Origin: Aequorivita lipolytica | Lineage (GTDB): Bacteria > Bacteroidota > Bacteroidia > Flavobacteriales > Flavobacteriaceae | NCBI RefSeq assembly: GCF_007997135.1 | Contig: NZ_VORU01000007.1 | Location: 1-64,000, forward strand | Direction: 5' to 3' | Length of the DNA: 64,000 nucleotides | Shown: piece by piece, positions 1-64,000 of the stretch | Numbering within the stretch: the first letter of the stretch is position 1 | Layout: the number at the start of each line of letters is the position of its first letter | Notes under the pieces: generated by a model | Told to the model about the DNA's origin: nothing | Databases searched by the model: none | The model's input: only the letters and a program-made list of their open reading frames with translations | Position numbers and translations under genes: made by a program

Positions 1-102
1 ATGCGAACCGGATGATTCTCTGGAACAAGATCATCATAACTTGGAGGGAGAAGACTCAGTTGGTTCTGGCTATTGGTCTTCCAAACTACGTTGCTTTTCA
101 TA
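1..102 (-). pseudogene. IS1182-type transposase, 5' fragment, frameshifted
   Basis: Reading from the ATG at 102 gives MKSNVVWKTNSQNQ. After a one-base shift at the AAA run near position 60, the reading continues as LLPPSYDDLVPENHPVR. That second motif is typical of the N-terminus of IS1182-family transposases, whose early LLPPSYDxLVPxNHPVR segment is well conserved. The gene runs off the left edge, so only about 34 codons are visible. The unshifted frame reaches a stop within a few codons. This is either an inactivated insertion-sequence copy or a single-base sequence error. I cannot see the terminal inverted repeats with confidence. Confidence 0.6.
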
Positions 103-150
103 GCATGAAAGTACAAAATTTCACGCTGTTGTCAAAATTATAAAACATAA

Positions 151-188
151 AAAAGGCTGCCCTTTTTAGACAGCCTCTTTTTTTTAAT
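151..188. terminator. Hairpin terminator between DUF6029 gene and IS remnant
   Basis: An AGGCTG/CAGCCT stem with a small loop is flanked by A and T runs, so it can end transcription on the minus strand. It sits a few bases after the stop of the DUF6029 gene. It could also belong to the end of the neighbouring insertion-sequence remnant. Confidence 0.6.
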
Positions 189-196
189 TTTTCAGA

Positions 197-1843
197 CTAG
201 AATGTAACTACCAAATTTGCAGTTACTCCATTGCTTGGCGGTACTTCCCGACAAACACCACCTACACAAATCAAGCCTCCTCTTTGTCGGCCATAGTTCA
301 TTGCAAAACGTGCTCTACCTTTAGTATAACTACCTCCAACACTGTAATAGTGAAATTCTTTTTCACCACCATAATTCCAAGAATCAGCAGCATATATTGT
401 AATTGTTGAGTTAAAATTATATTCTAAAACTCCTGCAGCCCAGTTTTTATCATCATCGGGAGTCCATAAATGCTGTAGCTCCATTCGCAAAGCTTTTCCT
501 TTTTCAAAACGGCGCGTGCCTTCTATAACTGCTATTTGTGCTCTAATATCGCCTTCAGATCCAAGAATACCGCCTTTGGAAACGGCTTTGTCAATAATAA
601 CATCTTGGTATGATACAACCGTGCTCCATTTTGAGGTCCAACGATTTTTTATCTCTATGTTCAAATCGCGGAAATAGCGATCTCCATCTCCAATAAATTT
701 AGCGTCATAGGTTAAATCGCCCGCATTAAAAGTTGTTTCCAAGCCCGCCCAATAAGAAAAGTTTCCGGCCAATTTTGTTCCAACCTTACCAAGTGCAGAT
801 TCTTTGTCAAACGAAAAATAAACATCTAGCTGTGTGCCTACTTCCCCAGCTCTTTTTTCGTTTTCACTAAAAAGAAGTCTTGGCTGTGCATTGTAAACGT
901 ATATGTTTGATAGCAAATAATCGTGTTGTTTGGTAATGGCGGGAACATAGTTTACTAATTGCTCATTAAACTGATTTCCTTCGGCATACCTATCTGAATA
1001 AAAAGTGAAATTTTCCAGCCTTCTAAATGTAGAATTTATTCCCAAACCTTTTTGGGCATATCCTAAATTAAGCTGTAGTGCCGTGCCATCAAAGAGCTGT
1101 GGAGAAGTTACCACTTCCTCATTAATAAGTACGTCCGGGTCTTTAGCAATTGCTTCAATTCCGCCATAGAAATTTGAAACTACAAAATCGAGTCTTCCTC
1201 CGTAAGCGTTTATATTTGCAGGAATGGTATCATTTGCACCGTTATCCTGATAACGGCCGACGTAGCTGGCGCCCAATTTTAAATCTACTGCGTCTATTTT
1301 CATTAAATCACTTAAGTTTAAATTGGCATCAAGGCCTTGTATCACTCCTTCTGAAACATCAAATCCATTTCGAGTTTGTCCATAAACACCGGTAAGATCG
1401 AAAGTAGCAGATGGACTGAATTTAACACGAACACCTTTTAAAGCATTGTTGATACCCAATTGTCTATTCTCCCAAGTACGAAGAATTAAACCACTTCCAA
1501 ATTGCTCATAAAAATAACCTCCAGTTATATCTAGGGTTTCATTCCTAAAATTAAGATAATAGGTCCCAATTCCATTTTGGCCATTCCAAGTGTCAGAATA
1601 ACCCAAGAGGGCAGAAGGCAAATAGGATTCATATTGGACGCCTGCAGTGAATTTTCCGAGCGTGTAGTTCATCTGTAAATAATTATTTGCCCTAAACTGA
1701 TCTTCTGGGGCAATAAAATTAAAATCTTCATCATCCAGAAGCCATTGGGAGTTAGACTCGAGACCACCGAAAAAGTAGCCGTTGTCTTGCGAATAGCCGA
1801 TGGCGCCCATAAGCATAAAGGTGCCGAGTATAAGTTTTTTCAT
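197..1843 (-). CDS. DUF6029-type outer-membrane beta-barrel protein
   Basis: This 548-residue protein starts with a signal peptide (MKKLILGTFMLMGAIGYSQ). Alternating polar/aromatic beta-strand segments fill the whole length, and it ends in a strand with a terminal phenylalanine (ANLVVTF), as outer-membrane barrels do. The composition and N-terminus match the DUF6029 family of Bacteroidota, which has no assigned biochemical role. The gene follows the TlpA-like gene by 29 bases on the same strand, so the two probably form an operon, with a terminator just after this gene. The link to a periplasmic thioredoxin suggests an envelope function, but the substrate is unknown. Confidence 0.75.
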   Translation of the reverse strand: MKKLILGTFMLMGAIGYSQDNGYFFGGLESNSQWLLDDEDFNFIAPEDQFRANNYLQMNYTLGKFTAGVQYESYLPSALLGYSDTWNGQNGIGTYYLNFRNETLDITGGYFYEQFGSGLILRTWENRQLGINNALKGVRVKFSPSATFDLTGVYGQTRNGFDVSEGVIQGLDANLNLSDLMKIDAVDLKLGASYVGRYQDNGANDTIPANINAYGGRLDFVVSNFYGGIEAIAKDPDVLINEEVVTSPQLFDGTALQLNLGYAQKGLGINSTFRRLENFTFYSDRYAEGNQFNEQLVNYVPAITKQHDYLLSNIYVYNAQPRLLFSENEKRAGEVGTQLDVYFSFDKESALGKVGTKLAGNFSYWAGLETTFNAGDLTYDAKFIGDGDRYFRDLNIEIKNRWTSKWSTVVSYQDVIIDKAVSKGGILGSEGDIRAQIAVIEGTRRFEKGKALRMELQHLWTPDDDKNWAAGVLEYNFNSTITIYAADSWNYGGEKEFHYYSVGGSYTKGRARFAMNYGRQRGGLICVGGVCREVPPSNGVTANLVVTF

Positions 1844-1872
1844 TGTAAGTTTTTGGTTGATTGGTATTGGGG

Positions 1873-2355
1873 TTAGTTGGAATATTCCTTTATTTTTTCA
1901 TAAAGTTCATATTCTGCACCTGGGCTATAACCAGAATGGCGGTAAACAATTTCATTGTTTTTTACCAAAAGCGTCAAAGGTACGGTGGCAGCTCCCAAAG
2001 CACGTTGAAAATCGTTATTAGTATCCAAAAGAACGGTATAATCCCAGCCTTTTCCGTTTATTAAAGGTTTTACTCTGTTTACAGTACGGCTGTCGTCTAC
2101 AGAAACTGCGAATAGTTCCACTCCGGTTTCCTCTTGCCAATCTGCGTAAATTTCACTAATTGCATCAAGTTCTTTTAAACAAGGAACGCACCATGTGGCC
2201 CATAGTGAAACTACAATTACCTTATCTTCTTTAGAAAGATTTTTAGAGTTAATTGTGTTTCCGTCTACTGTGGTTAAATCAATTCTTGGCATTTCACTTT
2301 GGGAAAATCCTACAGTTGAAACGAATAAAAGAAGAAGGGAGAGAATTTTTTTCAT
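1873..2355 (-). CDS. TlpA-like periplasmic thioredoxin-fold protein
   Basis: A 160-residue protein with an N-terminal signal peptide (MKKILSLLLLFVSTVGFSQ) and a thioredoxin fold of the AhpC/TSA-Redoxin (TlpA/ResA) type. The redox motif WCVPC lies at about residues 56-60. A cis-proline segment (ATVPLTLL) lies near residue 125. Family members reduce or exchange disulfides in the periplasm. It is the first gene of a pair with the DUF6029 barrel protein and is divergent from an Omp28-type protein that carries its own CxxC motif, so this small locus seems devoted to envelope thiol chemistry. The target is not evident from the sequence. Confidence 0.85.
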   Translation of the reverse strand: MKKILSLLLLFVSTVGFSQSEMPRIDLTTVDGNTINSKNLSKEDKVIVVSLWATWCVPCLKELDAISEIYADWQEETGVELFAVSVDDSRTVNRVKPLINGKGWDYTVLLDTNNDFQRALGAATVPLTLLVKNNEIVYRHSGYSPGAEYELYEKIKEYSN

Positions 2356-2518
2356 AGGTAAAAAGATTTGTAATTAATTTTAGACTAGCAATATTAAGTT
2401 TTTTTAATAAAAACTGTATCAGTTTGTTTGAAAAATCTTCATTTAACAAATAAATCCAAAACATTTTTAAGATTTAGGCTATATTAGCACACTTATTATT
2501 TTTTTAAAATATAATGTT

Positions 2519-3820
2519 ATGAAAACCCATCCCTATTTCCAACTTCTATTTCTATTCGCCTTTGTTGCCATCGTGTCCTGTAGTAAAAAAGAAGATCCAT
2601 TCGTGGAGGCAGACCCTATGTTAACTTTGGAGCTTAAAAGTAGTGCCGGAACCGGAGAACTTGAGGTTCTATCTGTAAACGATTCTGTTTACTTTACGGT
2701 GAATGGGAACAATGGAGAAGATTACTCAGACATAGCTACATATTATGTGAATGAAACGGCAATATCTGCAAGGGCTTACTTTTTTCGGCAAACAGGTACT
2801 TATGCAGTAAAGGCAGTCTATAATGATGTAAACAGTAATATTCTAAACTTTGAAGTGCTGGCACCAACAGAGCGTGCATTAACAATAGATGTTACAAAAG
2901 CATTACGTGACCAGACAATCACTTTCGGTCTTTTAGATTCCGATGGAAACAATACGGCTTCTGAAGCAATTTTTTATGTAAACAACGATGAAATTTCTGG
3001 CTTTACCTATTCTTCCGCAACACCTGGTAATTTTGATGTTTATGCGAAGTATGAAGTAAATAACGAACAACAAACTTCTGTCACAAAACCTTTTGAAGTA
3101 TTTATTCCGAAGCGCAAAGTTGTAATAGAAGATTATACAGGCACGTGGTGTGGATTTTGTCCTGCAGTTGCATTGGCAATTGAAAATGTTGAAGCTGTTA
3201 CTGAACATGTGTCGGTTGTGGCTATTCATAAAACTGCCTCTAGCTACCCAGATCCATTAGATTTTGATAGAATTGAAGATTTGCAGCAAATGTTTGGAGT
3301 AAGCAATGGATTTCCTAAAGCACAACTTAATAGGACTGTTTCTTGGGCAGAGCCTTACAATATTGGCGAAGTAACGGCAATGGCTGGAAACGACACAGAT
3401 TTATCAATGGCCATTAACTCTCAATTAACGGGTGCGAATCTAACCGTTCAAGTAAAAGTTATTTATGAAAATGGCTCTGAAGCAGGGGATAAATTAGTTG
3501 TTTATTTATTGGAAAATGGTGTAGTTGCACCTCAAGCCAACTATTTCAATGAGACTCCTGGGCATCCATATGAAGGACTTGGCAACCCAATAGTAGACTA
3601 TGTTCACAATCACGGTTTACGAAATTCACTTTCAGATCTTTTTGGCGATGCTATTCCCCAAACACCCGCTTTTCAAGAATTTAAAAAGAGTTATTCCTTT
3701 GTAGTGCCATCTAACTATGTTGGCGACAATTTAAGTTTCGTGGTTATGGTTGTTAGAGCAGATAATAGTGCCAAGAACTCACAGTTCTCTAAAATCAACG
3801 AAAACAAAAATTACGAGTAA
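2519..3820 (+). CDS. Omp28-related lipoprotein with thioredoxin-like CxxC motif
   Basis: A 433-residue protein whose N-terminus (FLFAFVAIVSCSKKED) is a lipoprotein signal with the lipobox cysteine near residue 21. Two Ig-like/PKD-like beta segments span roughly residues 35-195. The Omp28-like region begins at about residue 200 with EDYTGTWCGFCP, a thioredoxin-like CxxC site. The family is named for Porphyromonas gingivalis Omp28 and occurs widely in Bacteroidota. Its function is poorly known; surface adhesion or redox roles have been proposed. The gene is transcribed away from the TlpA-like gene across a 163-bp shared region and ends at a strong bidirectional terminator. Confidence 0.8.
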   Translation: MKTHPYFQLLFLFAFVAIVSCSKKEDPFVEADPMLTLELKSSAGTGELEVLSVNDSVYFTVNGNNGEDYSDIATYYVNETAISARAYFFRQTGTYAVKAVYNDVNSNILNFEVLAPTERALTIDVTKALRDQTITFGLLDSDGNNTASEAIFYVNNDEISGFTYSSATPGNFDVYAKYEVNNEQQTSVTKPFEVFIPKRKVVIEDYTGTWCGFCPAVALAIENVEAVTEHVSVVAIHKTASSYPDPLDFDRIEDLQQMFGVSNGFPKAQLNRTVSWAEPYNIGEVTAMAGNDTDLSMAINSQLTGANLTVQVKVIYENGSEAGDKLVVYLLENGVVAPQANYFNETPGHPYEGLGNPIVDYVHNHGLRNSLSDLFGDAIPQTPAFQEFKKSYSFVVPSNYVGDNLSFVVMVVRADNSAKNSQFSKINENKNYE

Positions 3821-3844
3821 GAACAAACCATTTTTTATAAAATC

Positions 3845-3882
3845 AAAAAACCCATCCCGAATATTTCAGGATGGGTTTTTTA
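3845..3882. terminator. Bidirectional intrinsic terminator
   Basis: The stem AACCCATCC/GGATGGGTT has a short loop and is bounded by A and T runs. It lies between the convergent Omp28-type gene and pruA, so it can serve both. Confidence 0.85.
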
Positions 3883-3900
3883 ATGAGCTCAATCTAGTTT

Positions 3901-5526
3901 TTATCCTAAAAAAGGATATCTGTAATCGGTAGGTGAAACAAAGGTTTCCTTCACCATTCGTGGTGAAATCCATCTGTAAAGATTCTGCTTACTTCCTGCT
4001 TTATCGTTCGTTCCACTGGCGCGCGCGCCACCAAAAGGCTGCTGGCCAACAACGGCTCCCGTAGGTTTGTCGTTTATGTAAAAATTACCAGCAGCATTTT
4101 CAAGAATTTTTACGGCTTCTTCCAAAGCATATCTGTCTTCGCTGAAAACAGCTCCGGTTAAAGCGTATTCACTGGTTTCATCAACCAAGTGAAGTGTTTC
4201 TTCCCATTTCTTATCGTCATAGACATATACTGTAAGTACAGGTCCAAAAAGCTCAGTACACATTGTAGTGTATTTTGGGTCTTTTACCACAATTACGGTA
4301 GGTTCAATAAAGTAACCTTTGCTTTTGTCATAATTTCCACCAGCAATTATTTCAGCGTTTTTGTCTTTTTTGGCAGCATCAATATATTTTGCAAGCTTAT
4401 CAAAAGAACCTTCGTGGATTACTGCCGTAATGAAATTGCCCATATCTTCCGGTGTTCCCATTTTAAAAGAACGGATATCGTCAATCAAATACTTTTTAAC
4501 GTCCTCCCAAATAGTCTTTGAAATATAGCATCGGCTGGCGGCGCTACATTTTTGACCTTGGAATTCAAAAGCACCTCGGGCCATAGCCGTTGCAACTTGT
4601 TTAGGGTCTGAAGTTTTGTGAGCCACTATAAAATCTTTTCCACCTGTCTCACCCACGATTCGTGGATAGGTTTTGTAGTTGTGGATATTGGTTCCAACTT
4701 TTTGCCAAATATCCTTGAAAACATCTGTTGAACCAGTAAAGTGAATTCCGCTGAAATCTGGACTTGCAAGTACGGTATCAGTAATCATAACAGGATCGCC
4801 CATTACCATATTTATTACACCAGCAGGAACGCCAGCTTCTCTAAATACGTCCAAAACTACTTTTGCAGAATAAACTTGGCTGTCGCTAGGCTTCCATAGC
4901 ACTACATTTCCCATTAAAGCGGCACTTGCTGGAAGATTTCCCGCAATAGCAGTAAAGTTAAAAGGAGTTATTGCATACACAAAACCTTCTAAAGGACGGT
5001 ATTCAATTCGGTTCCAAGCTGCGGAAGTAGATTCTGGTTGCTCAGCGTAGATTTCAGTCATGTATTGAACATTGTAACGTAGAAAATCTATAAGCTCACA
5101 AGCGGCATCAATCTCAGCCTGATATATATTTTTAGATTGAGCAAGCATTGTTGCGGCATTAATCTTTGCTCTGTATGGGCCTGCAATCAATTCTGCAGCG
5201 CGAAGAAAAATTCCGGCACGTTGTTCCCAAGGCATTACGGCCCATTTTTTTCTAGCCTCCAATGAAGTGGAAATTGCATCCTCTACATTTTTCTTGGTAG
5301 CTTTATAGTAAGTTCCCAGCACGTGCTTGTGGTCATGCGGTGGAGACATAGTAGCGGTTTCTTTGGTCTTTACCTCTTCGCCGTTAATAAATAAAGGCAC
5401 TTCTATTTTTGCCTTGTACATTTTTCTGTAAGTTTCAAGTACTTCTTCGCGTTCTGCAGAACCTGGCGCGTAGCTTTTTATAGGCTCATTTACGGCGATT
5501 GGCACTTCAAAAAATCCATTTCCCAT
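3901..5526 (-). CDS. pruA: L-glutamate gamma-semialdehyde dehydrogenase (P5C dehydrogenase)
   Basis: This 541-residue aldehyde dehydrogenase oxidises glutamate semialdehyde/pyrroline-5-carboxylate to glutamate with NAD+, the second step of proline catabolism. The catalytic cysteine is in FQGQKCSAASR and the general-base glutamate in IVGETGGKDF. The cofactor-loop segment HFTGSTDVF and a C-terminal GARASGTNDKAGS are also visible. The length fits the monofunctional eukaryote-like P5CDH rather than the fused PutA of Proteobacteria. No proline dehydrogenase gene lies nearby. A near-perfect Bacteroidota -7 box sits 33 bp upstream of the start, so it is probably transcribed alone. Confidence 0.93.
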   Translation of the reverse strand: MGNGFFEVPIAVNEPIKSYAPGSAEREEVLETYRKMYKAKIEVPLFINGEEVKTKETATMSPPHDHKHVLGTYYKATKKNVEDAISTSLEARKKWAVMPWEQRAGIFLRAAELIAGPYRAKINAATMLAQSKNIYQAEIDAACELIDFLRYNVQYMTEIYAEQPESTSAAWNRIEYRPLEGFVYAITPFNFTAIAGNLPASAALMGNVVLWKPSDSQVYSAKVVLDVFREAGVPAGVINMVMGDPVMITDTVLASPDFSGIHFTGSTDVFKDIWQKVGTNIHNYKTYPRIVGETGGKDFIVAHKTSDPKQVATAMARGAFEFQGQKCSAASRCYISKTIWEDVKKYLIDDIRSFKMGTPEDMGNFITAVIHEGSFDKLAKYIDAAKKDKNAEIIAGGNYDKSKGYFIEPTVIVVKDPKYTTMCTELFGPVLTVYVYDDKKWEETLHLVDETSEYALTGAVFSEDRYALEEAVKILENAAGNFYINDKPTGAVVGQQPFGGARASGTNDKAGSKQNLYRWISPRMVKETFVSPTDYRYPFLG

Positions 5527-5558
5527 AACTGTTTTGTTTTTTCTGTTTATGAAGATTG

Positions 5559-5566
5559 CAAAGGTA
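5559..5566 (-). promoter_or_regulatory. Bacteroidota-type -7 box of pruA
   Basis: On the minus strand the sequence reads TACCTTTG, an exact match to the TAnnTTTG consensus. A TTTG lies upstream at a roughly suitable -33 distance, and the box is 33-40 bases before the pruA ATG. Confidence 0.6.
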
Positions 5567-5701
5567 CAAAAATGAAAGCACCAAACCTTGAAATTCCAAA
5601 TTCCAAATAGTGTAATACATTTTTTTTTAATTTGGAATTTAGCATTTGTTATTTGGAATTTTTAATTTTCCTTTTGTAGTTTCGATTAATAACATCCAGA
5701 T

Positions 5702-6421
5702 ATGTGTACAATTACTTTTATTCCGAAATCCAATTATGATTTTATAGTAACATCAAACCGCGATGAAGCTCCCGGACGAGAAACTTTTCCGCCGAAAATT
5801 TATGAGGAACAAGGCGTGCAATTACTTTACCCAAAGGATGCTGTTGCGGGCGGAACATGGATTGGCATTAGCGAAAAAAAGCGTTTGGTCTGTTTGATGA
5901 ACGGCGGTTTTATTGCCCATCAGCGAAAGCCTTTTTACAGAAAGAGCAGGGGTTTGGTGGTGAAGGATTTATTGAAATGTGAAAATTTAAAAAGTGAAAT
6001 AGAAAATTATGATTTCAATGGAATAGAACCTTTCACAGCTGTTTTGGTTGAATGGCAAAGAGTATTGCAATTGTTTCAATTGGTTTGGGACGGAATAAAT
6101 CATCATTTTTCAGAAGAAACGCTTGCGCCACAAATTTGGTCTTCTTCGCCATTATATCCTAAAAATTTAAAGCATAAGCGCGAAAATTGGTTTTCAGGTT
6201 TTTTAATGAAAACGGTAAATCCTTCCGAAGAAGAAATTCTCCAATTTCATAAAACAGCGGGCGAAGGTGATTTTAATAGTAATCTGATAATGGATCGCGG
6301 TTTCATAAAAACAAAAAGCATTACCCAAATTTCTAAAAAGGAAGAGACTCTTGAAATGCGTTATGAAGATTTACAGCGAGAAGAAATATATGAATCGGTA
6401 TTTACTTTTCACAAAAAATAG
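5702..6421 (+). CDS. NRDE (TANGO2-like) family protein
   Basis: A 239-residue cytoplasmic protein beginning with MCTITF and carrying the NRDE signature TSNRDE near residue 20, followed by GGTWIGIS. These define the NRDE/TANGO2 family. The N-terminal Cys2, exposed after Met removal, resembles N-terminal nucleophile hydrolases. Eukaryotic TANGO2 has been linked to haem and lipid handling, but the bacterial role is unsettled. The gene stands alone on the plus strand between two minus-strand groups, and its stop is only three bases from the end of the convergent apaG gene. Confidence 0.85.
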   Translation: MCTITFIPKSNYDFIVTSNRDEAPGRETFPPKIYEEQGVQLLYPKDAVAGGTWIGISEKKRLVCLMNGGFIAHQRKPFYRKSRGLVVKDLLKCENLKSEIENYDFNGIEPFTAVLVEWQRVLQLFQLVWDGINHHFSEETLAPQIWSSSPLYPKNLKHKRENWFSGFLMKTVNPSEEEILQFHKTAGEGDFNSNLIMDRGFIKTKSITQISKKEETLEMRYEDLQREEIYESVFTFHKK

Positions 6422-6423
6422 TA

Positions 6424-6810
6424 TCAATTCATGGAAAAAGGCGCGCTCAAATTGAAAAGTGGAATTGAAACCCTAAATTTTCGCGTGGTTGCAAAATTCA
6501 CCATATTATAATGTCCCTGCATAGCGCCAAAAGGAGAAAGGAGCAGGCATCCGCTGGTATAGGCGTGTTTTTCGCCCGGCTTTAGAATAGGTTTTTGGCC
6601 TATAACCCCTTCGCCTTCCACCATTTCGGTGTTGTTCAGTGAATCTTTTATTTTCCAGCAACGGGCAGTTAGCTGCACGGTATCTTTACTTTGGTTTTCA
6701 ATGGTTACGGTATAGGCAAAGGCATATTGCATTTTACGGTTTTTGTAAAACGTGCCGTCAAATTCGGTTTTTACCGAAATCTTAATCCCTTGTGTTACCT
6801 GTTGTACCAT
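6424..6810 (-). CDS. apaG: Co2+/Mg2+ efflux protein ApaG
   Basis: A 128-residue protein, the usual ApaG length, with the family's fibronectin-like beta fold. Visible motifs are YAFAYTVTIENQS, the tryptophan in LTARCWKI, GEGVIGQKPIL and LSPFGAMQGHY. ApaG was named from an E. coli operon with apaH; mutants show altered Co2+ resistance, but the mechanism is unknown. It lies two bases downstream of the DUF3667 gene in the same direction and so is probably co-transcribed with it. Confidence 0.9.
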   Translation of the reverse strand: MVQQVTQGIKISVKTEFDGTFYKNRKMQYAFAYTVTIENQSKDTVQLTARCWKIKDSLNNTEMVEGEGVIGQKPILKPGEKHAYTSGCLLLSPFGAMQGHYNMVNFATTRKFRVSIPLFNLSAPFSMN

Positions 6811-6812
6811 TT

Positions 6813-7910
6813 TTAATAGATTGCTGCGCTGGCGACTACAAAAATTGTTGCTGCTAAAGTTAATCCTATTACAAACACAGTGTTTAAAAATACAAATTTT
6901 ATTAAAGTTAGCGGCCTACTCTGCCCGTAAAAATTTCGCAATGCTTTGTAAAAATAAATTGGGCCAATAAAAATGAATAGACATCCAACCAAAAAATTTT
7001 TTCCAATTATGAGGTCGGGAATTAAGAAAAGAAGCATCGCTAAAAAGATAAAACTGAATATATGGAATATGAAAATCGTATGCTCGATATAGGTATATTT
7101 TTTACGGGAATAAATGAGCCAGAAAAACAACGCAAAAAAGGGAGTGAAGAAAAATAGGAAGAAAGGTATTTTGGAAATGACATAATTTATAAACTCCGAA
7201 GGCTTTTCCTGTATCTTCTCAAGGGTAGCGTTTTTTGAATAAACCCATCTGTTAAAGGCGGTATTTTGGTGATGTAGGCTGTCGAAGGCCACAGCAGGAG
7301 ATTTGATTTTAGTTTTTTCGTAATATTTATTGTAGAGTGAAAATCTTTCAATGTAGCTTTCAGTAAATGACATGGTATCTAATGCCTCTTCGGAAATAGA
7401 TTCAAAGTTTTTTTTGGATTCTTCATTTTTTAAGGAATCAGCAACTATTATGTTTTTTGAAGGATTTGCTGGAAAATTCTGTCTCAAGGAATCCAAGGTG
7501 ATTATGTCAGAACTCGAGCCATTTAAATTCAACTGGTCAATCTCTGTATTTGGTTGGAAAACTTGAATCAAACTATTCAATAGAAAGTAAATAATGGATA
7601 CGCTCAAAAAGAACCGAAACGGGTTTGCATACTTTAAGCGCTGCCCCTTCACATAATTGCGAGTAATGATGCCAGGCCTGAAAAGAAGATCTTTTAGCGT
7701 GTTTCGTAATCGGGAGTCGAAAACAACAATGCTATTCAGAAATTCACCAAAAAAATCTTTTGCTGAAAGTTGCTTATTGCTGTTCAATTGGGAGCAATAC
7801 GGGCAATAAACATCACTTATATCAAGTGGTTGTTGACAGTTTAGGCATTTTGTTCCGCGGTATTGGAACGATTTTCTACTGCCGGAATTTCTATCTTTTT
7901 TGCGTTTCAT
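6813..7910 (-). CDS. DUF3667 membrane protein with N-terminal zinc ribbon
   Basis: A 365-residue protein. Residues about 20-40 hold two CxxC pairs (CLNCQQ and CPYCSQ), a zinc-ribbon pattern. This is followed by the DUF3667 core segment VVFDSRLRNTLKDLLFRPG and YVKGQRLKYANPFRFF, then at least five hydrophobic segments towards the C-terminus. The segment between about residues 115 and 225 is polar and low in conservation. The family is common in Bacteroidota and has no known function. The gene precedes apaG by two bases and follows the DUF5103 gene by 46 bases on the same strand. Confidence 0.8.
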   Translation of the reverse strand: MKRKKDRNSGSRKSFQYRGTKCLNCQQPLDISDVYCPYCSQLNSNKQLSAKDFFGEFLNSIVVFDSRLRNTLKDLLFRPGIITRNYVKGQRLKYANPFRFFLSVSIIYFLLNSLIQVFQPNTEIDQLNLNGSSSDIITLDSLRQNFPANPSKNIIVADSLKNEESKKNFESISEEALDTMSFTESYIERFSLYNKYYEKTKIKSPAVAFDSLHHQNTAFNRWVYSKNATLEKIQEKPSEFINYVISKIPFFLFFFTPFFALFFWLIYSRKKYTYIEHTIFIFHIFSFIFLAMLLFLIPDLIIGKNFLVGCLFIFIGPIYFYKALRNFYGQSRPLTLIKFVFLNTVFVIGLTLAATIFVVASAAIY

Positions 7911-7956
7911 TGCCTTCTGAAAAAAGAAATTGTTACTTCAATTAAATTTTAGAAAA

Positions 7957-9210
7957 TCAATTGTTATTGATATTTGTGGAATTTGCATATCCTGTGCCGA
8001 TGATTCGATCATACCTCGCACCCAAATCGCGGAAATAAACAATAACGGTATAGTCGTTTTCAGTCTGCCAAAAATTGCCGCTTACGGCACCTTCATCAAT
8101 GCTTCCGTCACGGTTCACAACTACATATTTATAGTCGTAATATCCTTGTTTAAAAAGACGGTCGTTCCTATAGCTGTCGGTTTTTGGATCGTATTTCATA
8201 TAGGTGCTACCGTCAATTGTCCAATTGTTGAAATTGCCATATATGTGAAGTTCCTTATCGCCCAAATCGTCGTAATACTGTAGGTTGAAGTGCATCCGCA
8301 CATATTCCGCCTCAAGGTCTTGATTGCGGGCGTCTACATTGCGCACTACAAAATTTCCATTTATATCTGGGTTGTAAGTGTAGAGCCTGTCATATCTCGG
8401 GATGTTTGTGTAAAGATAATTTTCGTAAACATCGGTAAGTTCTATGGAGCGCACGCCGTTGGTGGCAGAGCGTTCGTCTTTATTATCGAAAGAAAAAAAT
8501 TCATTGCCCCCGCCAAAAGAAGCTTCCTTGTCGTATTTATAAATCAGCTCGCTACCTATTGTGTACTGTGGCACCAAATCTGTAATTGCGGTTTTCAGGT
8601 TGCTGTTTTGAAGCACAAGTACTTTTACAGTTTGCTTTGGGTTTATCAATAACAGATCCGGGGAGTTTATACTGAACTGAACCACTTGTTTCTTTTCAAT
8701 AACTTTCAGGTCGCGGGCTCGCTTTATTTCTACATTAACGTTTACAATGTTTTCCATTACCAAAAACTTTCTGGTAAATACAAGTTCGCCATCTCCATTG
8801 AAGATGCTGAGCAGATAGTTGCCGCTTTTTTCAATTGCGCGGGTGTCGCGGTTGGGGATGGTGAGTTCGTAGTGAGAAAATATTTGAAGCGTATTTAGCG
8901 AGTTTTGGTAATTCTGGATGCGTACATCGTCAAAACCGTCCAAGTATTCACTTTTAGCAAGATCGCTGGGCGTCCAGTCAAAATTATAATGGGTAATGGT
9001 ATAGTAGTAATCTTCTTCCTCGCCATTGAGGGCATCGAAGGAAAGCAGGAGCCGATCGCCAAGACGGATAATGGGTAGTTGGCTCTGGTTTGTGGCACCA
9101 CGAAACTGAATTGTGCTGATGTATGGGGGTTCTACTTTTTCCACGATTTGGGAGAAAGTAGGGAGAACCGTAAGAAATAAAAGAAGGGAGGTAGCAAGTG
9201 TTTTTGACAT
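7957..9210 (-). CDS. DUF5103 domain secreted protein
   Basis: A 417-residue protein with a signal peptide (MSKTLATSLLLFLTVLPTFSQ). The N-terminal DUF5103 region has conserved blocks such as PIIRLGDRLLLSFD, TITHYNFDWTPSDL and FDDVRIQNYQNS. A beta-rich C-terminal half follows, with a carbohydrate-binding-like stretch around IYGNFNNWT. DUF5103 proteins are found in gliding and non-gliding Bacteroidota; no biochemical function is established. It is the first gene of a minus-strand run with DUF3667 and apaG. A partial -7 box (TATCTTAG on the minus strand) precedes it. Confidence 0.8.
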   Translation of the reverse strand: MSKTLATSLLLFLTVLPTFSQIVEKVEPPYISTIQFRGATNQSQLPIIRLGDRLLLSFDALNGEEEDYYYTITHYNFDWTPSDLAKSEYLDGFDDVRIQNYQNSLNTLQIFSHYELTIPNRDTRAIEKSGNYLLSIFNGDGELVFTRKFLVMENIVNVNVEIKRARDLKVIEKKQVVQFSINSPDLLLINPKQTVKVLVLQNSNLKTAITDLVPQYTIGSELIYKYDKEASFGGGNEFFSFDNKDERSATNGVRSIELTDVYENYLYTNIPRYDRLYTYNPDINGNFVVRNVDARNQDLEAEYVRMHFNLQYYDDLGDKELHIYGNFNNWTIDGSTYMKYDPKTDSYRNDRLFKQGYYDYKYVVVNRDGSIDEGAVSGNFWQTENDYTVIVYFRDLGARYDRIIGTGYANSTNINNN

Positions 9211-9652
9211 ATCAGTAGTTTAAAATGCTAAGATAACAAATTTTGTGCCTCTTGTGTTAATGGATTTGGGAATGCAGTGATGATTCCCCTTTTAGCTATA
9301 ATCTATAGAATAGATGATTTTATCTGAAATAAAAATAGAGCATTAATAAGTCACTTTTAAAGTGCTCGTCGTGTATCCGTAAATTTGGATGATCCTTGGA
9401 CTTATCCTGAATTAATAACTAAATATATCAATAATAATATTTATCCGAATTGTTTTAAAATTATTTACGAATAATCATACCTTCATTTAAAAACGTTTTA
9501 AAGAAGCAATCCATCGCTTTTTAACACAGAAAATTATACCCTTTTATTGTGCAATGGTATATTTAATTTATAAATTTGCACGCCCTTATTCCCCGCACTT
9601 TGTTTTGAGGAGCGATAGGGTATTAAAAAGGCATTATTAATATCTATAATTT
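9211..9652. other. Divergent intergenic region upstream of nqrA
   Basis: About 440 bases separate DUF5103 and nqrA. No convincing coding sequence is seen. The part nearest nqrA is very AT-rich and carries the promoter candidate listed separately. The stretch 9330-9410 contains a short inverted pair (TCACTTTTAAAGTG), which may be a regulatory dyad. Confidence 0.5.
9546..9578 (+). promoter_or_regulatory. Candidate promoter of the nqr operon
   Basis: TAAATTTG at 9571-9578 matches the Bacteroidota -7 consensus TAnnTTTG exactly, with TTG at 9546-9548 about 22 bases upstream as the -33 element. It would give an untranslated leader of roughly 70 bases before nqrA. Confidence 0.55.
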
Positions 9653-11005
9653 ATGTCCAAAGACATTAAGATTAAAAAAGGTCTGACTATCAATTTAAAG
9701 GGCGAAGCCGAAAAGACACTTTCAAGCGCCCCAAGATCAAGAACTTTCGTATTAAGACCTTCCGACTTTCATCTTATTACTCCAAAACTGGTTGTTAGGG
9801 AGGGTGGAAAAGTTCAGGCTGGTGAAACAATTTTCTACTCAAAAAGCAATGAGCTTATTAAGTTCGCCTCGCCGGTGAGTGGAACGCTTACCAAAATAGA
9901 GCGCGGCGCCAAACGTGTAATTAAAGAAATTACTATTGAGGCAGATCCGCAGGATTCGTATAAAGATTTTGGTGTTTTAAGTCCAGAAGCTTCGAGCGCT
10001 GAAGAAATTAAAACACGCTTGCTACAATCTGGTTGTTGGCCTTTTATTTTACAGCGTCCCTATGCTGTAATTGCTGGCACAGAACAAGAACCGAGAGATA
10101 TATTTATTTCAGCACATAGCACAGCCCCATTAGCAAACGACTATGATTTTTCACTTCACGGAAAGGAAAAGGAACTACAGGCAGCTTTAACAGCACTTAG
10201 CAAATTGACCACAGGACAAGTACACGTTGGTGTGGGTAAAAGCGGAAGTTCTCCTTTTAAAGGCTTGAAAGATATTACACTTCACAATGTTTCAGGACCG
10301 CACCCTTCAGGAAATGTAGGTACGCAAATAAACAAGCTTAGCCCTGTTAATAAAGGTGAAATTGTTTGGACTATTGCGCCACAAGACCTTGTTATTATTG
10401 GCGAATTGTTACTTACCGGTAAGTTTAATGCCGAAAGGATAATTGCGCTTGCAGGTTCTGAGGTAAAAACACCAAAATATTACAGAACTAGAATTGGAGC
10501 AGAGGCATCTACCTTTTTGTACGATTCTGGATTGAAAGAAGAAAACGTTCGCGTTGTTAGTGGCGACGTACTTACAGGGAAACAGATATCCCCTAAAGGG
10601 CATTTAGGCTACTATAGCAATACCGTTAGCGTAATCCCGGAAGGTGACGATTACGAATTCTTTGGGTGGAACAAACCCGTTTTCAATAAAATATCAACTT
10701 CCAGAGCGCTTACCTTTTCTTGGTTAACGCCAAATAAAAAATTCGATTTAGATACCAATACCAATGGTGAGCACCGAGCTTTTGTGGTAACCGGAATTTA
10801 CGAAGAGGTTTTTCCTTTGGATATGTATCCGTTGCAAATGCTAAAAGCCTGTATGGTGCAGGATTTGGATGAAATGGAAGCCTTGGGAATGTATGAGGTG
10901 GCTCCAGAAGATTTTGCACTTACTGAATTTGTTTGCGTTAGCAAGCAGCCGCATCAACAGATCATCAGGAACGGTCTTGATTTAATGTATAAAGAAATAG
11001 GATAA
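9653..11005 (+). CDS. nqrA: Na+-translocating NADH:quinone reductase subunit A
   Basis: A 450-residue subunit, the usual length. It begins IKIKKGLTINLKGEAE and has the conserved early segments PKLVVREGGKVQAGE and SPVSGTLTKIERGAKR. NqrA is the peripheral cytoplasmic subunit of the sodium pump that oxidises NADH and reduces ubiquinone or menaquinone while exporting Na+; it is implicated in quinone binding. It is the first gene of nqrABCDEF. The start follows an A/T-rich leader without a strong Shine-Dalgarno, as is normal in this phylum. nqrB follows after five bases. Confidence 0.95.
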   Translation: MSKDIKIKKGLTINLKGEAEKTLSSAPRSRTFVLRPSDFHLITPKLVVREGGKVQAGETIFYSKSNELIKFASPVSGTLTKIERGAKRVIKEITIEADPQDSYKDFGVLSPEASSAEEIKTRLLQSGCWPFILQRPYAVIAGTEQEPRDIFISAHSTAPLANDYDFSLHGKEKELQAALTALSKLTTGQVHVGVGKSGSSPFKGLKDITLHNVSGPHPSGNVGTQINKLSPVNKGEIVWTIAPQDLVIIGELLLTGKFNAERIIALAGSEVKTPKYYRTRIGAEASTFLYDSGLKEENVRVVSGDVLTGKQISPKGHLGYYSNTVSVIPEGDDYEFFGWNKPVFNKISTSRALTFSWLTPNKKFDLDTNTNGEHRAFVVTGIYEEVFPLDMYPLQMLKACMVQDLDEMEALGMYEVAPEDFALTEFVCVSKQPHQQIIRNGLDLMYKEIG

Positions 11006-11010
11006 TCGCT

Positions 11011-12228
11011 ATGGGATTGAAATTAAAATTACATACGCTTAAGGAAAAGTACAAGGGTACAAAGATGGCGCCTGCATTTAATGCATTGCACACTTTCTTG
11101 TATTTGCCTAACGAAACCACTCACGGCGGCACGCATATTAAAGCTGCAGACGATTTGAAGCGTACTATGAATACTGTGATTTTGGCATTGGTGCCGTGTT
11201 TGCTCTTCGGAATTTTTAATGCTGGCTATCAACATTATGCAGCTTTGGACGAAACCTTACGCTTAGCGCCATTGGCAAACTTCCTTACAATGGATAACTT
11301 TATTATGGGCTGCTGGACAGTGCTGCCGTTGGTATTGGTATCTTACGGTGTAGGCCTTGGTATAGAGTTCTTATTTGCTATTATAAAAGGTCACGAAGTA
11401 GAAGAAGGCTATTTGGTAACAGGAATGTTAGTGCCTCTAATTGTGCCCATCGATATTCCATTATGGATGCTTGCCGTTGCTGTAATCTTTGGAGTTATAA
11501 TTGGTAAAGAAGTATTTGGAGGTACCGGAATGAATATCTTAAACCCAGCCCTAACCATTCGTGCCTTCTTATTTTTCGCTTATCCTACCTGGATGAGTGG
11601 TGATAAGGTTTGGGTACACGGAGCTGTAGAAAGACAAAAAGAAATTATGGCGGGTGCCAATATAGACGCTATATCTGGAGAAACAATACTGGGTAGTTAT
11701 GCACAAAACCATAATGTGGTTTACGATTATTGGGACATGTTCTGGGGCTTTATACCTGGCTCCGTCGGGGAAACGTCAAAACTGTTGATTCTTGTGGGGG
11801 CTTTCATATTAATCTTCACCAAAATAGGAAGTTGGCGTATTATTTTCAGTACCCTGATAGGCGCTCTAACAATGGGGCTTATTTTCAACGGAATAGTAGA
11901 TGCGGGATGGATTGGTGAGAGTTCAAAATTTTATGGTCTTATGAATGTGCCTTTCTGGCAACACCTAATTATTGGTAGTATTTTGTTTGGCGCTGTGTAT
12001 ATGGCTACAGATCCAGTTTCAGCCAGCCAGACCAATAAAGGTAAATGGATCTACGGATTTTTAATAGGTCTTATTTCTATATTGATACGTGTATTCAACC
12101 CAGCCTATCCAGAAGGAGTTTTCTTGGCAATCTTATTAATGAACGTATTTGCACCAACCATTGATCATTACGTAATACAAGGGAACATCAAGAAAAGAGC
12201 AAAACGTTTAAAAGTTAAAACAGCTTAA
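11011..12228 (+). CDS. nqrB: Na+-translocating NADH:quinone reductase subunit B
   Basis: A 405-residue membrane subunit with about ten hydrophobic helices. The motif GKEVFGGTGMNILNPAL is characteristic of NqrB/RnfD. The SGET segment at residues 222-225 occupies the position of the threonine that carries covalent FMN in Vibrio NqrB, and apbE downstream would attach it. The N-terminal part (HTFLYLPNETTHGGTHIKAADDLKR) is typical. NqrB forms the Na+ and electron path together with NqrC, D, E and F. It lies between nqrA (5-base gap) and nqrC (2-base gap). Confidence 0.95.
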   Translation: MGLKLKLHTLKEKYKGTKMAPAFNALHTFLYLPNETTHGGTHIKAADDLKRTMNTVILALVPCLLFGIFNAGYQHYAALDETLRLAPLANFLTMDNFIMGCWTVLPLVLVSYGVGLGIEFLFAIIKGHEVEEGYLVTGMLVPLIVPIDIPLWMLAVAVIFGVIIGKEVFGGTGMNILNPALTIRAFLFFAYPTWMSGDKVWVHGAVERQKEIMAGANIDAISGETILGSYAQNHNVVYDYWDMFWGFIPGSVGETSKLLILVGAFILIFTKIGSWRIIFSTLIGALTMGLIFNGIVDAGWIGESSKFYGLMNVPFWQHLIIGSILFGAVYMATDPVSASQTNKGKWIYGFLIGLISILIRVFNPAYPEGVFLAILLMNVFAPTIDHYVIQGNIKKRAKRLKVKTA

Positions 12229-12230
12229 AC

Positions 12231-12983
12231 ATGGCAATTAACACAGATAAAAATAGTTATACCGTCATTTTTTCCGTAATCATGGTAGTGGTGGTAGGTT
12301 CGTTATTGGCTGGTTTTGCCAGCGGCCTAAAACCAATGATAAAGGCGAATGAAAAGTACGAGAAGCAACAGAACATTCTGTATGCGATGAACGTAAACGA
12401 TAATGAAGGAGAAGGCGATGTAGTCTTTATTCCCACAGATGAGGTTGAGGCAGAATTCAATAAATACATTAAAAAGCAGTTGGTTATACAAGGCGATGAT
12501 GTAACTGAAAATGATGAAGCTTATTTAATAGATTTGAAGAAAGAGGAAACCAAGGCGAAAGATGCTTCTTACAAGCGAAAACTACCATTATTTGTAGGTG
12601 AAAAAGATGGAAAAGAACTTTACGTTATTCCCGTAAGAGGAAAAGGACTGTGGGATGCAATTTGGGGCTTCGTAGCTGTTGATAAAACAATGACTGTTGT
12701 AGGTGTTTATTATGACCATAAGGGTGAAACTCCTGGTTTAGGAGCCGAAATAAAACAACGCTATTTTATGGATGACTTTACGGGCGAAAAGTTTTTACAC
12801 GGAGAAGTTTTTGAAGGCATCAAAGTAGCAAAAGGAAACAACGATCCATTGAACAAAGACACTGAAGACAATGAAGTAGATGCACTTGCCGGTGCCACAA
12901 TTACAGGTGATGGTGTTTCAGCAATGTTGAGGAAGGACATTAAGTTATACGTACCCTATTTTAAAGCTTTAAGAAAAAACTAA
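12231..12983 (+). CDS. nqrC: Na+-translocating NADH:quinone reductase subunit C
   Basis: A 250-residue protein with one N-terminal membrane helix (VIFSVIMVVVVGSLLAGFASG) and a periplasmic FMN-binding domain. The flavinylation motif is DALAGATITGDG; its second threonine, residue 225, corresponds to the known FMN-threonine site recognised by ApbE. The HKGETPGLGAEI block is the conserved FMN-domain signature. It passes electrons to NqrB. It is followed by 35 non-coding bases before nqrD. Confidence 0.95.
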   Translation: MAINTDKNSYTVIFSVIMVVVVGSLLAGFASGLKPMIKANEKYEKQQNILYAMNVNDNEGEGDVVFIPTDEVEAEFNKYIKKQLVIQGDDVTENDEAYLIDLKKEETKAKDASYKRKLPLFVGEKDGKELYVIPVRGKGLWDAIWGFVAVDKTMTVVGVYYDHKGETPGLGAEIKQRYFMDDFTGEKFLHGEVFEGIKVAKGNNDPLNKDTEDNEVDALAGATITGDGVSAMLRKDIKLYVPYFKALRKN

Positions 12984-13018
12984 AATAAAAGTGCACAAGC
13001 ATTTTAAATATAAATATT

Positions 13019-13666
13019 ATGGGATTACTTTCAAAAAAAGATAGCAAGCTAATCTTAGATCCGCTGGCAGACAACAACCCTATTACTATTCAGGTTCTGG
13101 GTATTTGTTCTGCATTGGCAATTACCGCACAATTAAAACCTTCCATCGTAATGGCCGTATCGGTTATTTTTGTATTGGGAGCAGGCAACGTTGTTATCTC
13201 TTTGATGCGAAACATCATTCCGTCCAAAATTAGGATTATCGTTCAATTAATCGTTGTTGCTGCCCTCGTAATTATTGTAGATCAAGTGCTGAAGGCCTTT
13301 GCGTATGAGTTAAGCAAGGAGCTTTCAGTTTTCATTGGTCTTATTATTACAAACTGTATTATTATGGGACGTTTTGAAGCATTCGCTTTAGCTAATGGAC
13401 CTTGGAGATCGTTTTTGGATGGTATTGGAAATGCCGCAGGATACGGACTTATTTTAATTATTGTAGGTTTCTTCCGAGAGTTATTGGGTAGCGGAACCTT
13501 GTTCGGTTTTAAAGTATTGGGAGATCCTGTTACAAAAACAGGCTTGTATGCAATGGGTTACGAAAATAACGGATTTATGGTACTTCCACCTATGGCATTG
13601 ATTGTTGTAGGATTAATAATTTGGGTACAACGTAGCCGAAATAAAGCATTAATAGAAGAAAACTAA
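13019..13666 (+). CDS. nqrD: Na+-translocating NADH:quinone reductase subunit D
   Basis: A 215-residue integral membrane subunit with six hydrophobic helices, including the NqrD/RnfE signatures IRIIVQLIVVAALVI and FIGLIITNCIIMGRFEAFA. The conserved cysteine in ITNCIIMGR is one of the NqrD/E cysteines that bind an iron centre between the two subunits. In most genomes nqrE follows directly. Here 477 bases containing a broken four-helix-bundle gene separate them, which must be transcribed through if the operon is still one unit. Confidence 0.95.
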   Translation: MGLLSKKDSKLILDPLADNNPITIQVLGICSALAITAQLKPSIVMAVSVIFVLGAGNVVISLMRNIIPSKIRIIVQLIVVAALVIIVDQVLKAFAYELSKELSVFIGLIITNCIIMGRFEAFALANGPWRSFLDGIGNAAGYGLILIIVGFFRELLGSGTLFGFKVLGDPVTKTGLYAMGYENNGFMVLPPMALIVVGLIIWVQRSRNKALIEEN

Positions 13667-13672
13667 GTTAAG

Positions 13673-13703
13673 TGCGCAGTTTGCAGTACGCAGTAATCAG
13701 TAA
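13673..13703 (+). repeat. Left inverted repeat (heptad array) of the nqrD-nqrE insertion
   Basis: Four consecutive 7-base units ending in CAG (TGCGCAG, TTTGCAG, TACGCAG, TAATCAG) start seven bases after the nqrD stop. The sequence AGTACGCAGTAATCAG matches the reverse complement of the array at 14106-14140 at 15 of 16 positions. Confidence 0.75.
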
Positions 13704-13734
13704 ATGATTGCATAAATATTTTGACATATTGATT

Positions 13735-14106
13735 ATGAAATTTCAAGAATTGCTTGCCTACAAGAAATCATTTAGTTTGGTTATGAATATATTCGAAATT
13801 TCTAAAGGATTTCCGATAGAGGAACAGTTTTCGTTAACCAGCCAAGTCAGAAGATCATCAAGAGCAGTATCTGCTGCAATTGCTGAAGCATATGGGAAAA
13901 GGAAATATCCGAAGCACTTTCAAAATAAATTGACAGATGCTGATTCAGAAAACCTTGAAACACAAACTTGGATTTAATTTGCCCAAGCCTGTGAATATAT
14001 AACGAAAGAATTAGAAATTGAATTAAAAGAAAATAGTGAAGAAGTAGGTAAGTTATTAAACTATATGATTCACAACCCACAAAAATTTGGAGTTGTAAAT
14101 ATATAA
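13735..14106 (+). pseudogene. Four-helix-bundle (S23/IVP-type) protein gene, nonsense-interrupted
   Basis: From the ATG at 13735 the frame reads MKFQELLAYKKSFSLVMNIF, then TSQVRRSSRAVSAAIAEAYG and LTDADSENLETQTWI. A TAA at 13975-13977 interrupts it. In the same frame it continues FAQACEYITKELEIELK to a final stop at 14104. This is the full ~123-residue layout of the four-helix-bundle family (TIGR02436) first found as open frames in 23S rRNA intervening sequences. The interrupting codon falls where family members have Asp or Glu, so a single G-to-T change (GAA to TAA) would explain it. The gene sits between nqrD and nqrE and is flanked by inverted heptad repeats. Confidence 0.8.
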
Positions 14107-14140
14107 CTGAATACTGCGTACTGAATTACTGAATTACTGA
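14106..14140 (-). repeat. Right inverted repeat (heptad array) of the nqrD-nqrE insertion
   Basis: Units ACTGAAT, ACTGCGT, ACTGAAT repeat directly after the four-helix-bundle gene, ending three bases before the nqrE start. Read on the minus strand they match the left array at 13685-13700. Confidence 0.75.
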
Positions 14141-14143
14141 AAC

Positions 14144-14887
14144 ATGGAACACATAGAATTATTTTTCAAATCGATTTTCGTAGATAACATGGTGTTTGCA
14201 TACTTCTTGGGTATGTGTTCATACTTGGCGGTATCTAAGAAAGTGAGTACTGCAGTGGGCTTGGGTGCGGCTGTAATTTTTGTATTGACTGTAACAGTTC
14301 CCTTAAACTGGCTTTTAGATCAGTATATTCTAAGAGAAGGAGCCTTGGTTTGGCTAGGAGAAGAGTTTGCAGATTATGATCTAAGCTTTTTATCATTCAT
14401 TCTATTCATCGCTACCATTGCAACCATGGTTCAGTTGGTAGAAATTATTGTTGAAAAGTTTTCACCATCGCTATATAATTCACTTGGAATATTTCTACCA
14501 TTAATAGCAGTAAACTGTGCTATTTTAGGGGGATCACTTTTTATGCAGTCTCGAGATATCGCCTCGTTGGATTTAGCATTAAATTACGGTTTCAGTTCCG
14601 GAATTGGATGGTTCCTTGCAATTATTGCTATTGCAGCAATTCGTGAAAAAATTAGATACAGCAACGTTCCAGCTCCGTTAAGAGGATTAGGAATTACGTT
14701 TATAATTACAGGTTTAATGGCTATTGGTTTTATGAGCTTTGGAGGTATGCTTACAGGCGGTGACGAGGAAACACCTTCATTGGATGGAAATCCAGCGAAC
14801 ATAGGAATTCAAGTAGAAAAGAACACTATAAAAAATATTGACAACGAAACCGCTCTTATTGAAGTTTCTGAACTAACACAGCAGTAA
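14144..14887 (+). CDS. nqrE: Na+-translocating NADH:quinone reductase subunit E
   Basis: A 247-residue membrane subunit with six hydrophobic helices. Signatures are [23 protein letters not shown] near the start and [14 protein letters not shown] mid-protein; the cysteines belong to the shared NqrD/E iron site. After the last helix ([14 protein letters not shown]) there is an extra polar tail of about 45 residues, longer than the ~200-residue Vibrio subunit. The gene begins a few bases after the inserted repeat array and is followed by nqrF after one base. Confidence 0.95.
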
Positions 14888-14888
14888 T

Positions 14889-16196
14889 ATGTTTTTAGCA
14901 AGTATAATTGGAGTTGTAGCAGCCACCGTCATTGCCTTTTTGATATTGACGCTTTTATTGGTGGCGCTTTTGTTATTCACAAAGCAGAAACTTTCTCCGT
15001 CAGGACCGGTAACCATTACCATTAACGACGAGAAGAAAATAGAAGTGGAAAGTGGCGGAACCCTACTTTCAACCTTAAGTAGTAACAAGATTTTCTTGCC
15101 ATCTGCCTGTGGTGGTGGTGGAACGTGTATTCAGTGTGAGTGCCACGTATTGGAAGGCGGAGGAGAAGCCTTGCCTACCGAAACGCCTCACTTCAGCAGA
15201 AAAGAGTTAAAAGAAGGTGCACGTCTCTCTTGCCAGGTAAAGGTAAAGCAGGATATGAATATCCATATTCCTGAGGAAGTCTTCGGAATAAAAAAATGGG
15301 ATGCTACAGTTGTAAGAAACTATAACGTCGCTTCCTTTATCAAAGAGTTTGTGGTTGAAATTCCTGAGGATATGAACTATAAGGCTGGTGGTTATATACA
15401 GATTGAAATTCCACAATGCGAGGTTAAGTTCGAAGATATGGATATCACTGCACACCCTGAAGAGCACGATAGACCAGACAAGTTTCAGGACGAGTGGGAC
15501 AAGTTTAAACTATGGCCATTGGTAATGAAAAACAATGAAACCGTTGAGAGAGCCTATTCTATGGCTTCATACCCAGCAGAAGGACGTGAAATAATGCTCA
15601 ACGTACGTATTGCAACGCCACCCTTTGACCGTGCAAAAGGCGGATGGATGGAAGTTAATCCAGGTATAGCTTCGTCTTATATCTTCAACTGTAAAAAAGG
15701 AGATAAAGTAGTAATTTCAGGCCCTTATGGCGAATTCTTCATCAACCCGTCAGATTCAGAAATGCTTTACGTAGGTGGTGGAGCTGGAATGGCGCCTATG
15801 CGTTCGCACTTGTACCATCTTTTCAAAACACTAAAAACCGGAAGAAAAGTAACCTATTGGTACGGTGGGCGTTCTAAGAGAGAACTCTTCTACTTAGATC
15901 ACTTTAAGGAATTGGAAAACGAATTTCCAAACTTTAAGTTCTACTTGGCCTTAAGTGAACCTGCAGAAGAAGACAACTGGAAAGTGAAAAAAGACATTCA
16001 CGATGAAGCTGGTGATGGCTTTGTTGGCTTCATTCACCAAGTGGTAATTGATAATTATTTAAATCATCACGATACACCTGAAGATATAGAACTTTATTTC
16101 TGTGGCCCACCGTTGATGAACCAAGCCGTTCAAAAGATGGGTGAAGATTTTGGAATCCCGGACGAAAATATTCGTTTTGATGATTTCGGGGGATAA
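14889..16196 (+). CDS. nqrF: Na+-translocating NADH:quinone reductase subunit F
   Basis: A 435-residue subunit where NADH is oxidised. It has an N-terminal membrane helix, then a ferredoxin-type [2Fe-2S] domain with cysteines in [15 protein letters not shown] and LSCQVK. FAD-binding motifs follow (RAYSMASYP) and then the NAD-binding domain with [13 protein letters not shown] and YFCGPPLM near the end. The FDDFGG C-terminus is typical. It ends the operon; a strong terminator follows 18 bases later. Confidence 0.95.
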
Positions 16197-16213
16197 CATA
16201 AGTTTCAAATTAT

Positions 16214-16252
16214 AAAAAAACCGCTTCAATTTTCGTTGAAGCGGTTTTTTTA
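16214..16252. terminator. nqr operon terminator
   Basis: A nine-base perfect stem, CCGCTTCAA/TTGAAGCGG, is preceded by an A run and followed by seven Ts. It is positioned 18 bases after nqrF. Confidence 0.9.
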
Positions 16253-16305
16253 TGTTTTGAAAGTAGATATAATGAAGCCATTTATTTGTAATTTTGAAGT
16301 TACAT

Positions 16306-16668
16306 ATGGGCGAAAAACTAAGCAAACAAGAACTCCACAATCTCGCGATGAATATTGTAGGGAAACAGCTTGAAGAAGATGGATATGAATTTTTGGGTGT
16401 CAATTCAAAATTGAAACGAGACCCACAGTTTGTGGCATTAAAGGATAAAGTGCTTCATTTTGTAATTGTTCGCGCCATTTCATATCCACAAGACGCAAAT
16501 GCATACGATCCGCTTTTAATGCAAACCATAAAAGAGCACGCCGAAAAATTTGAAGCAAAAACCTATTACGCAGGGGTTGGTTTGGGCCACGGAAGCGATT
16601 ATGGCAAACCAGTTATTGCAGACGAAGATTACACTCTGGTTTATAAAGGATTACAAGAAATACTATGA
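16306..16668 (+). CDS. Conserved small cytoplasmic protein linked to nqr/apbE
   Basis: A 120-residue soluble protein (MGEKLSKQELHNLAMNIVGK). There is no signal peptide or membrane segment. It resembles a conserved flavobacterial protein that is often labelled as NADH-quinone reductase subunit F only because of its neighbourhood; it has no iron-sulfur or flavin motif. Blocks LHFVIVRAISYP and TYYAGVGLGHGSDYGKPV are the most distinctive. The apbE start overlaps its stop (ATGA), so the two are translationally coupled and may cooperate in Na+-NQR maturation, which is inference. Confidence 0.65.
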   Translation: MGEKLSKQELHNLAMNIVGKQLEEDGYEFLGVNSKLKRDPQFVALKDKVLHFVIVRAISYPQDANAYDPLLMQTIKEHAEKFEAKTYYAGVGLGHGSDYGKPVIADEDYTLVYKGLQEIL

Positions 16669-17672
16669 AGAAGCTACTATTTATACCCTTATTCTTGCTT
16701 TTTGTTTTCTGTGAAAAGAATGAATCAGAAATCCTTTTTTTACAAGGCGATGCATTTGGAACTATTTATAATATTCAGTTTTATTCCGAGAAAGAAGTGG
16801 ATTTTAAGGAAGGGTTGGACTCAGTAATAGATGCTGTAAATCATTCGGTGAGTACCTATATTCCCAAAAGCGATATTTCCAAAGTAAACCAAGGTGATAC
16901 TACGATTGTAGTAGATTCAATTTTTAGGGAAGTCTTTGAAATTTCAGAAGAAGTAAACAAAAAAACCAATGGTTATTTTGACCCAACCATAGGCGTTTTG
17001 CGAAATGCTTACGGCTTTGGTGACGTTAAGCCATTGAAGAATATTAACAGCAAAACATTAGATTCTTTGATGAAATATGTGGGATTTCATAAAGTTAAAA
17101 TCAATAGCGATGGAACCATTTCAAAAGAATATCCTCAAATCTATTTCGATTTTAATGCTGTGGCAAAGGGCTTCGGTATTGATTGTCTAGGACGTTATCT
17201 TGAATCCAAGGGCGTAACGGATTATTTAATTGAATTGGGCGGCGAAATTCTTACTAAAGGTGAAAACCTTGAAAAAAATCAGGATTGGGTAGTGGGTATT
17301 GAAGCTGTAGATTCTAAATTGGACGACCGCACTTTTGAGGCAGCTGTAAAACTTAAAAATGAAGGAATGGCTTCGTCAGGCAACTACCGTAAATTCAGGC
17401 TAGATTCTGCTACCGGAAAAAAATATGTTCACACCTTAAATCCATTAACAGGTTCTGCGGAAAAAAGCGATGTAACCAGCTCAACCGTAATAGCACCTAC
17501 TTGTGGTGTGGCCGATGCTTACGCAACTTCCTTTATGGCTTTAGGAATGGAGAAATCAAAAGAATTGCTAAGGAATCTTCCAAACATCGATGCATATTTA
17601 ACCTTTAATGATTCTCTAAATAATCATCAAGTCTTTATGACGGATGGGTTTAAAAGAAGAATGCCACAATAA
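16665..17672 (+). CDS. apbE: FAD:protein FMN transferase
   Basis: A 335-residue lipoprotein (signal MKKLLFIPLFLLFVFC with a lipobox cysteine) of the ApbE family. It transfers FMN from FAD to threonine in exported flavoproteins. Family signatures visible are FDPTIGVL, FDFNAVAKGFGID (FAD site), YLIELGGEI, and TSSTVIAPTCGVADAYATSF near the C-terminus. It lies after nqrABCDEF, whose NqrB and NqrC subunits need this modification, so the substrates are almost certainly those. It overlaps the preceding small gene by four bases and converges on the secreted-protein gene with a one-base gap. Confidence 0.93.
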   Translation: MKKLLFIPLFLLFVFCEKNESEILFLQGDAFGTIYNIQFYSEKEVDFKEGLDSVIDAVNHSVSTYIPKSDISKVNQGDTTIVVDSIFREVFEISEEVNKKTNGYFDPTIGVLRNAYGFGDVKPLKNINSKTLDSLMKYVGFHKVKINSDGTISKEYPQIYFDFNAVAKGFGIDCLGRYLESKGVTDYLIELGGEILTKGENLEKNQDWVVGIEAVDSKLDDRTFEAAVKLKNEGMASSGNYRKFRLDSATGKKYVHTLNPLTGSAEKSDVTSSTVIAPTCGVADAYATSFMALGMEKSKELLRNLPNIDAYLTFNDSLNNHQVFMTDGFKRRMPQ

Positions 17673-17673
17673 A

Positions 17674-19764
17674 TTATCTCTTTAATGTGAAATGGCCGCG
17701 GTACTTGGGTCTATTTTCCATTTCAATTGTAAACCAATAATCACTCGGTGGTAGTGGAGTTCCTTTTTCATTGGCACCATCCCAACCTTTGGAACGTGGT
17801 GGAATTGCCTTTAAAAACTTTCCATAACGATTGAAAATATAGATTTTCGCCTGCGGAAATTCATCCATTCCTATAATTTGCCAGTAATCGTGAATGCCAT
17901 CATTGTTGGGCGTAAAATAGCGCGGATAGTCCAATATTAAAACCTGTTGTGAAACGATACCACAACCGCGTCTATCGCGAACAAATACGGTATAATAACC
18001 ATTTAGCAGCCCAGAGAAAATGTTGCTTTGTTGGTAAATAAGATTAGTATCCAGCGCATAATCATAGAGCCCCGGTCCTTCTACAATTATTTCTATCGAG
18101 TTGTTTGAACCGTTGAAATCAATAATTTTGATATCGGTTATTGTAGCAACGTCTGAAGGAAAAACCTCGACGCTTACGCTATCTTCACAACCAAAATAAT
18201 TTGTAACGGTAACAGTATAAGTTCCAGGAGCATCAATAAAAATTTTATTCAGATTAGCGCCTTCTTCACCTGTATTCCACACATAATATTGAAATCCTGC
18301 TTGTACAGAAATTTTTAAGGGTTCTGTAGCGTTTAAGCAGTAGTAATATAACTCCTCATCGAATAAGGGCTCAGGCATGGGATTTACAACAATATTGAAT
18401 TGGGTATAATCAAAACATCCAGTAGCAATTTCCAGTAGAGTCACATAAATAGTCTGAGGATTTTCGGTATTTTGAAAACTTCCAGAAATAGGATTTGTAC
18501 CATTTAATCGGTCATCCAGAGAGATGTAATAAAATACCTGAAAATCACTAGGGGGAAGACCATTCAGGATTTCCGCATCCTTTTCGGAAAGATTTACTGT
18601 AATCAGACCATCAAAATCTTCATCACATACAATAAAACCTTCGGGTTGTGTTGCGCGTGAAATTCTATTTATATATCCTTGAAAGGAAGTTACAGCATAG
18701 CATAAAGGATCGCTTTCATCAGTAACTCGAACAAATACAGTTGTAGGCGTTTCAGTAAAATTTACAGTGCGGCCTAATGGGTTTACATTATTATTAGCGT
18801 CATCTTCAGTTTCGTGATAACTAAACTCGTAGCCTTGCGGATCCATAATCACCTCTGGAATTATAGCATCCAAAAAATAGGGCGCACTTGAATTATAATC
18901 GCAAAAAACAACATCTTCGGGATTCATTAATTCTGGGCTACCCACTTCAATTGTAAATGTGGTTAAATCTGTGCAACCATTTGTTCTTTTTATACGGGCA
19001 TGAATAACCTGAGGGTTTGAGGTACTGCGATATGGGCTTGCCAATGGGTTTACGCCAATACTGGCATCGTTTAGAGTTTCGTGATACGTTACAATAACAT
19101 CTGTTTGTGAACCAATTATTTCGCTAGTTTGTAACTCGAGATCGAAGTCTGTTAAACCATCTGGAATACCATCAGTATCACAATTTGTAAGATTCTCGGG
19201 TTGATAGGCAACAACACTGTCTGGAAGTTTTGCAGTTCCTGTGTAATACAAGCTTAGAGGTCCCGAACCCACGGCACGATCCACCAAAAGATAATATACA
19301 TCGCCCGCTGTGGCATCTATATATTTTAAGTAGCCATTGCCATCTTCTCCTGGGCCTTCATTTACATCAAGTTCGTCCATGTTTAGACCCGTTGCAACCG
19401 GAACGCCCGCAGCCAGCGGGTTGGTACTGGAACATCTAATAGAACTACCTAAAGTAGTACAAGTTACTACCGGACCATAAATAGCAAAATCATAATCATC
19501 TTCACCATTGTCGGGAATAAGATCGAAGGTGAATGTGCCCGATCCAATGATGATAAATTTAAACCAAATATTATGTTGATCGAAATAATAACAGGGCGGA
19601 ACTTCATTGTCAGGTAGTGAAAACTCATCAAAACCTATTCCGCTGGGATCAATACCTAAACTGGAATCGCCACAAATAATTATTGCGTTCACGCAATCGT
19701 TCGGATTTTGAGCTATGGCACTAAGGGTTAATCCAAGAAATAGGAATAGTAATTTCAATTTCAT
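17674..19764 (-). CDS. Large secreted protein with type IX (gliding-type) C-terminal sorting domain
   Basis: A 696-residue protein with a signal peptide (MKLKLLFLFLGLTLSAIAQ). An N-terminal lectin/jelly-roll-like part has NIWFKFIIIGSGTFTFD. At least three Ig-like repeats each carry the pattern VTYHETLNDA...NPLASPY, with variants at about residues 228, 318 and 410. It ends with a type-B type IX secretion domain: ILDYPRYFTPNNDGIHDYW, IYIFNRYGKFLK, GWDGANEKGTPLPPSDYWF. Such proteins cross the outer membrane through the type IX system and attach to or leave the cell surface. The ligand is unknown. It is monocistronic between apbE and the methyltransferase group. Confidence 0.88.
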   Translation of the reverse strand: MKLKLLFLFLGLTLSAIAQNPNDCVNAIIICGDSSLGIDPSGIGFDEFSLPDNEVPPCYYFDQHNIWFKFIIIGSGTFTFDLIPDNGEDDYDFAIYGPVVTCTTLGSSIRCSSTNPLAAGVPVATGLNMDELDVNEGPGEDGNGYLKYIDATAGDVYYLLVDRAVGSGPLSLYYTGTAKLPDSVVAYQPENLTNCDTDGIPDGLTDFDLELQTSEIIGSQTDVIVTYHETLNDASIGVNPLASPYRSTSNPQVIHARIKRTNGCTDLTTFTIEVGSPELMNPEDVVFCDYNSSAPYFLDAIIPEVIMDPQGYEFSYHETEDDANNNVNPLGRTVNFTETPTTVFVRVTDESDPLCYAVTSFQGYINRISRATQPEGFIVCDEDFDGLITVNLSEKDAEILNGLPPSDFQVFYYISLDDRLNGTNPISGSFQNTENPQTIYVTLLEIATGCFDYTQFNIVVNPMPEPLFDEELYYYCLNATEPLKISVQAGFQYYVWNTGEEGANLNKIFIDAPGTYTVTVTNYFGCEDSVSVEVFPSDVATITDIKIIDFNGSNNSIEIIVEGPGLYDYALDTNLIYQQSNIFSGLLNGYYTVFVRDRRGCGIVSQQVLILDYPRYFTPNNDGIHDYWQIIGMDEFPQAKIYIFNRYGKFLKAIPPRSKGWDGANEKGTPLPPSDYWFTIEMENRPKYRGHFTLKR

Positions 19765-19793
19765 TTAGGTGAAGTTTCGAACAAAAGAACGTA

Positions 19794-20603
19794 TTATTTC
19801 TTACATACGGGAATTAATTCGCCCAACGGAAGTCTATATTTTTCAATTTCAGAAGAAGAAATTGTATTTGTATAATCCACAGCTTCTACTTTGAAACCAA
19901 CATCTTCAAGTTTGCTGAAATAATCCATTCCATAAACGCGAACGTGATCGTATTGTCCAAATATTTTTGCGCGCTCCTTTGGGTCGGTAATGCTATTGTC
20001 TTCAAAAGTTTTTTCCAAATTAGCTTTATATGGAACTTGCAGAATTGCAGTTCCACCGGGTGCTAAAACACGGTAAATTTCCTGCATCGCTTTAGTGTCA
20101 TTTGGAATATGTTCCAAAACGTGGTTGCAGATTATAAAGTCGAATTCATTATTCTTAAATGGTAAATCGCAAATATCTGCTTTTACATCTGCAATGGGCG
20201 AATTGAGATCTGTTGTAGTATAATCCAGATTTTTCATTTTCCGAAATTTTTTATAAAACGCCTGCTCTGGCGCGAAGTGAAGCACCTTCAAATTTTCAGT
20301 AAAAAAACCTGTTTTATTTTGAAGATAAAGCCAAAACAATCTGTGCCTTTCCAAAGAGAGCGTTCCGGGCGAAAGTACATTTTCACGCACAATTTCATAC
20401 CCATACGGAAGAAACTTTCTGTAAGAGTTGCCACCAATTGGGTCTGTATATTTATTTCCCTTCAGAAAAAAAGCAAGAATCGGGCGACCAATTAAACTAA
20501 GTTTAATGAGCAATGGCCGAGGGATGGTATTTAGGATTTTTTTGAACAAAGTTGGAAGATAGCTATAAAACGAATTCTTTTTGCCTAAACTCCTTTTCTT
20601 CAT
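19794..20603 (-). CDS. Class I SAM-dependent methyltransferase
   Basis: A 269-residue protein taking the start MKKRSLGKKNS at 20603, which overlaps the map gene by 41 bases; an upstream ATG at 20639 would add 12 residues. After a basic N-terminus comes a Methyltransf_11 core: KVLHFAPEQ, DYTTTDLNSP, DICDLPFKNNEFDFIICNHVLEHIPND and YRVLAPGGTAILQVPY. This gives the SAM-binding and acidic motifs of the class I fold. Substrate unknown; similar proteins occur in polysaccharide loci, but no such genes are next to it here. It is coupled to map by overlap. Confidence 0.82.
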   Translation of the reverse strand: MKKRSLGKKNSFYSYLPTLFKKILNTIPRPLLIKLSLIGRPILAFFLKGNKYTDPIGGNSYRKFLPYGYEIVRENVLSPGTLSLERHRLFWLYLQNKTGFFTENLKVLHFAPEQAFYKKFRKMKNLDYTTTDLNSPIADVKADICDLPFKNNEFDFIICNHVLEHIPNDTKAMQEIYRVLAPGGTAILQVPYKANLEKTFEDNSITDPKERAKIFGQYDHVRVYGMDYFSKLEDVGFKVEAVDYTNTISSSEIEKYRLPLGELIPVCKK

Positions 20604-21381
20604 CACTAACAATCCCCAAAGCTTCGTAAACGTAAGCAAAAGTAGAAAGCAGTTCCGGTTTTCCGTTTACCAACGCAATGTTGTGCTCAAAATGCGCGCT
20701 TGGCTGGCCATCTTGCGTTACAATCGTCCAACCATCTTTCAGTTGTTTTACTTTGTGCGTCCCAATATTTATCATTGGCTCCAATGCAATGGTCATTCCT
20801 TCAATAAATTTCTTTCCGCGACCACGGCGGCCGTAGTTCGGCATTTCGGGGTCTTCGTGCATTTTTCTTCCCAGACCATGGCCTACTAACTCACGAACTA
20901 CACCATAGCCATGAGCTTCACAATATTCCTGAATTGCAAACCCAACATCGCCTACGCGGTTGCCAGCTTTAAATTCGCGGATACCGATGTAGAGTGATTC
21001 TTTAGTTATTTTCAGTAGTTGTTTTATTTCTGGAGCAACTTCGCCCACTTCAAAAGTATAGGCGTGATCTCCATAAAATCCGCTCTTTATAGCGCCGCAA
21101 TCTATAGCAACAATATCGCCTTCTTTTAGCGGAATATCTGTCGGCAATCCGTGAACCACCGCTTCATTCACGCTGGTAAGTAGCGTGGAAGGGCAATCAT
21201 ACAATCCCAAAAATCCTGGAATAGCGTCCTGACTGCGAATGTAATCTTCCGCCATTTTATTGAGTTTATTAGTGGTGACGCCAGGTTTTACTTCTCTTGC
21301 GAGCATACCCAAAGTGCGTGATACTACCAGAGCGCTTTCGCGCATCAATTCAATCTCTTCTGTTGTCTTCGGAATGATCAT
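20563..21381 (-). CDS. map: Type I methionine aminopeptidase
   Basis: A 272-residue enzyme that removes the N-terminal methionine of nascent proteins. The metal ligands are visible: the two aspartates in VAIDCGA and GDHAYTF, the histidine in GHGLGRKMHEDP, and glutamates in IALEPM and HFEHNIAL. The N-terminus IIPKTTEEIELMRESALVVS and the VVHGLPTD block are standard. Length is close to the usual 250-270. It starts four bases after the HAD gene end and overlaps the methyltransferase gene at its 3' end, so this is a minus-strand operon. Confidence 0.95.
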   Translation of the reverse strand: MIIPKTTEEIELMRESALVVSRTLGMLAREVKPGVTTNKLNKMAEDYIRSQDAIPGFLGLYDCPSTLLTSVNEAVVHGLPTDIPLKEGDIVAIDCGAIKSGFYGDHAYTFEVGEVAPEIKQLLKITKESLYIGIREFKAGNRVGDVGFAIQEYCEAHGYGVVRELVGHGLGRKMHEDPEMPNYGRRGRGKKFIEGMTIALEPMINIGTHKVKQLKDGWTIVTQDGQPSAHFEHNIALVNGKPELLSTFAYVYEALGIVSDEEKEFRQKEFVL

Positions 21382-21385
21382 AGTG

Positions 21386-21799
21386 CTATTTTAAAAAGGA
21401 GAACAATCCTTTCTTTTTGGTTTTAGGTTTTGCAGGTGCGGGTTCGCCAATAAGTTGCTGGTATATCTCGCCCCAACTTTTAAGTCCTCCAATATTGCGA
21501 TCGTCTATAAAAACGTCGGCATGAATTTTTCTGCTGAAGGAACTATCGAATTCTTCTTCGGGGAAACTTTGGTTTACGGCGTAAAAAACAATGCCGTTTT
21601 CTTCACAGAATTTTACCGCTTCTTCCAAAGGACGTCCTTTTCTATAGGTCCAAAGGATAAGCCTATGTCCCTCATCTTGCAATTTTTTAAGTGTATCAAA
21701 AGCAAAAATAATCGGGCGGCCAATGCGCGGATATTCATCTTCAACAATGGTTCCGTCAAAATCTACGGCTATGGTCTTTGTTTCTCTAATCATCGTCAT
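21386..21799 (-). CDS. HAD-like phosphatase domain protein (BT0820 type)
   Basis: A 137-residue protein with the HAD motif I DFDGTIVED (residues about 13-21), motif II in LILWTYRKG and an acidic pair in HADVFIDDRNIGG. This matches the small HAD subfamily typified by Bacteroides BT0820, of unknown substrate. A lysine-rich tail (PKTKKKGLFSFLK) follows the domain. It is the first gene of the HAD-map-methyltransferase group. Confidence 0.8.
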   Translation of the reverse strand: MTMIRETKTIAVDFDGTIVEDEYPRIGRPIIFAFDTLKKLQDEGHRLILWTYRKGRPLEEAVKFCEENGIVFYAVNQSFPEEEFDSSFSRKIHADVFIDDRNIGGLKSWGEIYQQLIGEPAPAKPKTKKKGLFSFLK

Positions 21800-21810
21800 T
21801 TTTCAAGCCG

Positions 21811-21818
21811 CAAATTTA
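21811..21818 (-). promoter_or_regulatory. Candidate -7 box before the HAD-map operon
   Basis: The minus strand reads TAAATTTG, an exact TAnnTTTG match, 12 bases upstream of the ATG at 21799. The leader would be very short. Confidence 0.5.
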
Positions 21819-21844
21819 CAAAGAATTATGCCGTTGCTAAAGTT

Positions 21845-22435
21845 TTATTCAGCGTAAGCATGTTTGTATTCTTTTCCGCTTAAAATTGCGAGCATATCTT
21901 TTTCAAGACTTTCAATAGGATATTCCACGATTCTGCCCAACTCTTTGCCATCTTTGTAAAAAATAAGTGTCGGCACATTGGTGATATTTTTACCTTCTTC
22001 CAAGCCTTGTGGCGTCGTTTTTTCTTCGGAAACGGTAATTAATGTGAGTTTGGATTCGTCAAAATTTGTTTCATCCAAAATTTTATAGAAATGGGGAGTT
22101 TCACGCTGGCTATCTTCACACCAAGTTCCCATAAAAAGAGTGATGGTTACCTCTTTTAAAAGCGGTTTTAGTTTATCCAATATTTCAGAATCTACAGTGT
22201 AAGTTTCGTAGCCTGTATTGAACCAATCTTTAAACGCTTCCATTTCAAAACCTTTACGGTTGGCCTTTCCCAAAAGCATCACAGAATCTTCGTAGGGAAC
22301 GGTGTCGTTTATTTTTTCTTTTGATTTTTCTGAAATCATTTCGGTGGAAGTATTTTCATCCATTTTAGTTTTTTCTTTTGAAGAATTGCAAGCAACAAAA
22401 AGTATTGCGGCGAAAATGATAAATAGTTTTTTCAT
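21845..22435 (-). CDS. Thioredoxin-family lipoprotein
   Basis: A 196-residue lipoprotein (signal MKKLFIIFAAILFVAC with a lipobox). It has a thioredoxin-like core around TITLFMGTWCEDSQRETPHFYK and a cis-proline block NVPTLIFYKDGKELGRIVEYP. The active site is WCEDS, with one cysteine in place of a CxxC pair, so it cannot form an ordinary internal disulfide. Single-cysteine versions of this family are frequent in Bacteroidota, and the function is unassigned. It starts eight bases after the gpmI stop on the same strand, suggesting co-transcription with gpmI. Confidence 0.75.
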   Translation of the reverse strand: MKKLFIIFAAILFVACNSSKEKTKMDENTSTEMISEKSKEKINDTVPYEDSVMLLGKANRKGFEMEAFKDWFNTGYETYTVDSEILDKLKPLLKEVTITLFMGTWCEDSQRETPHFYKILDETNFDESKLTLITVSEEKTTPQGLEEGKNITNVPTLIFYKDGKELGRIVEYPIESLEKDMLAILSGKEYKHAYAE

Positions 22436-22442
22436 AGAGCTT

Positions 22443-23960
22443 TTAAATTAAGGAATGTTGTGTCATTATTTCTGGTTTCTCAATCCCCATTACAGCTAGA
22501 ATTGTTGGCGCAATATCACCCAAAACTCCGTTTTTAACAGCTTTTATTTCGTTGTCCACAATTATAATTGGAACAGGATTGATAGTATGTGCGGTGTTTG
22601 GCGAGCCATCTGGGTTGCGCATTGTTTCACTGTTCCCGTGGTCTGCAATTATTATTGTTACATAATGGCTTTCCATGGCTTGCTCCACAATTGCCCGTGC
22701 ACAATTATCTACAGTTTCGCAAGCTTTTATGGCAGCTTCAAATACACCGGTGTGACCTACCATATCAGCGTTTGCAAAATTCAAGCAAATAAAATCTGCA
22801 GTTTCATTTTCAATTTCTGGTAGTATCATATCCCGAAGTTCGTAAGCGCTCATTTCGGGTTTTAAATCGTAAGTGGCGACTGTGGGTGATGGGCAAAGAA
22901 TTCGTTTTTCACCCTCGAAAGCAATTTCCCTTCCACCGGAGAAGAAGAACGTAACGTGTGGATATTTCTCTGTTTCTGCGATGCGAATTTGTTTATTTCC
23001 GTTTTTTTCCAACACTTCGCCCAAGGTATCGTGAAGATTTTCTTTATTGTAAACAACGTGGATATTTCCGAAGGAAGCATCATAATTGGTAAGCGTTACG
23101 AAATAAAGCGGAAGCGTTTTCATCCCAAAAATTTCGTGATCCTTTTGTGTCAAAACCTCAGTGATTTGTCTGCCGCGATCCGTTCTAAAGTTGAAGAAAA
23201 TAACTACGTCATCTTTTTCAATGTTGGCAACTGGTTTTCCGTCAGCAGTGGTCATCACAATTGGTTCTATGAATTCATCGGAAATTCCATCGGCATAACT
23301 TTCCCCGATGCTTTTTACCGCATTGTGTGATGGTTTCCCTTTTCCGAAGACCAATAAATCGTATGCTTTTTTTACACGTTCCCAACGTTTGTCACGATCC
23401 ATGGCGTAATAGCGGCCAATAATTGAAGCGAGTTTTCCGCCCGTTTTTTCCAAGTGATTTTGTAAATCTGCAATAAATCCTTTTCCGGAATGTGGATCTA
23501 CATCGCGACCGTCAGTAAAAGCGTGAACAAACACATTTTTTAAACCACTATTATTCGCAGCGGTTAGCAATCCTTTTAAATGATCAATGTGTGAATGCAC
23601 ACCACCGTTGGAAACAAGACCCAAAAGGTGAACCTTTTTATTATGAAAAATTGCGTGATTAAATGCCTTTTGAAGTTCGGGTTCATCACTTAAAGTTCCG
23701 TTTTTCACTGCCATATTTATTTTGGCTAGATCTTGATAAACGATTCTACCTGCTCCCAAATTCATGTGGCCCACTTCGCTGTTGCCCATTTGTCCCTCTG
23801 GCAGACCAACATTCATACCGTGCGTAAGCAATTGCGCGTGTGGATAATCTTTATAAAGTGAATCTATAAAAGGTGTATTTGCTTGGGCGACGGCGGAAAC
23901 GGCTGGATCTTGCGTAACTCCCCAACCATCGAGAATCATTAATAGTACTTTTTTATTCAT
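22443..23960 (-). CDS. gpmI: 2,3-bisphosphoglycerate-independent phosphoglycerate mutase
   Basis: A 505-residue cofactor-independent phosphoglycerate mutase interconverting 3- and 2-phosphoglycerate in glycolysis. Features: the start MILDGWG with an Asp metal ligand, catalytic serine in GQMGNSEVGHMNLGAGR, HSHIDHL, DGRDVDPHSG, FNFRTDRGRQ and the second metal cluster ADHGNSETM with NTAHTINPVP. Length and order match the ~510-residue family. A perfect TAnnTTTG box ends only four bases before the ATG, so the transcript may be leaderless or nearly so. Confidence 0.96.
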   Translation of the reverse strand: MNKKVLLMILDGWGVTQDPAVSAVAQANTPFIDSLYKDYPHAQLLTHGMNVGLPEGQMGNSEVGHMNLGAGRIVYQDLAKINMAVKNGTLSDEPELQKAFNHAIFHNKKVHLLGLVSNGGVHSHIDHLKGLLTAANNSGLKNVFVHAFTDGRDVDPHSGKGFIADLQNHLEKTGGKLASIIGRYYAMDRDKRWERVKKAYDLLVFGKGKPSHNAVKSIGESYADGISDEFIEPIVMTTADGKPVANIEKDDVVIFFNFRTDRGRQITEVLTQKDHEIFGMKTLPLYFVTLTNYDASFGNIHVVYNKENLHDTLGEVLEKNGNKQIRIAETEKYPHVTFFFSGGREIAFEGEKRILCPSPTVATYDLKPEMSAYELRDMILPEIENETADFICLNFANADMVGHTGVFEAAIKACETVDNCARAIVEQAMESHYVTIIIADHGNSETMRNPDGSPNTAHTINPVPIIIVDNEIKAVKNGVLGDIAPTILAVMGIEKPEIMTQHSLI

Positions 23961-23964
23961 TGTG

Positions 23965-23972
23965 CAAAGATA
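23965..23972 (-). promoter_or_regulatory. -7 box immediately upstream of gpmI
   Basis: The minus strand reads TATCTTTG, an exact consensus match, with only CACA between it and the ATG. Confidence 0.5.
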
Positions 23973-24047
23973 CGAAGGGTAGTTGGACTTTAAGTTTAGA
24001 GTTTAGAAGTCGATGAGTTGAGGTGTTTAAATGTTTAGTGGTTTAAA

Positions 24048-24088
24048 TCTTTCAACCCTTCGACAAGCTCAGGGTGACACTAGGAATT
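24048..24088. repeat. REP-like repeat CTTCGACAAGCTCAGGGTGACA
   Basis: The sequence CCTTCGACAAGCTCAGGGTG belongs to the same palindromic repeat class as the array near 63.4-63.7 kb. It stands alone here between gpmI and the S46 peptidase gene. Confidence 0.6.
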
Positions 24089-24130
24089 TCAATAGGTATT
24101 CTTAGTTTATTCAAAAAGCGTACCTATTAA

Positions 24131-24182
24131 AAGCCACGAATTCACGAATAATTTTAAATAATCATTCGTGAATTCGTGGCTT
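24131..24182. repeat. Perfect 19-bp inverted repeat, possible terminator
   Basis: The left arm AAGCCACGAATTCACGAAT and its exact reverse complement are separated by 14 AT-rich bases. It begins 11 bases beyond the S46 peptidase stop. T-richness after the stem is modest (TTTT), so it may be a terminator or a dispersed palindrome. Confidence 0.7.
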
Positions 24183-24192
24183 ATTACTTTCT

Positions 24193-26361
24193 TTACTTCT
24201 TCTTTTTAGATTTCACCTTTTCCTTTTTCGGGTGTACCAATTTCAACTCGTCAATCAAGTTTTTCGCACCTGCATATTTGTCCATTATAAAAAGCACGTA
24301 ACGGATATCTACCATAATATTGCGCGATAGAGCAGGGTCGTAATAGTAATCGCTCATCGTGCCTTCCCAAACGCGGTCGAAGTTTAAGCCTATTAAATTT
24401 CCGTGGGCGTCAATTGCAGGGCTGCCAGAGTTTCCGCCCGTGGTGTGGTTAGTACCGATAAAGTTGATTGGCATCTTACCGTTTTCGCCGTATTGGCCAT
24501 AATCTTTCGCTTCGTAAAGGTCTATTAATTTTTGTGGTACGTCAAATTCATAATCACCCGGAACGTATTTCTGCATTACGCCTTCAAGATGGGTTACTGG
24601 TTCGTAATAAATTGCATCTGCAGGTGAGTAGCCAGCTACTTTTCCGTAGGTTACACGAAGGGTGCTATTGGCATTTGGAAAAATACGAGCGTCCTTGGGG
24701 CTCAATTCCAATAAGGCTTTCATATAGTCGCGCTGCAAGCCTGAAATATTCAGTTCCAGTTCTTCATATTTTGGCGCTACTTTATCAAAATAAGTATCGG
24801 CCATTTGCTGTACAACCTTAAAACCTGGATCATTGTTTAATTTTGCTATCACAGTTTCAGCATCGCCTTCCAATAAATTCTTTACGGAGGCATAATCTAC
24901 AAAAGCAGAGTTATTATAAACATCGTTAGTTAACTGTTGGGGATTGAAACTTTTAAAGGAAGCAGGTAAAAACTGTTCCGGAACTCCTTCTGCATAAAGC
25001 GCAATCAGTGCCTCAAAAACTTCTTTATCAACCTGGCTGCTGTAATCTTTGTATTGACCTTCAAGTCTTTCTACCATATTGTTTCTTCTATCCTGAAAAG
25101 ATTGTGCGCCGCGGTTTTCATAAACTTGTTTCAATTGATAGGCTTGGTAAGCAGTGCGCAGCAATTCTACATTTCGCATTACAGTTTCCAGGTAATATTC
25201 TCGAGCTAATATATATGGCTCTATTTCGGTATAGTATTGTTCAAATTTTGGTAGAAGTTGTCCGTATTCCTGCTGCTTTCCTTTTTTATTTATCTGTGAA
25301 ATTAGCTCTTTTTCCTGTTGCTTTTTAATACCTATGGCGTTTGATTTTGTTAAGCCAAGTGTTTCACCTTTCCACTTTTTCCAGTAATTAGCGATACGCG
25401 CAAACTTGGAAGCATATTGAATTTTTATCTGAGGGTCTGCACGCATATACTTATCCTGAATAGCCAATGCAGCATCGCGAATAGCAATTCGGGCAGGGTT
25501 TACAGTGTTTATTACTTGCTCAATCGCAATTGAAGGTAAATACTCATCTGTAGCTCCAGGATAGCCAAATACCAAAGTGAAATCATTCTCTGCCACACCA
25601 TCCAAAGAGATAGGAAGAAAGTGTTTAGGAGTATAAGGCACGTTGTCTTCGGAATATTCCGCGGGACGATTATTTTTATCGGCATAGATTCTGAAAAGGG
25701 AGAAATCGCCAGTATGTCTTGGCCAGATCCAGTTGTCGGTATCGCTACCGAACTTTCCTATGGAAGAAGGTGGCGCACCCACTAAGCGAACGTCTTTATA
25801 GGTTTCCACCACAAAAAGCATATACTGATTGCCTTCGTAAAAAGTACGCACCCTATTTTCTTGCCATGCTTCTTTGGGAGAGGTTTGCACTACTTTAGCA
25901 ATATTTTCTTCAATCTTTTTTTGTTTTTCGGTTTCGCTCATTGCTGCAGTCAGGCCGTTCATTACTTGCGTTGTTACATCTTCTATGCGCACCATAAAGC
26001 TGGCGGTAACTCCAGGATTGGGCAGTTCTTCCTTTAGGCTCATCGCCCAAAAGCCGTCCTGCAAATAATCATTTTCCAAAGAGGAATGACTTTGTATTTG
26101 CGAATAACCACAGTGGTGATTGGTAAGCAACAACCCTTGGTTGCTTATTACTTCACTGGTACAGCCACCGTTAAAGTGGGGCACGGCATCCTTAAGGCTG
26201 GCATTGTTAACGTCATAAATGTCCTTCGCGGTCATTTTCATGCCGAGGTTGGTCATTTCAGATTCATTCATTCCTTCCAAAAGTGAAGGAATCCACATGC
26301 CCCCTTGTTGGGCGAAAAGTGGGACTGATAAAAAGATAAAGAGAAGGCGTAGTAATTTCAT
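24193..26361 (-). CDS. S46 family dipeptidyl-peptidase, DPP11-like
   Basis: A 722-residue periplasmic serine exopeptidase with a signal peptide (MKLLRLLFIFLSVPLFAQQGG). Chymotrypsin-like catalytic residues are seen in LLTNHHCGYSQI (His), GSDTDNWIWPRHTGDF (Asp) and TGGNSGSPAIDAHG (Ser, near the C-terminus). A helical lid fills the middle. In S46 enzymes the residue after the FD pair sets preference: Gly in DPP7 and Arg in DPP11. Here IGLNFDRVWEG has Arg, so removal of dipeptides with Asp or Glu at the second position is predicted. It carries a lysine-rich tail and is monocistronic. Confidence 0.9.
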   Translation of the reverse strand: MKLLRLLFIFLSVPLFAQQGGMWIPSLLEGMNESEMTNLGMKMTAKDIYDVNNASLKDAVPHFNGGCTSEVISNQGLLLTNHHCGYSQIQSHSSLENDYLQDGFWAMSLKEELPNPGVTASFMVRIEDVTTQVMNGLTAAMSETEKQKKIEENIAKVVQTSPKEAWQENRVRTFYEGNQYMLFVVETYKDVRLVGAPPSSIGKFGSDTDNWIWPRHTGDFSLFRIYADKNNRPAEYSEDNVPYTPKHFLPISLDGVAENDFTLVFGYPGATDEYLPSIAIEQVINTVNPARIAIRDAALAIQDKYMRADPQIKIQYASKFARIANYWKKWKGETLGLTKSNAIGIKKQQEKELISQINKKGKQQEYGQLLPKFEQYYTEIEPYILAREYYLETVMRNVELLRTAYQAYQLKQVYENRGAQSFQDRRNNMVERLEGQYKDYSSQVDKEVFEALIALYAEGVPEQFLPASFKSFNPQQLTNDVYNNSAFVDYASVKNLLEGDAETVIAKLNNDPGFKVVQQMADTYFDKVAPKYEELELNISGLQRDYMKALLELSPKDARIFPNANSTLRVTYGKVAGYSPADAIYYEPVTHLEGVMQKYVPGDYEFDVPQKLIDLYEAKDYGQYGENGKMPINFIGTNHTTGGNSGSPAIDAHGNLIGLNFDRVWEGTMSDYYYDPALSRNIMVDIRYVLFIMDKYAGAKNLIDELKLVHPKKEKVKSKKKK

Positions 26362-26417
26362 AGTTTTTTTTAAAATAATGCTTGCAAGATAACAATATAG
26401 GGGGAATTTTGCGAATA

Positions 26418-27260
26418 TTAATTTCGAGTATGGAACTCCATAAATTTTTTAATCTCATCAAAACGCTTGTTCCAAGGCCAAAAATATTGAAGGATCATCG
26501 GAATGTGTTTTTTTGGAAGCACGATGGGTTCCACCGTTGGTTGGTATGGTTTCAGTGCATCTATAAACCTGCGGCTTCCTTCTTTTATGGAAGCATAGGT
26601 TTTACTCCCCAAATACATCATTATGGGAGGTGTTTTTTGGTTGATATAATTTATTGGCGAAGCCTCTTTCCAAGTTTGCGGATTGTTCGTCCACGTGCTT
26701 AAATAATTATTTTCAGCTTCGGGCGGCTTTTTTTGTAGATAATTATACATATCCAAGCCTGCGGCATCATTCAAAATAATACCTGAAATATCATTGGGGT
26801 CTATGCCGTATGTTGGATTCATTGTTGCCAAGGCCACCAAATGACCACCAGCGGAATGGCCCGTTAAGTAAATAAGCTCTGGATCTCCGTTATATTCGGC
26901 AATGTGCTCTTGGGTCCATTTTATTGCTTGGGCGGTTTGCTCGGTCATTTCATCATAGCTCGCCTCTGGGCTTAGAGTATAACCTGGAATAACGGTTATA
27001 ACACCTTTTTTAGCGAAATTTCTTCCGAAGAAACCATAAGTGTTCTTACTGCCACTATTCCAATTACCGCCGTGTACAAAAATTAAAACGGGCAGTTTTT
27101 CTTCCGAAGCATTTCTTGGGGTGAAAATATTTAGTTTGGGAGTTACTGCTATTTTCGGATTGGCTTTTTCAATATAGGAAATATCCTTATATTTTTTTGC
27201 GGCGCAGCCTGATAGGAGAATTGTGAGAAAGCTGAGCAGAAGGGTAATGATGAAGCGCAT
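26418..27260 (-). CDS. Alpha/beta-hydrolase lipoprotein (esterase-like)
   Basis: A 280-residue protein taking the start MRFIITLLLSFLTILLSGC, a lipoprotein signal with the lipobox cysteine at about residue 19; an upstream ATG at 27338 would add 26 residues unlike a signal. The oxyanion block VLIFVHGGNW and nucleophile elbow YLTGHSAGGH are those of HSL-like carboxylesterases. The catalytic Asp/His probably lie in the C-terminal third (PKKHIPMILQ). The substrate is unknown. It stands 57 bases upstream of the S46 peptidase start on the same strand. Confidence 0.8.
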   Translation of the reverse strand: MRFIITLLLSFLTILLSGCAAKKYKDISYIEKANPKIAVTPKLNIFTPRNASEEKLPVLIFVHGGNWNSGSKNTYGFFGRNFAKKGVITVIPGYTLSPEASYDEMTEQTAQAIKWTQEHIAEYNGDPELIYLTGHSAGGHLVALATMNPTYGIDPNDISGIILNDAAGLDMYNYLQKKPPEAENNYLSTWTNNPQTWKEASPINYINQKTPPIMMYLGSKTYASIKEGSRRFIDALKPYQPTVEPIVLPKKHIPMILQYFWPWNKRFDEIKKFMEFHTRN

Positions 27261-27396
27261 TTTGTTTTTTGTGGGAAGATACCGTTTTGCAGAAAAGATG
27301 TTTAATAAGGGAACGTTAAAGAAACTGTGACCAACCATATACCTTACAGTGAATTTTTCGAATATTGAAAGCTTACAAGAGTCTTTGGGACAATCA

Positions 27397-27897
27397 TTAA
27401 TATTCTATACTTATAACTTTCAGTACCGTAGCTTTTCCACCCATATTAAATGGCGCCACATCGCCTACTTTGTGCCCTGTGAGTGCTACGGCGATGGGAG
27501 CTACAAAGGCAATTTTCCGTTTGGCTACATCGGCTTCATCAACACCTACAATTTGAAATTTTTGGGGAGTGGGGGCGGTAGAAATTTTATAGGTAACTGT
27601 AGCGCCAAAACGCACTTCGTCTTTCGGTTGTGTGGTAGGATCTAATATTCTAGCTAAGACTATGCGTTCGTTTAGCAAATCTAATTTACCATTTAATACG
27701 GCCAGTTCTATGCGCCGCTGCTGTTCGTGGGTAGTGGCGAGATTAGCGCGTTCGTTTTCCAATTGCTCCCGTTCTTTTCTCAGCAGTTTCATTCCTGTAG
27801 GGGTAACATAATTTGTCGCTCCGGCAGGCAGTGCTGCCCGTGGTGGGATTATAGGTGTTTCCTCTTGGTCTCCTTCTTTTACAAACCCTCTACTCAT
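27397..27897 (-). CDS. GreA/GreB-type transcript cleavage factor family protein
   Basis: A 166-residue protein. Residues about 30-85 form the charged coiled coil (TPTGMKLLRKEREQLENERANL ... ILDP) and the C-terminus has the FKBP-like GreA/GreB domain (VRFGATVTYKI, IVGVDEADVAKRKIAFVAPIAVALTGHKVGDV). The coiled-coil tip lacks a clear acidic pair of the canonical kind, and the N-terminus carries a 28-residue extension (KEGDQEETPIIPPRAALP), so it may be a specialised variant rather than the housekeeping GreA. Confidence 0.82.
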   Translation of the reverse strand: MSRGFVKEGDQEETPIIPPRAALPAGATNYVTPTGMKLLRKEREQLENERANLATTHEQQRRIELAVLNGKLDLLNERIVLARILDPTTQPKDEVRFGATVTYKISTAPTPQKFQIVGVDEADVAKRKIAFVAPIAVALTGHKVGDVAPFNMGGKATVLKVISIEY

Positions 27898-28492
27898 AAT
27901 GGTGCTTCTTTATCTATTTATCAAAAGAATAACTAGAAATCATATTGTTGGCTACACAGCAAATAAAAGATTAATTAGATAGTGTTTTTACAGTATTAGA
28001 ATTTAAGGTTTTAGGCTAAAGCCTTTTGAACTATTATTTATCTTTTACCCATAAAATTAAAAAGTTCTTATTTGCTATGCCGTTAAAGAAAGGTTATTTT
28101 TCATCGGGGATGACCGTGGCCTCGATACAAATTCCAAATCGCTGCACGCTTTTGAATTCATTCGGTCACCTTTGAGATTGCTTTCGTAGTTTTAATTTTT
28201 TAAAGTGGTCAACCTATATCAGGGACTTATATTATTTTTTCTTCATTAATTACAAATCACAAATCACAAATCACAAATCACAAATCACAAATCACAAATC
28301 ACAAATCACAAATCACAAATCGCTCGTCCCTCGTAGCTCGTCCCTCGTCGCTTTTTCAAATTCACTGGGTCACCTTTGATATTGCTTTCGTAGTTTTAAT
28401 TTTTTAAAGTGGTCAACCTATATTAAGTGAACGATTTTCTTTCTAACCTTTTATACACACCTCCTTTATTATTAAGCAAGAAGTATTGTTAT
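27898..28492. repeat. Repeat-rich intergenic region (REP palindromes, heptad array, 64-bp direct repeat)
   Basis: About 595 bases with no coding sequence I can support. It contains a REP-like palindrome (28108-28172), a half copy near 28352, and a ~64-bp direct repeat (28157-28220 and 28359-28422) sharing GATATTGCTTTCGTAGTT-type sequence and GTGGTCAACCTATAT. A pure heptanucleotide array and a variant heptad run (CGTCCCT, CGTAGCT, CGTCCCT, CGTCGCT) lie between the two copies. Confidence 0.8.
28252..28321. repeat. Ten perfect copies of ACAAATC
   Basis: A pure 7-base tandem repeat of 70 bases with no interruptions. There is no spacer structure, so it is not a CRISPR. Heptanucleotide tandem repeats of this kind resemble the STRR elements known from cyanobacteria. 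Confidence 0.95.
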
Positions 28493-29008
28493 TTACTGAC
28501 CTCCTTTATTGGGATCGCGTTGCGTTCTTATAATTAGATCGCCTACATCTACAGTGCCCACCCGTTCTTTTCCTCGGCTAAAAATAAGTGTGCCAATGTT
28601 GTTATTTTTTGGAAGGGATATGTAAACACGTCCTTTTTCCAAGGGGGTAAGATTGTTATTTTCCCCTTCACAGGAGCGGGCAATCAATGGATCCTGCATG
28701 AAGTATTCCGAAATTTGTTTTCCTTGTTTGTCCATAATCGATACTTTAAAATTGCCACTGGGATAGGGCATTTTTCCGGGCACTAATGCAATGGTAGCAG
28801 AACTGTCAATTACTATTTTATTGTCCACTACCATTGCTTCCAAAACATAAAAGGAATTTTCAGAGAGTGAAAAATAGCTTGGGTTAAAAGGCTTGGTGCT
28901 CTTTTCAACACGATCGCGCTTTTGTTCGTCATTTTCTTCTTGGGCATTTGCAGTTATTGTCAACAACAGGCAAGCCACGATAAATAATACTTTATTTAAT
29001 GTTTTCAT
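28493..29008 (-). CDS. Unknown secreted protein paired with the M64-type peptidase
   Basis: A 171-residue protein starting MKTLNKVLFIVACLLLTITANAQ (signal peptide) at 29008; the upstream start at 29035 would overlap the previous gene. After a charged segment (EENDEQKRDRVEKSTKPFNPSYF) it is beta-rich, with YFMQDPLIARSCEGENN and IGTLIFSRGKERVGTVD. I recognise no family. It begins seven bases after the M64-type peptidase stop on the same strand, so it is probably co-expressed and may be an inhibitor, chaperone or partner of that enzyme, which is speculation. Confidence 0.65.
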   Translation of the reverse strand: MKTLNKVLFIVACLLLTITANAQEENDEQKRDRVEKSTKPFNPSYFSLSENSFYVLEAMVVDNKIVIDSSATIALVPGKMPYPSGNFKVSIMDKQGKQISEYFMQDPLIARSCEGENNNLTPLEKGRVYISLPKNNNIGTLIFSRGKERVGTVDVGDLIIRTQRDPNKGGQ

Positions 29009-29015
29009 GATTTTC

Positions 29016-30086
29016 TTAATTTGAAGCGTTATCAAAAACTACATAGGTTATTCTGCTTTTGCAGGGGCAATCATATTCCGTATGGTTGAGACCTGTGGTT
29101 ACCATTTGGCAATTTGATACACATAAATGATACCAACCACTGCTGCCCATTTCCACGGCATCTGAAGTTTCTTTGCAATTTCCGTAACCCGAGGCCGCTG
29201 CTTGGGCATTTGCTAGACTAGACCAATTGTTTGGAACTTCATCTTCTTGCCAATGGCTTCCGGAACCATATTCATCTGCTAGGTCATAAAGCGCGTGGCC
29301 AGCTTCGTGCATAACGGTCCCTCTATTTTGCATTTCGCTAGAAAAAACACCTCCGCTTGCCCAGTCGCGCAAGTCGTTTTGGTGCATCAGCGCCCTTCCC
29401 TCAGCAAAACTTAAATTAGCATTATTTGAAGGCAGTTGATGTGGTCCATCAACATCCCTAGAGTCATAATCTGTGGCATGGCCCCGTTCCGTATTTATGT
29501 AAAAGTTATATTGGCGCCTCCAATACCGTGTATGGGGTTCATCAAAGAAAGATTCCCTAATAACACCGCTACAATGATTGTAAAAAGTATTGAGGTTTGT
29601 TATATCGGTATCTGGGATAAGTACTAGGTCAAAAACATCATCGGGGTCTCCCTGGGCATAAACAGGTGCAGGCATACCCGAAACAGCATATGGTCTAGTA
29701 GCATAAGTAACTTTAAAAGACTTGGTTTGGTCCGGTGTGGTAAAAACCCATCGGTATGTTACCAATTTATTGTCTCCGTGACCATTGGGTTTGACAAAAC
29801 TTAAATCGCCACCGGGGTTGTTCCAAGTCTGTAATAAGGTTTCCGTTCCAGCGGAAGTAATGGTGCCACTACTGTTTATAGTATTCACCGTTTCATATAG
29901 TTTTGCTGTGTTAATACTGCCGTCCGTTACCCTTTCGGCAGTGTAGGTAACAGCTTGGCTTCCCGAAGGATAAATTGGGCTGTGCAAAACTAAGGTAATT
30001 GGATTTTTTTCGCAGGAAATGAATGCCATTCCCATTCCTAAAACCAAACCAGCCAGTTTCATTTTTTGAACAATTAGGTTTTTCAT
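29016..30086 (-). CDS. M64-type (IgA peptidase-like) zinc metallopeptidase lipoprotein
   Basis: A 356-residue protein from the start MKNLIVQKMKLAGLVLGMGM at 30086, with a lipoprotein signal ending in MAFISCEKN. Domain VFDLVLIPDTDITN resembles the start of the M64 catalytic region. The zinc site is the HExxH motif in VMHEAGHALYDLADEYG, whose following DLADEYG is diagnostic for the M64 family. The C-terminal ~75 residues hold several cysteines (YGNCKET, YHLCVSNC, DCPCKSR), suggesting disulfides. M64 members include a Clostridium IgA protease; the natural substrate here is unknown. It pairs with the downstream secreted gene. Confidence 0.8.
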   Translation of the reverse strand: MKNLIVQKMKLAGLVLGMGMAFISCEKNPITLVLHSPIYPSGSQAVTYTAERVTDGSINTAKLYETVNTINSSGTITSAGTETLLQTWNNPGGDLSFVKPNGHGDNKLVTYRWVFTTPDQTKSFKVTYATRPYAVSGMPAPVYAQGDPDDVFDLVLIPDTDITNLNTFYNHCSGVIRESFFDEPHTRYWRRQYNFYINTERGHATDYDSRDVDGPHQLPSNNANLSFAEGRALMHQNDLRDWASGGVFSSEMQNRGTVMHEAGHALYDLADEYGSGSHWQEDEVPNNWSSLANAQAAASGYGNCKETSDAVEMGSSGWYHLCVSNCQMVTTGLNHTEYDCPCKSRITYVVFDNASN

Positions 30087-30186
30087 AATTAAGTTTTTAG
30101 TTATAAATAACAAATGTAAATAATTAATAATGAAAAAGTTAGGGTTAAATCCCCCAAATTTGTACAGGGTTTTTCCTGTGGGCTAA

Positions 30187-30770
30187 ATATAAATTTGAAT
30201 TCGCTGTCGCTCTTTCAAATTCACTCGGTCACCTTTTACCCGTTTTTAATAAAAATTTAATTATCTGAACCTAGTCTCTCAACCCAAATTCTTATTACAC
30301 ATTATTCATTAATAATTATTCATTGCACATAGCACATTGCTAATCACTAATCACTAATCACTCGTCGCTCGTTATTCATTAATAGAACGGTGGCCTCGAT
30401 ACAAATTTGAAGTCGCATTCGCTTTTTCAAATTCACTCGGTCACCTTTTACCCGTCTTTATGGAAACTTGATATTGGCAACTAATCTCTCAACCCAAATC
30501 CTTATTACACATTATTCATTAATAATTATTCATTGCACATTGCACATTGCTAATCACTAATCACTAATCACCAATCCCTCGTAGTTCGTCCCTCGTCGTT
30601 CTTTCAAATTCACTCGGTCACCTTTTACCCGTCTTTAATAAAAATTTAATTATCTGAACCTAGTCTCTCAACCCAAATTCTTATTACACATTATTCATTA
30701 ATAATTATTCATTGCACATAGCACATTGCTAATCACTAATCACTAATCACGATCCATCGTGCTTTTTACT
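30187..30770. repeat. Three ~145-bp direct repeats with REP half-palindromes and heptad runs
   Basis: Copies at about 30212-30361, 30424-30572 and 30599-30750 each begin with TTCAAATTCACTCGGTCACC, continue through CTCTCAACCCAAAT and ATTATTCATTAATAATTATT, and end in TAATCAC repeats. Copies 1 and 3 differ at about one base over 145, while copy 2 is more diverged. A full REP palindrome lies between copies 1 and 2 (30381-30442). No coding potential is seen across 30114-30963 apart from the terminator and the sites listed. Confidence 0.9.
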
Positions 30771-30773
30771 AAG

Positions 30774-30808
30774 CAAAAAAACCGTCCTACCTTAACGATA
30801 AGACGGCA
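30774..30808 (-). terminator. Intrinsic terminator for the kinase/regulator operon
   Basis: On the minus strand the CCGTC...GACGG stem with inner TTA/TAA pairing is followed by seven Ts. It lies about 155 bases after the response-regulator stop. Confidence 0.7.
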
Positions 30809-30888
30809 ATAGGAAAATACAAAACAATTCTCCCCAGAATGAATTGTTTAATCCCATTACAAAGAAAAGACTAGCAGCAAACATTTCT

Positions 30889-30904
30889 TTGCGGGATTCC
30901 GTAA
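30889..30904. promoter_or_regulatory. Dyad motif TTGCGGGATTCCGTAA, copy 1
   Basis: A 16-base imperfect dyad identical to 37868-37883. The core TGCGGGATTCCG also occurs at 31707 inside the kinase gene. It may be an operator for the LuxR-type regulator. Confidence 0.4.
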
Positions 30905-30963
30905 AGCAACTTTAATTTTTTATTTCGCATTGCTATCTTCATCACTTTATGGGAGATAGCAGT

Positions 30964-31630
30964 TTAAATTAATGCCAAATCTTTTGCCAATGCCACCAAA
31001 TGAATCGCATTCTTGGCTCTAAAGTGGGTGCAGAGTTTACCAACTTTCTTTTCAATGGAACTCAAGCTATAGGGTTGTATGGAATGATCCCGAAAATAAT
31101 CGCTAATTTCTTTTTGCGACAGCCCATTTGCCAGCTGCTCCATTAAAATAATATCGTAATCTTCTAATACAGGTGTAGTCTTTCCGGAGAGGGCATTTTC
31201 AACCTGAGGTGAAAGATAGATTTCCCCCTCATAAACTTTTAAAATGGCAGTGTTTAGTTGATCAAGCCCCTTTCTGCCCTTGCAAACATAAGCGTTTAGA
31301 TTGTGGTCAAGAACGAGGGAGCGCACCCGTTGCAATCTGTCTTCCACAGAATAGGCAATTATGGGAAGCTGCGGATGTTTAATTTTTAGCGCCGCTATAA
31401 GCTGCTCGCCAGAGGAAAATTTCTGTTCCCTATGGTCGGGAACATAAGAAAGATCTGTTATAACCAAATCAAAAGGGCGTGTTGTCCATAGAAGCTTTTT
31501 CTACTTTTAGGAAAGCATCATCACAATAGGCTACTTCCGTAATATCTTCAATTGCTAAAGCTTGCAGTATGGATACTACCCCTTGGTTAATACAATCAAG
31601 ATCATCTGAAATAAGAGCTTTTTTAAACAT
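30964..31630 (-). pseudogene. LuxR/NarL-type response regulator, interrupted by a +1 frameshift
   Basis: The frame from the ATG at 31630 reads MFKKALISDDLDCINQGVVS and on to DNTPF, then a TGA at 31469-31471. Skipping one base in CCCTTTTGAT restores FDLVITDLS and a complete protein of about 221 residues: receiver domain with phosphoacceptor Asp59 and a C-terminal helix-turn-helix (GLSQKEISDYF, SSIEKKVGKLCTHF). It starts three bases after the kinase stop, as its partner. The slip site is UUU UGA, a shifty +1 context, but there is no upstream stimulator. A simple indel or sequencing error is therefore likelier than programmed shifting. Confidence 0.8.
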
Positions 31631-31632
31631 AC

Positions 31633-33219
31633 TCAAATAATTATAGTTGCTTTAAAACCTTTATTTGGTTCAGATTCAAAAGTAATAGTTCCTTTTATTG
31701 CTGCTATGCGGGATTCCGCATTTTGGAGTCCATTTTTATTTTTTAACACACATCCCTTGCCATTATCGGCATATTTAATAGTAATAGCCTTGCCTTTTTG
31801 GTCAAAGTTTAACACTACCGCAGTGGCGTTACTGTGCTTTGCCATATTCGTCATCAATTCCTGTATTACCCTATAGATATTGGTCTTTTTAATATCTGGC
31901 ACTACATCCCAATCAATAGTTGCGGCATTACGGCGAATTACAGATACATCTTCATTTTGGTACCCCATCAGCAAATCAGACAAAACCTCATTAAAGTTTT
32001 CAACGTCAACGGCGCTGTTCTCCTTAGAAATATCGCGGCTCTTATTGTAAATAGACTCCAGATCGTCCAGAATCTCATCTTTCCCTGCGGGTTTACTTTG
32101 TAGTTTTGCCATCAACTTATATACGTCATTGGCAACTTCATCGTGTACCTTTTTTGAAATTCGTTTTTCGGTAGTATATACTTGCGTAATGTTCTCTTGC
32201 TTGTGTTTGGCTCTTATAATGAAATAGAAAAGTATTGTTAATACAAGCCCCAATAAAGCAATCGCCAAAATAAATATCGTCCAGGTTTTCTGCCTTTCCT
32301 TCTCCAATTGTGCAGCGACAGTATTTTTGCGCTCTTTTTCCACATTGTACTTCATAAATGCATTTTTATTTTCTGCAAGTTGCTTCTCCTTTTCAATGCT
32401 ATCGCTTATTTTTTCAAAGCGCACAATTTTGGGGTCGGGACTCATACTTACAAAAAGCCACAAGGCATTTTCTAAATAAGTTAGGCTATTCATGGTCTTG
32501 GCTACTTCATAGGCTTGGTTCGCAAAATCCAAGGCCATTGTGGTATCGTTTTTATCAAAGTAATATAGCGCCAAACTGCGGTAACTGGAATACTTGCCCG
32601 GCATATCGTTTTCCCGCTCCCTTAACTTCAAAGCAAGCTCCAGATTTGGCAATGCTTCGGGATGGTCAAGTTTAGCTTGTATATCACCCTTATTGTCCAA
32701 TAACCTGGCGTAGGAAATGGGGTTTTTTTGAACATCCTTTTTCGCCAAAGCAAGCTCAAAGCGTTCCAAAGCTTTTTCATAACGTCCCATATCTTTATAC
32801 AGGTTGCCAATATTGTTTAGTATAGTGAGGCTGTCGTTTTGGTTTGCGGAGAATTGCAGGGCATTGCCATAGGCCTTAATAGCCTCATCATATCTTTGGG
32901 TAGCCCTATAAATTCTACCCAGTTGATTATAAAGTCCTTTTCTGGCCTCTACCAACGTATCGGTATGCGAGGCATTGTCTATTAATCGCAATGCTTCAAC
33001 CGTAGCGGTTTCACTGTCAAAGCTGTTGCCAATCTCAAATTGCCCAATGGCAATCATGCGCAAATCTTTGATAGCCCCATAAGTATTCTTGGCCTTAAGG
33101 TGGTTTTCCTTTGAACGGGTATAATAATTAATAGCCAAGGGAATATCTGAGCTGTACTGCGGATTCAAAATGTGATTGTAATGATAGTTAGTGCTATCAA
33201 TTTGGTACTGGCCAATCAT
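31633..33219 (-). CDS. TPR-containing sensor histidine kinase (HisKA_3 type)
   Basis: A 528-residue kinase: TPR repeats at about residues 40-250 (sensory, expected outside the inner membrane), one membrane helix at 313-335, phosphoacceptor His359 in KKVHDEVANDVY, and an ATPase domain with QELMTNMAKHSNAT and DNGKGC. Relatives begin with a signal peptide, but here the first in-frame ATG directly starts the TPR region. Upstream, an out-of-frame MKKPQFSLLIF is followed by T6 and A10 runs. Removing one T and one A would fuse a normal signal peptide. It forms an operon with the frameshifted regulator. Confidence 0.82.
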   Translation of the reverse strand: MIGQYQIDSTNYHYNHILNPQYSSDIPLAINYYTRSKENHLKAKNTYGAIKDLRMIAIGQFEIGNSFDSETATVEALRLIDNASHTDTLVEARKGLYNQLGRIYRATQRYDEAIKAYGNALQFSANQNDSLTILNNIGNLYKDMGRYEKALERFELALAKKDVQKNPISYARLLDNKGDIQAKLDHPEALPNLELALKLRERENDMPGKYSSYRSLALYYFDKNDTTMALDFANQAYEVAKTMNSLTYLENALWLFVSMSPDPKIVRFEKISDSIEKEKQLAENKNAFMKYNVEKERKNTVAAQLEKERQKTWTIFILAIALLGLVLTILFYFIIRAKHKQENITQVYTTEKRISKKVHDEVANDVYKLMAKLQSKPAGKDEILDDLESIYNKSRDISKENSAVDVENFNEVLSDLLMGYQNEDVSVIRRNAATIDWDVVPDIKKTNIYRVIQELMTNMAKHSNATAVVLNFDQKGKAITIKYADNGKGCVLKNKNGLQNAESRIAAIKGTITFESEPNKGFKATIII

Positions 33220-33783
33220 TTTTTTTTTGCAAAATTCCTAAAACGATAAAAAATGAGGAGTGAAAATTGGGGCTTTTTCATAACTCAAAAATAGGAACAA
33301 ATTTTTGAAGTTATGGTGTGTCTTTTTTTGTTTATGATTGCGGTGTCTGTTGTCTGTTATCAGTTATCAGTTATCTGTTGTCTGTTGTTTGTTTGACTTT
33401 GAATAATTAAGAATTTTCATATTCCCGAATTAACGAATTAACGAATTAACGAATTAACGAATTAACGAATTAACGCATTCACACTTTAACGGCTCCTGCT
33501 GCTCCACCCGGTGACCTCGATACAAATTTTAGCTGCGCTTCGCTTGCTAAAATTCACTCGGACACCTTCATTTTATGCCCTAATAGATTTTTCTTCGCAC
33601 TTCGCACTTCGCTCGTCGCTCGTAATTCACATTTCACATTTCGTCGCTCGTCGTTTGTATTTCGTATTTCGCACTTCGCTCGTCGCTCGTAATTCATACT
33701 TCAAAAAGGTTCCTAAGTGTTTCACCGGTAGGCGCTTTGCATCCGAGCTACTCTGTTTACAAAGTTGGTGTCTTCTTAAATTT
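33220..33783. repeat. Repeat-only intergenic region: heptad runs, GAATTAAC array, REP palindrome
   Basis: No gene is seen. From 33346 to 33395 run TTGTCTG, TTATCAG, TTATCAG, TTATCTG, TTGTCTG in 7-base phase. GAATTAAC repeats six times at 33427-33474. A REP palindrome lies at 33508-33567 with arms AAATTTTAGC/GCTAAAATT. From about 33597 to 33705 run mixed heptads (TCGCACT, TCGCTCG, CATTTCA, TATTTCG and others) that keep the 7-base phase while the unit changes. Confidence 0.85.
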
Positions 33784-34185
33784 TCAGTCCACCTTTTTCT
33801 TTACTTTCTTCAACTTCAATTCCTCAATATCTGCCTCTATTTTTTCTTTCTTTTTTCCAACCCTTATAAAGTCAAATATACTCATATAAACATTCGCGAT
33901 CCATACCAGCGCAAAACCTCCAATTAGGTAGCCGCGCCAGTCTGCATACAACAAATGGTACCGAGTAATAATTAAAAAGGCGAGGGTAACATAATGGCTG
34001 AAACAATATTCGCAGGTAAACACATAATAGAATTTGCGTTGGAATAATGTTTTACAGGATTTAGATTTTTGCAAACAGAAATCCCTGGGTTCCTTAAATA
34101 ATTCTTCATGCGTTACTGTCCAGGCAATGCAAGCTATGGGCAATGCCAGTAAAAAAAGATAGGTAACCTGTTCTGATAGTTGCAT
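33784..34185 (-). CDS. Unknown small membrane protein
   Basis: A 133-residue protein with three hydrophobic segments (VTYLFLLALPIACIAWTV, HYVTLAFLIITRYHLLYA, GYLIGGFALVWIANVYMSI). A CxxC pair lies in FTCEYCFSHY, resembling the pattern of small phage/bacterial DUF1360-like membrane proteins. A lysine-rich cytoplasmic tail follows (KKKEKIEADIEELKLKK). I do not recognise a function. It stands alone on the minus strand between repeat DNA and a kinase remnant. Confidence 0.6.
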   Translation of the reverse strand: MQLSEQVTYLFLLALPIACIAWTVTHEELFKEPRDFCLQKSKSCKTLFQRKFYYVFTCEYCFSHYVTLAFLIITRYHLLYADWRGYLIGGFALVWIANVYMSIFDFIRVGKKKEKIEADIEELKLKKVKKKVD

Positions 34186-34289
34186 CGTGTATAAAATTAA
34201 ATATAATTTTTAAACAACGAAATTAGTACTTTTTAGTGGTGTACGGTTTTCTACAGCTTTTTTTCCTATACTGTAATTTAGTTTTCATT

Positions 34290-34565
34290 ATTCACTTTGG
34301 CAATAGTCAGTTTCGGATGTCTTTTGCCCAGTTTGTTGAAATGTTTAAGGAAGTTTCGGTAAATAATGTCGGTTTACTCGTTGCTTTTTAGCTTGATACG
34401 GCCATCATCGACCTCTGCAACCAATTGGGACAAAGTAAGACCCATTCCCCAAGTGTTTGCAATTTGGACGATGTGATTATTTTCTTGTGCCAAAAATTTT
34501 ACGGCATTGGAGATGAGGTTTTTGAGTAGCTGCCTGAGTGCTGTACTATCATAAAAAGATAGCAA
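34290..34565 (-). pseudogene. Histidine-kinase ATPase-domain remnant
   Basis: A short frame starting at a TTG reads TALRQLLKNLISNAVKFLAQ, the N-box of a HATPase domain, then jumps to WGMGLTLSQLVAEVDDGRIKLKS, the G2-box and end of such a domain. About 60 residues normally between them, including the DxGxG box, are missing. After the stop, the same frame continues for 31 codons (FLKHFNKLGKRHPKLTIAK) to another stop. It has no kinase dimerisation domain or regulator nearby. This is a degraded leftover, not a working gene. Confidence 0.7.
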
Positions 34566-34624
34566 GAATATTTAGAGCCATCAATGTAGGAATCATTGCA
34601 CAATATATTTAATTCTAACTTCAA

Positions 34625-35062
34625 TTAAATACCCAACAACATCAAAACAACAATAGGAACCGATTCTGTAATAGTATATATAACCGTATTGTAATCCCCC
34701 TTGCCCTGTCTTAAATAAGTGCCATCCCAAGTGTATAGAACGGTATTATAATCTCCTTTTCCTTCTCGAATATATTTTCCATCCCAAGTAAGAAGAACCG
34801 TATTATAAGATCCTTTTCCCTGGCGAAGATATTGCCCATCCCACGAATATAAAACTGTATTGTAATCTCCCTTTCCCAAGCGGATGTATTCTTCATCTAT
34901 GGTATAAAGTACCGTATTGTAACTTCCTTTTCCTTGCCTTAAATAGTTTCCATCCCAAGTATATAGCACCTCATTGTAATCGCCTTTCCCTTGACGGATG
35001 TAATCTTGACTAAAGAGCGCAGCAGGGATAAAAAAGAATAGTAGTAGAAATTTTACTTTCAT
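34625..35062 (-). CDS. Secreted protein made of six 19-residue repeats
   Basis: A 145-residue protein with a signal peptide (MKVKFLLLFFFIPAALFSQ). Six consecutive 19-residue repeats follow from residue 20, on the pattern YIRQGKGDYNTVLYTWDG, with alternate repeats switching YI/YL and D/S so that a 38-residue higher-order unit shows. A hydrophobic tail (VPIVVLMLLGI) ends the protein. Each repeat looks like a beta hairpin, so a small beta-solenoid or propeller-like fold is plausible. Similar repeat proteins ('KIYKGNSTYSSDILYT'-type) occur in Bacteroidota without known function. It is monocistronic. Confidence 0.8.
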   Translation of the reverse strand: MKVKFLLLFFFIPAALFSQDYIRQGKGDYNEVLYTWDGNYLRQGKGSYNTVLYTIDEEYIRLGKGDYNTVLYSWDGQYLRQGKGSYNTVLLTWDGKYIREGKGDYNTVLYTWDGTYLRQGKGDYNTVIYTITESVPIVVLMLLGI

Positions 35063-35480
35063 AAAGATTATTAGTTCAAATAATATAACGGTTTAACCAG
35101 TGCTTTATCGGTCAAAAAGTAGACGTCGTTTAGTTGTTGGTAATAAAATATATTATCATTAATCATTCCTCAAAAATAGAAACAAATTATCAATTGTCTA
35201 ACTCATATTCCCACTCAGCAAACGGAAATAGAGTATCTCAAAATTCAACTTTATATTAAAAAACGCTCCTTCCCCTTGAAATACTCATAAATCAAATAAA
35301 TGATTGTCAATCAAGGGCAAGGTGCTTTGTCCTTCATAGCTTTACAGCGAAGAAGAAGCCGCCGCCTAAATCTCCATTAATTGTTAACATCCACATCAGG
35401 CGGACGGAAGGGGTTTCAATTCAACTTCAACTGAAAACTGACAACCGACACCTGAAAACCAACAACTGAAAACTAAAAAC
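35063..35480. other. Intergenic region with degenerate repeats
   Basis: No coding sequence is seen over 418 bases. An inverted pair CCGCCGCCT/AGGCGGACGG lies at about 35362-35408, and a run of GAAAACTGACAAC/CTGAAAACC-type degenerate repeats precedes the cryptochrome gene end. AT-rich sequence upstream of the 19-residue repeat gene presumably holds its promoter, but I see no clear box. Confidence 0.5.
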
Positions 35481-36905
35481 TCAACCCCCAATCTCCGTCA
35501 ATATCTTCTGAATAGACCGTCCCCATTTCGAAAAAATCTCCACTGGTTTTGGATAATCTTGAATGCCAAGATGGGCGCTTTTTTCGTGCCATGGAATGTA
35601 AATATGCGCATCGTTTATTTTGGCAAGCTCGGGAATCCATTGTTGGATATAGTCTTTGGCTTTATATTTTAAACTTTGATGAATAGGGTTGGTATACCAA
35701 ATTTCATAGGCTTGCATATGCCAGTTCATCCAGTTGGCGCTTACATCATAATCAATAAGCCTACTTTCAAAATAAGCCGCGCCCCAAGTCCAATCTATTC
35801 TATAATCGTGAACTAGAAAGCTAGAGCAATTAACACGACCGCGATTGCTCATATATCCACTTTTATTAAGCTGTCGCATATGCGCATCAACAAAGGGTAA
35901 GCCTGTTTTTCCATCGCACCATCTTTTGAAAAGAGCTGTGTTATTTTCAAAATCGATTCTTTTATTTCTAAATCCCTCAGTCTTAAAGATAGCATTGCCC
36001 ATTCGCATTCCTTTAAACGTAAAGTAATCACGCCATACTAGCTCAAAAATCAACCACCAAGTACTCTGATTTTTTTTGACTAATTGCTCATATTGTTTTA
36101 CTTTCTGATAAATAGTGCGCACACTCAGACTTCCCAAAGCCAAATAGGGCGAAAATTTAGAGCTGTAGTCCATCCCCAACGATTTATTTCTGGACCAGCG
36201 ATACCCAGTTAAAAGTTTGGTTTCAAAGGTGTAGTTATGCAATCTATTGAGTGCAGCTGTTTCGCCACCAGCTATAAAAGGTTCTACTGCAGCAATCTCC
36301 TCTTCAGAAAAACCAAGTTTTTCGAAAGACGGGAAGGCTGTAGATTTAATAGCACTTGCAGCATTCGCTTGGATAGGTTCGTTATATGGTTCACGGACTT
36401 CAGTTTCTTTTCCTGTGGGAATTCGGTAGGCTTTGCTGGTGAGTGGAATTTTCGAAATAGTAAAAGGAATATCATCAATATGATACAAGGTCTTGCCCCA
36501 AAAAGTAATTAATGCTGCTTTTTCTGCGATACGTTTTTTTACTTCGGCCATCATTTGCAATTCCTCCCAAGCGTATTCTTTTTCAGCGTATATTTTAGAA
36601 ATGGAATATTTGTTTACATAGGCATCAACGATCTCTTCCGGCAGCCCTAATTCAATATGTAGATGGCCTCCTATATTTTCCAGTCGTTTTTGAAGATCCA
36701 AAACTGTTTGCTTTAAGAAAATAACACGATTTGCATCAGCTTTTCTAAACCCGAGTGGCAACGTTTCAAATAATCTTTCGTCCACACAAAACAAATAGAT
36801 TACTGGTAAGCCCGAAGCGATTGCGTGGCAAAGCACCTCATTATCGTGAAGGCGTAGATCATTCTTAAACCATACCAAAGCTTTTGGTTCTGCGGTGTCT
36901 TTCAT
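35481..36905 (-). CDS. DASH-family cryptochrome / photolyase
   Basis: A 474-residue flavoprotein from the start MKDTAEPKALVWFKNDLRLHD at 36905; an upstream ATG at 37004 would add 33 unlikely residues. The N-terminal photolyase domain (ALVWFKNDLRLHDNEVL) is followed by an FAD-binding domain with GYRWSRNKSLGMDYSSKFSPYLALGSLS, WRDYFTFKG, GKTGLPFVDAHMRQL and MSNRGRVNCSSFLVHD. The layout and GFRKADANRVIFLKQTVLDL block point to the DASH group, which repairs pyrimidine dimers mainly in single-stranded DNA and may signal. No MTHF-binding or carotenoid gene is adjacent. Confidence 0.88.
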   Translation of the reverse strand: MKDTAEPKALVWFKNDLRLHDNEVLCHAIASGLPVIYLFCVDERLFETLPLGFRKADANRVIFLKQTVLDLQKRLENIGGHLHIELGLPEEIVDAYVNKYSISKIYAEKEYAWEELQMMAEVKKRIAEKAALITFWGKTLYHIDDIPFTISKIPLTSKAYRIPTGKETEVREPYNEPIQANAASAIKSTAFPSFEKLGFSEEEIAAVEPFIAGGETAALNRLHNYTFETKLLTGYRWSRNKSLGMDYSSKFSPYLALGSLSVRTIYQKVKQYEQLVKKNQSTWWLIFELVWRDYFTFKGMRMGNAIFKTEGFRNKRIDFENNTALFKRWCDGKTGLPFVDAHMRQLNKSGYMSNRGRVNCSSFLVHDYRIDWTWGAAYFESRLIDYDVSANWMNWHMQAYEIWYTNPIHQSLKYKAKDYIQQWIPELAKINDAHIYIPWHEKSAHLGIQDYPKPVEIFSKWGRSIQKILTEIGG

Positions 36906-37012
36906 AATTTTAATTGCTGCTATTGCCTTTGTATTTACGAAGTTTGAAAAGATTTTTTGTTGGCTGAATGCTACCCTCTGCAGGCTCCCGATTAAAATCC
37001 TCAAAAAAATTT

Positions 37013-37070
37013 ACAGAAAAAAAGCCTTCAAACCCGTAGAACCAATGCTACGATTTGAAAGCTTTTTATG
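37013..37070 (-). terminator. Intrinsic terminator after the 46-residue gene
   Basis: On the minus strand TTCAAATCGTAG pairs with CTACGGGTTTGAA across a short loop and is followed by seven Ts. It starts 15 bases after the stop of the small gene at 37085. Confidence 0.8.
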
Positions 37071-37084
37071 AATTCAAAAGAATA

Positions 37085-37225
37085 TTACTCTTCTTCGTTC
37101 TTTGCTTTTTTTATGTTTTTCCCATCCGTCTGAGATTTCGGATTTAGGTTATCGTCTTTTGCAATTCCCTTTGCGTGGGGGATTGGATGTTTTCCTTGTT
37201 TGTCCTCGAAGTTTGGTGTTTTCAT
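37085..37225 (-). CDS. Small charged protein, 46 residues
   Basis: The frame runs MKTPNFEDKQGKHPIPHAKG to a lysine/glutamate-rich end (KKAKNEEE). It has no signal peptide or membrane segment. A strong terminator directly downstream and a purine-rich leader upstream of its ATG argue that it is expressed. Its hydrophilic, disordered composition resembles the 72-residue protein encoded just upstream at 37413-37631, and both begin MK-T/D with many Lys, Glu and Pro. Function unknown. Confidence 0.6.
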   Translation of the reverse strand: MKTPNFEDKQGKHPIPHAKGIAKDDNLNPKSQTDGKNIKKAKNEEE

Positions 37226-37336
37226 AATTTTTCTTTTTTTAAGTTTATTATACTTTGTTTACAATTTTTCAACAAGCTATTAAAAATAATTTCCAATGGC
37301 AAAGTCGCTAACAGTATTTAACATAAAATTATTTTC

Positions 37337-37387
37337 AACTGCGAACTGCGAACTGCGAACTGTGAACTGAGAACTGAGAACTGAAAG
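37337..37387. repeat. Heptanucleotide array AACTGCG with variants
   Basis: Three copies of AACTGCG are followed by AACTGTG, AACTGAG (twice) and AACTGAA in unbroken 7-base phase. Confidence 0.85.
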
Positions 37388-37412
37388 CTGCTCACTGAAC
37401 ACTAATCACTAA

Positions 37413-37631
37413 TCAATCCTTCTTCTCATAAGGCGACTTCTTAACATTCCCTACCTCCCCATAGCCAGCCGGATCATTAGATTCTGGTATTTTTTCTGGA
37501 TCTTCCTTTGAAGGCTTTTCAGTAATATCTGGTTTTGAATTTGGTTCTCCAGGATAATCTTGCTCTTCAATCTTTTGCTCGTTCTTCTTTTTTGGGTCCA
37601 GCATCGGGGTTTTCTTTTTAGCGTCTTTCAT
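37413..37631 (-). CDS. Small lysine/proline-rich disordered protein
   Basis: A 72-residue protein from MKDAKKKTPMLDPKKKNEQ at 37631; a longer frame from 37697 has no better start. It is almost wholly charged and proline-rich (PGEPNSKPDITEKPSKEDPEK), with no hydrophobic core, and ends VGNVKKSPYEKKD. Proteins of this sort are common but uncharacterised in flavobacteria. It precedes the 46-residue gene by about 190 bases on the same strand. Confidence 0.55.
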   Translation of the reverse strand: MKDAKKKTPMLDPKKKNEQKIEEQDYPGEPNSKPDITEKPSKEDPEKIPESNDPAGYGEVGNVKKSPYEKKD

Positions 37632-37867
37632 AACTGTTTTATTTATTTGAATAGGAAAATTACTTAAAATTAAAATTGCGTAAACACCCGCTAACATTGT
37701 TTAACAGTTTGTTTAAGAAGTACACAAAAATTTGAGCGAAGATTAAAAAGATTTTATCACCTTATTTTTCTAAAAGAGCCAGCTTCTCGTTCGCACAGCA
37801 TTGCTATTCTGTTAAAATACTCTTAATATAAATGCTATATTTGGAACTGTATTTTTATTTATTCCAA

Positions 37868-37883
37868 TTGCGGGATTCCGTAA
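37868..37883. promoter_or_regulatory. Dyad motif TTGCGGGATTCCGTAA, copy 2
   Basis: Identical to 30889-30904. It lies about 66 bases upstream of the lipoprotein start at 37949, a usual place for an operator. Confidence 0.45.
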
Positions 37884-37948
37884 TGGGATGAATTGTGTTT
37901 GATTTAAATTTGAAAAAACAACTTTTATTATTTAATAAACCACAACTT

Positions 37949-38311
37949 ATGATAAAAAACTTACTTCTATTTTTCTTTACACTTTCTCTATTTGGATGCA
38001 AAACCACAACTTACGTTCAGGTTTTTGAAACCAAAGCCAACAACGTAAAAATTGTTGATGAAACCTATTTATTTGAAAACGATTCTCTTAAAATAACCTA
38101 TAATCTTTGGAGAGAAAGAGGCTTAATGCAATTTGAAATTTACAATAAGCTGGATACGCCCATTTATATAGATTGGAGAAAATCTTCTTATATAGATAAT
38201 ACTGTTAAGCTTAATTATTGGGAAGATGTGGAGCGAACAAATGCTCTATATTCAAGCTATTATTATAGTGGTTTTTATGGTTCTGCTGCCTCTGTAGGTT
38301 TCAATGATTGA
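37949..38311 (+). CDS. Truncated lipoprotein
   Basis: A 120-residue lipoprotein (signal MIKNLLLFFFTLSLFGC, lipobox cysteine at residue 17), followed by KTTTYVQVFETKANNVKIVD and FEIYNKLDTPIYIDWRKSSYID. It matches the N-terminal part of a flavobacterial lipoprotein family that normally runs for a further ~100 residues. Here it ends abruptly at SAASVGFND, exactly where sequence related to RteC begins. I take this as a truncated gene at an integration or deletion junction. It may still be exported. Confidence 0.65.
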   Translation: MIKNLLLFFFTLSLFGCKTTTYVQVFETKANNVKIVDETYLFENDSLKITYNLWRERGLMQFEIYNKLDTPIYIDWRKSSYIDNTVKLNYWEDVERTNALYSSYYYSGFYGSAASVGFND

Positions 38312-38693
38312 TATCACATTCTCTACTGCGAAGGACATGATATTCGCCCAAATAATAGGCAATACACTAACCATTAATTACCTAAAAAAGAAAGTATCCC
38401 GAAAGAAAAGGAAACCCTTTGTCATTAAGCAAAAAAAGTCCCCATTAAAATGGACCGGCACCAAGGTGGACCTTGTAGAATTGGTGTATGCCCTCCAGGC
38501 TAGCGGCATGATAAACAACGGACAGGCCAACCTAGCCGATTTGGCAACAGCCTTTGAAACCCTCTTTCAAAAAGATATGACCGATTTCTACAGAGTCTTC
38601 CTCGAAATCAGGAATCGAAAAAGCAATCAATCAAAATTATTAGACTTATTAAAAAGAAGCTTGCTCCAAAGAATAATCGAAATTGACGCCTAA
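38304..38693 (+). pseudogene. RteC C-terminal remnant
   Basis: The frame from about 38325 reads AKDMIFAQIIGNTLTINYL and then SPLKWTGTKVDLVELVYALQ, DLATAFETLFQKDM and YRVFLEIRNRKSNQSKLLDL. These are the C-terminal blocks of RteC, the regulator of excision of the CTnDOT conjugative transposon and its relatives, which is normally 280-300 residues. The N-terminal half is missing, and the frame overlaps the truncated lipoprotein. It is a fossil of an integrative conjugative element. No integrase or mobilisation gene is present in the window. Confidence 0.75.
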
Positions 38694-38761
38694 AACACTA
38701 ACCCGCCTCACCACAACAGACAACTGAGTCCCGACAACTCCCAAGTCTCACGCGTCCTGTC

Positions 38762-40177
38762 TCACAATCCTACTCTATAATATTCCAAAACCCTAACTCG
38801 TAACAAATATTCATAACCAACATTCGCCAAATTGATTTGCGCATTATCAAGATTATTTTTACTAATAATATAGTCCACACTATTGGATACACCATTATTA
38901 AAACGAATCTCATTAATACGAAAGGATTCTTTATAGGCTTCCACTTGATCCTGTAATAAACTATAGCGTTCAAAAGCAGCCTGCATTGTATTGTAGGACT
39001 GCTTAACGGATTGCTGAAGATTGAGCTTCGTCATTTCTAGAGTTGTTTGTGCTTCTTCTTTTTTAATTTTTTCAAGGGCTACATTATTTTTGGCTCGAAA
39101 CCCGTTGAATAAAGGTACTGTAACCGCAAAACCTACCGAGGAATTCAAATTATTGGCAAACTGGTCATTATAAGGAATTTCCTCACTCTTAAAATTCGAT
39201 TGCTCAGTTAACACCGCAAAATTTTGGTTGTTTATAGTCACAAAATCGCCATTTTCAATGATACTGGTTCCAGATTCAGTAAAAAGACGCGCCGCACTTG
39301 AATAGTTTGTATTCAAATTGGCGAAAAAACTTATTTCAGGAGTGTACTGTGATCTTGCTACAGCAACTCCCTTGCTTGCCGCTTCTAAGCTTAAATCGCT
39401 TGCCTTAACTGATGGAAATACATCCAAAGCCTGCGTATAGACTTCGTTAGGAGTATATGTATATTTTTCAATCTCTAACTTTTGATCCAAAGCGGCTACC
39501 GTAATTTCTTCATTTGCATTTATCAATGTGTTGAGATTGATAATTTCAGTTTCAAGAGTGTTCTCACTTTCCACTAAATTGGAAGCATCCGCTGCTATCT
39601 GACCTTGAAGATCTCTATATTCAGCGGGATTTCCTGTTTCTTCTTCATACAAACTTCTAAGCCGGTCTAGCTGTCCTTGTATTGTACCTACTCTGGCTTT
39701 GGCTAGTTTAACCAAATCCTGGGCATTGAGTACTTGTAAATAAGTTAAGGTAACGTTTAGTATCAATGCTTGTTTGGCGGCTTCCGTCTCCATCTCGGCG
39801 GCTTTCAGGTTCAGTTTCGCTTGCTTCCAACTATTGATAAGTCTAAAACCATTAAAAACCGTGGCATCTAGTCCCAACCCAGCATTCGAGAAGGTGAGCT
39901 GCTCGTTTACAAAAGAATTTGTAAAAGGGTCAATGCTCCGCCCATTTGAAATACCCAAATTATAATTGCCATTTATTGTGGGTAACAGCGCATTTTTGTT
40001 TTGCCTAAAATTTATATCACTCGTTTTTTCGTTTAAATGTGATTGCTTTAAATCCAGGTTATTTTTCAGCGCTAAATCAATACACTCCTCAAGGGTTCGC
40101 ACAGTTCTTTCTTCTGTTTGCGCAAAAATTGTTAGGGGAAGACTTAATAGGAAAAAACAAATGATTTTATATTTCAT
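38762..40177 (-). CDS. TolC-family outer-membrane efflux protein
   Basis: A 471-residue protein from MKYKIICFFLLSLPLTIFAQ (signal peptide) at 40177. It has the two-fold repeated helical/strand pattern of outer-membrane efflux channels (LDLKQSHLNEKTSDINFRQ; NNVALEKIKKEEAQTTLEMTKLNLQQSVKQSYN) and coiled-coil segments. TolC trimers span the outer membrane and periplasm. As the last gene of the minus-strand block with HlyD, two ATPases and six permeases, it gives the exit channel of the system. It follows the first ATPase gene by 22 bases. Confidence 0.88.
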   Translation of the reverse strand: MKYKIICFFLLSLPLTIFAQTEERTVRTLEECIDLALKNNLDLKQSHLNEKTSDINFRQNKNALLPTINGNYNLGISNGRSIDPFTNSFVNEQLTFSNAGLGLDATVFNGFRLINSWKQAKLNLKAAEMETEAAKQALILNVTLTYLQVLNAQDLVKLAKARVGTIQGQLDRLRSLYEEETGNPAEYRDLQGQIAADASNLVESENTLETEIINLNTLINANEEITVAALDQKLEIEKYTYTPNEVYTQALDVFPSVKASDLSLEAASKGVAVARSQYTPEISFFANLNTNYSSAARLFTESGTSIIENGDFVTINNQNFAVLTEQSNFKSEEIPYNDQFANNLNSSVGFAVTVPLFNGFRAKNNVALEKIKKEEAQTTLEMTKLNLQQSVKQSYNTMQAAFERYSLLQDQVEAYKESFRINEIRFNNGVSNSVDYIISKNNLDNAQINLANVGYEYLLRVRVLEYYRVGL

Positions 40178-40199
40178 GATTTTTGTTTGATGAATTGAC

Positions 40200-40868
40200 T
40201 TAAATATGATTGCGGCCGCCATCCAGAAGATGCAAAGTGCGTGAGCCATAAGCTGCGTTTGTTTCTGAATGAGTTGCCTGAATTATGGTTACACCTGCTT
40301 GGTTAAGTTCCTTAAAAAGTTGCATAATTTCCTCACTTTGTTTGGAATTGAGGTTGCCTGTTGGCTCGTCTGCAAGAATTAGTTTTGGCTTTGCTATTAA
40401 TGCACGCGCAACACCCACTAATTGCTGTTGGCCACCACTCAACTGGCTTGGGAAAAGATCTTTTTTGCCCACAATATTAAAGCGGTCAAGCATATCGGCA
40501 ACCAAAGCTTTGCGTTCAGAGGACTTTACATTTTTGTAAAGTAAGGGCGTTTCTATATTTTCATAAACCGTCAACTCATCTATTAAATGATAAGCCTGAA
40601 ATACAAAACCAATGTATTCCTTGTATAGCTTGGAACGGTTTTTTTCCTTCATGGAATGGACGGACTCATCCAGAAATTTATATTCGCCTTCCTGAAAGTT
40701 GTCAAGCATTCCTATTACGTTGAGCAAAGTGGATTTCCCCGAACCGGATGGGCCCATTATCGAAATAAACTCGCCTTCTTCCACTTGTAGGTTAATGTCT
40801 TTCAGAAGAAAAATTCTACTTCCCCCTTGGGTTACCCATTTAAAAATGTTGTTAAGTTCTAGTAACAT
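40200..40868 (-). CDS. ABC transporter ATP-binding protein (LolD/MacB type), copy 1
   Basis: A 222-residue ATPase with Walker [10 protein letters not shown], signature [14 protein letters not shown], Walker [10 protein letters not shown] and the switch histidine in QATHSE. The NLNSKQSE segment and QQLVG in the signature differ slightly from the partner ATPase at 55946 (QQRVA, NLDSSNG). It belongs to the small ATPases that partner MacB/LolCE-type permeases. It is separated from the permease at 41072 by a vestigial permease 5' end and a heptad array, so its dedicated permease may be the lost one. Confidence 0.92.
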
Positions 40869-40904
40869 ATTGTTTATTTTCTATTAGTATTTTTATTTCT
40901 ATTA

Positions 40905-40946
40905 TGTTTAAGCTGCGCAAAGCGATTTTAAATAACTCCCAATCAT
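40905..40946 (-). pseudogene. Vestigial 5' end of a seventh permease gene
   Basis: On the minus strand the ATG at 40946 begins codons for M-I-G-S-Y-L-K, then a one-base loss shifts to the equivalent of I-A-L-R-S-L. This lines up with the permease N-terminus MIRNYFKIALRNL found in the neighbouring genes. The upstream leader AACAATTGACAATTAACC with TTTTCGAG before the ATG matches the leaders of intact permeases. About 13 codons remain. Confidence 0.7.
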
Positions 40947-40982
40947 CTCGAAAAGGTTAATTGTCAATTGTTATTTTTTTTC

Positions 40983-41059
40983 TATCAACTATCAACTATC
41001 AACTATCAACTATCAACTATCAACTATCAACCATCAACCATCAACCATCAACTATCATC
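40983..41059. repeat. Heptanucleotide array TATCAAC
   Basis: Seven perfect TATCAAC copies are followed by three CATCAAC and a TATCATC, all in phase, between the permease remnant and the first intact permease stop. Confidence 0.95.
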
Positions 41060-41071
41060 CGAACACTTTTT

Positions 41072-43489
41072 TTATTCCGTCTTCAAACTCTCCACCGGAT
41101 TTTTCAAGGCCGCCTGTATGGTGCGGAAACTTATGGTCAATACAGCAATTACCAAGGCTATGGCGCCTGCAGCCAAAAAAATCCAAATATTCAAATCTAT
41201 GCGATACACGTAATTTTGAAGCCATTGCGAGGTTGCATACCAAGCAATGGGAGTTGCAATTAAAAAAGCGATTCCTACCAATTTCAAAAAATTTTTCGTC
41301 AACAAAACGGTGATTGTAGATACACTAGCTCCAACCACTTTTCGGATACCAATTTCCTTTTTACGTTGCGATACCACCAATAATGAAATAGCAAAAAGAC
41401 CGATACAACTTAAAAGTATTGCAAGTATGGAAGCACTGGAAATCATAGTTGTCATCATTCGTTCTTTTTGTAATGTGCGGTCTATATTTGCATCTAGAAA
41501 TGATCCTAAAAATTCGGTGTCGGGTTCTAACTTATTCCAAGCTGCTTTTACTACATCGTACGATTTTACCAAATTGACTGGCGCAACCTTAACATAAGCT
41601 TGATATAGTGGCTTTTTTGAATTCATAAAAAAGCTTAGCGGCTGTATAGATTTATCCATTCCCTGAAAATTGAAATCCTTAACCACCCCAATCACGGAAT
41701 ATTGAATAGAATCGTCTAATACAAACTTGATGTTTAATGGATCTTTTTCGCCAAATTCTTTAACCATAGATTCGTTTATAACCACTGAAAGACTGTCTGT
41801 AGCATATTCTCTATTAAACGAACGTCCCTTTATAATCGGAATATCCAGCGTCTGCGGATAATCATAATCCACAAAAAGGAGGTTGGTTTCTACCTCACGC
41901 CCTTTATATTCAAATCCCATGGCACTTGTGGAATTAGTTCCATCTTTACCAAGCCCCAAAATATTGTCTGCTGCAGTTACACTTACAATATTTGGCTTAT
42001 CTGAAAGTTCATCACGAATTAATTGCATTAGTTGTTTACGATCTTTTTTAGTTTTTAAAGGAAATGCGATTACCTGTTCTTTATTAAAACCCAGATCTTT
42101 GTTCCGCATATAATCAAGTTGTTCTTGCAATACTAGCGTACCACTTATTAGCAAAATGGCGATACCAAATTGCACAACAATTAGTGCATTGCGCACCCTA
42201 TTTCTACCAGTAACTTCCAACTTGCCTTTTAAGGATTGAAGTGTGCCGAGCTTGCTCATTAAGTAGGCAGGATAACCACCGGCAATAAGCGTAATCATTA
42301 ATAGTGAAATAATAAACCCAAAAATTATAGTCGGAGTTGCAATTAAATTAAAAGATGCTTTTGTACGGAACAAAGTTTGAAAAGTATCAAGCAATAAAAA
42401 GGAAAGTAGCGTAGCGAACATTACTGAAACAATGAAGACAAGAATACTTTCGCCCCAAAACTGAAAAAAGAGTTGACTTTTGCTAGCTCCGAGCGTTTTG
42501 CGCATCCCAATTTCGCGAAGGCGTTGTGCACCTTTAGCGATACTCATATTTATAAAATTAACGCTTGCAATGAACAAAATAAGCAGCGCAATAGATAGTA
42601 TAAGATATTGCAGCGTTTTGCTAACTTTTACATTGGCAACCTGTAAGTCTGCAAAACTCACATCTGTAAAAGGCAAAAGATGAATTTGCTGAAATTGCCC
42701 ATCGGCATTTGGTTTGGCGCCGTCGCGTTTGGCAGTTGTAATATCATCGGCAAAGTGCAGATTTGAAAACGGACGAGTTGATTTTTCGAATTTTTCAGGA
42801 GTTATGTTGGCAGCCAGTTTAAGGTAAACTGGATGATTATGAGCATCCCAACGATCTTTGTTATCTTTATAAAACGAATCTGGCAAATCTTGAAAATTGA
42901 AAATTGCGCCAAACCGCAAAGAGCTTGCCTCGGGAAAATCTTTTAAAATGGCAGAGACTGTATAAGGTGCGGCTTCATTATTTCGTTGAAGGGTAATTGT
43001 TTTTCCAAAAGCATTTTCAGAACCAAATATAATCTTGGCGGTTTCCTCGGTAAGTGCGACGGTAGATCGTTCAATAGGATTGATTTTATTTCCTTCCAAA
43101 ACTGGAAAAGTAAAAATGTCAAAAAAATCAGGATCTGCCCACGCTGAACCAATGCTCAAGGTTTTTTCTTTATAGGTAATAAGCGGGCCTCCTGTAGCAT
43201 AACGTGTTATTTTTTCAACGCCTGGAATCTCTGATTTTAATGTTGGAGCAAAGGGAATTGGATTTGCATCACTGGATTCTGAACCTTCAGGTATTTGTGA
43301 AGTTGTATACACTTGATAGATCGAACCAACGTTTTCATGAAATTTATCAACAGACAATTCAAATAAAGCATACATGCTCAATAAAAATGCGACCCCAAAG
43401 GCAGCCGTCAATCCAATAATATTTAGCGCTGTGAAGGTTCTATCCTTCCAAAGATTACGCAATGCTATTTTTATATAGTTTCTAAACAT
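41072..43489 (-). CDS. MacB/FtsX-type ABC permease 1
   Basis: An 805-residue permease with a fused double architecture: N-terminal helix (~22-43), periplasmic MacB-type domain (~45-285), a helix bundle (~288-455), a second periplasmic domain (~460-675) and three C-terminal helices (~680-790). Motifs are IGMRKTLGASKSQL and IGIRKVVGASVSTI, one after each half's first helix. The tail reads ALKNPVESLKTE. Such proteins couple ATP hydrolysis to periplasmic mechanical work or export. It is one of six tandem paralogues. Confidence 0.92.
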   Translation of the reverse strand: MFRNYIKIALRNLWKDRTFTALNIIGLTAAFGVAFLLSMYALFELSVDKFHENVGSIYQVYTTSQIPEGSESSDANPIPFAPTLKSEIPGVEKITRYATGGPLITYKEKTLSIGSAWADPDFFDIFTFPVLEGNKINPIERSTVALTEETAKIIFGSENAFGKTITLQRNNEAAPYTVSAILKDFPEASSLRFGAIFNFQDLPDSFYKDNKDRWDAHNHPVYLKLAANITPEKFEKSTRPFSNLHFADDITTAKRDGAKPNADGQFQQIHLLPFTDVSFADLQVANVKVSKTLQYLILSIALLILFIASVNFINMSIAKGAQRLREIGMRKTLGASKSQLFFQFWGESILVFIVSVMFATLLSFLLLDTFQTLFRTKASFNLIATPTIIFGFIISLLMITLIAGGYPAYLMSKLGTLQSLKGKLEVTGRNRVRNALIVVQFGIAILLISGTLVLQEQLDYMRNKDLGFNKEQVIAFPLKTKKDRKQLMQLIRDELSDKPNIVSVTAADNILGLGKDGTNSTSAMGFEYKGREVETNLLFVDYDYPQTLDIPIIKGRSFNREYATDSLSVVINESMVKEFGEKDPLNIKFVLDDSIQYSVIGVVKDFNFQGMDKSIQPLSFFMNSKKPLYQAYVKVAPVNLVKSYDVVKAAWNKLEPDTEFLGSFLDANIDRTLQKERMMTTMISSASILAILLSCIGLFAISLLVVSQRKKEIGIRKVVGASVSTITVLLTKNFLKLVGIAFLIATPIAWYATSQWLQNYVYRIDLNIWIFLAAGAIALVIAVLTISFRTIQAALKNPVESLKTE

Positions 43490-43568
43490 ATTTTAAAAGA
43501 TTAATTGTTGAATAAAGATTCAAGATTAAAGAGCCAAGACTGATAACTGAACACTGAACACTTTTTTT

Positions 43569-45923
43569 TCACTCCGTCCGTAAACTCTTAACTGGATTTG
43601 CGATTGCAGCTTTTATTGCCTGAAAACTAACCGTAATTAAGGCAATCAATACGGCTAATATTCCAGCCACAGCAAATACCCACCACCCAATGTCTATTCT
43701 ATATTCATAATCCTGAAGCCAATCTTTCATTATCCACCATGCCAATGGAAACGAGATTATACAGGAAATGACTACCAGTTTTAGAAAATCCTTAGATAAT
43801 AAGCCCACAAGATTCCGTACACTTGCTCCAAGCACTTTTCGTACGCCAATCTCTTTTTTTCGTTGCTCGGCTGTATAGGCTGCAAGGCCAAATAGTCCAA
43901 GACAGGATATAAGAATGGCTATTGCGGCAAAAATACCTGCCAGCTCTCCAATTAGCGTTTCTGTTTTAAACGATTTTTCAAATTGTTCGTCCACAAATTT
44001 GTATTCAAATGGATAGCTGGGATTGTTCTCCTCCATAATATTTTTTAGTGCGGGTAAAGCTTTTGACAGGTCGGCATTTCTTTTAAAGCGTATGTTGAGA
44101 TAATTTCCATACTCACTTGCGTAGAACATTAAGGGCGTACTTTTCTCATAGAGATTATTGTAAACAAAGTCGTCGACAACCCCAATAACGGTAAGCGGCT
44201 GATCCTGAAATTGAATAGTGGAACCTACAACATCGTTCAGGCCAGTAAGTTTTGCAAATGATTTATTAATGAGAATGCTGCTACTGTCGGTTTCTATATT
44301 GGGATAAAAATCGCGACCCTCTTTGAGTTTGATTCCCATTGATTTTATGTAATCTGGAGAAACACCTTCAAAGGTTATCAAAACTTGTTTTTCAGGGTCT
44401 TTACCTTGCCAATTAAAATTACTTGTGGTACTGCCTTTGAACAGTGGTGTATTTGTACTTAAGGAAACATTTTCCACAAAACCACTCTGTAAAAGACTAT
44501 TTTTTATAGGTTCAACATTTTTTTGAATATTTTCATTAACATCTATATAAACCAAATGCTGCTTGTCAAAGCCCAGATTTCTGTCCTTTACATGCTGTAT
44601 CTGTTGATAAATCAATATAGTACTGATAATCAAAATTACCGAAATTGAAAATTGGGCAACTACTAATCCCTTTCTAACCCATACGGCACTTCCCTCTTTT
44701 ATTTTCAATCCTTTTAAAACTTTGACTGGTTTAAATGAAGAAAGATAAAAGGCTGGAAATATTCCCGAGATAAGTCCGCAGAGAAGTGTAATACCCAGTA
44801 ATATGCCCAAATGGAGAGGATCAAAAATATTAACGGAAAGTTCTTTTTCAATTAGAAGGTTAAAAAATGGTAACAAGAGAAACAATAACCCAACAGCCAA
44901 TAACGCAGATAGCAAGGCGGTAATTAGGGATTCTCCTATAAATTGAAAAATTAATCCACTTTTACCAGCACCTAATACCTTGCGAACGCCAACCTCTCCA
45001 GCCCTTTTTTGAGAACGAGCAGTGCTAAGGTTCATAAAGTTGATGCAGGCGATAATCAAAATAATCCAAGCAATAAGACTGAAGAGTTTTACGTATTTAA
45101 TTCTGCCCGGAATTTCCTTGCCGTTTTCAAAAGTGTCGTAAAGTCTCCAACGGGTCATAGGGTAGAGCTCTATTTTTGCTATGGCACCATCCTGTTTTGT
45201 GCTTATGTAATCATAGAGTTTTTTGTTGATGACAGAAACATCGGTGTTGGCTTTAATTTGCACAAAAGTATTCACTCCGAGACTTGCCCAGTATTTTAGC
45301 CATTCATTGTCGTTTTCATATAGTTTAAACGGCGCTACCCATTCAAAGTCGAAAGATGTATTATCGGGTAAATCTTCTATAATTCCTTGAACAACATATT
45401 GCCGATCAGTATCTACTTGTATTGTTTTGCCGATAATATTTTTTGTAGATCCAAAAATTTTATAAGCTAATTTTTGAGTAAGAACTACGGAGTTCAATTG
45501 ATTAAAAGCGGAAGAAGCCGAACCTTCCAAAAAATTCAATTGAAACATATCTAAAAAAGAGGGATCAACAAAGTTTCCCTTTACATAAAAGTTTTTTTCA
45601 TTAACCGAAAAAAGCTCTTGATTACTCACGGAAGAACGTGCAGTATTTACCACACCCGGTATATCTGTCTGCATACTGGCAGCTAAAAGACCAGGTGTTG
45701 CATCATACGTCTTTGTGCCACTATCATTGGGAAGGAATGTTTTTACCTTATACAAACTATCTTTATTGGCGAAATAATCATCAAAACGTATCTCATCCTC
45801 TACCCAAAGAAAGATCATGCTTGCACAAGTAATTCCAACGGCTAGACCGAATATATTGATGAAGCTAAAACCTTTGTTCTTCGAAAGATTCCGCAATGCT
45901 ATTTTAAAATAATTCCTAATCAT
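43569..45923 (-). CDS. MacB/FtsX-type ABC permease 2
   Basis: A 784-residue permease with the same double architecture. Motifs are VGVRKVLGAGKSG and IGVRKVLGASVRNL. The tail IKAAIANPVKSLRTE is identical to that of three siblings. The leader before the ATG reads AACAATTAATG then TTTTCAAG, as in permeases 1, 5 and 6. It is closest in length and motif spelling to permease 4, which suggests a recent duplication or gene conversion. Confidence 0.92.
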   Translation of the reverse strand: MIRNYFKIALRNLSKNKGFSFINIFGLAVGITCASMIFLWVEDEIRFDDYFANKDSLYKVKTFLPNDSGTKTYDATPGLLAASMQTDIPGVVNTARSSVSNQELFSVNEKNFYVKGNFVDPSFLDMFQLNFLEGSASSAFNQLNSVVLTQKLAYKIFGSTKNIIGKTIQVDTDRQYVVQGIIEDLPDNTSFDFEWVAPFKLYENDNEWLKYWASLGVNTFVQIKANTDVSVINKKLYDYISTKQDGAIAKIELYPMTRWRLYDTFENGKEIPGRIKYVKLFSLIAWIILIIACINFMNLSTARSQKRAGEVGVRKVLGAGKSGLIFQFIGESLITALLSALLAVGLLFLLLPFFNLLIEKELSVNIFDPLHLGILLGITLLCGLISGIFPAFYLSSFKPVKVLKGLKIKEGSAVWVRKGLVVAQFSISVILIISTILIYQQIQHVKDRNLGFDKQHLVYIDVNENIQKNVEPIKNSLLQSGFVENVSLSTNTPLFKGSTTSNFNWQGKDPEKQVLITFEGVSPDYIKSMGIKLKEGRDFYPNIETDSSSILINKSFAKLTGLNDVVGSTIQFQDQPLTVIGVVDDFVYNNLYEKSTPLMFYASEYGNYLNIRFKRNADLSKALPALKNIMEENNPSYPFEYKFVDEQFEKSFKTETLIGELAGIFAAIAILISCLGLFGLAAYTAEQRKKEIGVRKVLGASVRNLVGLLSKDFLKLVVISCIISFPLAWWIMKDWLQDYEYRIDIGWWVFAVAGILAVLIALITVSFQAIKAAIANPVKSLRTE

Positions 45924-46013
45924 CTTGAAAACATTAATTGTTATTTATCATTTTTTTTCTGCCAACTGCAACCGCCCCGAAGATATGCCTATGGCAAATA
46001 CTGAAAATTTTTT

Positions 46014-48398
46014 TTACTCAGTTTTTAAGCTCTTCACTGGATTTGCCCTCGCAGATTTTACGGCCTGAATTCCCACCGTGAAGGCCGTTATGAGTAATGC
46101 GAAAAATCCACTAAGAACAAACATCCACCATTGAAGGGAGATTCGATATGCAAAATCTCTCAACCAAGCGTCCATTATATACCAAGCGATCGGGAAAGCT
46201 ATAAGCGCAGCAATTCCCACGAGGATGATATAATCTTTAGAAAGCATCACGATCAATTTTAGAACCCCAGCACCCAAAACTTTCCGGATGCCTATTTCCT
46301 TTACCCGTCTTTTGGCCATAAAAGATATTAGCCCAAACATGCCCAAACACGAAATGAAAATAGTCAATAGCGCTACCACATTTACCGTTTTTAGCATTCC
46401 TTCAATCAACCTGTATTGGGCACTTACTTTATCTGTTAAATTTTCTTGTCGATATTTTCTTCTGGAATCAATATTGCTAAATCCATTGGCAATAAGTTTT
46501 TCTATACTCTTTTGATGACCCTCTGCGAACCGAACCGAAAGAAATCGATTAGATGCTAAGGAATTTTTGTTACTATAAAAGTGGACTAAAGGTTCCACAG
46601 CGTTTTGCATATCTTGATAATGAAAATCTTCCATTACGCCAACCACAGGATTTCCAGAAGTAACACTCCCTTTCCCCTTTAATCGTTTACCCTCGATGGA
46701 ATTCCATCCAAGCGCTTTCATAGTTGTTCTATTGATTATAACTGGATGATCGTCGGCTGAATCCAGCTTCTCATCAAAATCCCTTCCCATCACCAATGGA
46801 ATTCTAAGTGTTTTTAGGTAGCCTTCATCCGTATTTGCAAAGCGGGTGCGAACTTCCCTATCTGTTTCAGGATCATAAACCTGATTATAATTAAAATCAT
46901 AATTAGACGGAATCGCATCACTAACAGCAAAATCTTTTACGTATGGATCTGCATTGAGTTTATTCAATAAATCGTTAAATTTTAAGGTTGCTGTTTCTTT
47001 ATTTTTATACTCCAAATCGATATTCCCAACTATAACATTCTCTTTGTTGAAACCCAATGGGGCATTTTTCATATAACCAATTTGGCTATTCAAAATAATT
47101 GCCACACAGATAAATAGAATCGCGATGGTAAACTGTAGGACGATAAATGAATTGCGAACCAAGAAATTGCTTTTTATAGTATCTATCCTTCCCTTTATTC
47201 CTGTTGAAATGGGTGCCGAGATAAACCGAAGTGTAGGCAGTATTCCAACCACCAGCGTAACAAATAATCCCAAACCAATTGCAAATAAAATAACGGGATA
47301 ATCATTTGTTACCGTAAAAGAGATACTACCAAAATCGGCACCGTAAATACCATTTAATTTGGGCAATAAAAATCCAAGAAAAAGTAGTGCGGAAATTGAG
47401 ATTGACGCAAATACCAAAATACCATTCTCGATACAAAACTGAATAATGATACTTTTTTTATTGCCCCCTAATATTTTTCGCACTGCGATATCTTTCGTGC
47501 GGCGATACATTGTGGAGGTATTTAAATTGAGTAAATTAATAAGCACAATGAGCAATACAAATACCGATGCTGCAATAGAGCCACTGATAATAGTATCAAT
47601 TACTGGAAGACTGTCTGATCTCATACCTGAAAAAGGCATTAGCTTTATTTCTGAAAGTGTTGAAGGATCTGAATAATTTTTTTTGGCCAATGCAGTAACC
47701 TGGCTTTCAAACCGTGCAATATCTGTTGTTGGTTTTAATTTGAAAAAATTAACGGTAAAACTATCACTCCAATCGGCACGGGCTATAAAAGTGGGATAAT
47801 CCTCTAAGAGTTTGGTGGGCATCAAAACACCTAAACGAAATGCAGAATAGGGGCTTAAATCACCTATAACTCCTGTTACTGTAAGATTTATACTGTCATT
47901 AAGCTTAATGGTTTCTCCCAAAGGATTTTTTTCACCAAATATTTTTTGGCTGATTTTGTGAAAAAGTACAATGGAATACTTTTTTTCCAATGCCGTTTCA
48001 GGATTGCCATACTTAAACGGTAGGGAGAAAATTTTAAAAAAATCGGGATCTACATAATTTGAACTTTCTTGAAACTCAGTTTCGCCATATTTTAGCCACG
48101 GTTGGCCCCAACCTTGCATATGTGTTGCGGCAATAACTTCTGGTGATGCTTTAACGATTTCATTTAGAAGTGGATATGGGGTTGACTTATAGGTGTCGCC
48201 GCCAGTGGTTACCGTTTTTAAGTAGAAGATGTTTTCTTGACCCTCAATATTGGAATCCGCATTGTAATAGGCATAAACTGAAAAAGCCAAAGTCAATACG
48301 CTCCCAATCCCGATACTCAACCCCAAAAGGTTAAGTGTTGATAGCAGTTTGTTTTTCCACAAATTGCGAAGAGATATTTTTATATGGTTCTGTATCAT
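46014..48398 (-). CDS. MacB/FtsX-type ABC permease 3
   Basis: A 794-residue permease. Motifs are IAVRKILGGNKKSI and IGIRKVLGAGVLKL. The tail SARANPVKSLKTE is less like the others. The first periplasmic domain (FYLKTVTTGGDTYKSTPYPL) differs clearly from that in permeases 2, 4, 5 and 6, and the leader lacks the shared AACAATTAA element. It may be an older or separately acquired member of the tandem set. Confidence 0.92.
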   Translation of the reverse strand: MIQNHIKISLRNLWKNKLLSTLNLLGLSIGIGSVLTLAFSVYAYYNADSNIEGQENIFYLKTVTTGGDTYKSTPYPLLNEIVKASPEVIAATHMQGWGQPWLKYGETEFQESSNYVDPDFFKIFSLPFKYGNPETALEKKYSIVLFHKISQKIFGEKNPLGETIKLNDSINLTVTGVIGDLSPYSAFRLGVLMPTKLLEDYPTFIARADWSDSFTVNFFKLKPTTDIARFESQVTALAKKNYSDPSTLSEIKLMPFSGMRSDSLPVIDTIISGSIAASVFVLLIVLINLLNLNTSTMYRRTKDIAVRKILGGNKKSIIIQFCIENGILVFASISISALLFLGFLLPKLNGIYGADFGSISFTVTNDYPVILFAIGLGLFVTLVVGILPTLRFISAPISTGIKGRIDTIKSNFLVRNSFIVLQFTIAILFICVAIILNSQIGYMKNAPLGFNKENVIVGNIDLEYKNKETATLKFNDLLNKLNADPYVKDFAVSDAIPSNYDFNYNQVYDPETDREVRTRFANTDEGYLKTLRIPLVMGRDFDEKLDSADDHPVIINRTTMKALGWNSIEGKRLKGKGSVTSGNPVVGVMEDFHYQDMQNAVEPLVHFYSNKNSLASNRFLSVRFAEGHQKSIEKLIANGFSNIDSRRKYRQENLTDKVSAQYRLIEGMLKTVNVVALLTIFISCLGMFGLISFMAKRRVKEIGIRKVLGAGVLKLIVMLSKDYIILVGIAALIAFPIAWYIMDAWLRDFAYRISLQWWMFVLSGFFALLITAFTVGIQAVKSARANPVKSLKTE

Positions 48399-48465
48399 TA
48401 GAATGTGTTAGTTTTAAAAAATTTATTTCAGGACTCAATTCAATACTGCTGGTTTATACTTTATT

Positions 48466-50829
48466 TCATTCCGTTCGTAAACTTTTTACAGGATTTGCAA
48501 TGGCTGCTTTTATTGCTTGAAAGCTTACGGTTATTAAAGCAATCAAAACCGCTGAGAACCCGGCAATTGCAAAAACCCATAGTTTTATATCAATCCGGTA
48601 AGCAAATCCCTGCAACCAATTTTGCATAACATACCACGAAATGGGAACGGATATTAGTATTGACAATAACACCAACACCAAAAAGTCCTTTGATAAAAGT
48701 TTTACAATCCCTAGTACGCTAGAACCTAAAACTTTCCGTACCCCAATTTCCTTGCGGCGCTGTTCTGCTGTAAAGGCCGATAATCCAAAAAGTCCCAAAC
48801 AGGAGATTATGATTGCCAACACGGCAAAAATCTGAGAAAGATTCTCCACCAGTTGTTCGCTTTTAAAACGCTCGTTAAAGGCTTCATCTACAAATCTATA
48901 TTCAAATGGAAATCCTGGATTCTGCGTTTTTAGCACACTTTCTATTGCTGCAAGCGTTTTATTTATTTCAACTCCAACTGCAGGTTTTATATACATATAA
49001 TCTGCTTCTTCAGCTTGGTGATAAAACATAACAGGATCGCTTGTGCCATACATATCGCCATATAAAAAATCTTTGACAACGCCGTTAATTGTTAATAGTT
49101 GGCCGTTATAATCTATCGTATTTCCAACAACATTATCAGTAGCCATAAGCTTTGCGAAAGATTCGGATATTAAAACCTTCGTACTATCTACAGCTTCGGA
49201 AGATGTAAAACCTTTGCCTTCCTTTAGTACCATTCCGGCAGTATTGAAAAATTGAGGCGTCACCGTTCTAATGGAAATCAAGATATCTGCATCGGTTGTT
49301 TTTCCTTGCCAATCAATGCCTGAGGTATTATTTCCACCAGACAAAATCTGTGAATTCATCAAAGCCACACTTTCAACCAAGCCAGAAGACGTTAATTCTT
49401 GTTCTATAGATTTAAAGTTTTTAATAATATCGCCATTTGCGGCGGGCATTTCAATTAGGTTTTCCTTTACCATCCCCAAATTGCGGTTTTTAATATGCTG
49501 CACTTGTTGATACACCAATAGGGTGCTAATGATAAAAATTATAGATATCGAAAATTGGATTACCACCAATGTCTTTCTGGTAAAAGAGGCACTTCCAGAT
49601 TGTCTCCGGCTTCCTTTTAATACTTCAATTGGTTTGAAGGATGAAAGATAAAATGCGGGATATAGTCCAGAAATAATTCCACAGAACAGCGTGATAATTA
49701 CTATCGGTAGAAAATGTATCGGGGCTGTAATTGCCAAGCTTAGATTTTTGTCTATTAGCAAATTAAACTGCGGAATTAAGGCTATTAAAAGCAATAAACT
49801 AACAATTCCGCTGATGAAAGCTGTAAGTACGGCTTCAGTTAAAAACTGAAAAATCAACTGTTTTCTGCCCGAACCCAACGCTTTGCGCATTCCAACCTCA
49901 TTGGCACGTTTTTCACTTCGCGCGGTAGAAAGATTCATAAAATTGATGCAAGCGATTATTAGAATAATCAGTGCTATAAAGCTGAATAATCGAACATATT
50001 CAATCCGACCGCCATCAATTTTACCATTCTCAAATTTGCTTCGTAAGTGCCAATCGTTTGCCGAAAATAAAATTGCTTCGGTTTCTGCATCACCCGTTTT
50101 TGCAGGTAAAATTGCTTTTACTTTCTCATTAACTTTTTCAACATCGGAACCTGCGGCCAATTTAACGAAGGTATCTGTAAAATTAGCGCCGTAACCCTGT
50201 GTCCATTCTTTACCATCGGTAAAGTTTTCAAAGGGTGCCAACCAATCAAAAGTAAAGCTTGTATTTTCTGGAAAATCTTTAACAACTGCAGTTATAACAA
50301 ACGTTTCTTTCTTATCAAACTGAATATTTTTGCCAATTGCATCGTCACTTTTATCGAAAAAAATAGATGCTATTTTTTGCGTTATGATAACCGATTTTTT
50401 CTCCTTAAAAGCATCTTTAGGATTTCCCGCAATAAAATTGAGTCCGAAAATGTCTATTAAATCTTTATCTGCAAAGCTACCAGCGCTATTTACAGATTTT
50501 TCACCAACATTAAATAAATAGCCAATATCGCGCTTTCGTGCCGATTTCGTAATTTCAGGTATTTCAGCTTTTAAAACAGCAGCTAAAGGTCCAGGAGTAG
50601 CTTGAAAGAAAGTGCGCCATTCGCCATCGTATTTTTGATTTGTAGGAACTGCAAAAACCAATTCCTTATCGGGTATTGCTTGGTCAAAATTCACCTCATC
50701 TTCAACCCAGAGAAGAATTAGGCTGGCACAGGTAATCCCAATAGCCAGACCAAAAATATTGATGAATGAATAGCCTTTGTTTTTCCAAAGATTCCGCCAC
50801 GCGATTTTAAAATAATTTCTAATCATCAT
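48466..50829 (-). CDS. MacB/FtsX-type ABC permease 4
   Basis: A 787-residue permease beginning MMIRNYFKIAWRNL; the second Met is equally plausible. Motifs are VGMRKALGSGRKQL and IGVRKVLGSSVLGI, with the tail IKAAIANPVKSLRTE. The N-terminal helix and following WVEDEVNFDQAI resemble permease 2 (WVEDEIRFDDYF). The leader differs from the shared form, as the 87-base spacer upstream carries a CCCTCCCC palindrome instead. Confidence 0.92.
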   Translation of the reverse strand: MMIRNYFKIAWRNLWKNKGYSFINIFGLAIGITCASLILLWVEDEVNFDQAIPDKELVFAVPTNQKYDGEWRTFFQATPGPLAAVLKAEIPEITKSARKRDIGYLFNVGEKSVNSAGSFADKDLIDIFGLNFIAGNPKDAFKEKKSVIITQKIASIFFDKSDDAIGKNIQFDKKETFVITAVVKDFPENTSFTFDWLAPFENFTDGKEWTQGYGANFTDTFVKLAAGSDVEKVNEKVKAILPAKTGDAETEAILFSANDWHLRSKFENGKIDGGRIEYVRLFSFIALIILIIACINFMNLSTARSEKRANEVGMRKALGSGRKQLIFQFLTEAVLTAFISGIVSLLLLIALIPQFNLLIDKNLSLAITAPIHFLPIVIITLFCGIISGLYPAFYLSSFKPIEVLKGSRRQSGSASFTRKTLVVIQFSISIIFIISTLLVYQQVQHIKNRNLGMVKENLIEMPAANGDIIKNFKSIEQELTSSGLVESVALMNSQILSGGNNTSGIDWQGKTTDADILISIRTVTPQFFNTAGMVLKEGKGFTSSEAVDSTKVLISESFAKLMATDNVVGNTIDYNGQLLTINGVVKDFLYGDMYGTSDPVMFYHQAEEADYMYIKPAVGVEINKTLAAIESVLKTQNPGFPFEYRFVDEAFNERFKSEQLVENLSQIFAVLAIIISCLGLFGLSAFTAEQRRKEIGVRKVLGSSVLGIVKLLSKDFLVLVLLSILISVPISWYVMQNWLQGFAYRIDIKLWVFAIAGFSAVLIALITVSFQAIKAAIANPVKSLRTE

Positions 50830-50920
50830 TTATATTTTTTATTCCCTCCCCAACCCTCCCCGAAGGGGAGGGAGCTATTTCTGAGTAACCATTCCCCCCT
50901 TTGGGGGTTAGGGGGATTAT
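50830..50920. repeat. GC-rich palindromic repeat between permeases 4 and 5
   Basis: Two imperfect inverted pairs (CCCTCCCC/GGGGAGGG and CCCCCCTTTGGGGG) stand out in otherwise AT-rich DNA. The same class recurs at 56708-56738 (GTCCCCC/GGGGGAC). Confidence 0.7.
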
Positions 50921-53337
50921 TCCGTCCTCAGACTCTTAACGGGATTAGCAATCGCCGCTTTAATCGCTTGAAAACTCACTGTTAAAAGCGTTATAATAAG
51001 CGCAGCTCCTCCAGCAATCAGAAAAACCCACCACTCGATATTGATTCGATATGGGAAATCCTGCAACCAATTTTGCATTATGAAATAGGCGAGTGGTGCC
51101 GCGATTATAAATGCAATGCCTACCAATCGTACAAAATCCTTAGTTAAAAGCCGTACCATATTTTGAACGCTTGCACCCAAAACTTTACGGATTCCTATTT
51201 CCTTTTTCTTTTGTTCCGCCACGAATGAAACCAGGCCGAAAAGCCCTAAACAGCTGATTAAAATTGCCAAGGATGTAAATAAGACGGAAATTTTACCCAA
51301 TCGCTTCTCTTCTGCATATAACTTTTCCACTTCCTTATCCACAAAATTGAAAACAAAAGGCGTATTGGGATTTATAGTTTTCCAAGAGCTTTCCAAAGTA
51401 TTGAGAAGGGCTTCATAATTTTGTGTTTCAGCCTTTAGGATTATCCAATCTGGTGTATTTTCATTGTAAAGCAAAATAGGTTTGACTTCTTCTTTTAAAG
51501 AGGCAAAATTATAATCAGCGGTTACACCTACAATTTCAAACTCATCAACTTCACCTTCATAGGTTTGTATAATTTTTAATCCAACAGCTTTGTCCAGCGG
51601 AATTTGAAAAGCATCCAAAGCTGCCTTATTTACCAAAATTTGATTTTCATCATTATCTCTTAACGTGCGGCCTGCCAAAAGGGAAGTACCAACCGTTTCA
51701 AGGTAATTAGGACTAACGCCATTGTAAATTACCAAGGTTTGGTCTGCCGGATTTCCCCCGGGTAGCGTCATTCCCATATCTCCCAGAATCTTTTCAGAGG
51801 GATAATAGTTGGTGCCCGCAACTTGTTTTATGCCTTTGATTGTTCGGAAGTTTGATTGTATCGTGCTGAATTTCTCTGAAACGTTTTGTGTTCCCAATCG
51901 TACCGCAATCAGGTTTTCCTTATCAAAACCCATATCCATTTTCTGTGAAAATTTCACCTGTTGGGTGATGATGATTACTACGGAAATCAAACCAATGGAA
52001 ACCACGAACTGAAATACTACTAGGGCTTTTCGCAAATAGCCGTTGCCTAAATTCAAGTTTACTGAACTTTTCAAAACTTTAACGGGCTTGATAGATGACA
52101 GTATCAGCGCGGGATATAGTCCTGCTATGAGTCCGGTTAAGATTCCTAAAATCAAAAGCGCAACTAAAATTCGCCAGTCCAATAGATTAGAATACCCAAT
52201 ATCACCTTGCGTTAAAGTATTGACAAAGGGTAATGCAATTGCAGTAAACGGAATGCTTAAAATAGAAGCGAATAGCGAAAGCAAAATAGATTCTCCTAAA
52301 AATTGACGAACCAAATCGCCCTTTTCTGCGCCTATTGCTTTACGCACACCAATTTCCTTTGCACGTTTATTGGCTCTCGCCGTACTCAAGTTTATAAAAT
52401 TAATACAAGCCACCAATTGAATAAAAAGTGCCAAAATAAGCAACATATAAAGGTAGTTGATGTCTGAAACGGTACCTATCTGGTTTCGGATGCCTTTTGA
52501 AAAGAGATGAATGTCGGTCACTTTTTGCAATGATAGCGATTTACTAAATCCTACCGCTGCCAAATCCTTGGCACCGTGCCTTTGTAAAAATTCTGGAAAC
52601 TTGGCTTCTAAATGGCTTGTATTTGCGCCGGATTTTAATCTTAGGTAGCTCATCGTAAAATTCTGTGTGGCAAAATTCTGGATTTCCATCACACGGCGGC
52701 CGAATCCACCCGAATCCATAGTCAAAATATAATTTGGGTTTAAGTGCGACTTCCCAAAATCTTCCTTAAAAACACCTTTAATAGTAAGGGTCTGTTCCTC
52801 TGCCCCACTGCCTAGCACCAATGTTTTGTTTAGCGCTTTTTTACTTCCGAAGAGTTTCTTAGCCAGTGTTTCTGAAAGCACGATAGAATTGGGTGCGCTT
52901 AAAGAACCTTCAGGATTTCCTTCGACAAATGGATAATTGAACATTTTGAAAAAGGTGGAATCCGCTAAATATCCTCGGGTTTCATAATACGCTTCATCAC
53001 TCTCCGGATTTCTTAATAGTCCGTCATTTCCTTCCCCAAAATAAACAACACGGCAGACTTCCTTAACTTCTGGAAAATCTTCCTTCATTGCAAAAGCAAT
53101 TGGTGGTGAAACTCCAGCAGAGGGTGCGCCGTCTTCGTTCTCATTTATAATCGTGTTTAATCTGTATATTGAAGAGGAGTCTGCAAACTGTTTGTCATAC
53201 CCAAACTGTGCAATCACGTGGATCAGGATGCTCAAACAGCAAACCGTACCCACCGTTAATCCCAACAGATTTATAACGGTCTGCAACTTATTCTTCTGAA
53301 GGCTTCTCCAGGCTATTTTGATGTAGTTCCTTATCAT
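50917..53337 (-). CDS. MacB/FtsX-type ABC permease 5
   Basis: An 806-residue permease. Motifs are IGVRKAIGAEKGDL and IGIRKVLGASVQNM, with the tail IKAAIANPVKSLRTE. The N-terminal helix region (LQTVINLLGLTVGTVCCLSI) is more hydrophobic and has two adjacent cysteines. Its leader AACAATTAACTC with TTTATAAA before the ATG matches the shared form. Confidence 0.92.
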   Translation of the reverse strand: MIRNYIKIAWRSLQKNKLQTVINLLGLTVGTVCCLSILIHVIAQFGYDKQFADSSSIYRLNTIINENEDGAPSAGVSPPIAFAMKEDFPEVKEVCRVVYFGEGNDGLLRNPESDEAYYETRGYLADSTFFKMFNYPFVEGNPEGSLSAPNSIVLSETLAKKLFGSKKALNKTLVLGSGAEEQTLTIKGVFKEDFGKSHLNPNYILTMDSGGFGRRVMEIQNFATQNFTMSYLRLKSGANTSHLEAKFPEFLQRHGAKDLAAVGFSKSLSLQKVTDIHLFSKGIRNQIGTVSDINYLYMLLILALFIQLVACINFINLSTARANKRAKEIGVRKAIGAEKGDLVRQFLGESILLSLFASILSIPFTAIALPFVNTLTQGDIGYSNLLDWRILVALLILGILTGLIAGLYPALILSSIKPVKVLKSSVNLNLGNGYLRKALVVFQFVVSIGLISVVIIITQQVKFSQKMDMGFDKENLIAVRLGTQNVSEKFSTIQSNFRTIKGIKQVAGTNYYPSEKILGDMGMTLPGGNPADQTLVIYNGVSPNYLETVGTSLLAGRTLRDNDENQILVNKAALDAFQIPLDKAVGLKIIQTYEGEVDEFEIVGVTADYNFASLKEEVKPILLYNENTPDWIILKAETQNYEALLNTLESSWKTINPNTPFVFNFVDKEVEKLYAEEKRLGKISVLFTSLAILISCLGLFGLVSFVAEQKKKEIGIRKVLGASVQNMVRLLTKDFVRLVGIAFIIAAPLAYFIMQNWLQDFPYRINIEWWVFLIAGGAALIITLLTVSFQAIKAAIANPVKSLRTE

Positions 53338-53397
53338 TTTATAAAGAGTTAATTGTTATATGTGTTCTAATTGCCAATTGAATACAGTTTATTTTTT

Positions 53398-55866
53398 TCA
53401 CTCCGTTCGTAAACTTTTTACTGGGTTTGCGATTGCCGCTTTAATGGCCTGAAAGCTCACTGTTATCAATGCGATACCTAACGCAGCAATTCCGGCAACC
53501 AAAAAGGCCCACCAAGGGATATTAATTCTATATGCAAAATCTTGTAACCACTGGTTCATTGCAAGCCAAGCGATGGGTGATGCAACCAACATGGCTAAGA
53601 TGACCAAGCGTAGAAAATCCATGGAAAGCAGTTTTATAATTTCGGTCACTCTTGCTCCCAGTATTTTCCGAATACCAATTTCCTTGGTGCGCTGTTGAGC
53701 GGTAAAAGCCACGAGACCAAAAAGCCCAAGACACGCCACAAAAATGGATAATGCTGTGAAAATGCCAAATAACGATGCCTGTTGTAGGTCTGTTTTATAT
53801 GCGGCGTTGAGGTCGTCGTCCAGAAAGGAGTATTCAAAAGGAACGTCTTGTTGATAATTTTTCCATTCCTTTTCAATGGTGGCGATAAGTTCTTTCGGAT
53901 TGTCGGTCTTATACTTGAGCGTGATAAAGGAAACTCCAGTATCATAGCTCTGCGAACTTTTTGAAAATAAAGCAAAGGGTAATATGGAACTGTGCAAGGA
54001 TTCCAAATTAAAATCCTTTACAACACCTATTACTGTGTAATATTCCATATTTCCACCTGGATAGCGTATTTTTTGACCAATAGGATTTTCCCACCCTATC
54101 TGTTTGGCCGCAGCTTCATTGATTATTACCGAAAGTGAATCGTTAAAACGAGCATCAAATTCACGGCCTTGTTCTATTTTCAAGTTTAGTGTGGAAATAA
54201 AATGGTCATCAACCAAATAGGAGCCTAAACTTATGTCCTTGGCAACCATATTATCTGTTTCGGTGGTCTGTGGCACATAAAAATCACCAAAAGAACCCTT
54301 CGTGAATATCCCCGTAGAGCTGGTGGCATCTTCTACCTGAGGAATTGCTGCAATTTCTTCTCTGAAACTTTCGACTCCTGCATCCAACTTTTCGCCATTA
54401 TTTATAACCAGAATGTTTTCTTTGTCATAACCCAAATCTCGCTGTTGGGTGTACCTTAATTGGGTAAATACAATAATTGTGGAAATGACCAATACAATAG
54501 CGATGACAAATTGAAAGACGACTAGCCCATTTCGCAACAACCCATTTTTTTTAGAGGTAATGGAATTTTTAAGAATATTAACAGGCTTAAATGAGGTAAG
54601 ATAAAATGCAGGGTAAATACCGGCCAAGAAAGCGGTAAGTAGTGTTAGGCCGAGAAGGATTAACCAAATTCCGTTGCTGAAAATAGAATGGAAAGGGATT
54701 GTTTTCCCAGAAAGGGAATTAAATAATGGAAGAATCAAAGCCACCAACAAAACGGCAAAAACAGCAGAAATGATGGTGTATAAAAAAGCTTCAGTCAAAA
54801 ACTGTTTGATAAGCTGGCTCCTAGGTGAACCCAAAACTTTCCGGATTCCGATTTCTTTACTCCTTCTACTGGCTTGGGCTGTGGCCAAATTGGTAAAATT
54901 AACACACGCCAAAACAATTATGGAAAAGGCGATCAATCCAAAAATATAAATGTTCTGTATATCACCCTGGTCTGAAATTGCCGATACAATTTCCCCAGAG
55001 TGCAAATGTATATCAGTCAACGGCTGTAAATGGATATTCCAATAATTACCATTTTTAAGAAACTGTTTATAAGGTTGTCCGATACGCTCAAATGCACTGG
55101 CGGCTTGAGTTTTGAGCATATCTGGAAATTTGGATTCCAAATTGGTAAGTGTCTTCGGGTCTTCTGTTGTCTGAGAAGTCAGTTTTACATACGTAGCCAT
55201 ATTAAGCCACACCCAACTCCAGTTAAAATAAGTTACATCACCAAAGTTTTGAACCGGCATAAGCATATCGAATTTTACTGTGGCTGGCAGATTGGTAAGG
55301 TCTTTTAATAAACCAGTCACTTTAAGCGGTTGTTTGTCTTTTCCGTAATAGAGTATTTGCCCCATAGGATCCGTATTGCCGAAATATTTTTTTGCAATTT
55401 GAGGTGTGATTACAATACTATTTGCGCTTTGCAAGCAGGTTTTTGGATCGCCTTTTGCCAGGGGATAGGTGAGAAGTTCTAAAAAATTGGGGTCAACAGC
55501 GTAAATATCGGTTTCGTTAAAAAGATGCTGTCCTTCGGCCGTTTTTGATTCAATTACGCCAGCATTGGGACGGTAGATGCGGGTGTAGCTTTCCACTTCT
55601 GGAAAATTATCTACCAAAGCTGCTCCGGCAGGTGGTGGCGTATATCCCGCGTAAAAGGTGTTATCACCCATTTTTCCGTTAATATTCACTCTGTAGATCT
55701 GACCGGAATCCTCAATAAAGTTATCATAACTCAACTCATCCTGAATCCAAATCAGGATAAGAACTCCCACAGTAAAACCTATTGTTAATCCAATAATGCT
55801 GATGGTTGCATAGAATTTATTTTTAAGCAAATTCCGCCAAGCAATTTTAAAATAATTCCTAAACAT
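53398..55866 (-). CDS. MacB/FtsX-type ABC permease 6
   Basis: An 822-residue permease, the longest of the set. Motifs are IGIRKVLGSPRSQL and IGIRKILGARVTEI, with the tail IKAAIANPVKSLRTE. It is next to the second ATPase gene (79-base gap filled by a heptad array). It is the most upstream permease of the tandem run. Confidence 0.92.
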   Translation of the reverse strand: MFRNYFKIAWRNLLKNKFYATISIIGLTIGFTVGVLILIWIQDELSYDNFIEDSGQIYRVNINGKMGDNTFYAGYTPPPAGAALVDNFPEVESYTRIYRPNAGVIESKTAEGQHLFNETDIYAVDPNFLELLTYPLAKGDPKTCLQSANSIVITPQIAKKYFGNTDPMGQILYYGKDKQPLKVTGLLKDLTNLPATVKFDMLMPVQNFGDVTYFNWSWVWLNMATYVKLTSQTTEDPKTLTNLESKFPDMLKTQAASAFERIGQPYKQFLKNGNYWNIHLQPLTDIHLHSGEIVSAISDQGDIQNIYIFGLIAFSIIVLACVNFTNLATAQASRRSKEIGIRKVLGSPRSQLIKQFLTEAFLYTIISAVFAVLLVALILPLFNSLSGKTIPFHSIFSNGIWLILLGLTLLTAFLAGIYPAFYLTSFKPVNILKNSITSKKNGLLRNGLVVFQFVIAIVLVISTIIVFTQLRYTQQRDLGYDKENILVINNGEKLDAGVESFREEIAAIPQVEDATSSTGIFTKGSFGDFYVPQTTETDNMVAKDISLGSYLVDDHFISTLNLKIEQGREFDARFNDSLSVIINEAAAKQIGWENPIGQKIRYPGGNMEYYTVIGVVKDFNLESLHSSILPFALFSKSSQSYDTGVSFITLKYKTDNPKELIATIEKEWKNYQQDVPFEYSFLDDDLNAAYKTDLQQASLFGIFTALSIFVACLGLFGLVAFTAQQRTKEIGIRKILGARVTEIIKLLSMDFLRLVILAMLVASPIAWLAMNQWLQDFAYRINIPWWAFLVAGIAALGIALITVSFQAIKAAIANPVKSLRTE

Positions 55867-55899
55867 CTTGAAAAGGTTAATAGTTAAATGTTATTTGTA

Positions 55900-55950
55900 C
55901 ACACTACACACTACACACTACACACTACACACTACACACTACACACTACT
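55900..55950. repeat. Heptanucleotide array CACACTA
   Basis: About seven in-phase copies of a 7-base unit (CACACTA) fill the gap between permease 6 and the second ATPase gene, slightly overlapping the ATPase stop region. Confidence 0.9.
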
Positions 55951-56641
55951 TACTACTCACATACTCAGAAAGCACATTCTCCGTAACCTTCTGCCCATCA
56001 AGCATCCGTATAATTCGGTGACTATATTTGGCGTCGTGCTCGCTGTGTGTTACCATAATGATAGTTGTACCAGCTTCATTCAATTCTGTCAATAAATCCA
56101 TAACCTCGTTTCCATTACTACTATCCAAATTTCCCGTAGGCTCATCGGCTAGTATAAGTTTTGGATTGTTTACCACAGCACGAGCAACTGCAACACGCTG
56201 TTGCTGCCCTCCAGACAATTGTTGTGGAAAGTGTTTCCTGCGGTGCATAATCTGCATTTTTTCAAGTACTGCATCTACCCTTGCTTTACGCTCCGCAGGT
56301 TTAACTCCTGTGTATATCAACGGCAGCTCCACGTTTTCAAGAACGGTAAGCTCGTCAATAAGATTAAAGCTTTGGAATACAAACCCAATATTATGCTTTC
56401 GAAGATCGGCGCGTTTGCGTTCATTAAAACCGGCCACTTCTATCCCGTTGAATACAAAACTGCCGCCATCTGGGTCGTCCAAAAGTCCAAGAATATTTAA
56501 TAAGGTAGATTTACCGCAACCTGAGGGTCCCATAATCGCTACAAATTCGCCCTCGTTTACTTTAAAGGATAATTTATTTAATGCAATGGTTCGCACTTCT
56601 TCTGTGGCGTAGTATTTTTCTAAGTCTGTAATTGTTATCAT
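55946..56641 (-). CDS. ABC transporter ATP-binding protein (LolD/MacB type), copy 2
   Basis: A 231-residue ATPase with Walker A GPSGCGKST, signature LSGGQQQRVAVARA, Walker [13 protein letters not shown] and switch His in VTHSEHDA. It is the canonical form and is likely the general ATPase for the adjacent permeases. It lies between the HlyD adaptor gene and permease 6. Confidence 0.94.
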   Translation of the reverse strand: MITITDLEKYYATEEVRTIALNKLSFKVNEGEFVAIMGPSGCGKSTLLNILGLLDDPDGGSFVFNGIEVAGFNERKRADLRKHNIGFVFQSFNLIDELTVLENVELPLIYTGVKPAERKARVDAVLEKMQIMHRRKHFPQQLSGGQQQRVAVARAVVNNPKLILADEPTGNLDSSNGNEVMDLLTELNEAGTTIIMVTHSEHDAKYSHRIIRMLDGQKVTENVLSEYVSSK

Positions 56642-56755
56642 CTGTTAGTATTTATTGCTATTGTTTATTGTTATTCCTATCGAATTGAAGTAATCTCTCC
56701 GCAAATGGTCCCCCTTTGGGGATTGAGGGGGACATCCTATCCTATCCTTTTATAA

Positions 56756-56822
56756 ATGTCACAATGGGCGTTCCCGATAGCAATGGGAAGGTTTTTTAAT
56801 TTTCCAAACGCCCAAGATGACA
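56756..56822. repeat. Inverted repeat TGTCA..GGGCGTT / AACGCCC..TGACA
   Basis: Arms flank about 40 bases including TCCCGATAGCAATGGGA, in the gap after the HlyD gene stop. Possible terminator or dispersed palindrome. Confidence 0.55.
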
Positions 56823-56830
56823 TGCTAATT

Positions 56831-58102
56831 TTAATTTTTCAAAACCAATTCCTGTACATCGCCATAATTGTCGTAACTGCTGGTTATCACTTTATCGCCA
56901 GGTTCCAAGCCGCTCAAAACTTCATAGTTTTCAGTATTCTGGCTGCCTAAGGTTATTTCGGTTTTATAGGCGGTATTGCCATCCTCGCTAACTTTAAAAA
57001 TCCAGTTGCCGCCGGTTTGCTGAAAGAAACCTCCTTTCGGAATCATTACAGCTTGTTTTTCATCACTCAAAGCCAACCGTATTTGTAAAGTCTGTCCCCT
57101 TCGAATTCCTTCCGGCACTGCTTCCTCAAATTGCATATCAACCTGAAAACGTCCGTTTGCAACTTGAGTGTATACTTTTTTGATGGTTAGTTTATAGCTT
57201 TTGCCATTAAAACTGAAACTTCCCGTTTGCCCATTGTATATTCTGGAAATATAATGTTCGTCAATATCTGCCCGCACTTTAAACCCGCTCAAAACATCAA
57301 TCTGTCCCAATCGCTCTCCTTTGTTTTTGGATTGTCCTATTTCCGCATCTAAGGAAGTTAGCTGCCCATCAACGGGAGCTTTTACAACAAGATCTGCAAC
57401 TTTTCTGCGCATAAGTTCTAATGCGTTTTGCGTACGTGCATAGCTACTTTGCACTTGCCCCTTTTCCTGTTTCACAGCCGAGGAATCCTGTTTTAGAATT
57501 TGTTTGGATAATTTCATACGCTCCTTTTGATAATTGTATTCGTTTTCTGCCTTTACCAAATCCTGACGGCCAATAGCGTCTTTATCATACAATTTTTTAT
57601 TGAGGTCATACATCCGTTTAGATTCTATCAACCCGCTTTCCACATCGGTGTATTGGTTTAATTTATTGATGGTATTTTGTCGCGCCGCGTTTTGTGAAAT
57701 TTGCATCTGGGTCAACAAATTATAAACCTGTGTTTCCTGGTTTACAAGACTCAATTCAAGATCGGTATTCGAAAGTCTTAAAATGGGATCGCCCTTTTTT
57801 AGAATAGATCCGTCTTCCACAAATTTTTCCTCCACCCGGCCACCTTCAAGGGCGTCCAAATAAATTGTGGTGATGGGAAGCACAATGCCATTTACTGGAA
57901 TATTTTCCTGAAATACACCTTTTTCCACAACGCTTATGCTGATGCGTTCCTTTTCAACGTTCAGCTTAGAGCCGCCCATGGAAGAAATCATTACAAAAAC
58001 GATTAAAGTAATTAAAAGACCTATGCCCGCAAGGAGCAGGATTTTTTTGGTGGTGAATCGTTTCTTTTCTAAAGGAATATCCATATTGTGATTAGTTTTC
58101 AT
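56831..58102 (-). CDS. HlyD/MacA-type periplasmic adaptor protein
   Basis: A 423-residue membrane-fusion protein from the ATG at 58102; a TTG frame from 58117 exists but overlaps a promoter-like element. It has an N-terminal helix (KILLLAGIGLLITLIVFVMISS), a biotinyl-lipoyl-like half (VEEKFVEDGSILKKGDPILRL), a long coiled coil (YQKERMKLSKQILKQDSSAVKQ), the second lipoyl half (KAPVDGQLTSLDAEIGQSKNKG) and a C-terminal beta-barrel. It bridges permeases and the TolC channel. It is the first gene of the minus-strand block. Confidence 0.92.
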   Translation of the reverse strand: MKTNHNMDIPLEKKRFTTKKILLLAGIGLLITLIVFVMISSMGGSKLNVEKERISISVVEKGVFQENIPVNGIVLPITTIYLDALEGGRVEEKFVEDGSILKKGDPILRLSNTDLELSLVNQETQVYNLLTQMQISQNAARQNTINKLNQYTDVESGLIESKRMYDLNKKLYDKDAIGRQDLVKAENEYNYQKERMKLSKQILKQDSSAVKQEKGQVQSSYARTQNALELMRRKVADLVVKAPVDGQLTSLDAEIGQSKNKGERLGQIDVLSGFKVRADIDEHYISRIYNGQTGSFSFNGKSYKLTIKKVYTQVANGRFQVDMQFEEAVPEGIRRGQTLQIRLALSDEKQAVMIPKGGFFQQTGGNWIFKVSEDGNTAYKTEITLGSQNTENYEVLSGLEPGDKVITSSYDNYGDVQELVLKN

Positions 58103-58180
58103 AGTATAGTCTGTCAATATGATGCCAAAATATTAATCTATTGGATAACAGAGTTTTAACCTATTTTTTAAAATAATGAG

Positions 58181-58219
58181 TGTCCGCTTTTGATACATTC
58201 CCTGTTCGCTGCCGAGACA
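58181..58219. promoter_or_regulatory. Two tandem 17-bp activator-type sites
   Basis: TGTCCGCTTTTGATACA (58181-58197) and TGTTCGCTGCCGAGACA (58203-58219) match at 13 of 17 positions, are 22 bases apart start to start (two helical turns), and each has TGT...ACA dyad symmetry. They lie between the divergent adaptor and regulator genes. I infer they bind the sigma-54-type regulator encoded at 58432. Confidence 0.6.
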
Positions 58220-58431
58220 CTTTCCTTAATTCAGAATAATGAATTCAGAATTATGAATTAAAAGAAGCAAATTTGTTAATATTGTAAATGATAATTGTCC
58301 AATTAAAAAATTAGGTTCCCTTGTAAAATTAACTTTTCATTAAGGTTAAGTCTTGATTCTTGATTCTTGGCTCTTGATTCCAAGAACAAAGCGGTCTTGT
58401 TTCTTTTTTTGGATAATACTAATATGTAGAT

Positions 58432-59775
58432 ATGTTACTCCACAATGCCAACATCTTGGTTATAGACGACGATGAGGATGTTCTCGTTGCACTTCGGCTT
58501 TTGCTTAAATCTAAAGTGAAACAAGTAGTGGTCAATAAAAATCCCAATACCATCCAAAACCTGATGCAAAGCCATCAATTTGATTTGGTAATATTGGATA
58601 TGAATTTTAATGGCCTCGTAAATACGGGCAATGAAGGGATATTTTGGCTGAATAAAATTAAAAAGCAAAATCCAACTGTGGATGTTATTTTGATAACCGC
58701 CTACGGCGATATCGATCTTGCGATTCGTTCTTTAAAGCAAGGCGCTTCAGATTTTATTGTAAAACCCTGGAAAAACGAAAAAATTCTTGAAACCGTTCGT
58801 GAGCTGGTAGAAAAAAAGAAAAACCCTCAAACTCAGAAACTGAATTTAAATTCAGAAACCAAGATATTAGGGGAGAGCGAACCCATGCAAGATGTGTTTG
58901 TAAAACTCAAAAAAGTAGCGCCCACAGATGCCAACATATTAGTCTTGGGTGAAAATGGAACGGGGAAGGATTTGATTGCCAAAGCCATTCATGAGCATTC
59001 TCTTCGCAAAAACATGCCTTTTGTAAAAGTAGATGTGGGTGCACTCACCGAAACACTTTTTGAAAGTGAACTTTTTGGTTATAAAAAGGGTGCTTTTACT
59101 GATGCTAGGGAAGACCGAAAAGGACGTTTTGAAGCCGCAAATGGTGGGACACTTTTTTTAGACGAAATAGGAAATATTTCCCTACGCCAGCAAGCCAGAT
59201 TGCTTACGGTTTTACAAAATAGACAGGTAACCCCATTAGGTTCCAACCAGCCAATCTCCATTGACATCCGCTTAGTTTGCGCCACAAATTTATTCATCGG
59301 CGATCTAGCCGATGAGGAGAAATTCAGAAAAGACCTTATCTATCGTATTAACACAGTTGATATAACAATCCCGCCTTTACGCGATAGAAGTACAGATATT
59401 ACATTGCTTGCGCACTATTTCATAAACTTTTATTCAGAAAAATATAGCAAAGGAAGCTTTAGTTTAGACCCTGATTTTATTCAGAAATTAAAGAAACATC
59501 ACTTTTCTGGAAACGTACGCGAACTACAATATACTTTGGAACGCACCGTAATTATGGCCGAAAATCAAACTTTGACGGCAGCTGATTTAATTTTTTCGGC
59601 TATCGAAAGTCCGCAAATACTTGCCGTACAGAAAGAAACAAATCTTGATGCAATCGAGAAAAGCGCAATACTTGCGGTAATAGAAAAAAATAAAGGGAAT
59701 ATCTCTAAATCTGCGAAGGAACTAGGCATCACCCGTGCCGCACTCTACCGCAGGCTCAACAAATATGAACTATAA
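58432..59775 (+). CDS. Sigma-54-dependent response regulator (NtrC/AtoC type)
   Basis: A 447-residue regulator: receiver domain with Asp56 in LVILDMNF, AAA+ domain with Walker A GENGTGKD, the sigma-54 loop motif KGAFTDAREDRKGRF, Walker B TLFLDEIGN, and a C-terminal Fis-type helix-turn-helix (SKSAKELGITRAALYRRLNKY). The loop reads GAFTDA instead of GAFTGA, a variant often seen in Bacteroidota. It is transcribed divergently from the export block, across a region with two tandem sites, and overlaps its kinase by 11 bases. It very probably controls the block. Confidence 0.93.
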   Translation: MLLHNANILVIDDDEDVLVALRLLLKSKVKQVVVNKNPNTIQNLMQSHQFDLVILDMNFNGLVNTGNEGIFWLNKIKKQNPTVDVILITAYGDIDLAIRSLKQGASDFIVKPWKNEKILETVRELVEKKKNPQTQKLNLNSETKILGESEPMQDVFVKLKKVAPTDANILVLGENGTGKDLIAKAIHEHSLRKNMPFVKVDVGALTETLFESELFGYKKGAFTDAREDRKGRFEAANGGTLFLDEIGNISLRQQARLLTVLQNRQVTPLGSNQPISIDIRLVCATNLFIGDLADEEKFRKDLIYRINTVDITIPPLRDRSTDITLLAHYFINFYSEKYSKGSFSLDPDFIQKLKKHHFSGNVRELQYTLERTVIMAENQTLTAADLIFSAIESPQILAVQKETNLDAIEKSAILAVIEKNKGNISKSAKELGITRAALYRRLNKYEL

Positions 59776-61108
59776 AGGCTACAGGTTCTCGCTATCACTT
59801 CGCGTATTGGGATTGCTCATCTCCCTTACCGTTCTTGCCTTTGGAATAGTTTTGCCTAATACCTATGCGATAATTACAGGCATTTTTCTTTCAATATTTG
59901 CGGTTTACCACTTGTACAATTTTGCAATAAAACGTTTTGTGGCGATGGACGATTTTTTTGAATCGGTAAAATACCGTGATTTTTCCAGATGGTTTTCTGA
60001 AGAGCACGGACCTACTGATATGACGGAATTGCACAAAGGATTTAATTTGGTAAACAGGACCATTAAGAGCATCGATAACGAACGGGAAGCACAGTTTTTA
60101 TACCTTCAGAAAATACTTGAAATGGTCAATATCGGCATCATCGCTTATAATGTGGAAAGTGGGGAAGTGCTTTGGGCGAACGATTCAATTTTAAAAACAT
60201 TGGATTTCCCCTCCTTCAAAAACATCAGTTTTGTAGAAAAAAGACATCCACAACTTTACGACGAACTTTTTGAAACCTACCATTCCACAACAGCCTCTGT
60301 GCCCCTCGAAATGAAACAGGAAACACTGAATGTGTTGATCTCTGACACAGTATTTGAAATGGAAACCAATTCCTTCAAACTAATCGTCCTTCAGAACATT
60401 GAGGAAACCCTGAGCCAAAACGAATCGGAAGCCTGGAAAAAACTGCTAAGCGTGATGACCCACGAAATTATGAACAGCATAGCGCCCATTTCTTCCCTCG
60501 CAGAAACTTTGGAAAATGAAATCCAAAATAACTTGAATGATCCCGAAGCGAATTTGCTGAATATTGAAGACCTTAATTCGGGTATTAAATCAATAAAAAG
60601 ACGAAGTGAAGGCTTGTTGAAATTTGCCAAAACATACAGAAGCCTTAATAAAGTAACCCAACTGAATCTTGCTAATGTTAGGATTGAGGAGCTCTTCAAT
60701 AACATCCAGACCTTGATGCAGCCTTCCATAGAAAATAACAATATTAAGATTGAGTTTCTCCTTGAAAATCCGGATTTGCAGATAAACATCGACAGTTATT
60801 TAATTGAACAGGTTTTAATCAATCTGTTGCTTAATTCAATTGAGGCCTGCCACCAAGTTGAAAATGCAAAAATTCAATTAGCGGCCCACAAAAAGACGAA
60901 CGGCAATGTTATTATAAGGGTATCAGACAATGGCAAAGGCATCCCTGAAGAAATTAAGGATAGCGTTTTTGTGCCATTTTTCAGCACCAAAAAAACCGGA
61001 AGTGGTATTGGGTTGAGTTTGAGTAAACAGATTATGCTACTTCACAAAGGTAGAATACAAATAAAAAGCCGTGAGGGGGAAGGAACGATTATAAGCCTAA
61101 TGTTTTAA
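59765..61108 (+). CDS. NtrY/NtrB-like sensor histidine kinase
   Basis: A 447-residue kinase from the ATG at 59765, with two N-terminal helices (LRVLGLLISLTVLAFGIVL and TYAIITGIFLSIFAVYHLY), a HAMP/PAS-like region around 110-220, phosphoacceptor His233 in SVMTHEIMNS, N-box LLNSIEACHQ, and G-boxes DNGKGIPEE and GSGIGLSLS. It has almost no periplasmic loop, so it likely senses a membrane or cytoplasmic state. It overlaps the regulator gene by 11 bases and forms the same two-component system. Confidence 0.92.
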   Translation: MNYKGYRFSLSLRVLGLLISLTVLAFGIVLPNTYAIITGIFLSIFAVYHLYNFAIKRFVAMDDFFESVKYRDFSRWFSEEHGPTDMTELHKGFNLVNRTIKSIDNEREAQFLYLQKILEMVNIGIIAYNVESGEVLWANDSILKTLDFPSFKNISFVEKRHPQLYDELFETYHSTTASVPLEMKQETLNVLISDTVFEMETNSFKLIVLQNIEETLSQNESEAWKKLLSVMTHEIMNSIAPISSLAETLENEIQNNLNDPEANLLNIEDLNSGIKSIKRRSEGLLKFAKTYRSLNKVTQLNLANVRIEELFNNIQTLMQPSIENNNIKIEFLLENPDLQINIDSYLIEQVLINLLLNSIEACHQVENAKIQLAAHKKTNGNVIIRVSDNGKGIPEEIKDSVFVPFFSTKKTGSGIGLSLSKQIMLLHKGRIQIKSREGEGTIISLMF

Positions 61109-61597
61109 TTTTTTTCCATTACCCCCTTTATCATATCAACTTGTCTTGTCCTAAAAAACCCATCCACGGATACTCCATAGATAAGCCACGGATAAGCCAT
61201 AGATAAGTCATTAGAATGTAAGAAAACACCCCTTTTTTCCTACAAAATTATTTCAGCCCTTTCACAACTTGTGTCCATCTTGTATAAAAAAGGCGACACT
61301 TTCAGTCAATAATTATACTTGCATCATCTTGTTTTACGGGGCTAGTACTAAAACCCAATCCCTATCAAAACCCAATAACTTCAAAATTACCTTTACAAAA
61401 ACGCTGCTTTTACCATCCAAATTTGAAAGAGCTCCTCATATCATTTTAAATCCTTTAGAAAATCAAACTGGGTATCCTTCGCCCTTACTGCCTTTGTATT
61501 ATTTCCTATAAAATAATCGTACCCAAGATGCACCCAACTTGTGAACAATGGTCTTTCCCACATCCCATCTTTGCAGCTCACTTTAAATCTTTTTATT
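61109..61597. other. Intergenic region upstream of the phage-like operon
   Basis: About 490 bases without convincing genes. The segment 61155-61210 contains degenerate repeats (ATAAGCCACGGATAAGCCAT). A promoter for the next operon should lie near 61500-61590. ORFs here on either strand have no family features. Confidence 0.5.
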
Positions 61598-62353
61598 ATG
61601 GCTAAACAAGCTGGAATTATCAAGTTAAAGGGAACTATCGAGGATATTTCCTTTTACAAAACCGCAGACGGTCACCTTGCTCGCGCAAAAGGAGGGATAG
61701 ACCGAGACAAGATCCTTCACAGTGCTGCCTTCGCAAGAACGCGTGAAAACAACTCCGAATTTGGCCGCGCCGGCCAGGGAGGGAAGCTCATCCGGAGTGC
61801 GTTGCGATCCCTAATGCAGAATGCAAAGGACAGACGGGTAGTAAGTAGGCTAACAACCCTATTGCTGGCAATTATCAAAACCGACCCGGTAAATAGTCGA
61901 GGAAAGCGTACCATTGATGAGGGTAACATTGACCTGTTGGAAGGCTTTGATTTCAACATCAATGGCAAGTTGGGTACTACCTTCTTTGGGCTTTTTACCC
62001 CGGCCTTCGACCGTGTGAGCGGCGACGCTACAATCGCGGTTGATGCCTTTAGCGCCACCGAGCGTATTGCAGCCCCATCGGGAACCACCCATTACAAATT
62101 GGCGATGGGAACGACTGAATTGGACTTTGTAAACAAAACCTTTGTTTACAGCGAAATGGATATGGGTGTCCTACCTTATAACAATACGCAGGTATTGGCT
62201 TCCACCCTTACCGCATCGGTAAATCCCAATTCACCTTATCCGGTATTAACCGTGCTAGGGATCGAATTCTACCAAGAGGTGAATGGCCAGTTCTACTCCT
62301 TGAAGAATGGTGCCTTCAATGCCTTGGGTATCGTAAACGTAGACGGCGTCTAG
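61598..62353 (+). CDS. Conserved unknown protein of Bacteroidota, phage-like operon gene 1
   Basis: A 251-residue protein from MAKQAGIIKLKGTIEDISFY at 61598. The block HLARAKGGIDRDKI and RTRENNSEFGRAG are typical of a family widespread in Bacteroidota. The C-terminal half is beta-rich and ends YSLKNGAFNALGIVNVD. No enzymatic motif or signal is visible. It usually occurs near small membrane proteins and DUF5675 proteins, as here. I suspect a structural or particle-related role but cannot assign a function. Confidence 0.6.
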   Translation: MAKQAGIIKLKGTIEDISFYKTADGHLARAKGGIDRDKILHSAAFARTRENNSEFGRAGQGGKLIRSALRSLMQNAKDRRVVSRLTTLLLAIIKTDPVNSRGKRTIDEGNIDLLEGFDFNINGKLGTTFFGLFTPAFDRVSGDATIAVDAFSATERIAAPSGTTHYKLAMGTTELDFVNKTFVYSEMDMGVLPYNNTQVLASTLTASVNPNSPYPVLTVLGIEFYQEVNGQFYSLKNGAFNALGIVNVDGV

Positions 62354-62355
62354 CA

Positions 62356-62793
62356 ATGGAACTTGTATTAACAAGGGTTTATAAGAGTGGGGGTACCAAT
62401 GGTACCCTCACCTTAAACGGACACTTCGTCTGTTTTACCATAGAGCTTCCGTGGAAGGAAAACCAAAGAAATATTTCCTGTATCCCGGAAGGCACATACG
62501 AGCTAAAGGCACGCTACTCGCCAAAGTTTCAAAATCATCTGGAAGTACCGGATGTGTATGGCAGGAATCTTATTCTTATCCATCCTGCAAATAATGCCCT
62601 TACCGAACTCCACGGATGTATAGCCCCAGTAAAACAACTCACGGGCATAGGGAAGGGGATCTATTCCAGATTGGCTATGGAAAAATTTCTTTCCATTTTT
62701 CACCAAGCCAAGGAAAGAAATGAAAAACTAGTATTAACTATTAACTCAAACCGGTATGAATATCTTAGACAGGTACAAGAAACCCACTCCTAA
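62356..62793 (+). CDS. DUF5675 family protein
   Basis: A 145-residue protein (MELVLTRVYKSGGTNGTLTL) with the DUF5675 blocks CFTIELPWKENQRNISCIPEG, YELKARYSPKF and ILIHPANNALTELHGCIAPV. The conserved His and Cys pattern (HPAN...HGCI) resembles cysteine peptidase or L,D-transpeptidase sites. DUF5675 is often found in phages and integrated elements. It starts two bases after gene 1 and overlaps gene 3 by 38 bases. Confidence 0.75.
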   Translation: MELVLTRVYKSGGTNGTLTLNGHFVCFTIELPWKENQRNISCIPEGTYELKARYSPKFQNHLEVPDVYGRNLILIHPANNALTELHGCIAPVKQLTGIGKGIYSRLAMEKFLSIFHQAKERNEKLVLTINSNRYEYLRQVQETHS

Positions 62794-63004
62794 GTTCTTT
62801 AGAATCTTGCGAAATATTGGCTTGGCCCTAGTTGCTTCAGGTGGGGCAATACTGGCAGCGCCAGTGGTAATGCCAGGGATTCTGGTTACTATTGCCACCT
62901 ACATTACCGTTATTGGTACGGTAATTTCATCCATAAGTCAGGCAGTAGTAGCGGACACAGGCCATTTAGAAGGACCGTTAAAAAAAGAAGACAATGAACT
63001 TTAA
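62756..63004 (+). CDS. Small holin-like membrane protein
   Basis: An 82-residue protein with two close hydrophobic segments (NIGLALVASGGAILAAPVVMPG and ILVTIATYITVIGTVISSIS), a short basic start and a charged tail (LEGPLKKEDNEL). Two-helix topology and position after a candidate peptidoglycan enzyme suggest a holin-like protein. There is no direct proof. It overlaps both neighbours. Confidence 0.6.
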   Translation: MNILDRYKKPTPKFFRILRNIGLALVASGGAILAAPVVMPGILVTIATYITVIGTVISSISQAVVADTGHLEGPLKKEDNEL

Positions 63005-63212
63005 AGAAGCTCCCATCTTGGCAGGTACGGCTGGCGGTACGCTGGCCTCCACATTGCCCAATATAGGCACCGAGCATCTAATTACCACCTGCATTTTGGC
63101 CTTAGTGGGTGCTACGGTAAGTTTTGTGATGACACTTATATTAAAGAAGCTCCTCGCAATCCTAAAACAGTTCAGGCTTTTTCTTTTCACCAAATCCAAG
63201 AGGAAAAACTAA
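62994..63212 (+). CDS. Second small membrane protein, holin-like
   Basis: A 72-residue protein with two hydrophobic stretches (PILAGTAGGTLASTLPNIG and TTCILALVGATVSFVMTLIL) and a strongly basic C-terminus (LFLFTKSKRKN). Overlaps the previous gene by 11 bases, as in tightly coupled lysis or toxin operons. It may be the second holin/antiholin partner. The operon's terminator begins 20 bases after its stop. Confidence 0.6.
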   Translation: MNFKEAPILAGTAGGTLASTLPNIGTEHLITTCILALVGATVSFVMTLILKKLLAILKQFRLFLFTKSKRKN

Positions 63213-63232
63213 TTGTTATATGTTTCCCACAA

Positions 63233-63276
63233 ATAAAAACCGTAAAGCATTTATAATATTGCTTGCGGTTTTTTTT
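63233..63276 (+). terminator. Terminator of the phage-like operon
   Basis: ACCGTAAAGCA pairs with TGCTTGCGGT, with a bulge, around an AT-rich loop, followed by eight Ts. Confidence 0.75.
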
Positions 63277-63404
63277 ATGGCAATCTGTCTGCCCCTTAGC
63301 TCATTTAACACCCAAAGAAACAAAAACCCAAACCCACCAAGCTTTCATACTTCAATTAATAAAAGCTAAATTTGAGTGTGTCAATCACTTTTGAAAGCAG
63401 CTAG

Positions 63405-63745
63405 TTAAAGCACTTCGACGGAGTTCATATTGAGCCTGTCGAAATGCTCAGTGTGACAGTAGGATGTCAATTTGAAAAGCAGGATGTCAGGGTGAGCGCA
63501 GTCGAACCCCTTGTGCAGCCGAAATATAAACGCAAGTCCAAATGTCAGCTTGGACCCTTCGACAGGCACAGGATAAACTGAAGTCGAACCCCTTTTGAAA
63601 ACGAAATCGAAACCGAAATCAAAAATGTCAGGGTGAGCCCTTCGGCAGGCTCAGGATAAACTGAAGTCGAACCCCTTAATAAATGCAAGTCCAAATGTCA
63701 GGGTGAGCGCAGTCGAACCCGCTTGTGCAGCCGGAACATAAATGC
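63405..63745. repeat. REP-like repeat array (CTTCGACAGGCTCAGG class)
   Basis: At least five partial copies alternate with short variable pieces. Recurring strings are GTCAGGGTGAGC, AGTCGAACCCC, AGGATAAACTGAAGTCGAAC and AAATGTCAG. The same core occurs singly at 24.05 kb. Confidence 0.85.
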
Positions 63746-63765
63746 AATCTTGTAGAATTTTAAAT

Positions 63766-63834
63766 ATGAATGTTTTAGATGATGGCGGAGGTTTAGATAA
63801 AAGAATAGGCGAGAAGCTTATAACCGCTTTTTAG
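63766..63834 (+). pseudogene. Short remnant ORF, 22 residues
   Basis: The frame reads MNVLDDGGGLDKRIGEKLIT then AF and a stop. It looks like the N-terminus of a longer protein cut short soon after the REP array. No family is assigned. Confidence 0.35.
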
Positions 63835-63896
63835 GAAGCAAGTTTTATTTCATCATTAAAAATGAGTTTTGATAAACTTAATTAAAATAACGATAA

Positions 63897-64000
63897 ATGA
63901 TTAATCTAGACAACTTAGAAAATTTTGACAATTTGAACGACCTCAATAAGGAATTGCAAAGAAGAGCAAACATTTATAATGAGAATGGGGTGGATTATTT
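63897..64000 (+). CDS. Partial ORF at the right edge
   Basis: An open frame from the ATG at 63897 begins MINLDNLENFDNLNDLNKEL and runs off the window. It is acidic, asparagine-rich and has no visible signal. No function can be given from 34 residues. Confidence 0.5.
   Translation, partial: MINLDNLENFDNLNDLNKELQRRANIYNENGVDY

Follow-up and report, generated by a model that had tools for sequence, protein, structure and literature searches.

The window analysed here is a 64,000-nucleotide stretch of the Aequorivita lipolytica genome, and within it we identified an exporter locus with its own regulatory genes (Table 1). The minus-strand run encodes an HlyD-type adaptor, a first ATPase, six double-domain MacB/FtsX permeases (p1 to p6), a second ATPase, and a TolC channel. 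Genes for a sigma-54-type regulator and a histidine kinase are divergent from this run. A first-pass annotation had named these genes at this place, which Pfam and NCBIfam searches bear out, and gene content supports its description of a tripartite system under one dedicated two-component system.

Table 1. Genes and predicted regulatory elements of the exporter locus (positions in the window)
Feature	Position	Strand	Basis or remark
TolC-family outer-membrane channel	38762..40177	-	OEP (Pfam); NCBIfam TIGR01844 below cut-off
ATPase 2	40200..40868	-	ABC_tran (Pfam); D-loop NLNS
Apparent relic, 5' end of a seventh permease	40916..40990	-	Leader and first codons, broken frame
Permease p6	41072..43489	-	Pfam, NCBIfam
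Permease p5	43569..45923	-	MacB_PCD match, NCBIfam
Permease p4	46014..48398	-	Pfam, NCBIfam
Permease p3	48466..50829	-	MacB_PCD match, NCBIfam; AlphaFold2 model
Permease p2	50917..53337	-	MacB_PCD match, NCBIfam
Permease p1, double-domain MacB/FtsX type	53398..55866	-	Pfam, NCBIfam
ATPase 1	55946..56641	-	ABC_tran (Pfam); LSGGQQQRVAVAR, D-loop NLDS
HlyD/MacA-type periplasmic adaptor	56831..58084	-	HlyD_3 and HlyD_D23 (Pfam)
TGGCAT, promoter element of minus-24 type ahead of the run	58122..58127	-	TGGCAY conservation
Enhancer box B (predicted)	58179..58199	-	Starts 72 bp upstream of TGGCAT
Enhancer box A (predicted)	58201..58221	-	22 bp upstream of box B
Response regulator	58432..59775	+	Receiver, AAA+ sigma-54 activator domain, Fis-type HTH; GAFTDA
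Histidine kinase	59765..61108 (ORF from 59735)	+	HATPase_c (Pfam); two-helix membrane hairpin

In NCBIfam the adaptor matches RND_mfp above the cut-off and DarC below it. The adaptor likely starts at 58084 rather than at 58117, to which its ORF extends, given that an MDIP start is conserved in relatives. The TolC gene likely starts near 40177, a start that provides a signal peptide; the listed ORF extends to 40249 and overlaps ATPase 2, which the 40177 start does not. The relic of a seventh permease, located before ATPase 2, aligns with the starts of p5, p1, and p3 (81.6% over 76 bp to p5, E 1e-13, in a search of the cluster against itself). Between hlyD and ATPase 2 neighbouring genes lie 60-203 bp apart, no terminator-like site was found on the minus strand in the gaps of the run, and we infer that the run is co-transcribed.

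Promoter, enhancer boxes, and two-component system

Sigma-54 promoters have a minus-24 TGGCAY and a minus-12 GC at fixed spacing. TGGCAY occurs in all 25 regulator-exporter gaps of 40-1200 bases, versus 3.07 expected, and its reverse complement in 3/25; the minus-12 half is degenerate. The genome encodes sigma-54, and the exporter promoter is probably sigma-54 dependent. For COG0577 permeases in Bacteroidia, sigma-54 promoters have been predicted in a published computational study (PMC12316311, available portion).

The only exact match to the enhancer box pattern in this genome (58203-58221) falls within box A. With up to three mismatches, the box was detected in 19/25 gaps, versus 41 of 1000 control segments, and was not found in the other six gaps. 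Of 299 family genomes, 26 contain the strict form, at 31 sites in all, versus a single site for the reversed control. Of these 26 genomes, 25 are among the 104 that are permease-positive (lists matched by hand; Fisher p 8e-12), and 27/31 sites are followed by a listed permease within 10 kb. The strict box is absent from 79 of the 104 permease-positive genomes. Where it occurs, it may serve as a sequence marker for the regulon. In four relatives the box precedes an internal permease, with TGGCAY 72 bp on at all four sites; this second promoter inside the run means that a single transcript is not universal.

The regulator has the receiver, Sigma54_activat, and Fis HTH domains of NtrC-type proteins. 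The usual loop of sigma-54 activators is GAFTGA, a motif found in only 2 of 32 regulator rows; 21 have GAFTDA, as does the regulator in the window, one has GAFTSA, and eight have no match.

The kinase is predicted to have a two-helix membrane hairpin and to lack a periplasmic sensor domain, as in the BceAB-BceRS systems. Two helices were predicted in 20 of 29 regulator-adjacent kinases, this one included (kinases at or below 150 bits were left out), and the same layout was recognized by eye in eight of the remaining nine; L064 differs. The stimulus is perhaps the state of the membrane or of the transporter itself.

Permease family, run length, and conservation of the other components

All six permease genes (784-822 aa) have MacB_PCD matches, and the three submitted to Pfam (p1, p4, and p6) each have two MacB_PCD and two FtsX stretches. 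Eight hydrophobic helices were predicted in p1, and the AlphaFold2 model of p3 has eight long helices. The nearest solved fold in a Foldseek search is E. coli YbbAP (9ge6; E 3.4e-20, TM 0.50), followed by MacB, LolCDE, and BceAB. The top NCBIfam match of all six is ADOP (TIGR03434), with DarB second. The ADOP scores are 272-344 against a cut-off of 622.3, and membership in that family was dropped on this basis. Within the genome the six score far above all other listed matches. Those others are LolC-type frames of about 420 aa, and contig C30 encodes an 852-aa frame with a weak MacB_PCD match (E 4e-12).

The best identity of each permease to another in the cluster is 31-51% (51% for p5 versus p3). 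Averaged over all pairs of the six, identity is 0.24-0.25 in the periplasmic domains versus 0.57 in the last helices. Because the periplasmic domains differ most, each permease probably takes a different substrate, a division that we consider plausible.

The first-pass annotation had treated the six-permease arrangement as exceptional, a view that does not hold. Among 21 permease-positive family genomes counted in full, runs of at least four permeases occur in 14 and runs of at least six in 7, with a maximum of 11. Genomes for full counts (17 and 21) were chosen at nearly regular intervals from lists of 56 and 104 positives; the surveys behind those lists scored three candidates per genome and so give permease presence only. 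Permeases were joined into runs at gaps below 1.5 kb, a rule that splits the 14 permeases of genome G585 into shorter runs. Runs of 4 to 11 in many related genomes make the arrangement ordinary as far as genomes are concerned, and such runs occur in many sampled Bacteroidota genomes. No description of multi-permease runs in Bacteroidota was found in a literature search of titles and abstract openings that covered journals other than subscription ones. Adjoining permease and HlyD genes in Bacteroides thetaiotaomicron appear in a table of PMC10434189 but receive no comment in the portion available. The six-permease layout is itself ordinary; the notable part is a near-constant frame with a set of pumps that appears to have been exchanged.

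The evidence for exchange comes from loci of the same genus and from more distant ones, among them L010-L089 (retrieved with p3 as query, the best 80 of 588 matches listed). In same-genus loci L090 and L091 the adaptor is 94% identical, ATPase 1 98-99%, ATPase 2 93-95%, the regulator 90-94%, the kinase 82-90%, and TolC 85%. These loci hold orthologues of only two of the six permeases, p3 (80-82%) and p6 (69-71%, a range that includes L092, where p6 is the only permease in common). In L093, also of this genus, the shared components are more distant (adaptor 77%), as are p6 (61%) and p3 (53%). Same-genus runs have 2, 3, 3, 4, and 6 permeases.

Permeases p1, p2, p4, and p5 match other genera at 75-81%. 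The closest relatives of p1 (77%), p4 (78%), and p5 (75%) are in Cryomorpha ignava (L031), and those of p2 (81%) and p6 (82%) are in L096. For all six the closest relative lies outside their own cluster, although the compared sequences are related and such counts are not independent. Exchange was not detected between L013 and L019, with 5/5 permeases common, or between L016 and L017, with 4/4, at adaptor identities of 90-91% (orthologues being reciprocal best hits of at least 55% identity, with permeases shorter than 700 aa or truncated at the edge of a locus omitted). As to insertion at a shared site, flanks of about 0.3-5.5 kb on the sides of the same-genus loci have no similarity to the window in L090, L091, and L093, and one 68-bp match in L092. 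By sequence comparison, the standout feature of this exporter is a fixed chassis whose permeases appear to have been exchanged between relatives.

The two ATPases of the chassis are distinct. In a quick tree, a branch sets 14 sequences, ATPase 2 among them, apart from the rest, on the side that long branches join (only frames of 200-270 aa were used, which left out, for example, the split frame of L016 and a 193-aa frame of L033). ATPase 2 differs from ATPase 1 at 23 positions, each conserved at 90% or more within its group. These include, in 14/14, changes beside the Q-loop (FQAYH versus FQSFN) and in the D-loop (N versus D); the ATPase 1 motif (Table 1) is kept in the adaptor-side ATPases. 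Such differences would fit an asymmetric pair with one normal and one altered ATP site, in which ATPase 1 serves one half of each fused permease and ATPase 2 the other, an arrangement compatible with the fixed-chassis explanation. We regard it as somewhat unlikely. The long branches of the quick tree count against it, as does L093, where neither ATPase 2 nor TolC was found within 5.5 kb beyond the last permease and where ATPase 1 may therefore suffice. The changes in ATPase 2 make it possible to test for asymmetric motors among transporters of this type.

Proposed mechanism and alternatives

On balance, we favor a MacB-type tripartite exporter consisting of one fixed chassis and a changeable permease set, regulated as a unit. 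The likely function would be to export, under regulation, several amphiphiles or peptides of the periplasm, with a separate substrate for each permease; substrates and protein pairing are what we infer from the genes. The 8-helix double-domain permease would be a fused pseudo-dimer, like LolC and LolE in one chain, so that any one of the six, joined by two copies of the shared ATPases, could make up a whole inner-membrane transporter, and all six would use the same adaptor and TolC. Substrates would lie in the periplasm or be embedded in the membrane, for example lipopeptides, amphipathic peptides, or other amphiphiles of that kind. As the periplasmic domains move, powered by ATP, they would push these compounds into the adaptor-TolC duct. 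The kinase, perhaps reading membrane or transporter state, would phosphorylate the regulator, which would bind the two boxes 22 bp apart and activate the adaptor promoter through sigma-54, with the whole run expressed as one unit. In the course of evolution, lineages would retain the chassis but gain and lose permeases and exchange them with one another. Counting against this model are the degenerate minus-12 half, the GAFTDA loop, the gaps and genomes in which the box was not found, the internal promoters of some relatives, and the locus pairs with no sign of exchange.

We more tentatively propose a plug-in exporter, in which permease cassettes would be swapped between species onto a fixed frame made up of one adaptor, TolC, and an asymmetric motor with two ATPases. 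Short conserved gene ends are possible recombination seams, and control of the set would fall to a kinase that reads the transporter and to an enhancer-promoter module of rigid spacing (22 bp, 72 bp). If the reading of chassis plus cassettes is true, the substrate range of an exporter is tuned by permease exchange, and which periplasmic domain recognizes what becomes testable.

Alternatively, the permeases could mainly detect (and strip) antimicrobial peptides and report transport activity to the kinase, with export secondary, as in the BceAB-BceRS modules of Bacillus. The regulator of those modules is not known to be of the sigma-54 type. They resemble the present locus in pairing a MacB-superfamily permease with an intramembrane-sensing kinase (PMC3023708, available portion), and the hairpin kinases counted above and the recovery of BceAB in the fold search point the same way. 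In the available text of PMC5985334 and PMC3023708, BceS needs BceB and active BceA to respond. BceAB operates without a channel and, as the available portion of PMC5985334 describes it, without an adaptor, whereas adaptor and TolC are part of the run here. Its permease has 10 helices and one periplasmic domain, against 8 predicted helices and two domains. We consider a primarily sensing role possible, although doubtful.

A locus that exports the cell's own peptides or lipids, like DarBCD, instead of protecting against foreign compounds, seems less probable still. DarD is the top NCBIfam match of both ATPases, DarC that of the adaptor, and DarB the second match of the six permeases. Scores are far below the curated cut-offs (DarB 118-162 against 700, DarC 181 against 450, DarD 242 and 294 against 375), on which ground membership in darobactin export was dropped. 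DarBCD has one permease, versus six here. Pfam identified no peptide-modifying enzyme in nine neighbouring ORFs, and no precursor or radical SAM gene was found among the ORFs scanned.

The C-terminal tail bears on the last alternative. Four of the six permeases share an identical tail, which the first-pass annotation took as a sign of duplication or gene conversion. The identity is real and extends to 21 residues, but the motif is common to the family, occurring in 302 of 315 other permeases (those cut by an edge dropped, and LolC-like tails printed only where they fit the motif). At third codon positions the four tails match in 9-12/22, a figure that carries no chance expectation, and closer relatives are found in other genomes, so the proposed sign is not borne out. 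These third positions, together with the cross-genome identities, lead us to reject a recent origin of the tail by duplication or gene conversion. Of 54 loci that carry four or more permeases, only 2 have four tails identical over 15 residues, and older homogenisation of the tails may have occurred. In a block comparison for recombination at 3' gene ends, the final 60 nt were similar among paralogues as well as among orthologues and so do not discriminate. The p1 tail agrees with that of the third permease of L031 at 17/21 third positions, which is suggestive only; the p1 orthologue is the second permease of L031, whose tail protein is not identical and which lies outside the tail comparison. 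A run of recent tandem copies that gene conversion keeps similar and that differ little in function would account for the shared tails, which few other loci show, yet the permease bodies are 31-51% identical at best within the cluster versus 75-82% to other genomes, a cross-genome comparison that largely refutes this reading and leaves it very improbable.

Comparison with known systems

The ADOP family (TIGR03434) has the duplicated permease layout of the six permeases. The name ADOP denotes orphan permeases without partners. Paralogues of the cyanobacterial DevBCA exporters share one TolC; they are separate genes, each with its own adaptor, whereas here there is one adaptor at one locus.

MacAB-TolC has in common with this locus the adaptor, the TolC channel (placed in the same system here by gene neighbourhood only), and a permease fold with the MacB-type periplasmic core domain and FtsX helices. 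Its ATPase is fused to the permease and MacB is a homodimer of one gene, whereas here the ATPases are encoded apart from fused-pair permeases, of which there are six.

E. coli YbbAP is closer in the permease itself, with two MacB units fused in one chain and a separate ATPase, as here. YbbP has two linking helices (PMC5985334, available portion), making 10 helices in all, versus the 8 predicted here, where adaptor and TolC are in the run. VarACDEF of Vibrio cholerae is also a tripartite pump; its ATPase is separate, and two genes for MacB-type permeases accompany a single adaptor and a single channel (PMC5595328, in the portion available). The separate ATPase, single adaptor, and single channel are as found here; its two 4-helix permeases are subunits of one transporter under a LysR regulator, in contrast to the large permease set of this locus.

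Gene content and permease exchange

The locus is best read as a tripartite exporter of the MacB type that combines a constant chassis (adaptor, two ATPases and TolC channel) with an exchangeable permease set, under a dedicated two-component system. The minus strand of the window encodes, in order, a HlyD-type adaptor, ATPase 1, six permeases (p1 to p6), ATPase 2, and TolC; genes for a response regulator and a histidine kinase diverge from them on the plus strand. Pfam and NCBIfam matches bear out the tripartite gene set and two-component pair proposed in the first-pass annotation. Each of the three permeases submitted to Pfam (p1, p4, and p6) has two MacB_PCD and two FtsX stretches. NCBIfam gave ADOP as the top match and DarB as the second for all six, every score falling below cut-off. 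In a permease search of the genome, p1 to p6 scored far above the remaining matches listed. Intergenic spacing from hlyD to ATPase 2 is 60-203 bp, and a consensus scan found no terminator-like sites on the minus strand within the gaps of the run. Two 7-bp tandem repeats fall in these gaps, but such repeats are not specific to the run.

Features of the window and of one other contig (positions refer to the window unless stated)
Position	Strand	Feature
28248-28321, 33344-33393, 37337-37383, 40982-41057, 55898-55960, others		Scattered 7-bp tandem repeats, differing units
30187-30750		Overlapping direct repeats, about 180-210 bp, 89-91% alike
34625-35062		Repeat protein, match to six-fold beta-flower family
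38304-38693	+	Short RteC-family ORF beside tolC (profile positions 90-217 of 219 only); may be a mobile-element remnant
50895-50907, 56710-56722		CCCCCAAAGGGGG-type inverted repeats in two run gaps (2 observed vs 0.04 expected in the window)
61541-62353	+	270-aa ORF adjoining the kinase, no Pfam match; DUF5675 protein next
88584-89183 (contig C30, same genome)		852-aa open frame, weak MacB_PCD match

The nearest relative of every permease lies in another genome, and the best identity within the cluster is 31-51%. Cryomorpha ignava (L031), a member of a different family, holds the best relatives of p1 (77%), p4 (78%), and p5 (75%); a locus from another genus of the same family (L096) holds those of p2 (81%) and p6 (82%), and that of p3 (82%) is in the same-genus locus L091. 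Chassis identity (regulator and kinase included) to L090 and L091, both same-genus, is 82-99%, with orthologues for p3 and p6 only. Of the other same-genus loci, L092 has only p6 in common with the window, and L093 is more divergent (77% for the adaptor, 61% for p6, 53% for p3). Among pairs of 29 loci, the common fraction of the smaller permease set was 0.70 at adaptor identity of at least 85% (14 pairs), 0.48 at 75-85% (31), 0.22 at 65-75% (74), 0.02 at 55-65% (147), and 0.08 at 40-55% (67). Some close pairs share all permeases (L013/L019, 5/5; L016/L017, 4/4). When 67 permeases from 15 loci were placed in a tree (quick method, long branches flagged), they clustered mostly by type rather than locus. 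What appears to be the broken 5' end of a seventh permease gene adjoins ATPase 2 on its upstream side. The periplasmic domains are the most divergent part of the window paralogues (mean identity 0.24-0.25, versus 0.36 for helices 2-4 and 0.57 for the last helices).

Occurrence of permease runs and the C-terminal tail

Six permeases in one run had been presented as exceptional, but the arrangement is not unusual, as related genomes often carry runs of at least four. Such permeases occur (at least one) in 56 of 296 genomes of a class-level sample and 104 of 299 of a family-level sample. Among class positives counted in full (n=17), 6 have runs of at least four and 2 of at least six (longest 10); for the family (n=21) the numbers are 14 and 7 (longest 11). 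In the biased set of the best 80 of 588 loci fetched with p3, runs reach at least four in 50 and at least six in 26, both lower bounds. Five of 24 genomes of the genus, this one among them, carry a run, with 2, 3, 3, 4, and 6 permeases. The surroundings are likewise conserved: a divergent regulator lies beside the adaptor gene for all 19 adaptors with at least 3.5 kb of upstream sequence. In Maribacter litopenaei (L072) the run is split into many short frames, through decay or sequencing error.

Four of the six permeases share an identical ending, which had been taken as a sign of duplication or gene conversion. That interpretation is not supported. The tail is a family motif by its sequence, because P-x-x-x-L-[RK]-x-E ends 302 of the 315 permeases of the 80 p3-fetched loci (best 80 of 588), similar tails occur in at least three LolC-like proteins of this genome, and the four identical tails agree at only 9-12 of 22 third codon positions. 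NPVKSLRTE ends 66 of the 315. Four identical tails per locus is the high end, seen in 2 of 54 loci with four or more permeases. The tail is perhaps a cytoplasmic end close to the ATPase.

Promoter and enhancer boxes

The minus-24-type element TGGCAY is present in all 25 regulator-exporter gaps (3.07 expected; reverse complement in 3). In the window it is preceded by two candidate enhancer boxes of the form AGTGT-N2-C-N5-CG-N-ACACT, 22 bp apart. From the start of box B to TGGCAY is 72 bp in the window, L010, L016, L090-L093, and L096, 71 bp in L038, 73 bp in L094, 93 bp in five Mucilaginibacter and two Chitinophagaceae loci, and 95 bp in L034; 72 and 93 bp differ by about two helical turns. The only exact box match in the genome is at this locus. 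At one mismatch the matches number 17 versus 15 in the control, which leaves weaker sites indistinguishable from chance.

A stricter box found 31 sites in 26 of the 299 family genomes (reversed control, one site), and 25 of the 26 are permease-positive by lists matched by hand; the exception, G508, has a site without TGGCAY. For 27 of the 31 sites a listed permease follows within 10 kb, mostly at about 2.1 kb or 4.5-5 kb. Four sites stand 103-158 bp ahead of an internal permease with 58-59% identity to p3, each with TGGCAY 72 bp on. L105, L106, L107, and L108 have this second box and TGGCAY immediately before a p3-like internal permease.

The genome has a sigma-54 gene, and sigma-54 dependence of the exporter is likely; we grade it no higher in view of the degenerate minus-12 half and the GAFTDA motif of the regulator. 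In a published computation, sigma-54 promoters are enriched for COG0577 permeases in Bacteroidia, an association that its authors describe as supported there for the first time (PMC12316311).

Likeness to known systems

At their N terminus, the kinases next to the regulator carry a two-helix hairpin with a short turn (predicted in 20 of 29, seen by eye in 8 more); the L064 kinase differs. This arrangement is reminiscent of intramembrane-sensing kinases, among them BceS, a kinase that cannot respond without its transporter (PMC5985334). The ATPases split between two sides of their tree, one with 31 sequences and the other with 14, and there are two outliers. Twenty-three positions, each conserved at 90% or more per group, separate them; among these are a D-to-N change in the D-loop and substitutions next to the Q-loop. 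Judged from these residues, the two ATPases may form an asymmetric pair.

The AlphaFold2 model of p3 (mean pLDDT 88.3) best matches Escherichia coli YbbAP (E 3.4e-20, TM 0.50), followed by a Streptococcus MacB-like permease, MacB, LolCDE, and BceAB; in sequence-profile comparison, a Porphyromonas permease domain and MacB ranked first among relatives of solved structure. Defining-feature tests excluded membership in MacAB, YbbAP, Bce, Dar, and ADOP. The locus belongs to the wide MacB/FtsX superfamily, and by analogy with its members MacB, LolCDE, Bce, and Var we predict export of peptides or other amphiphiles.
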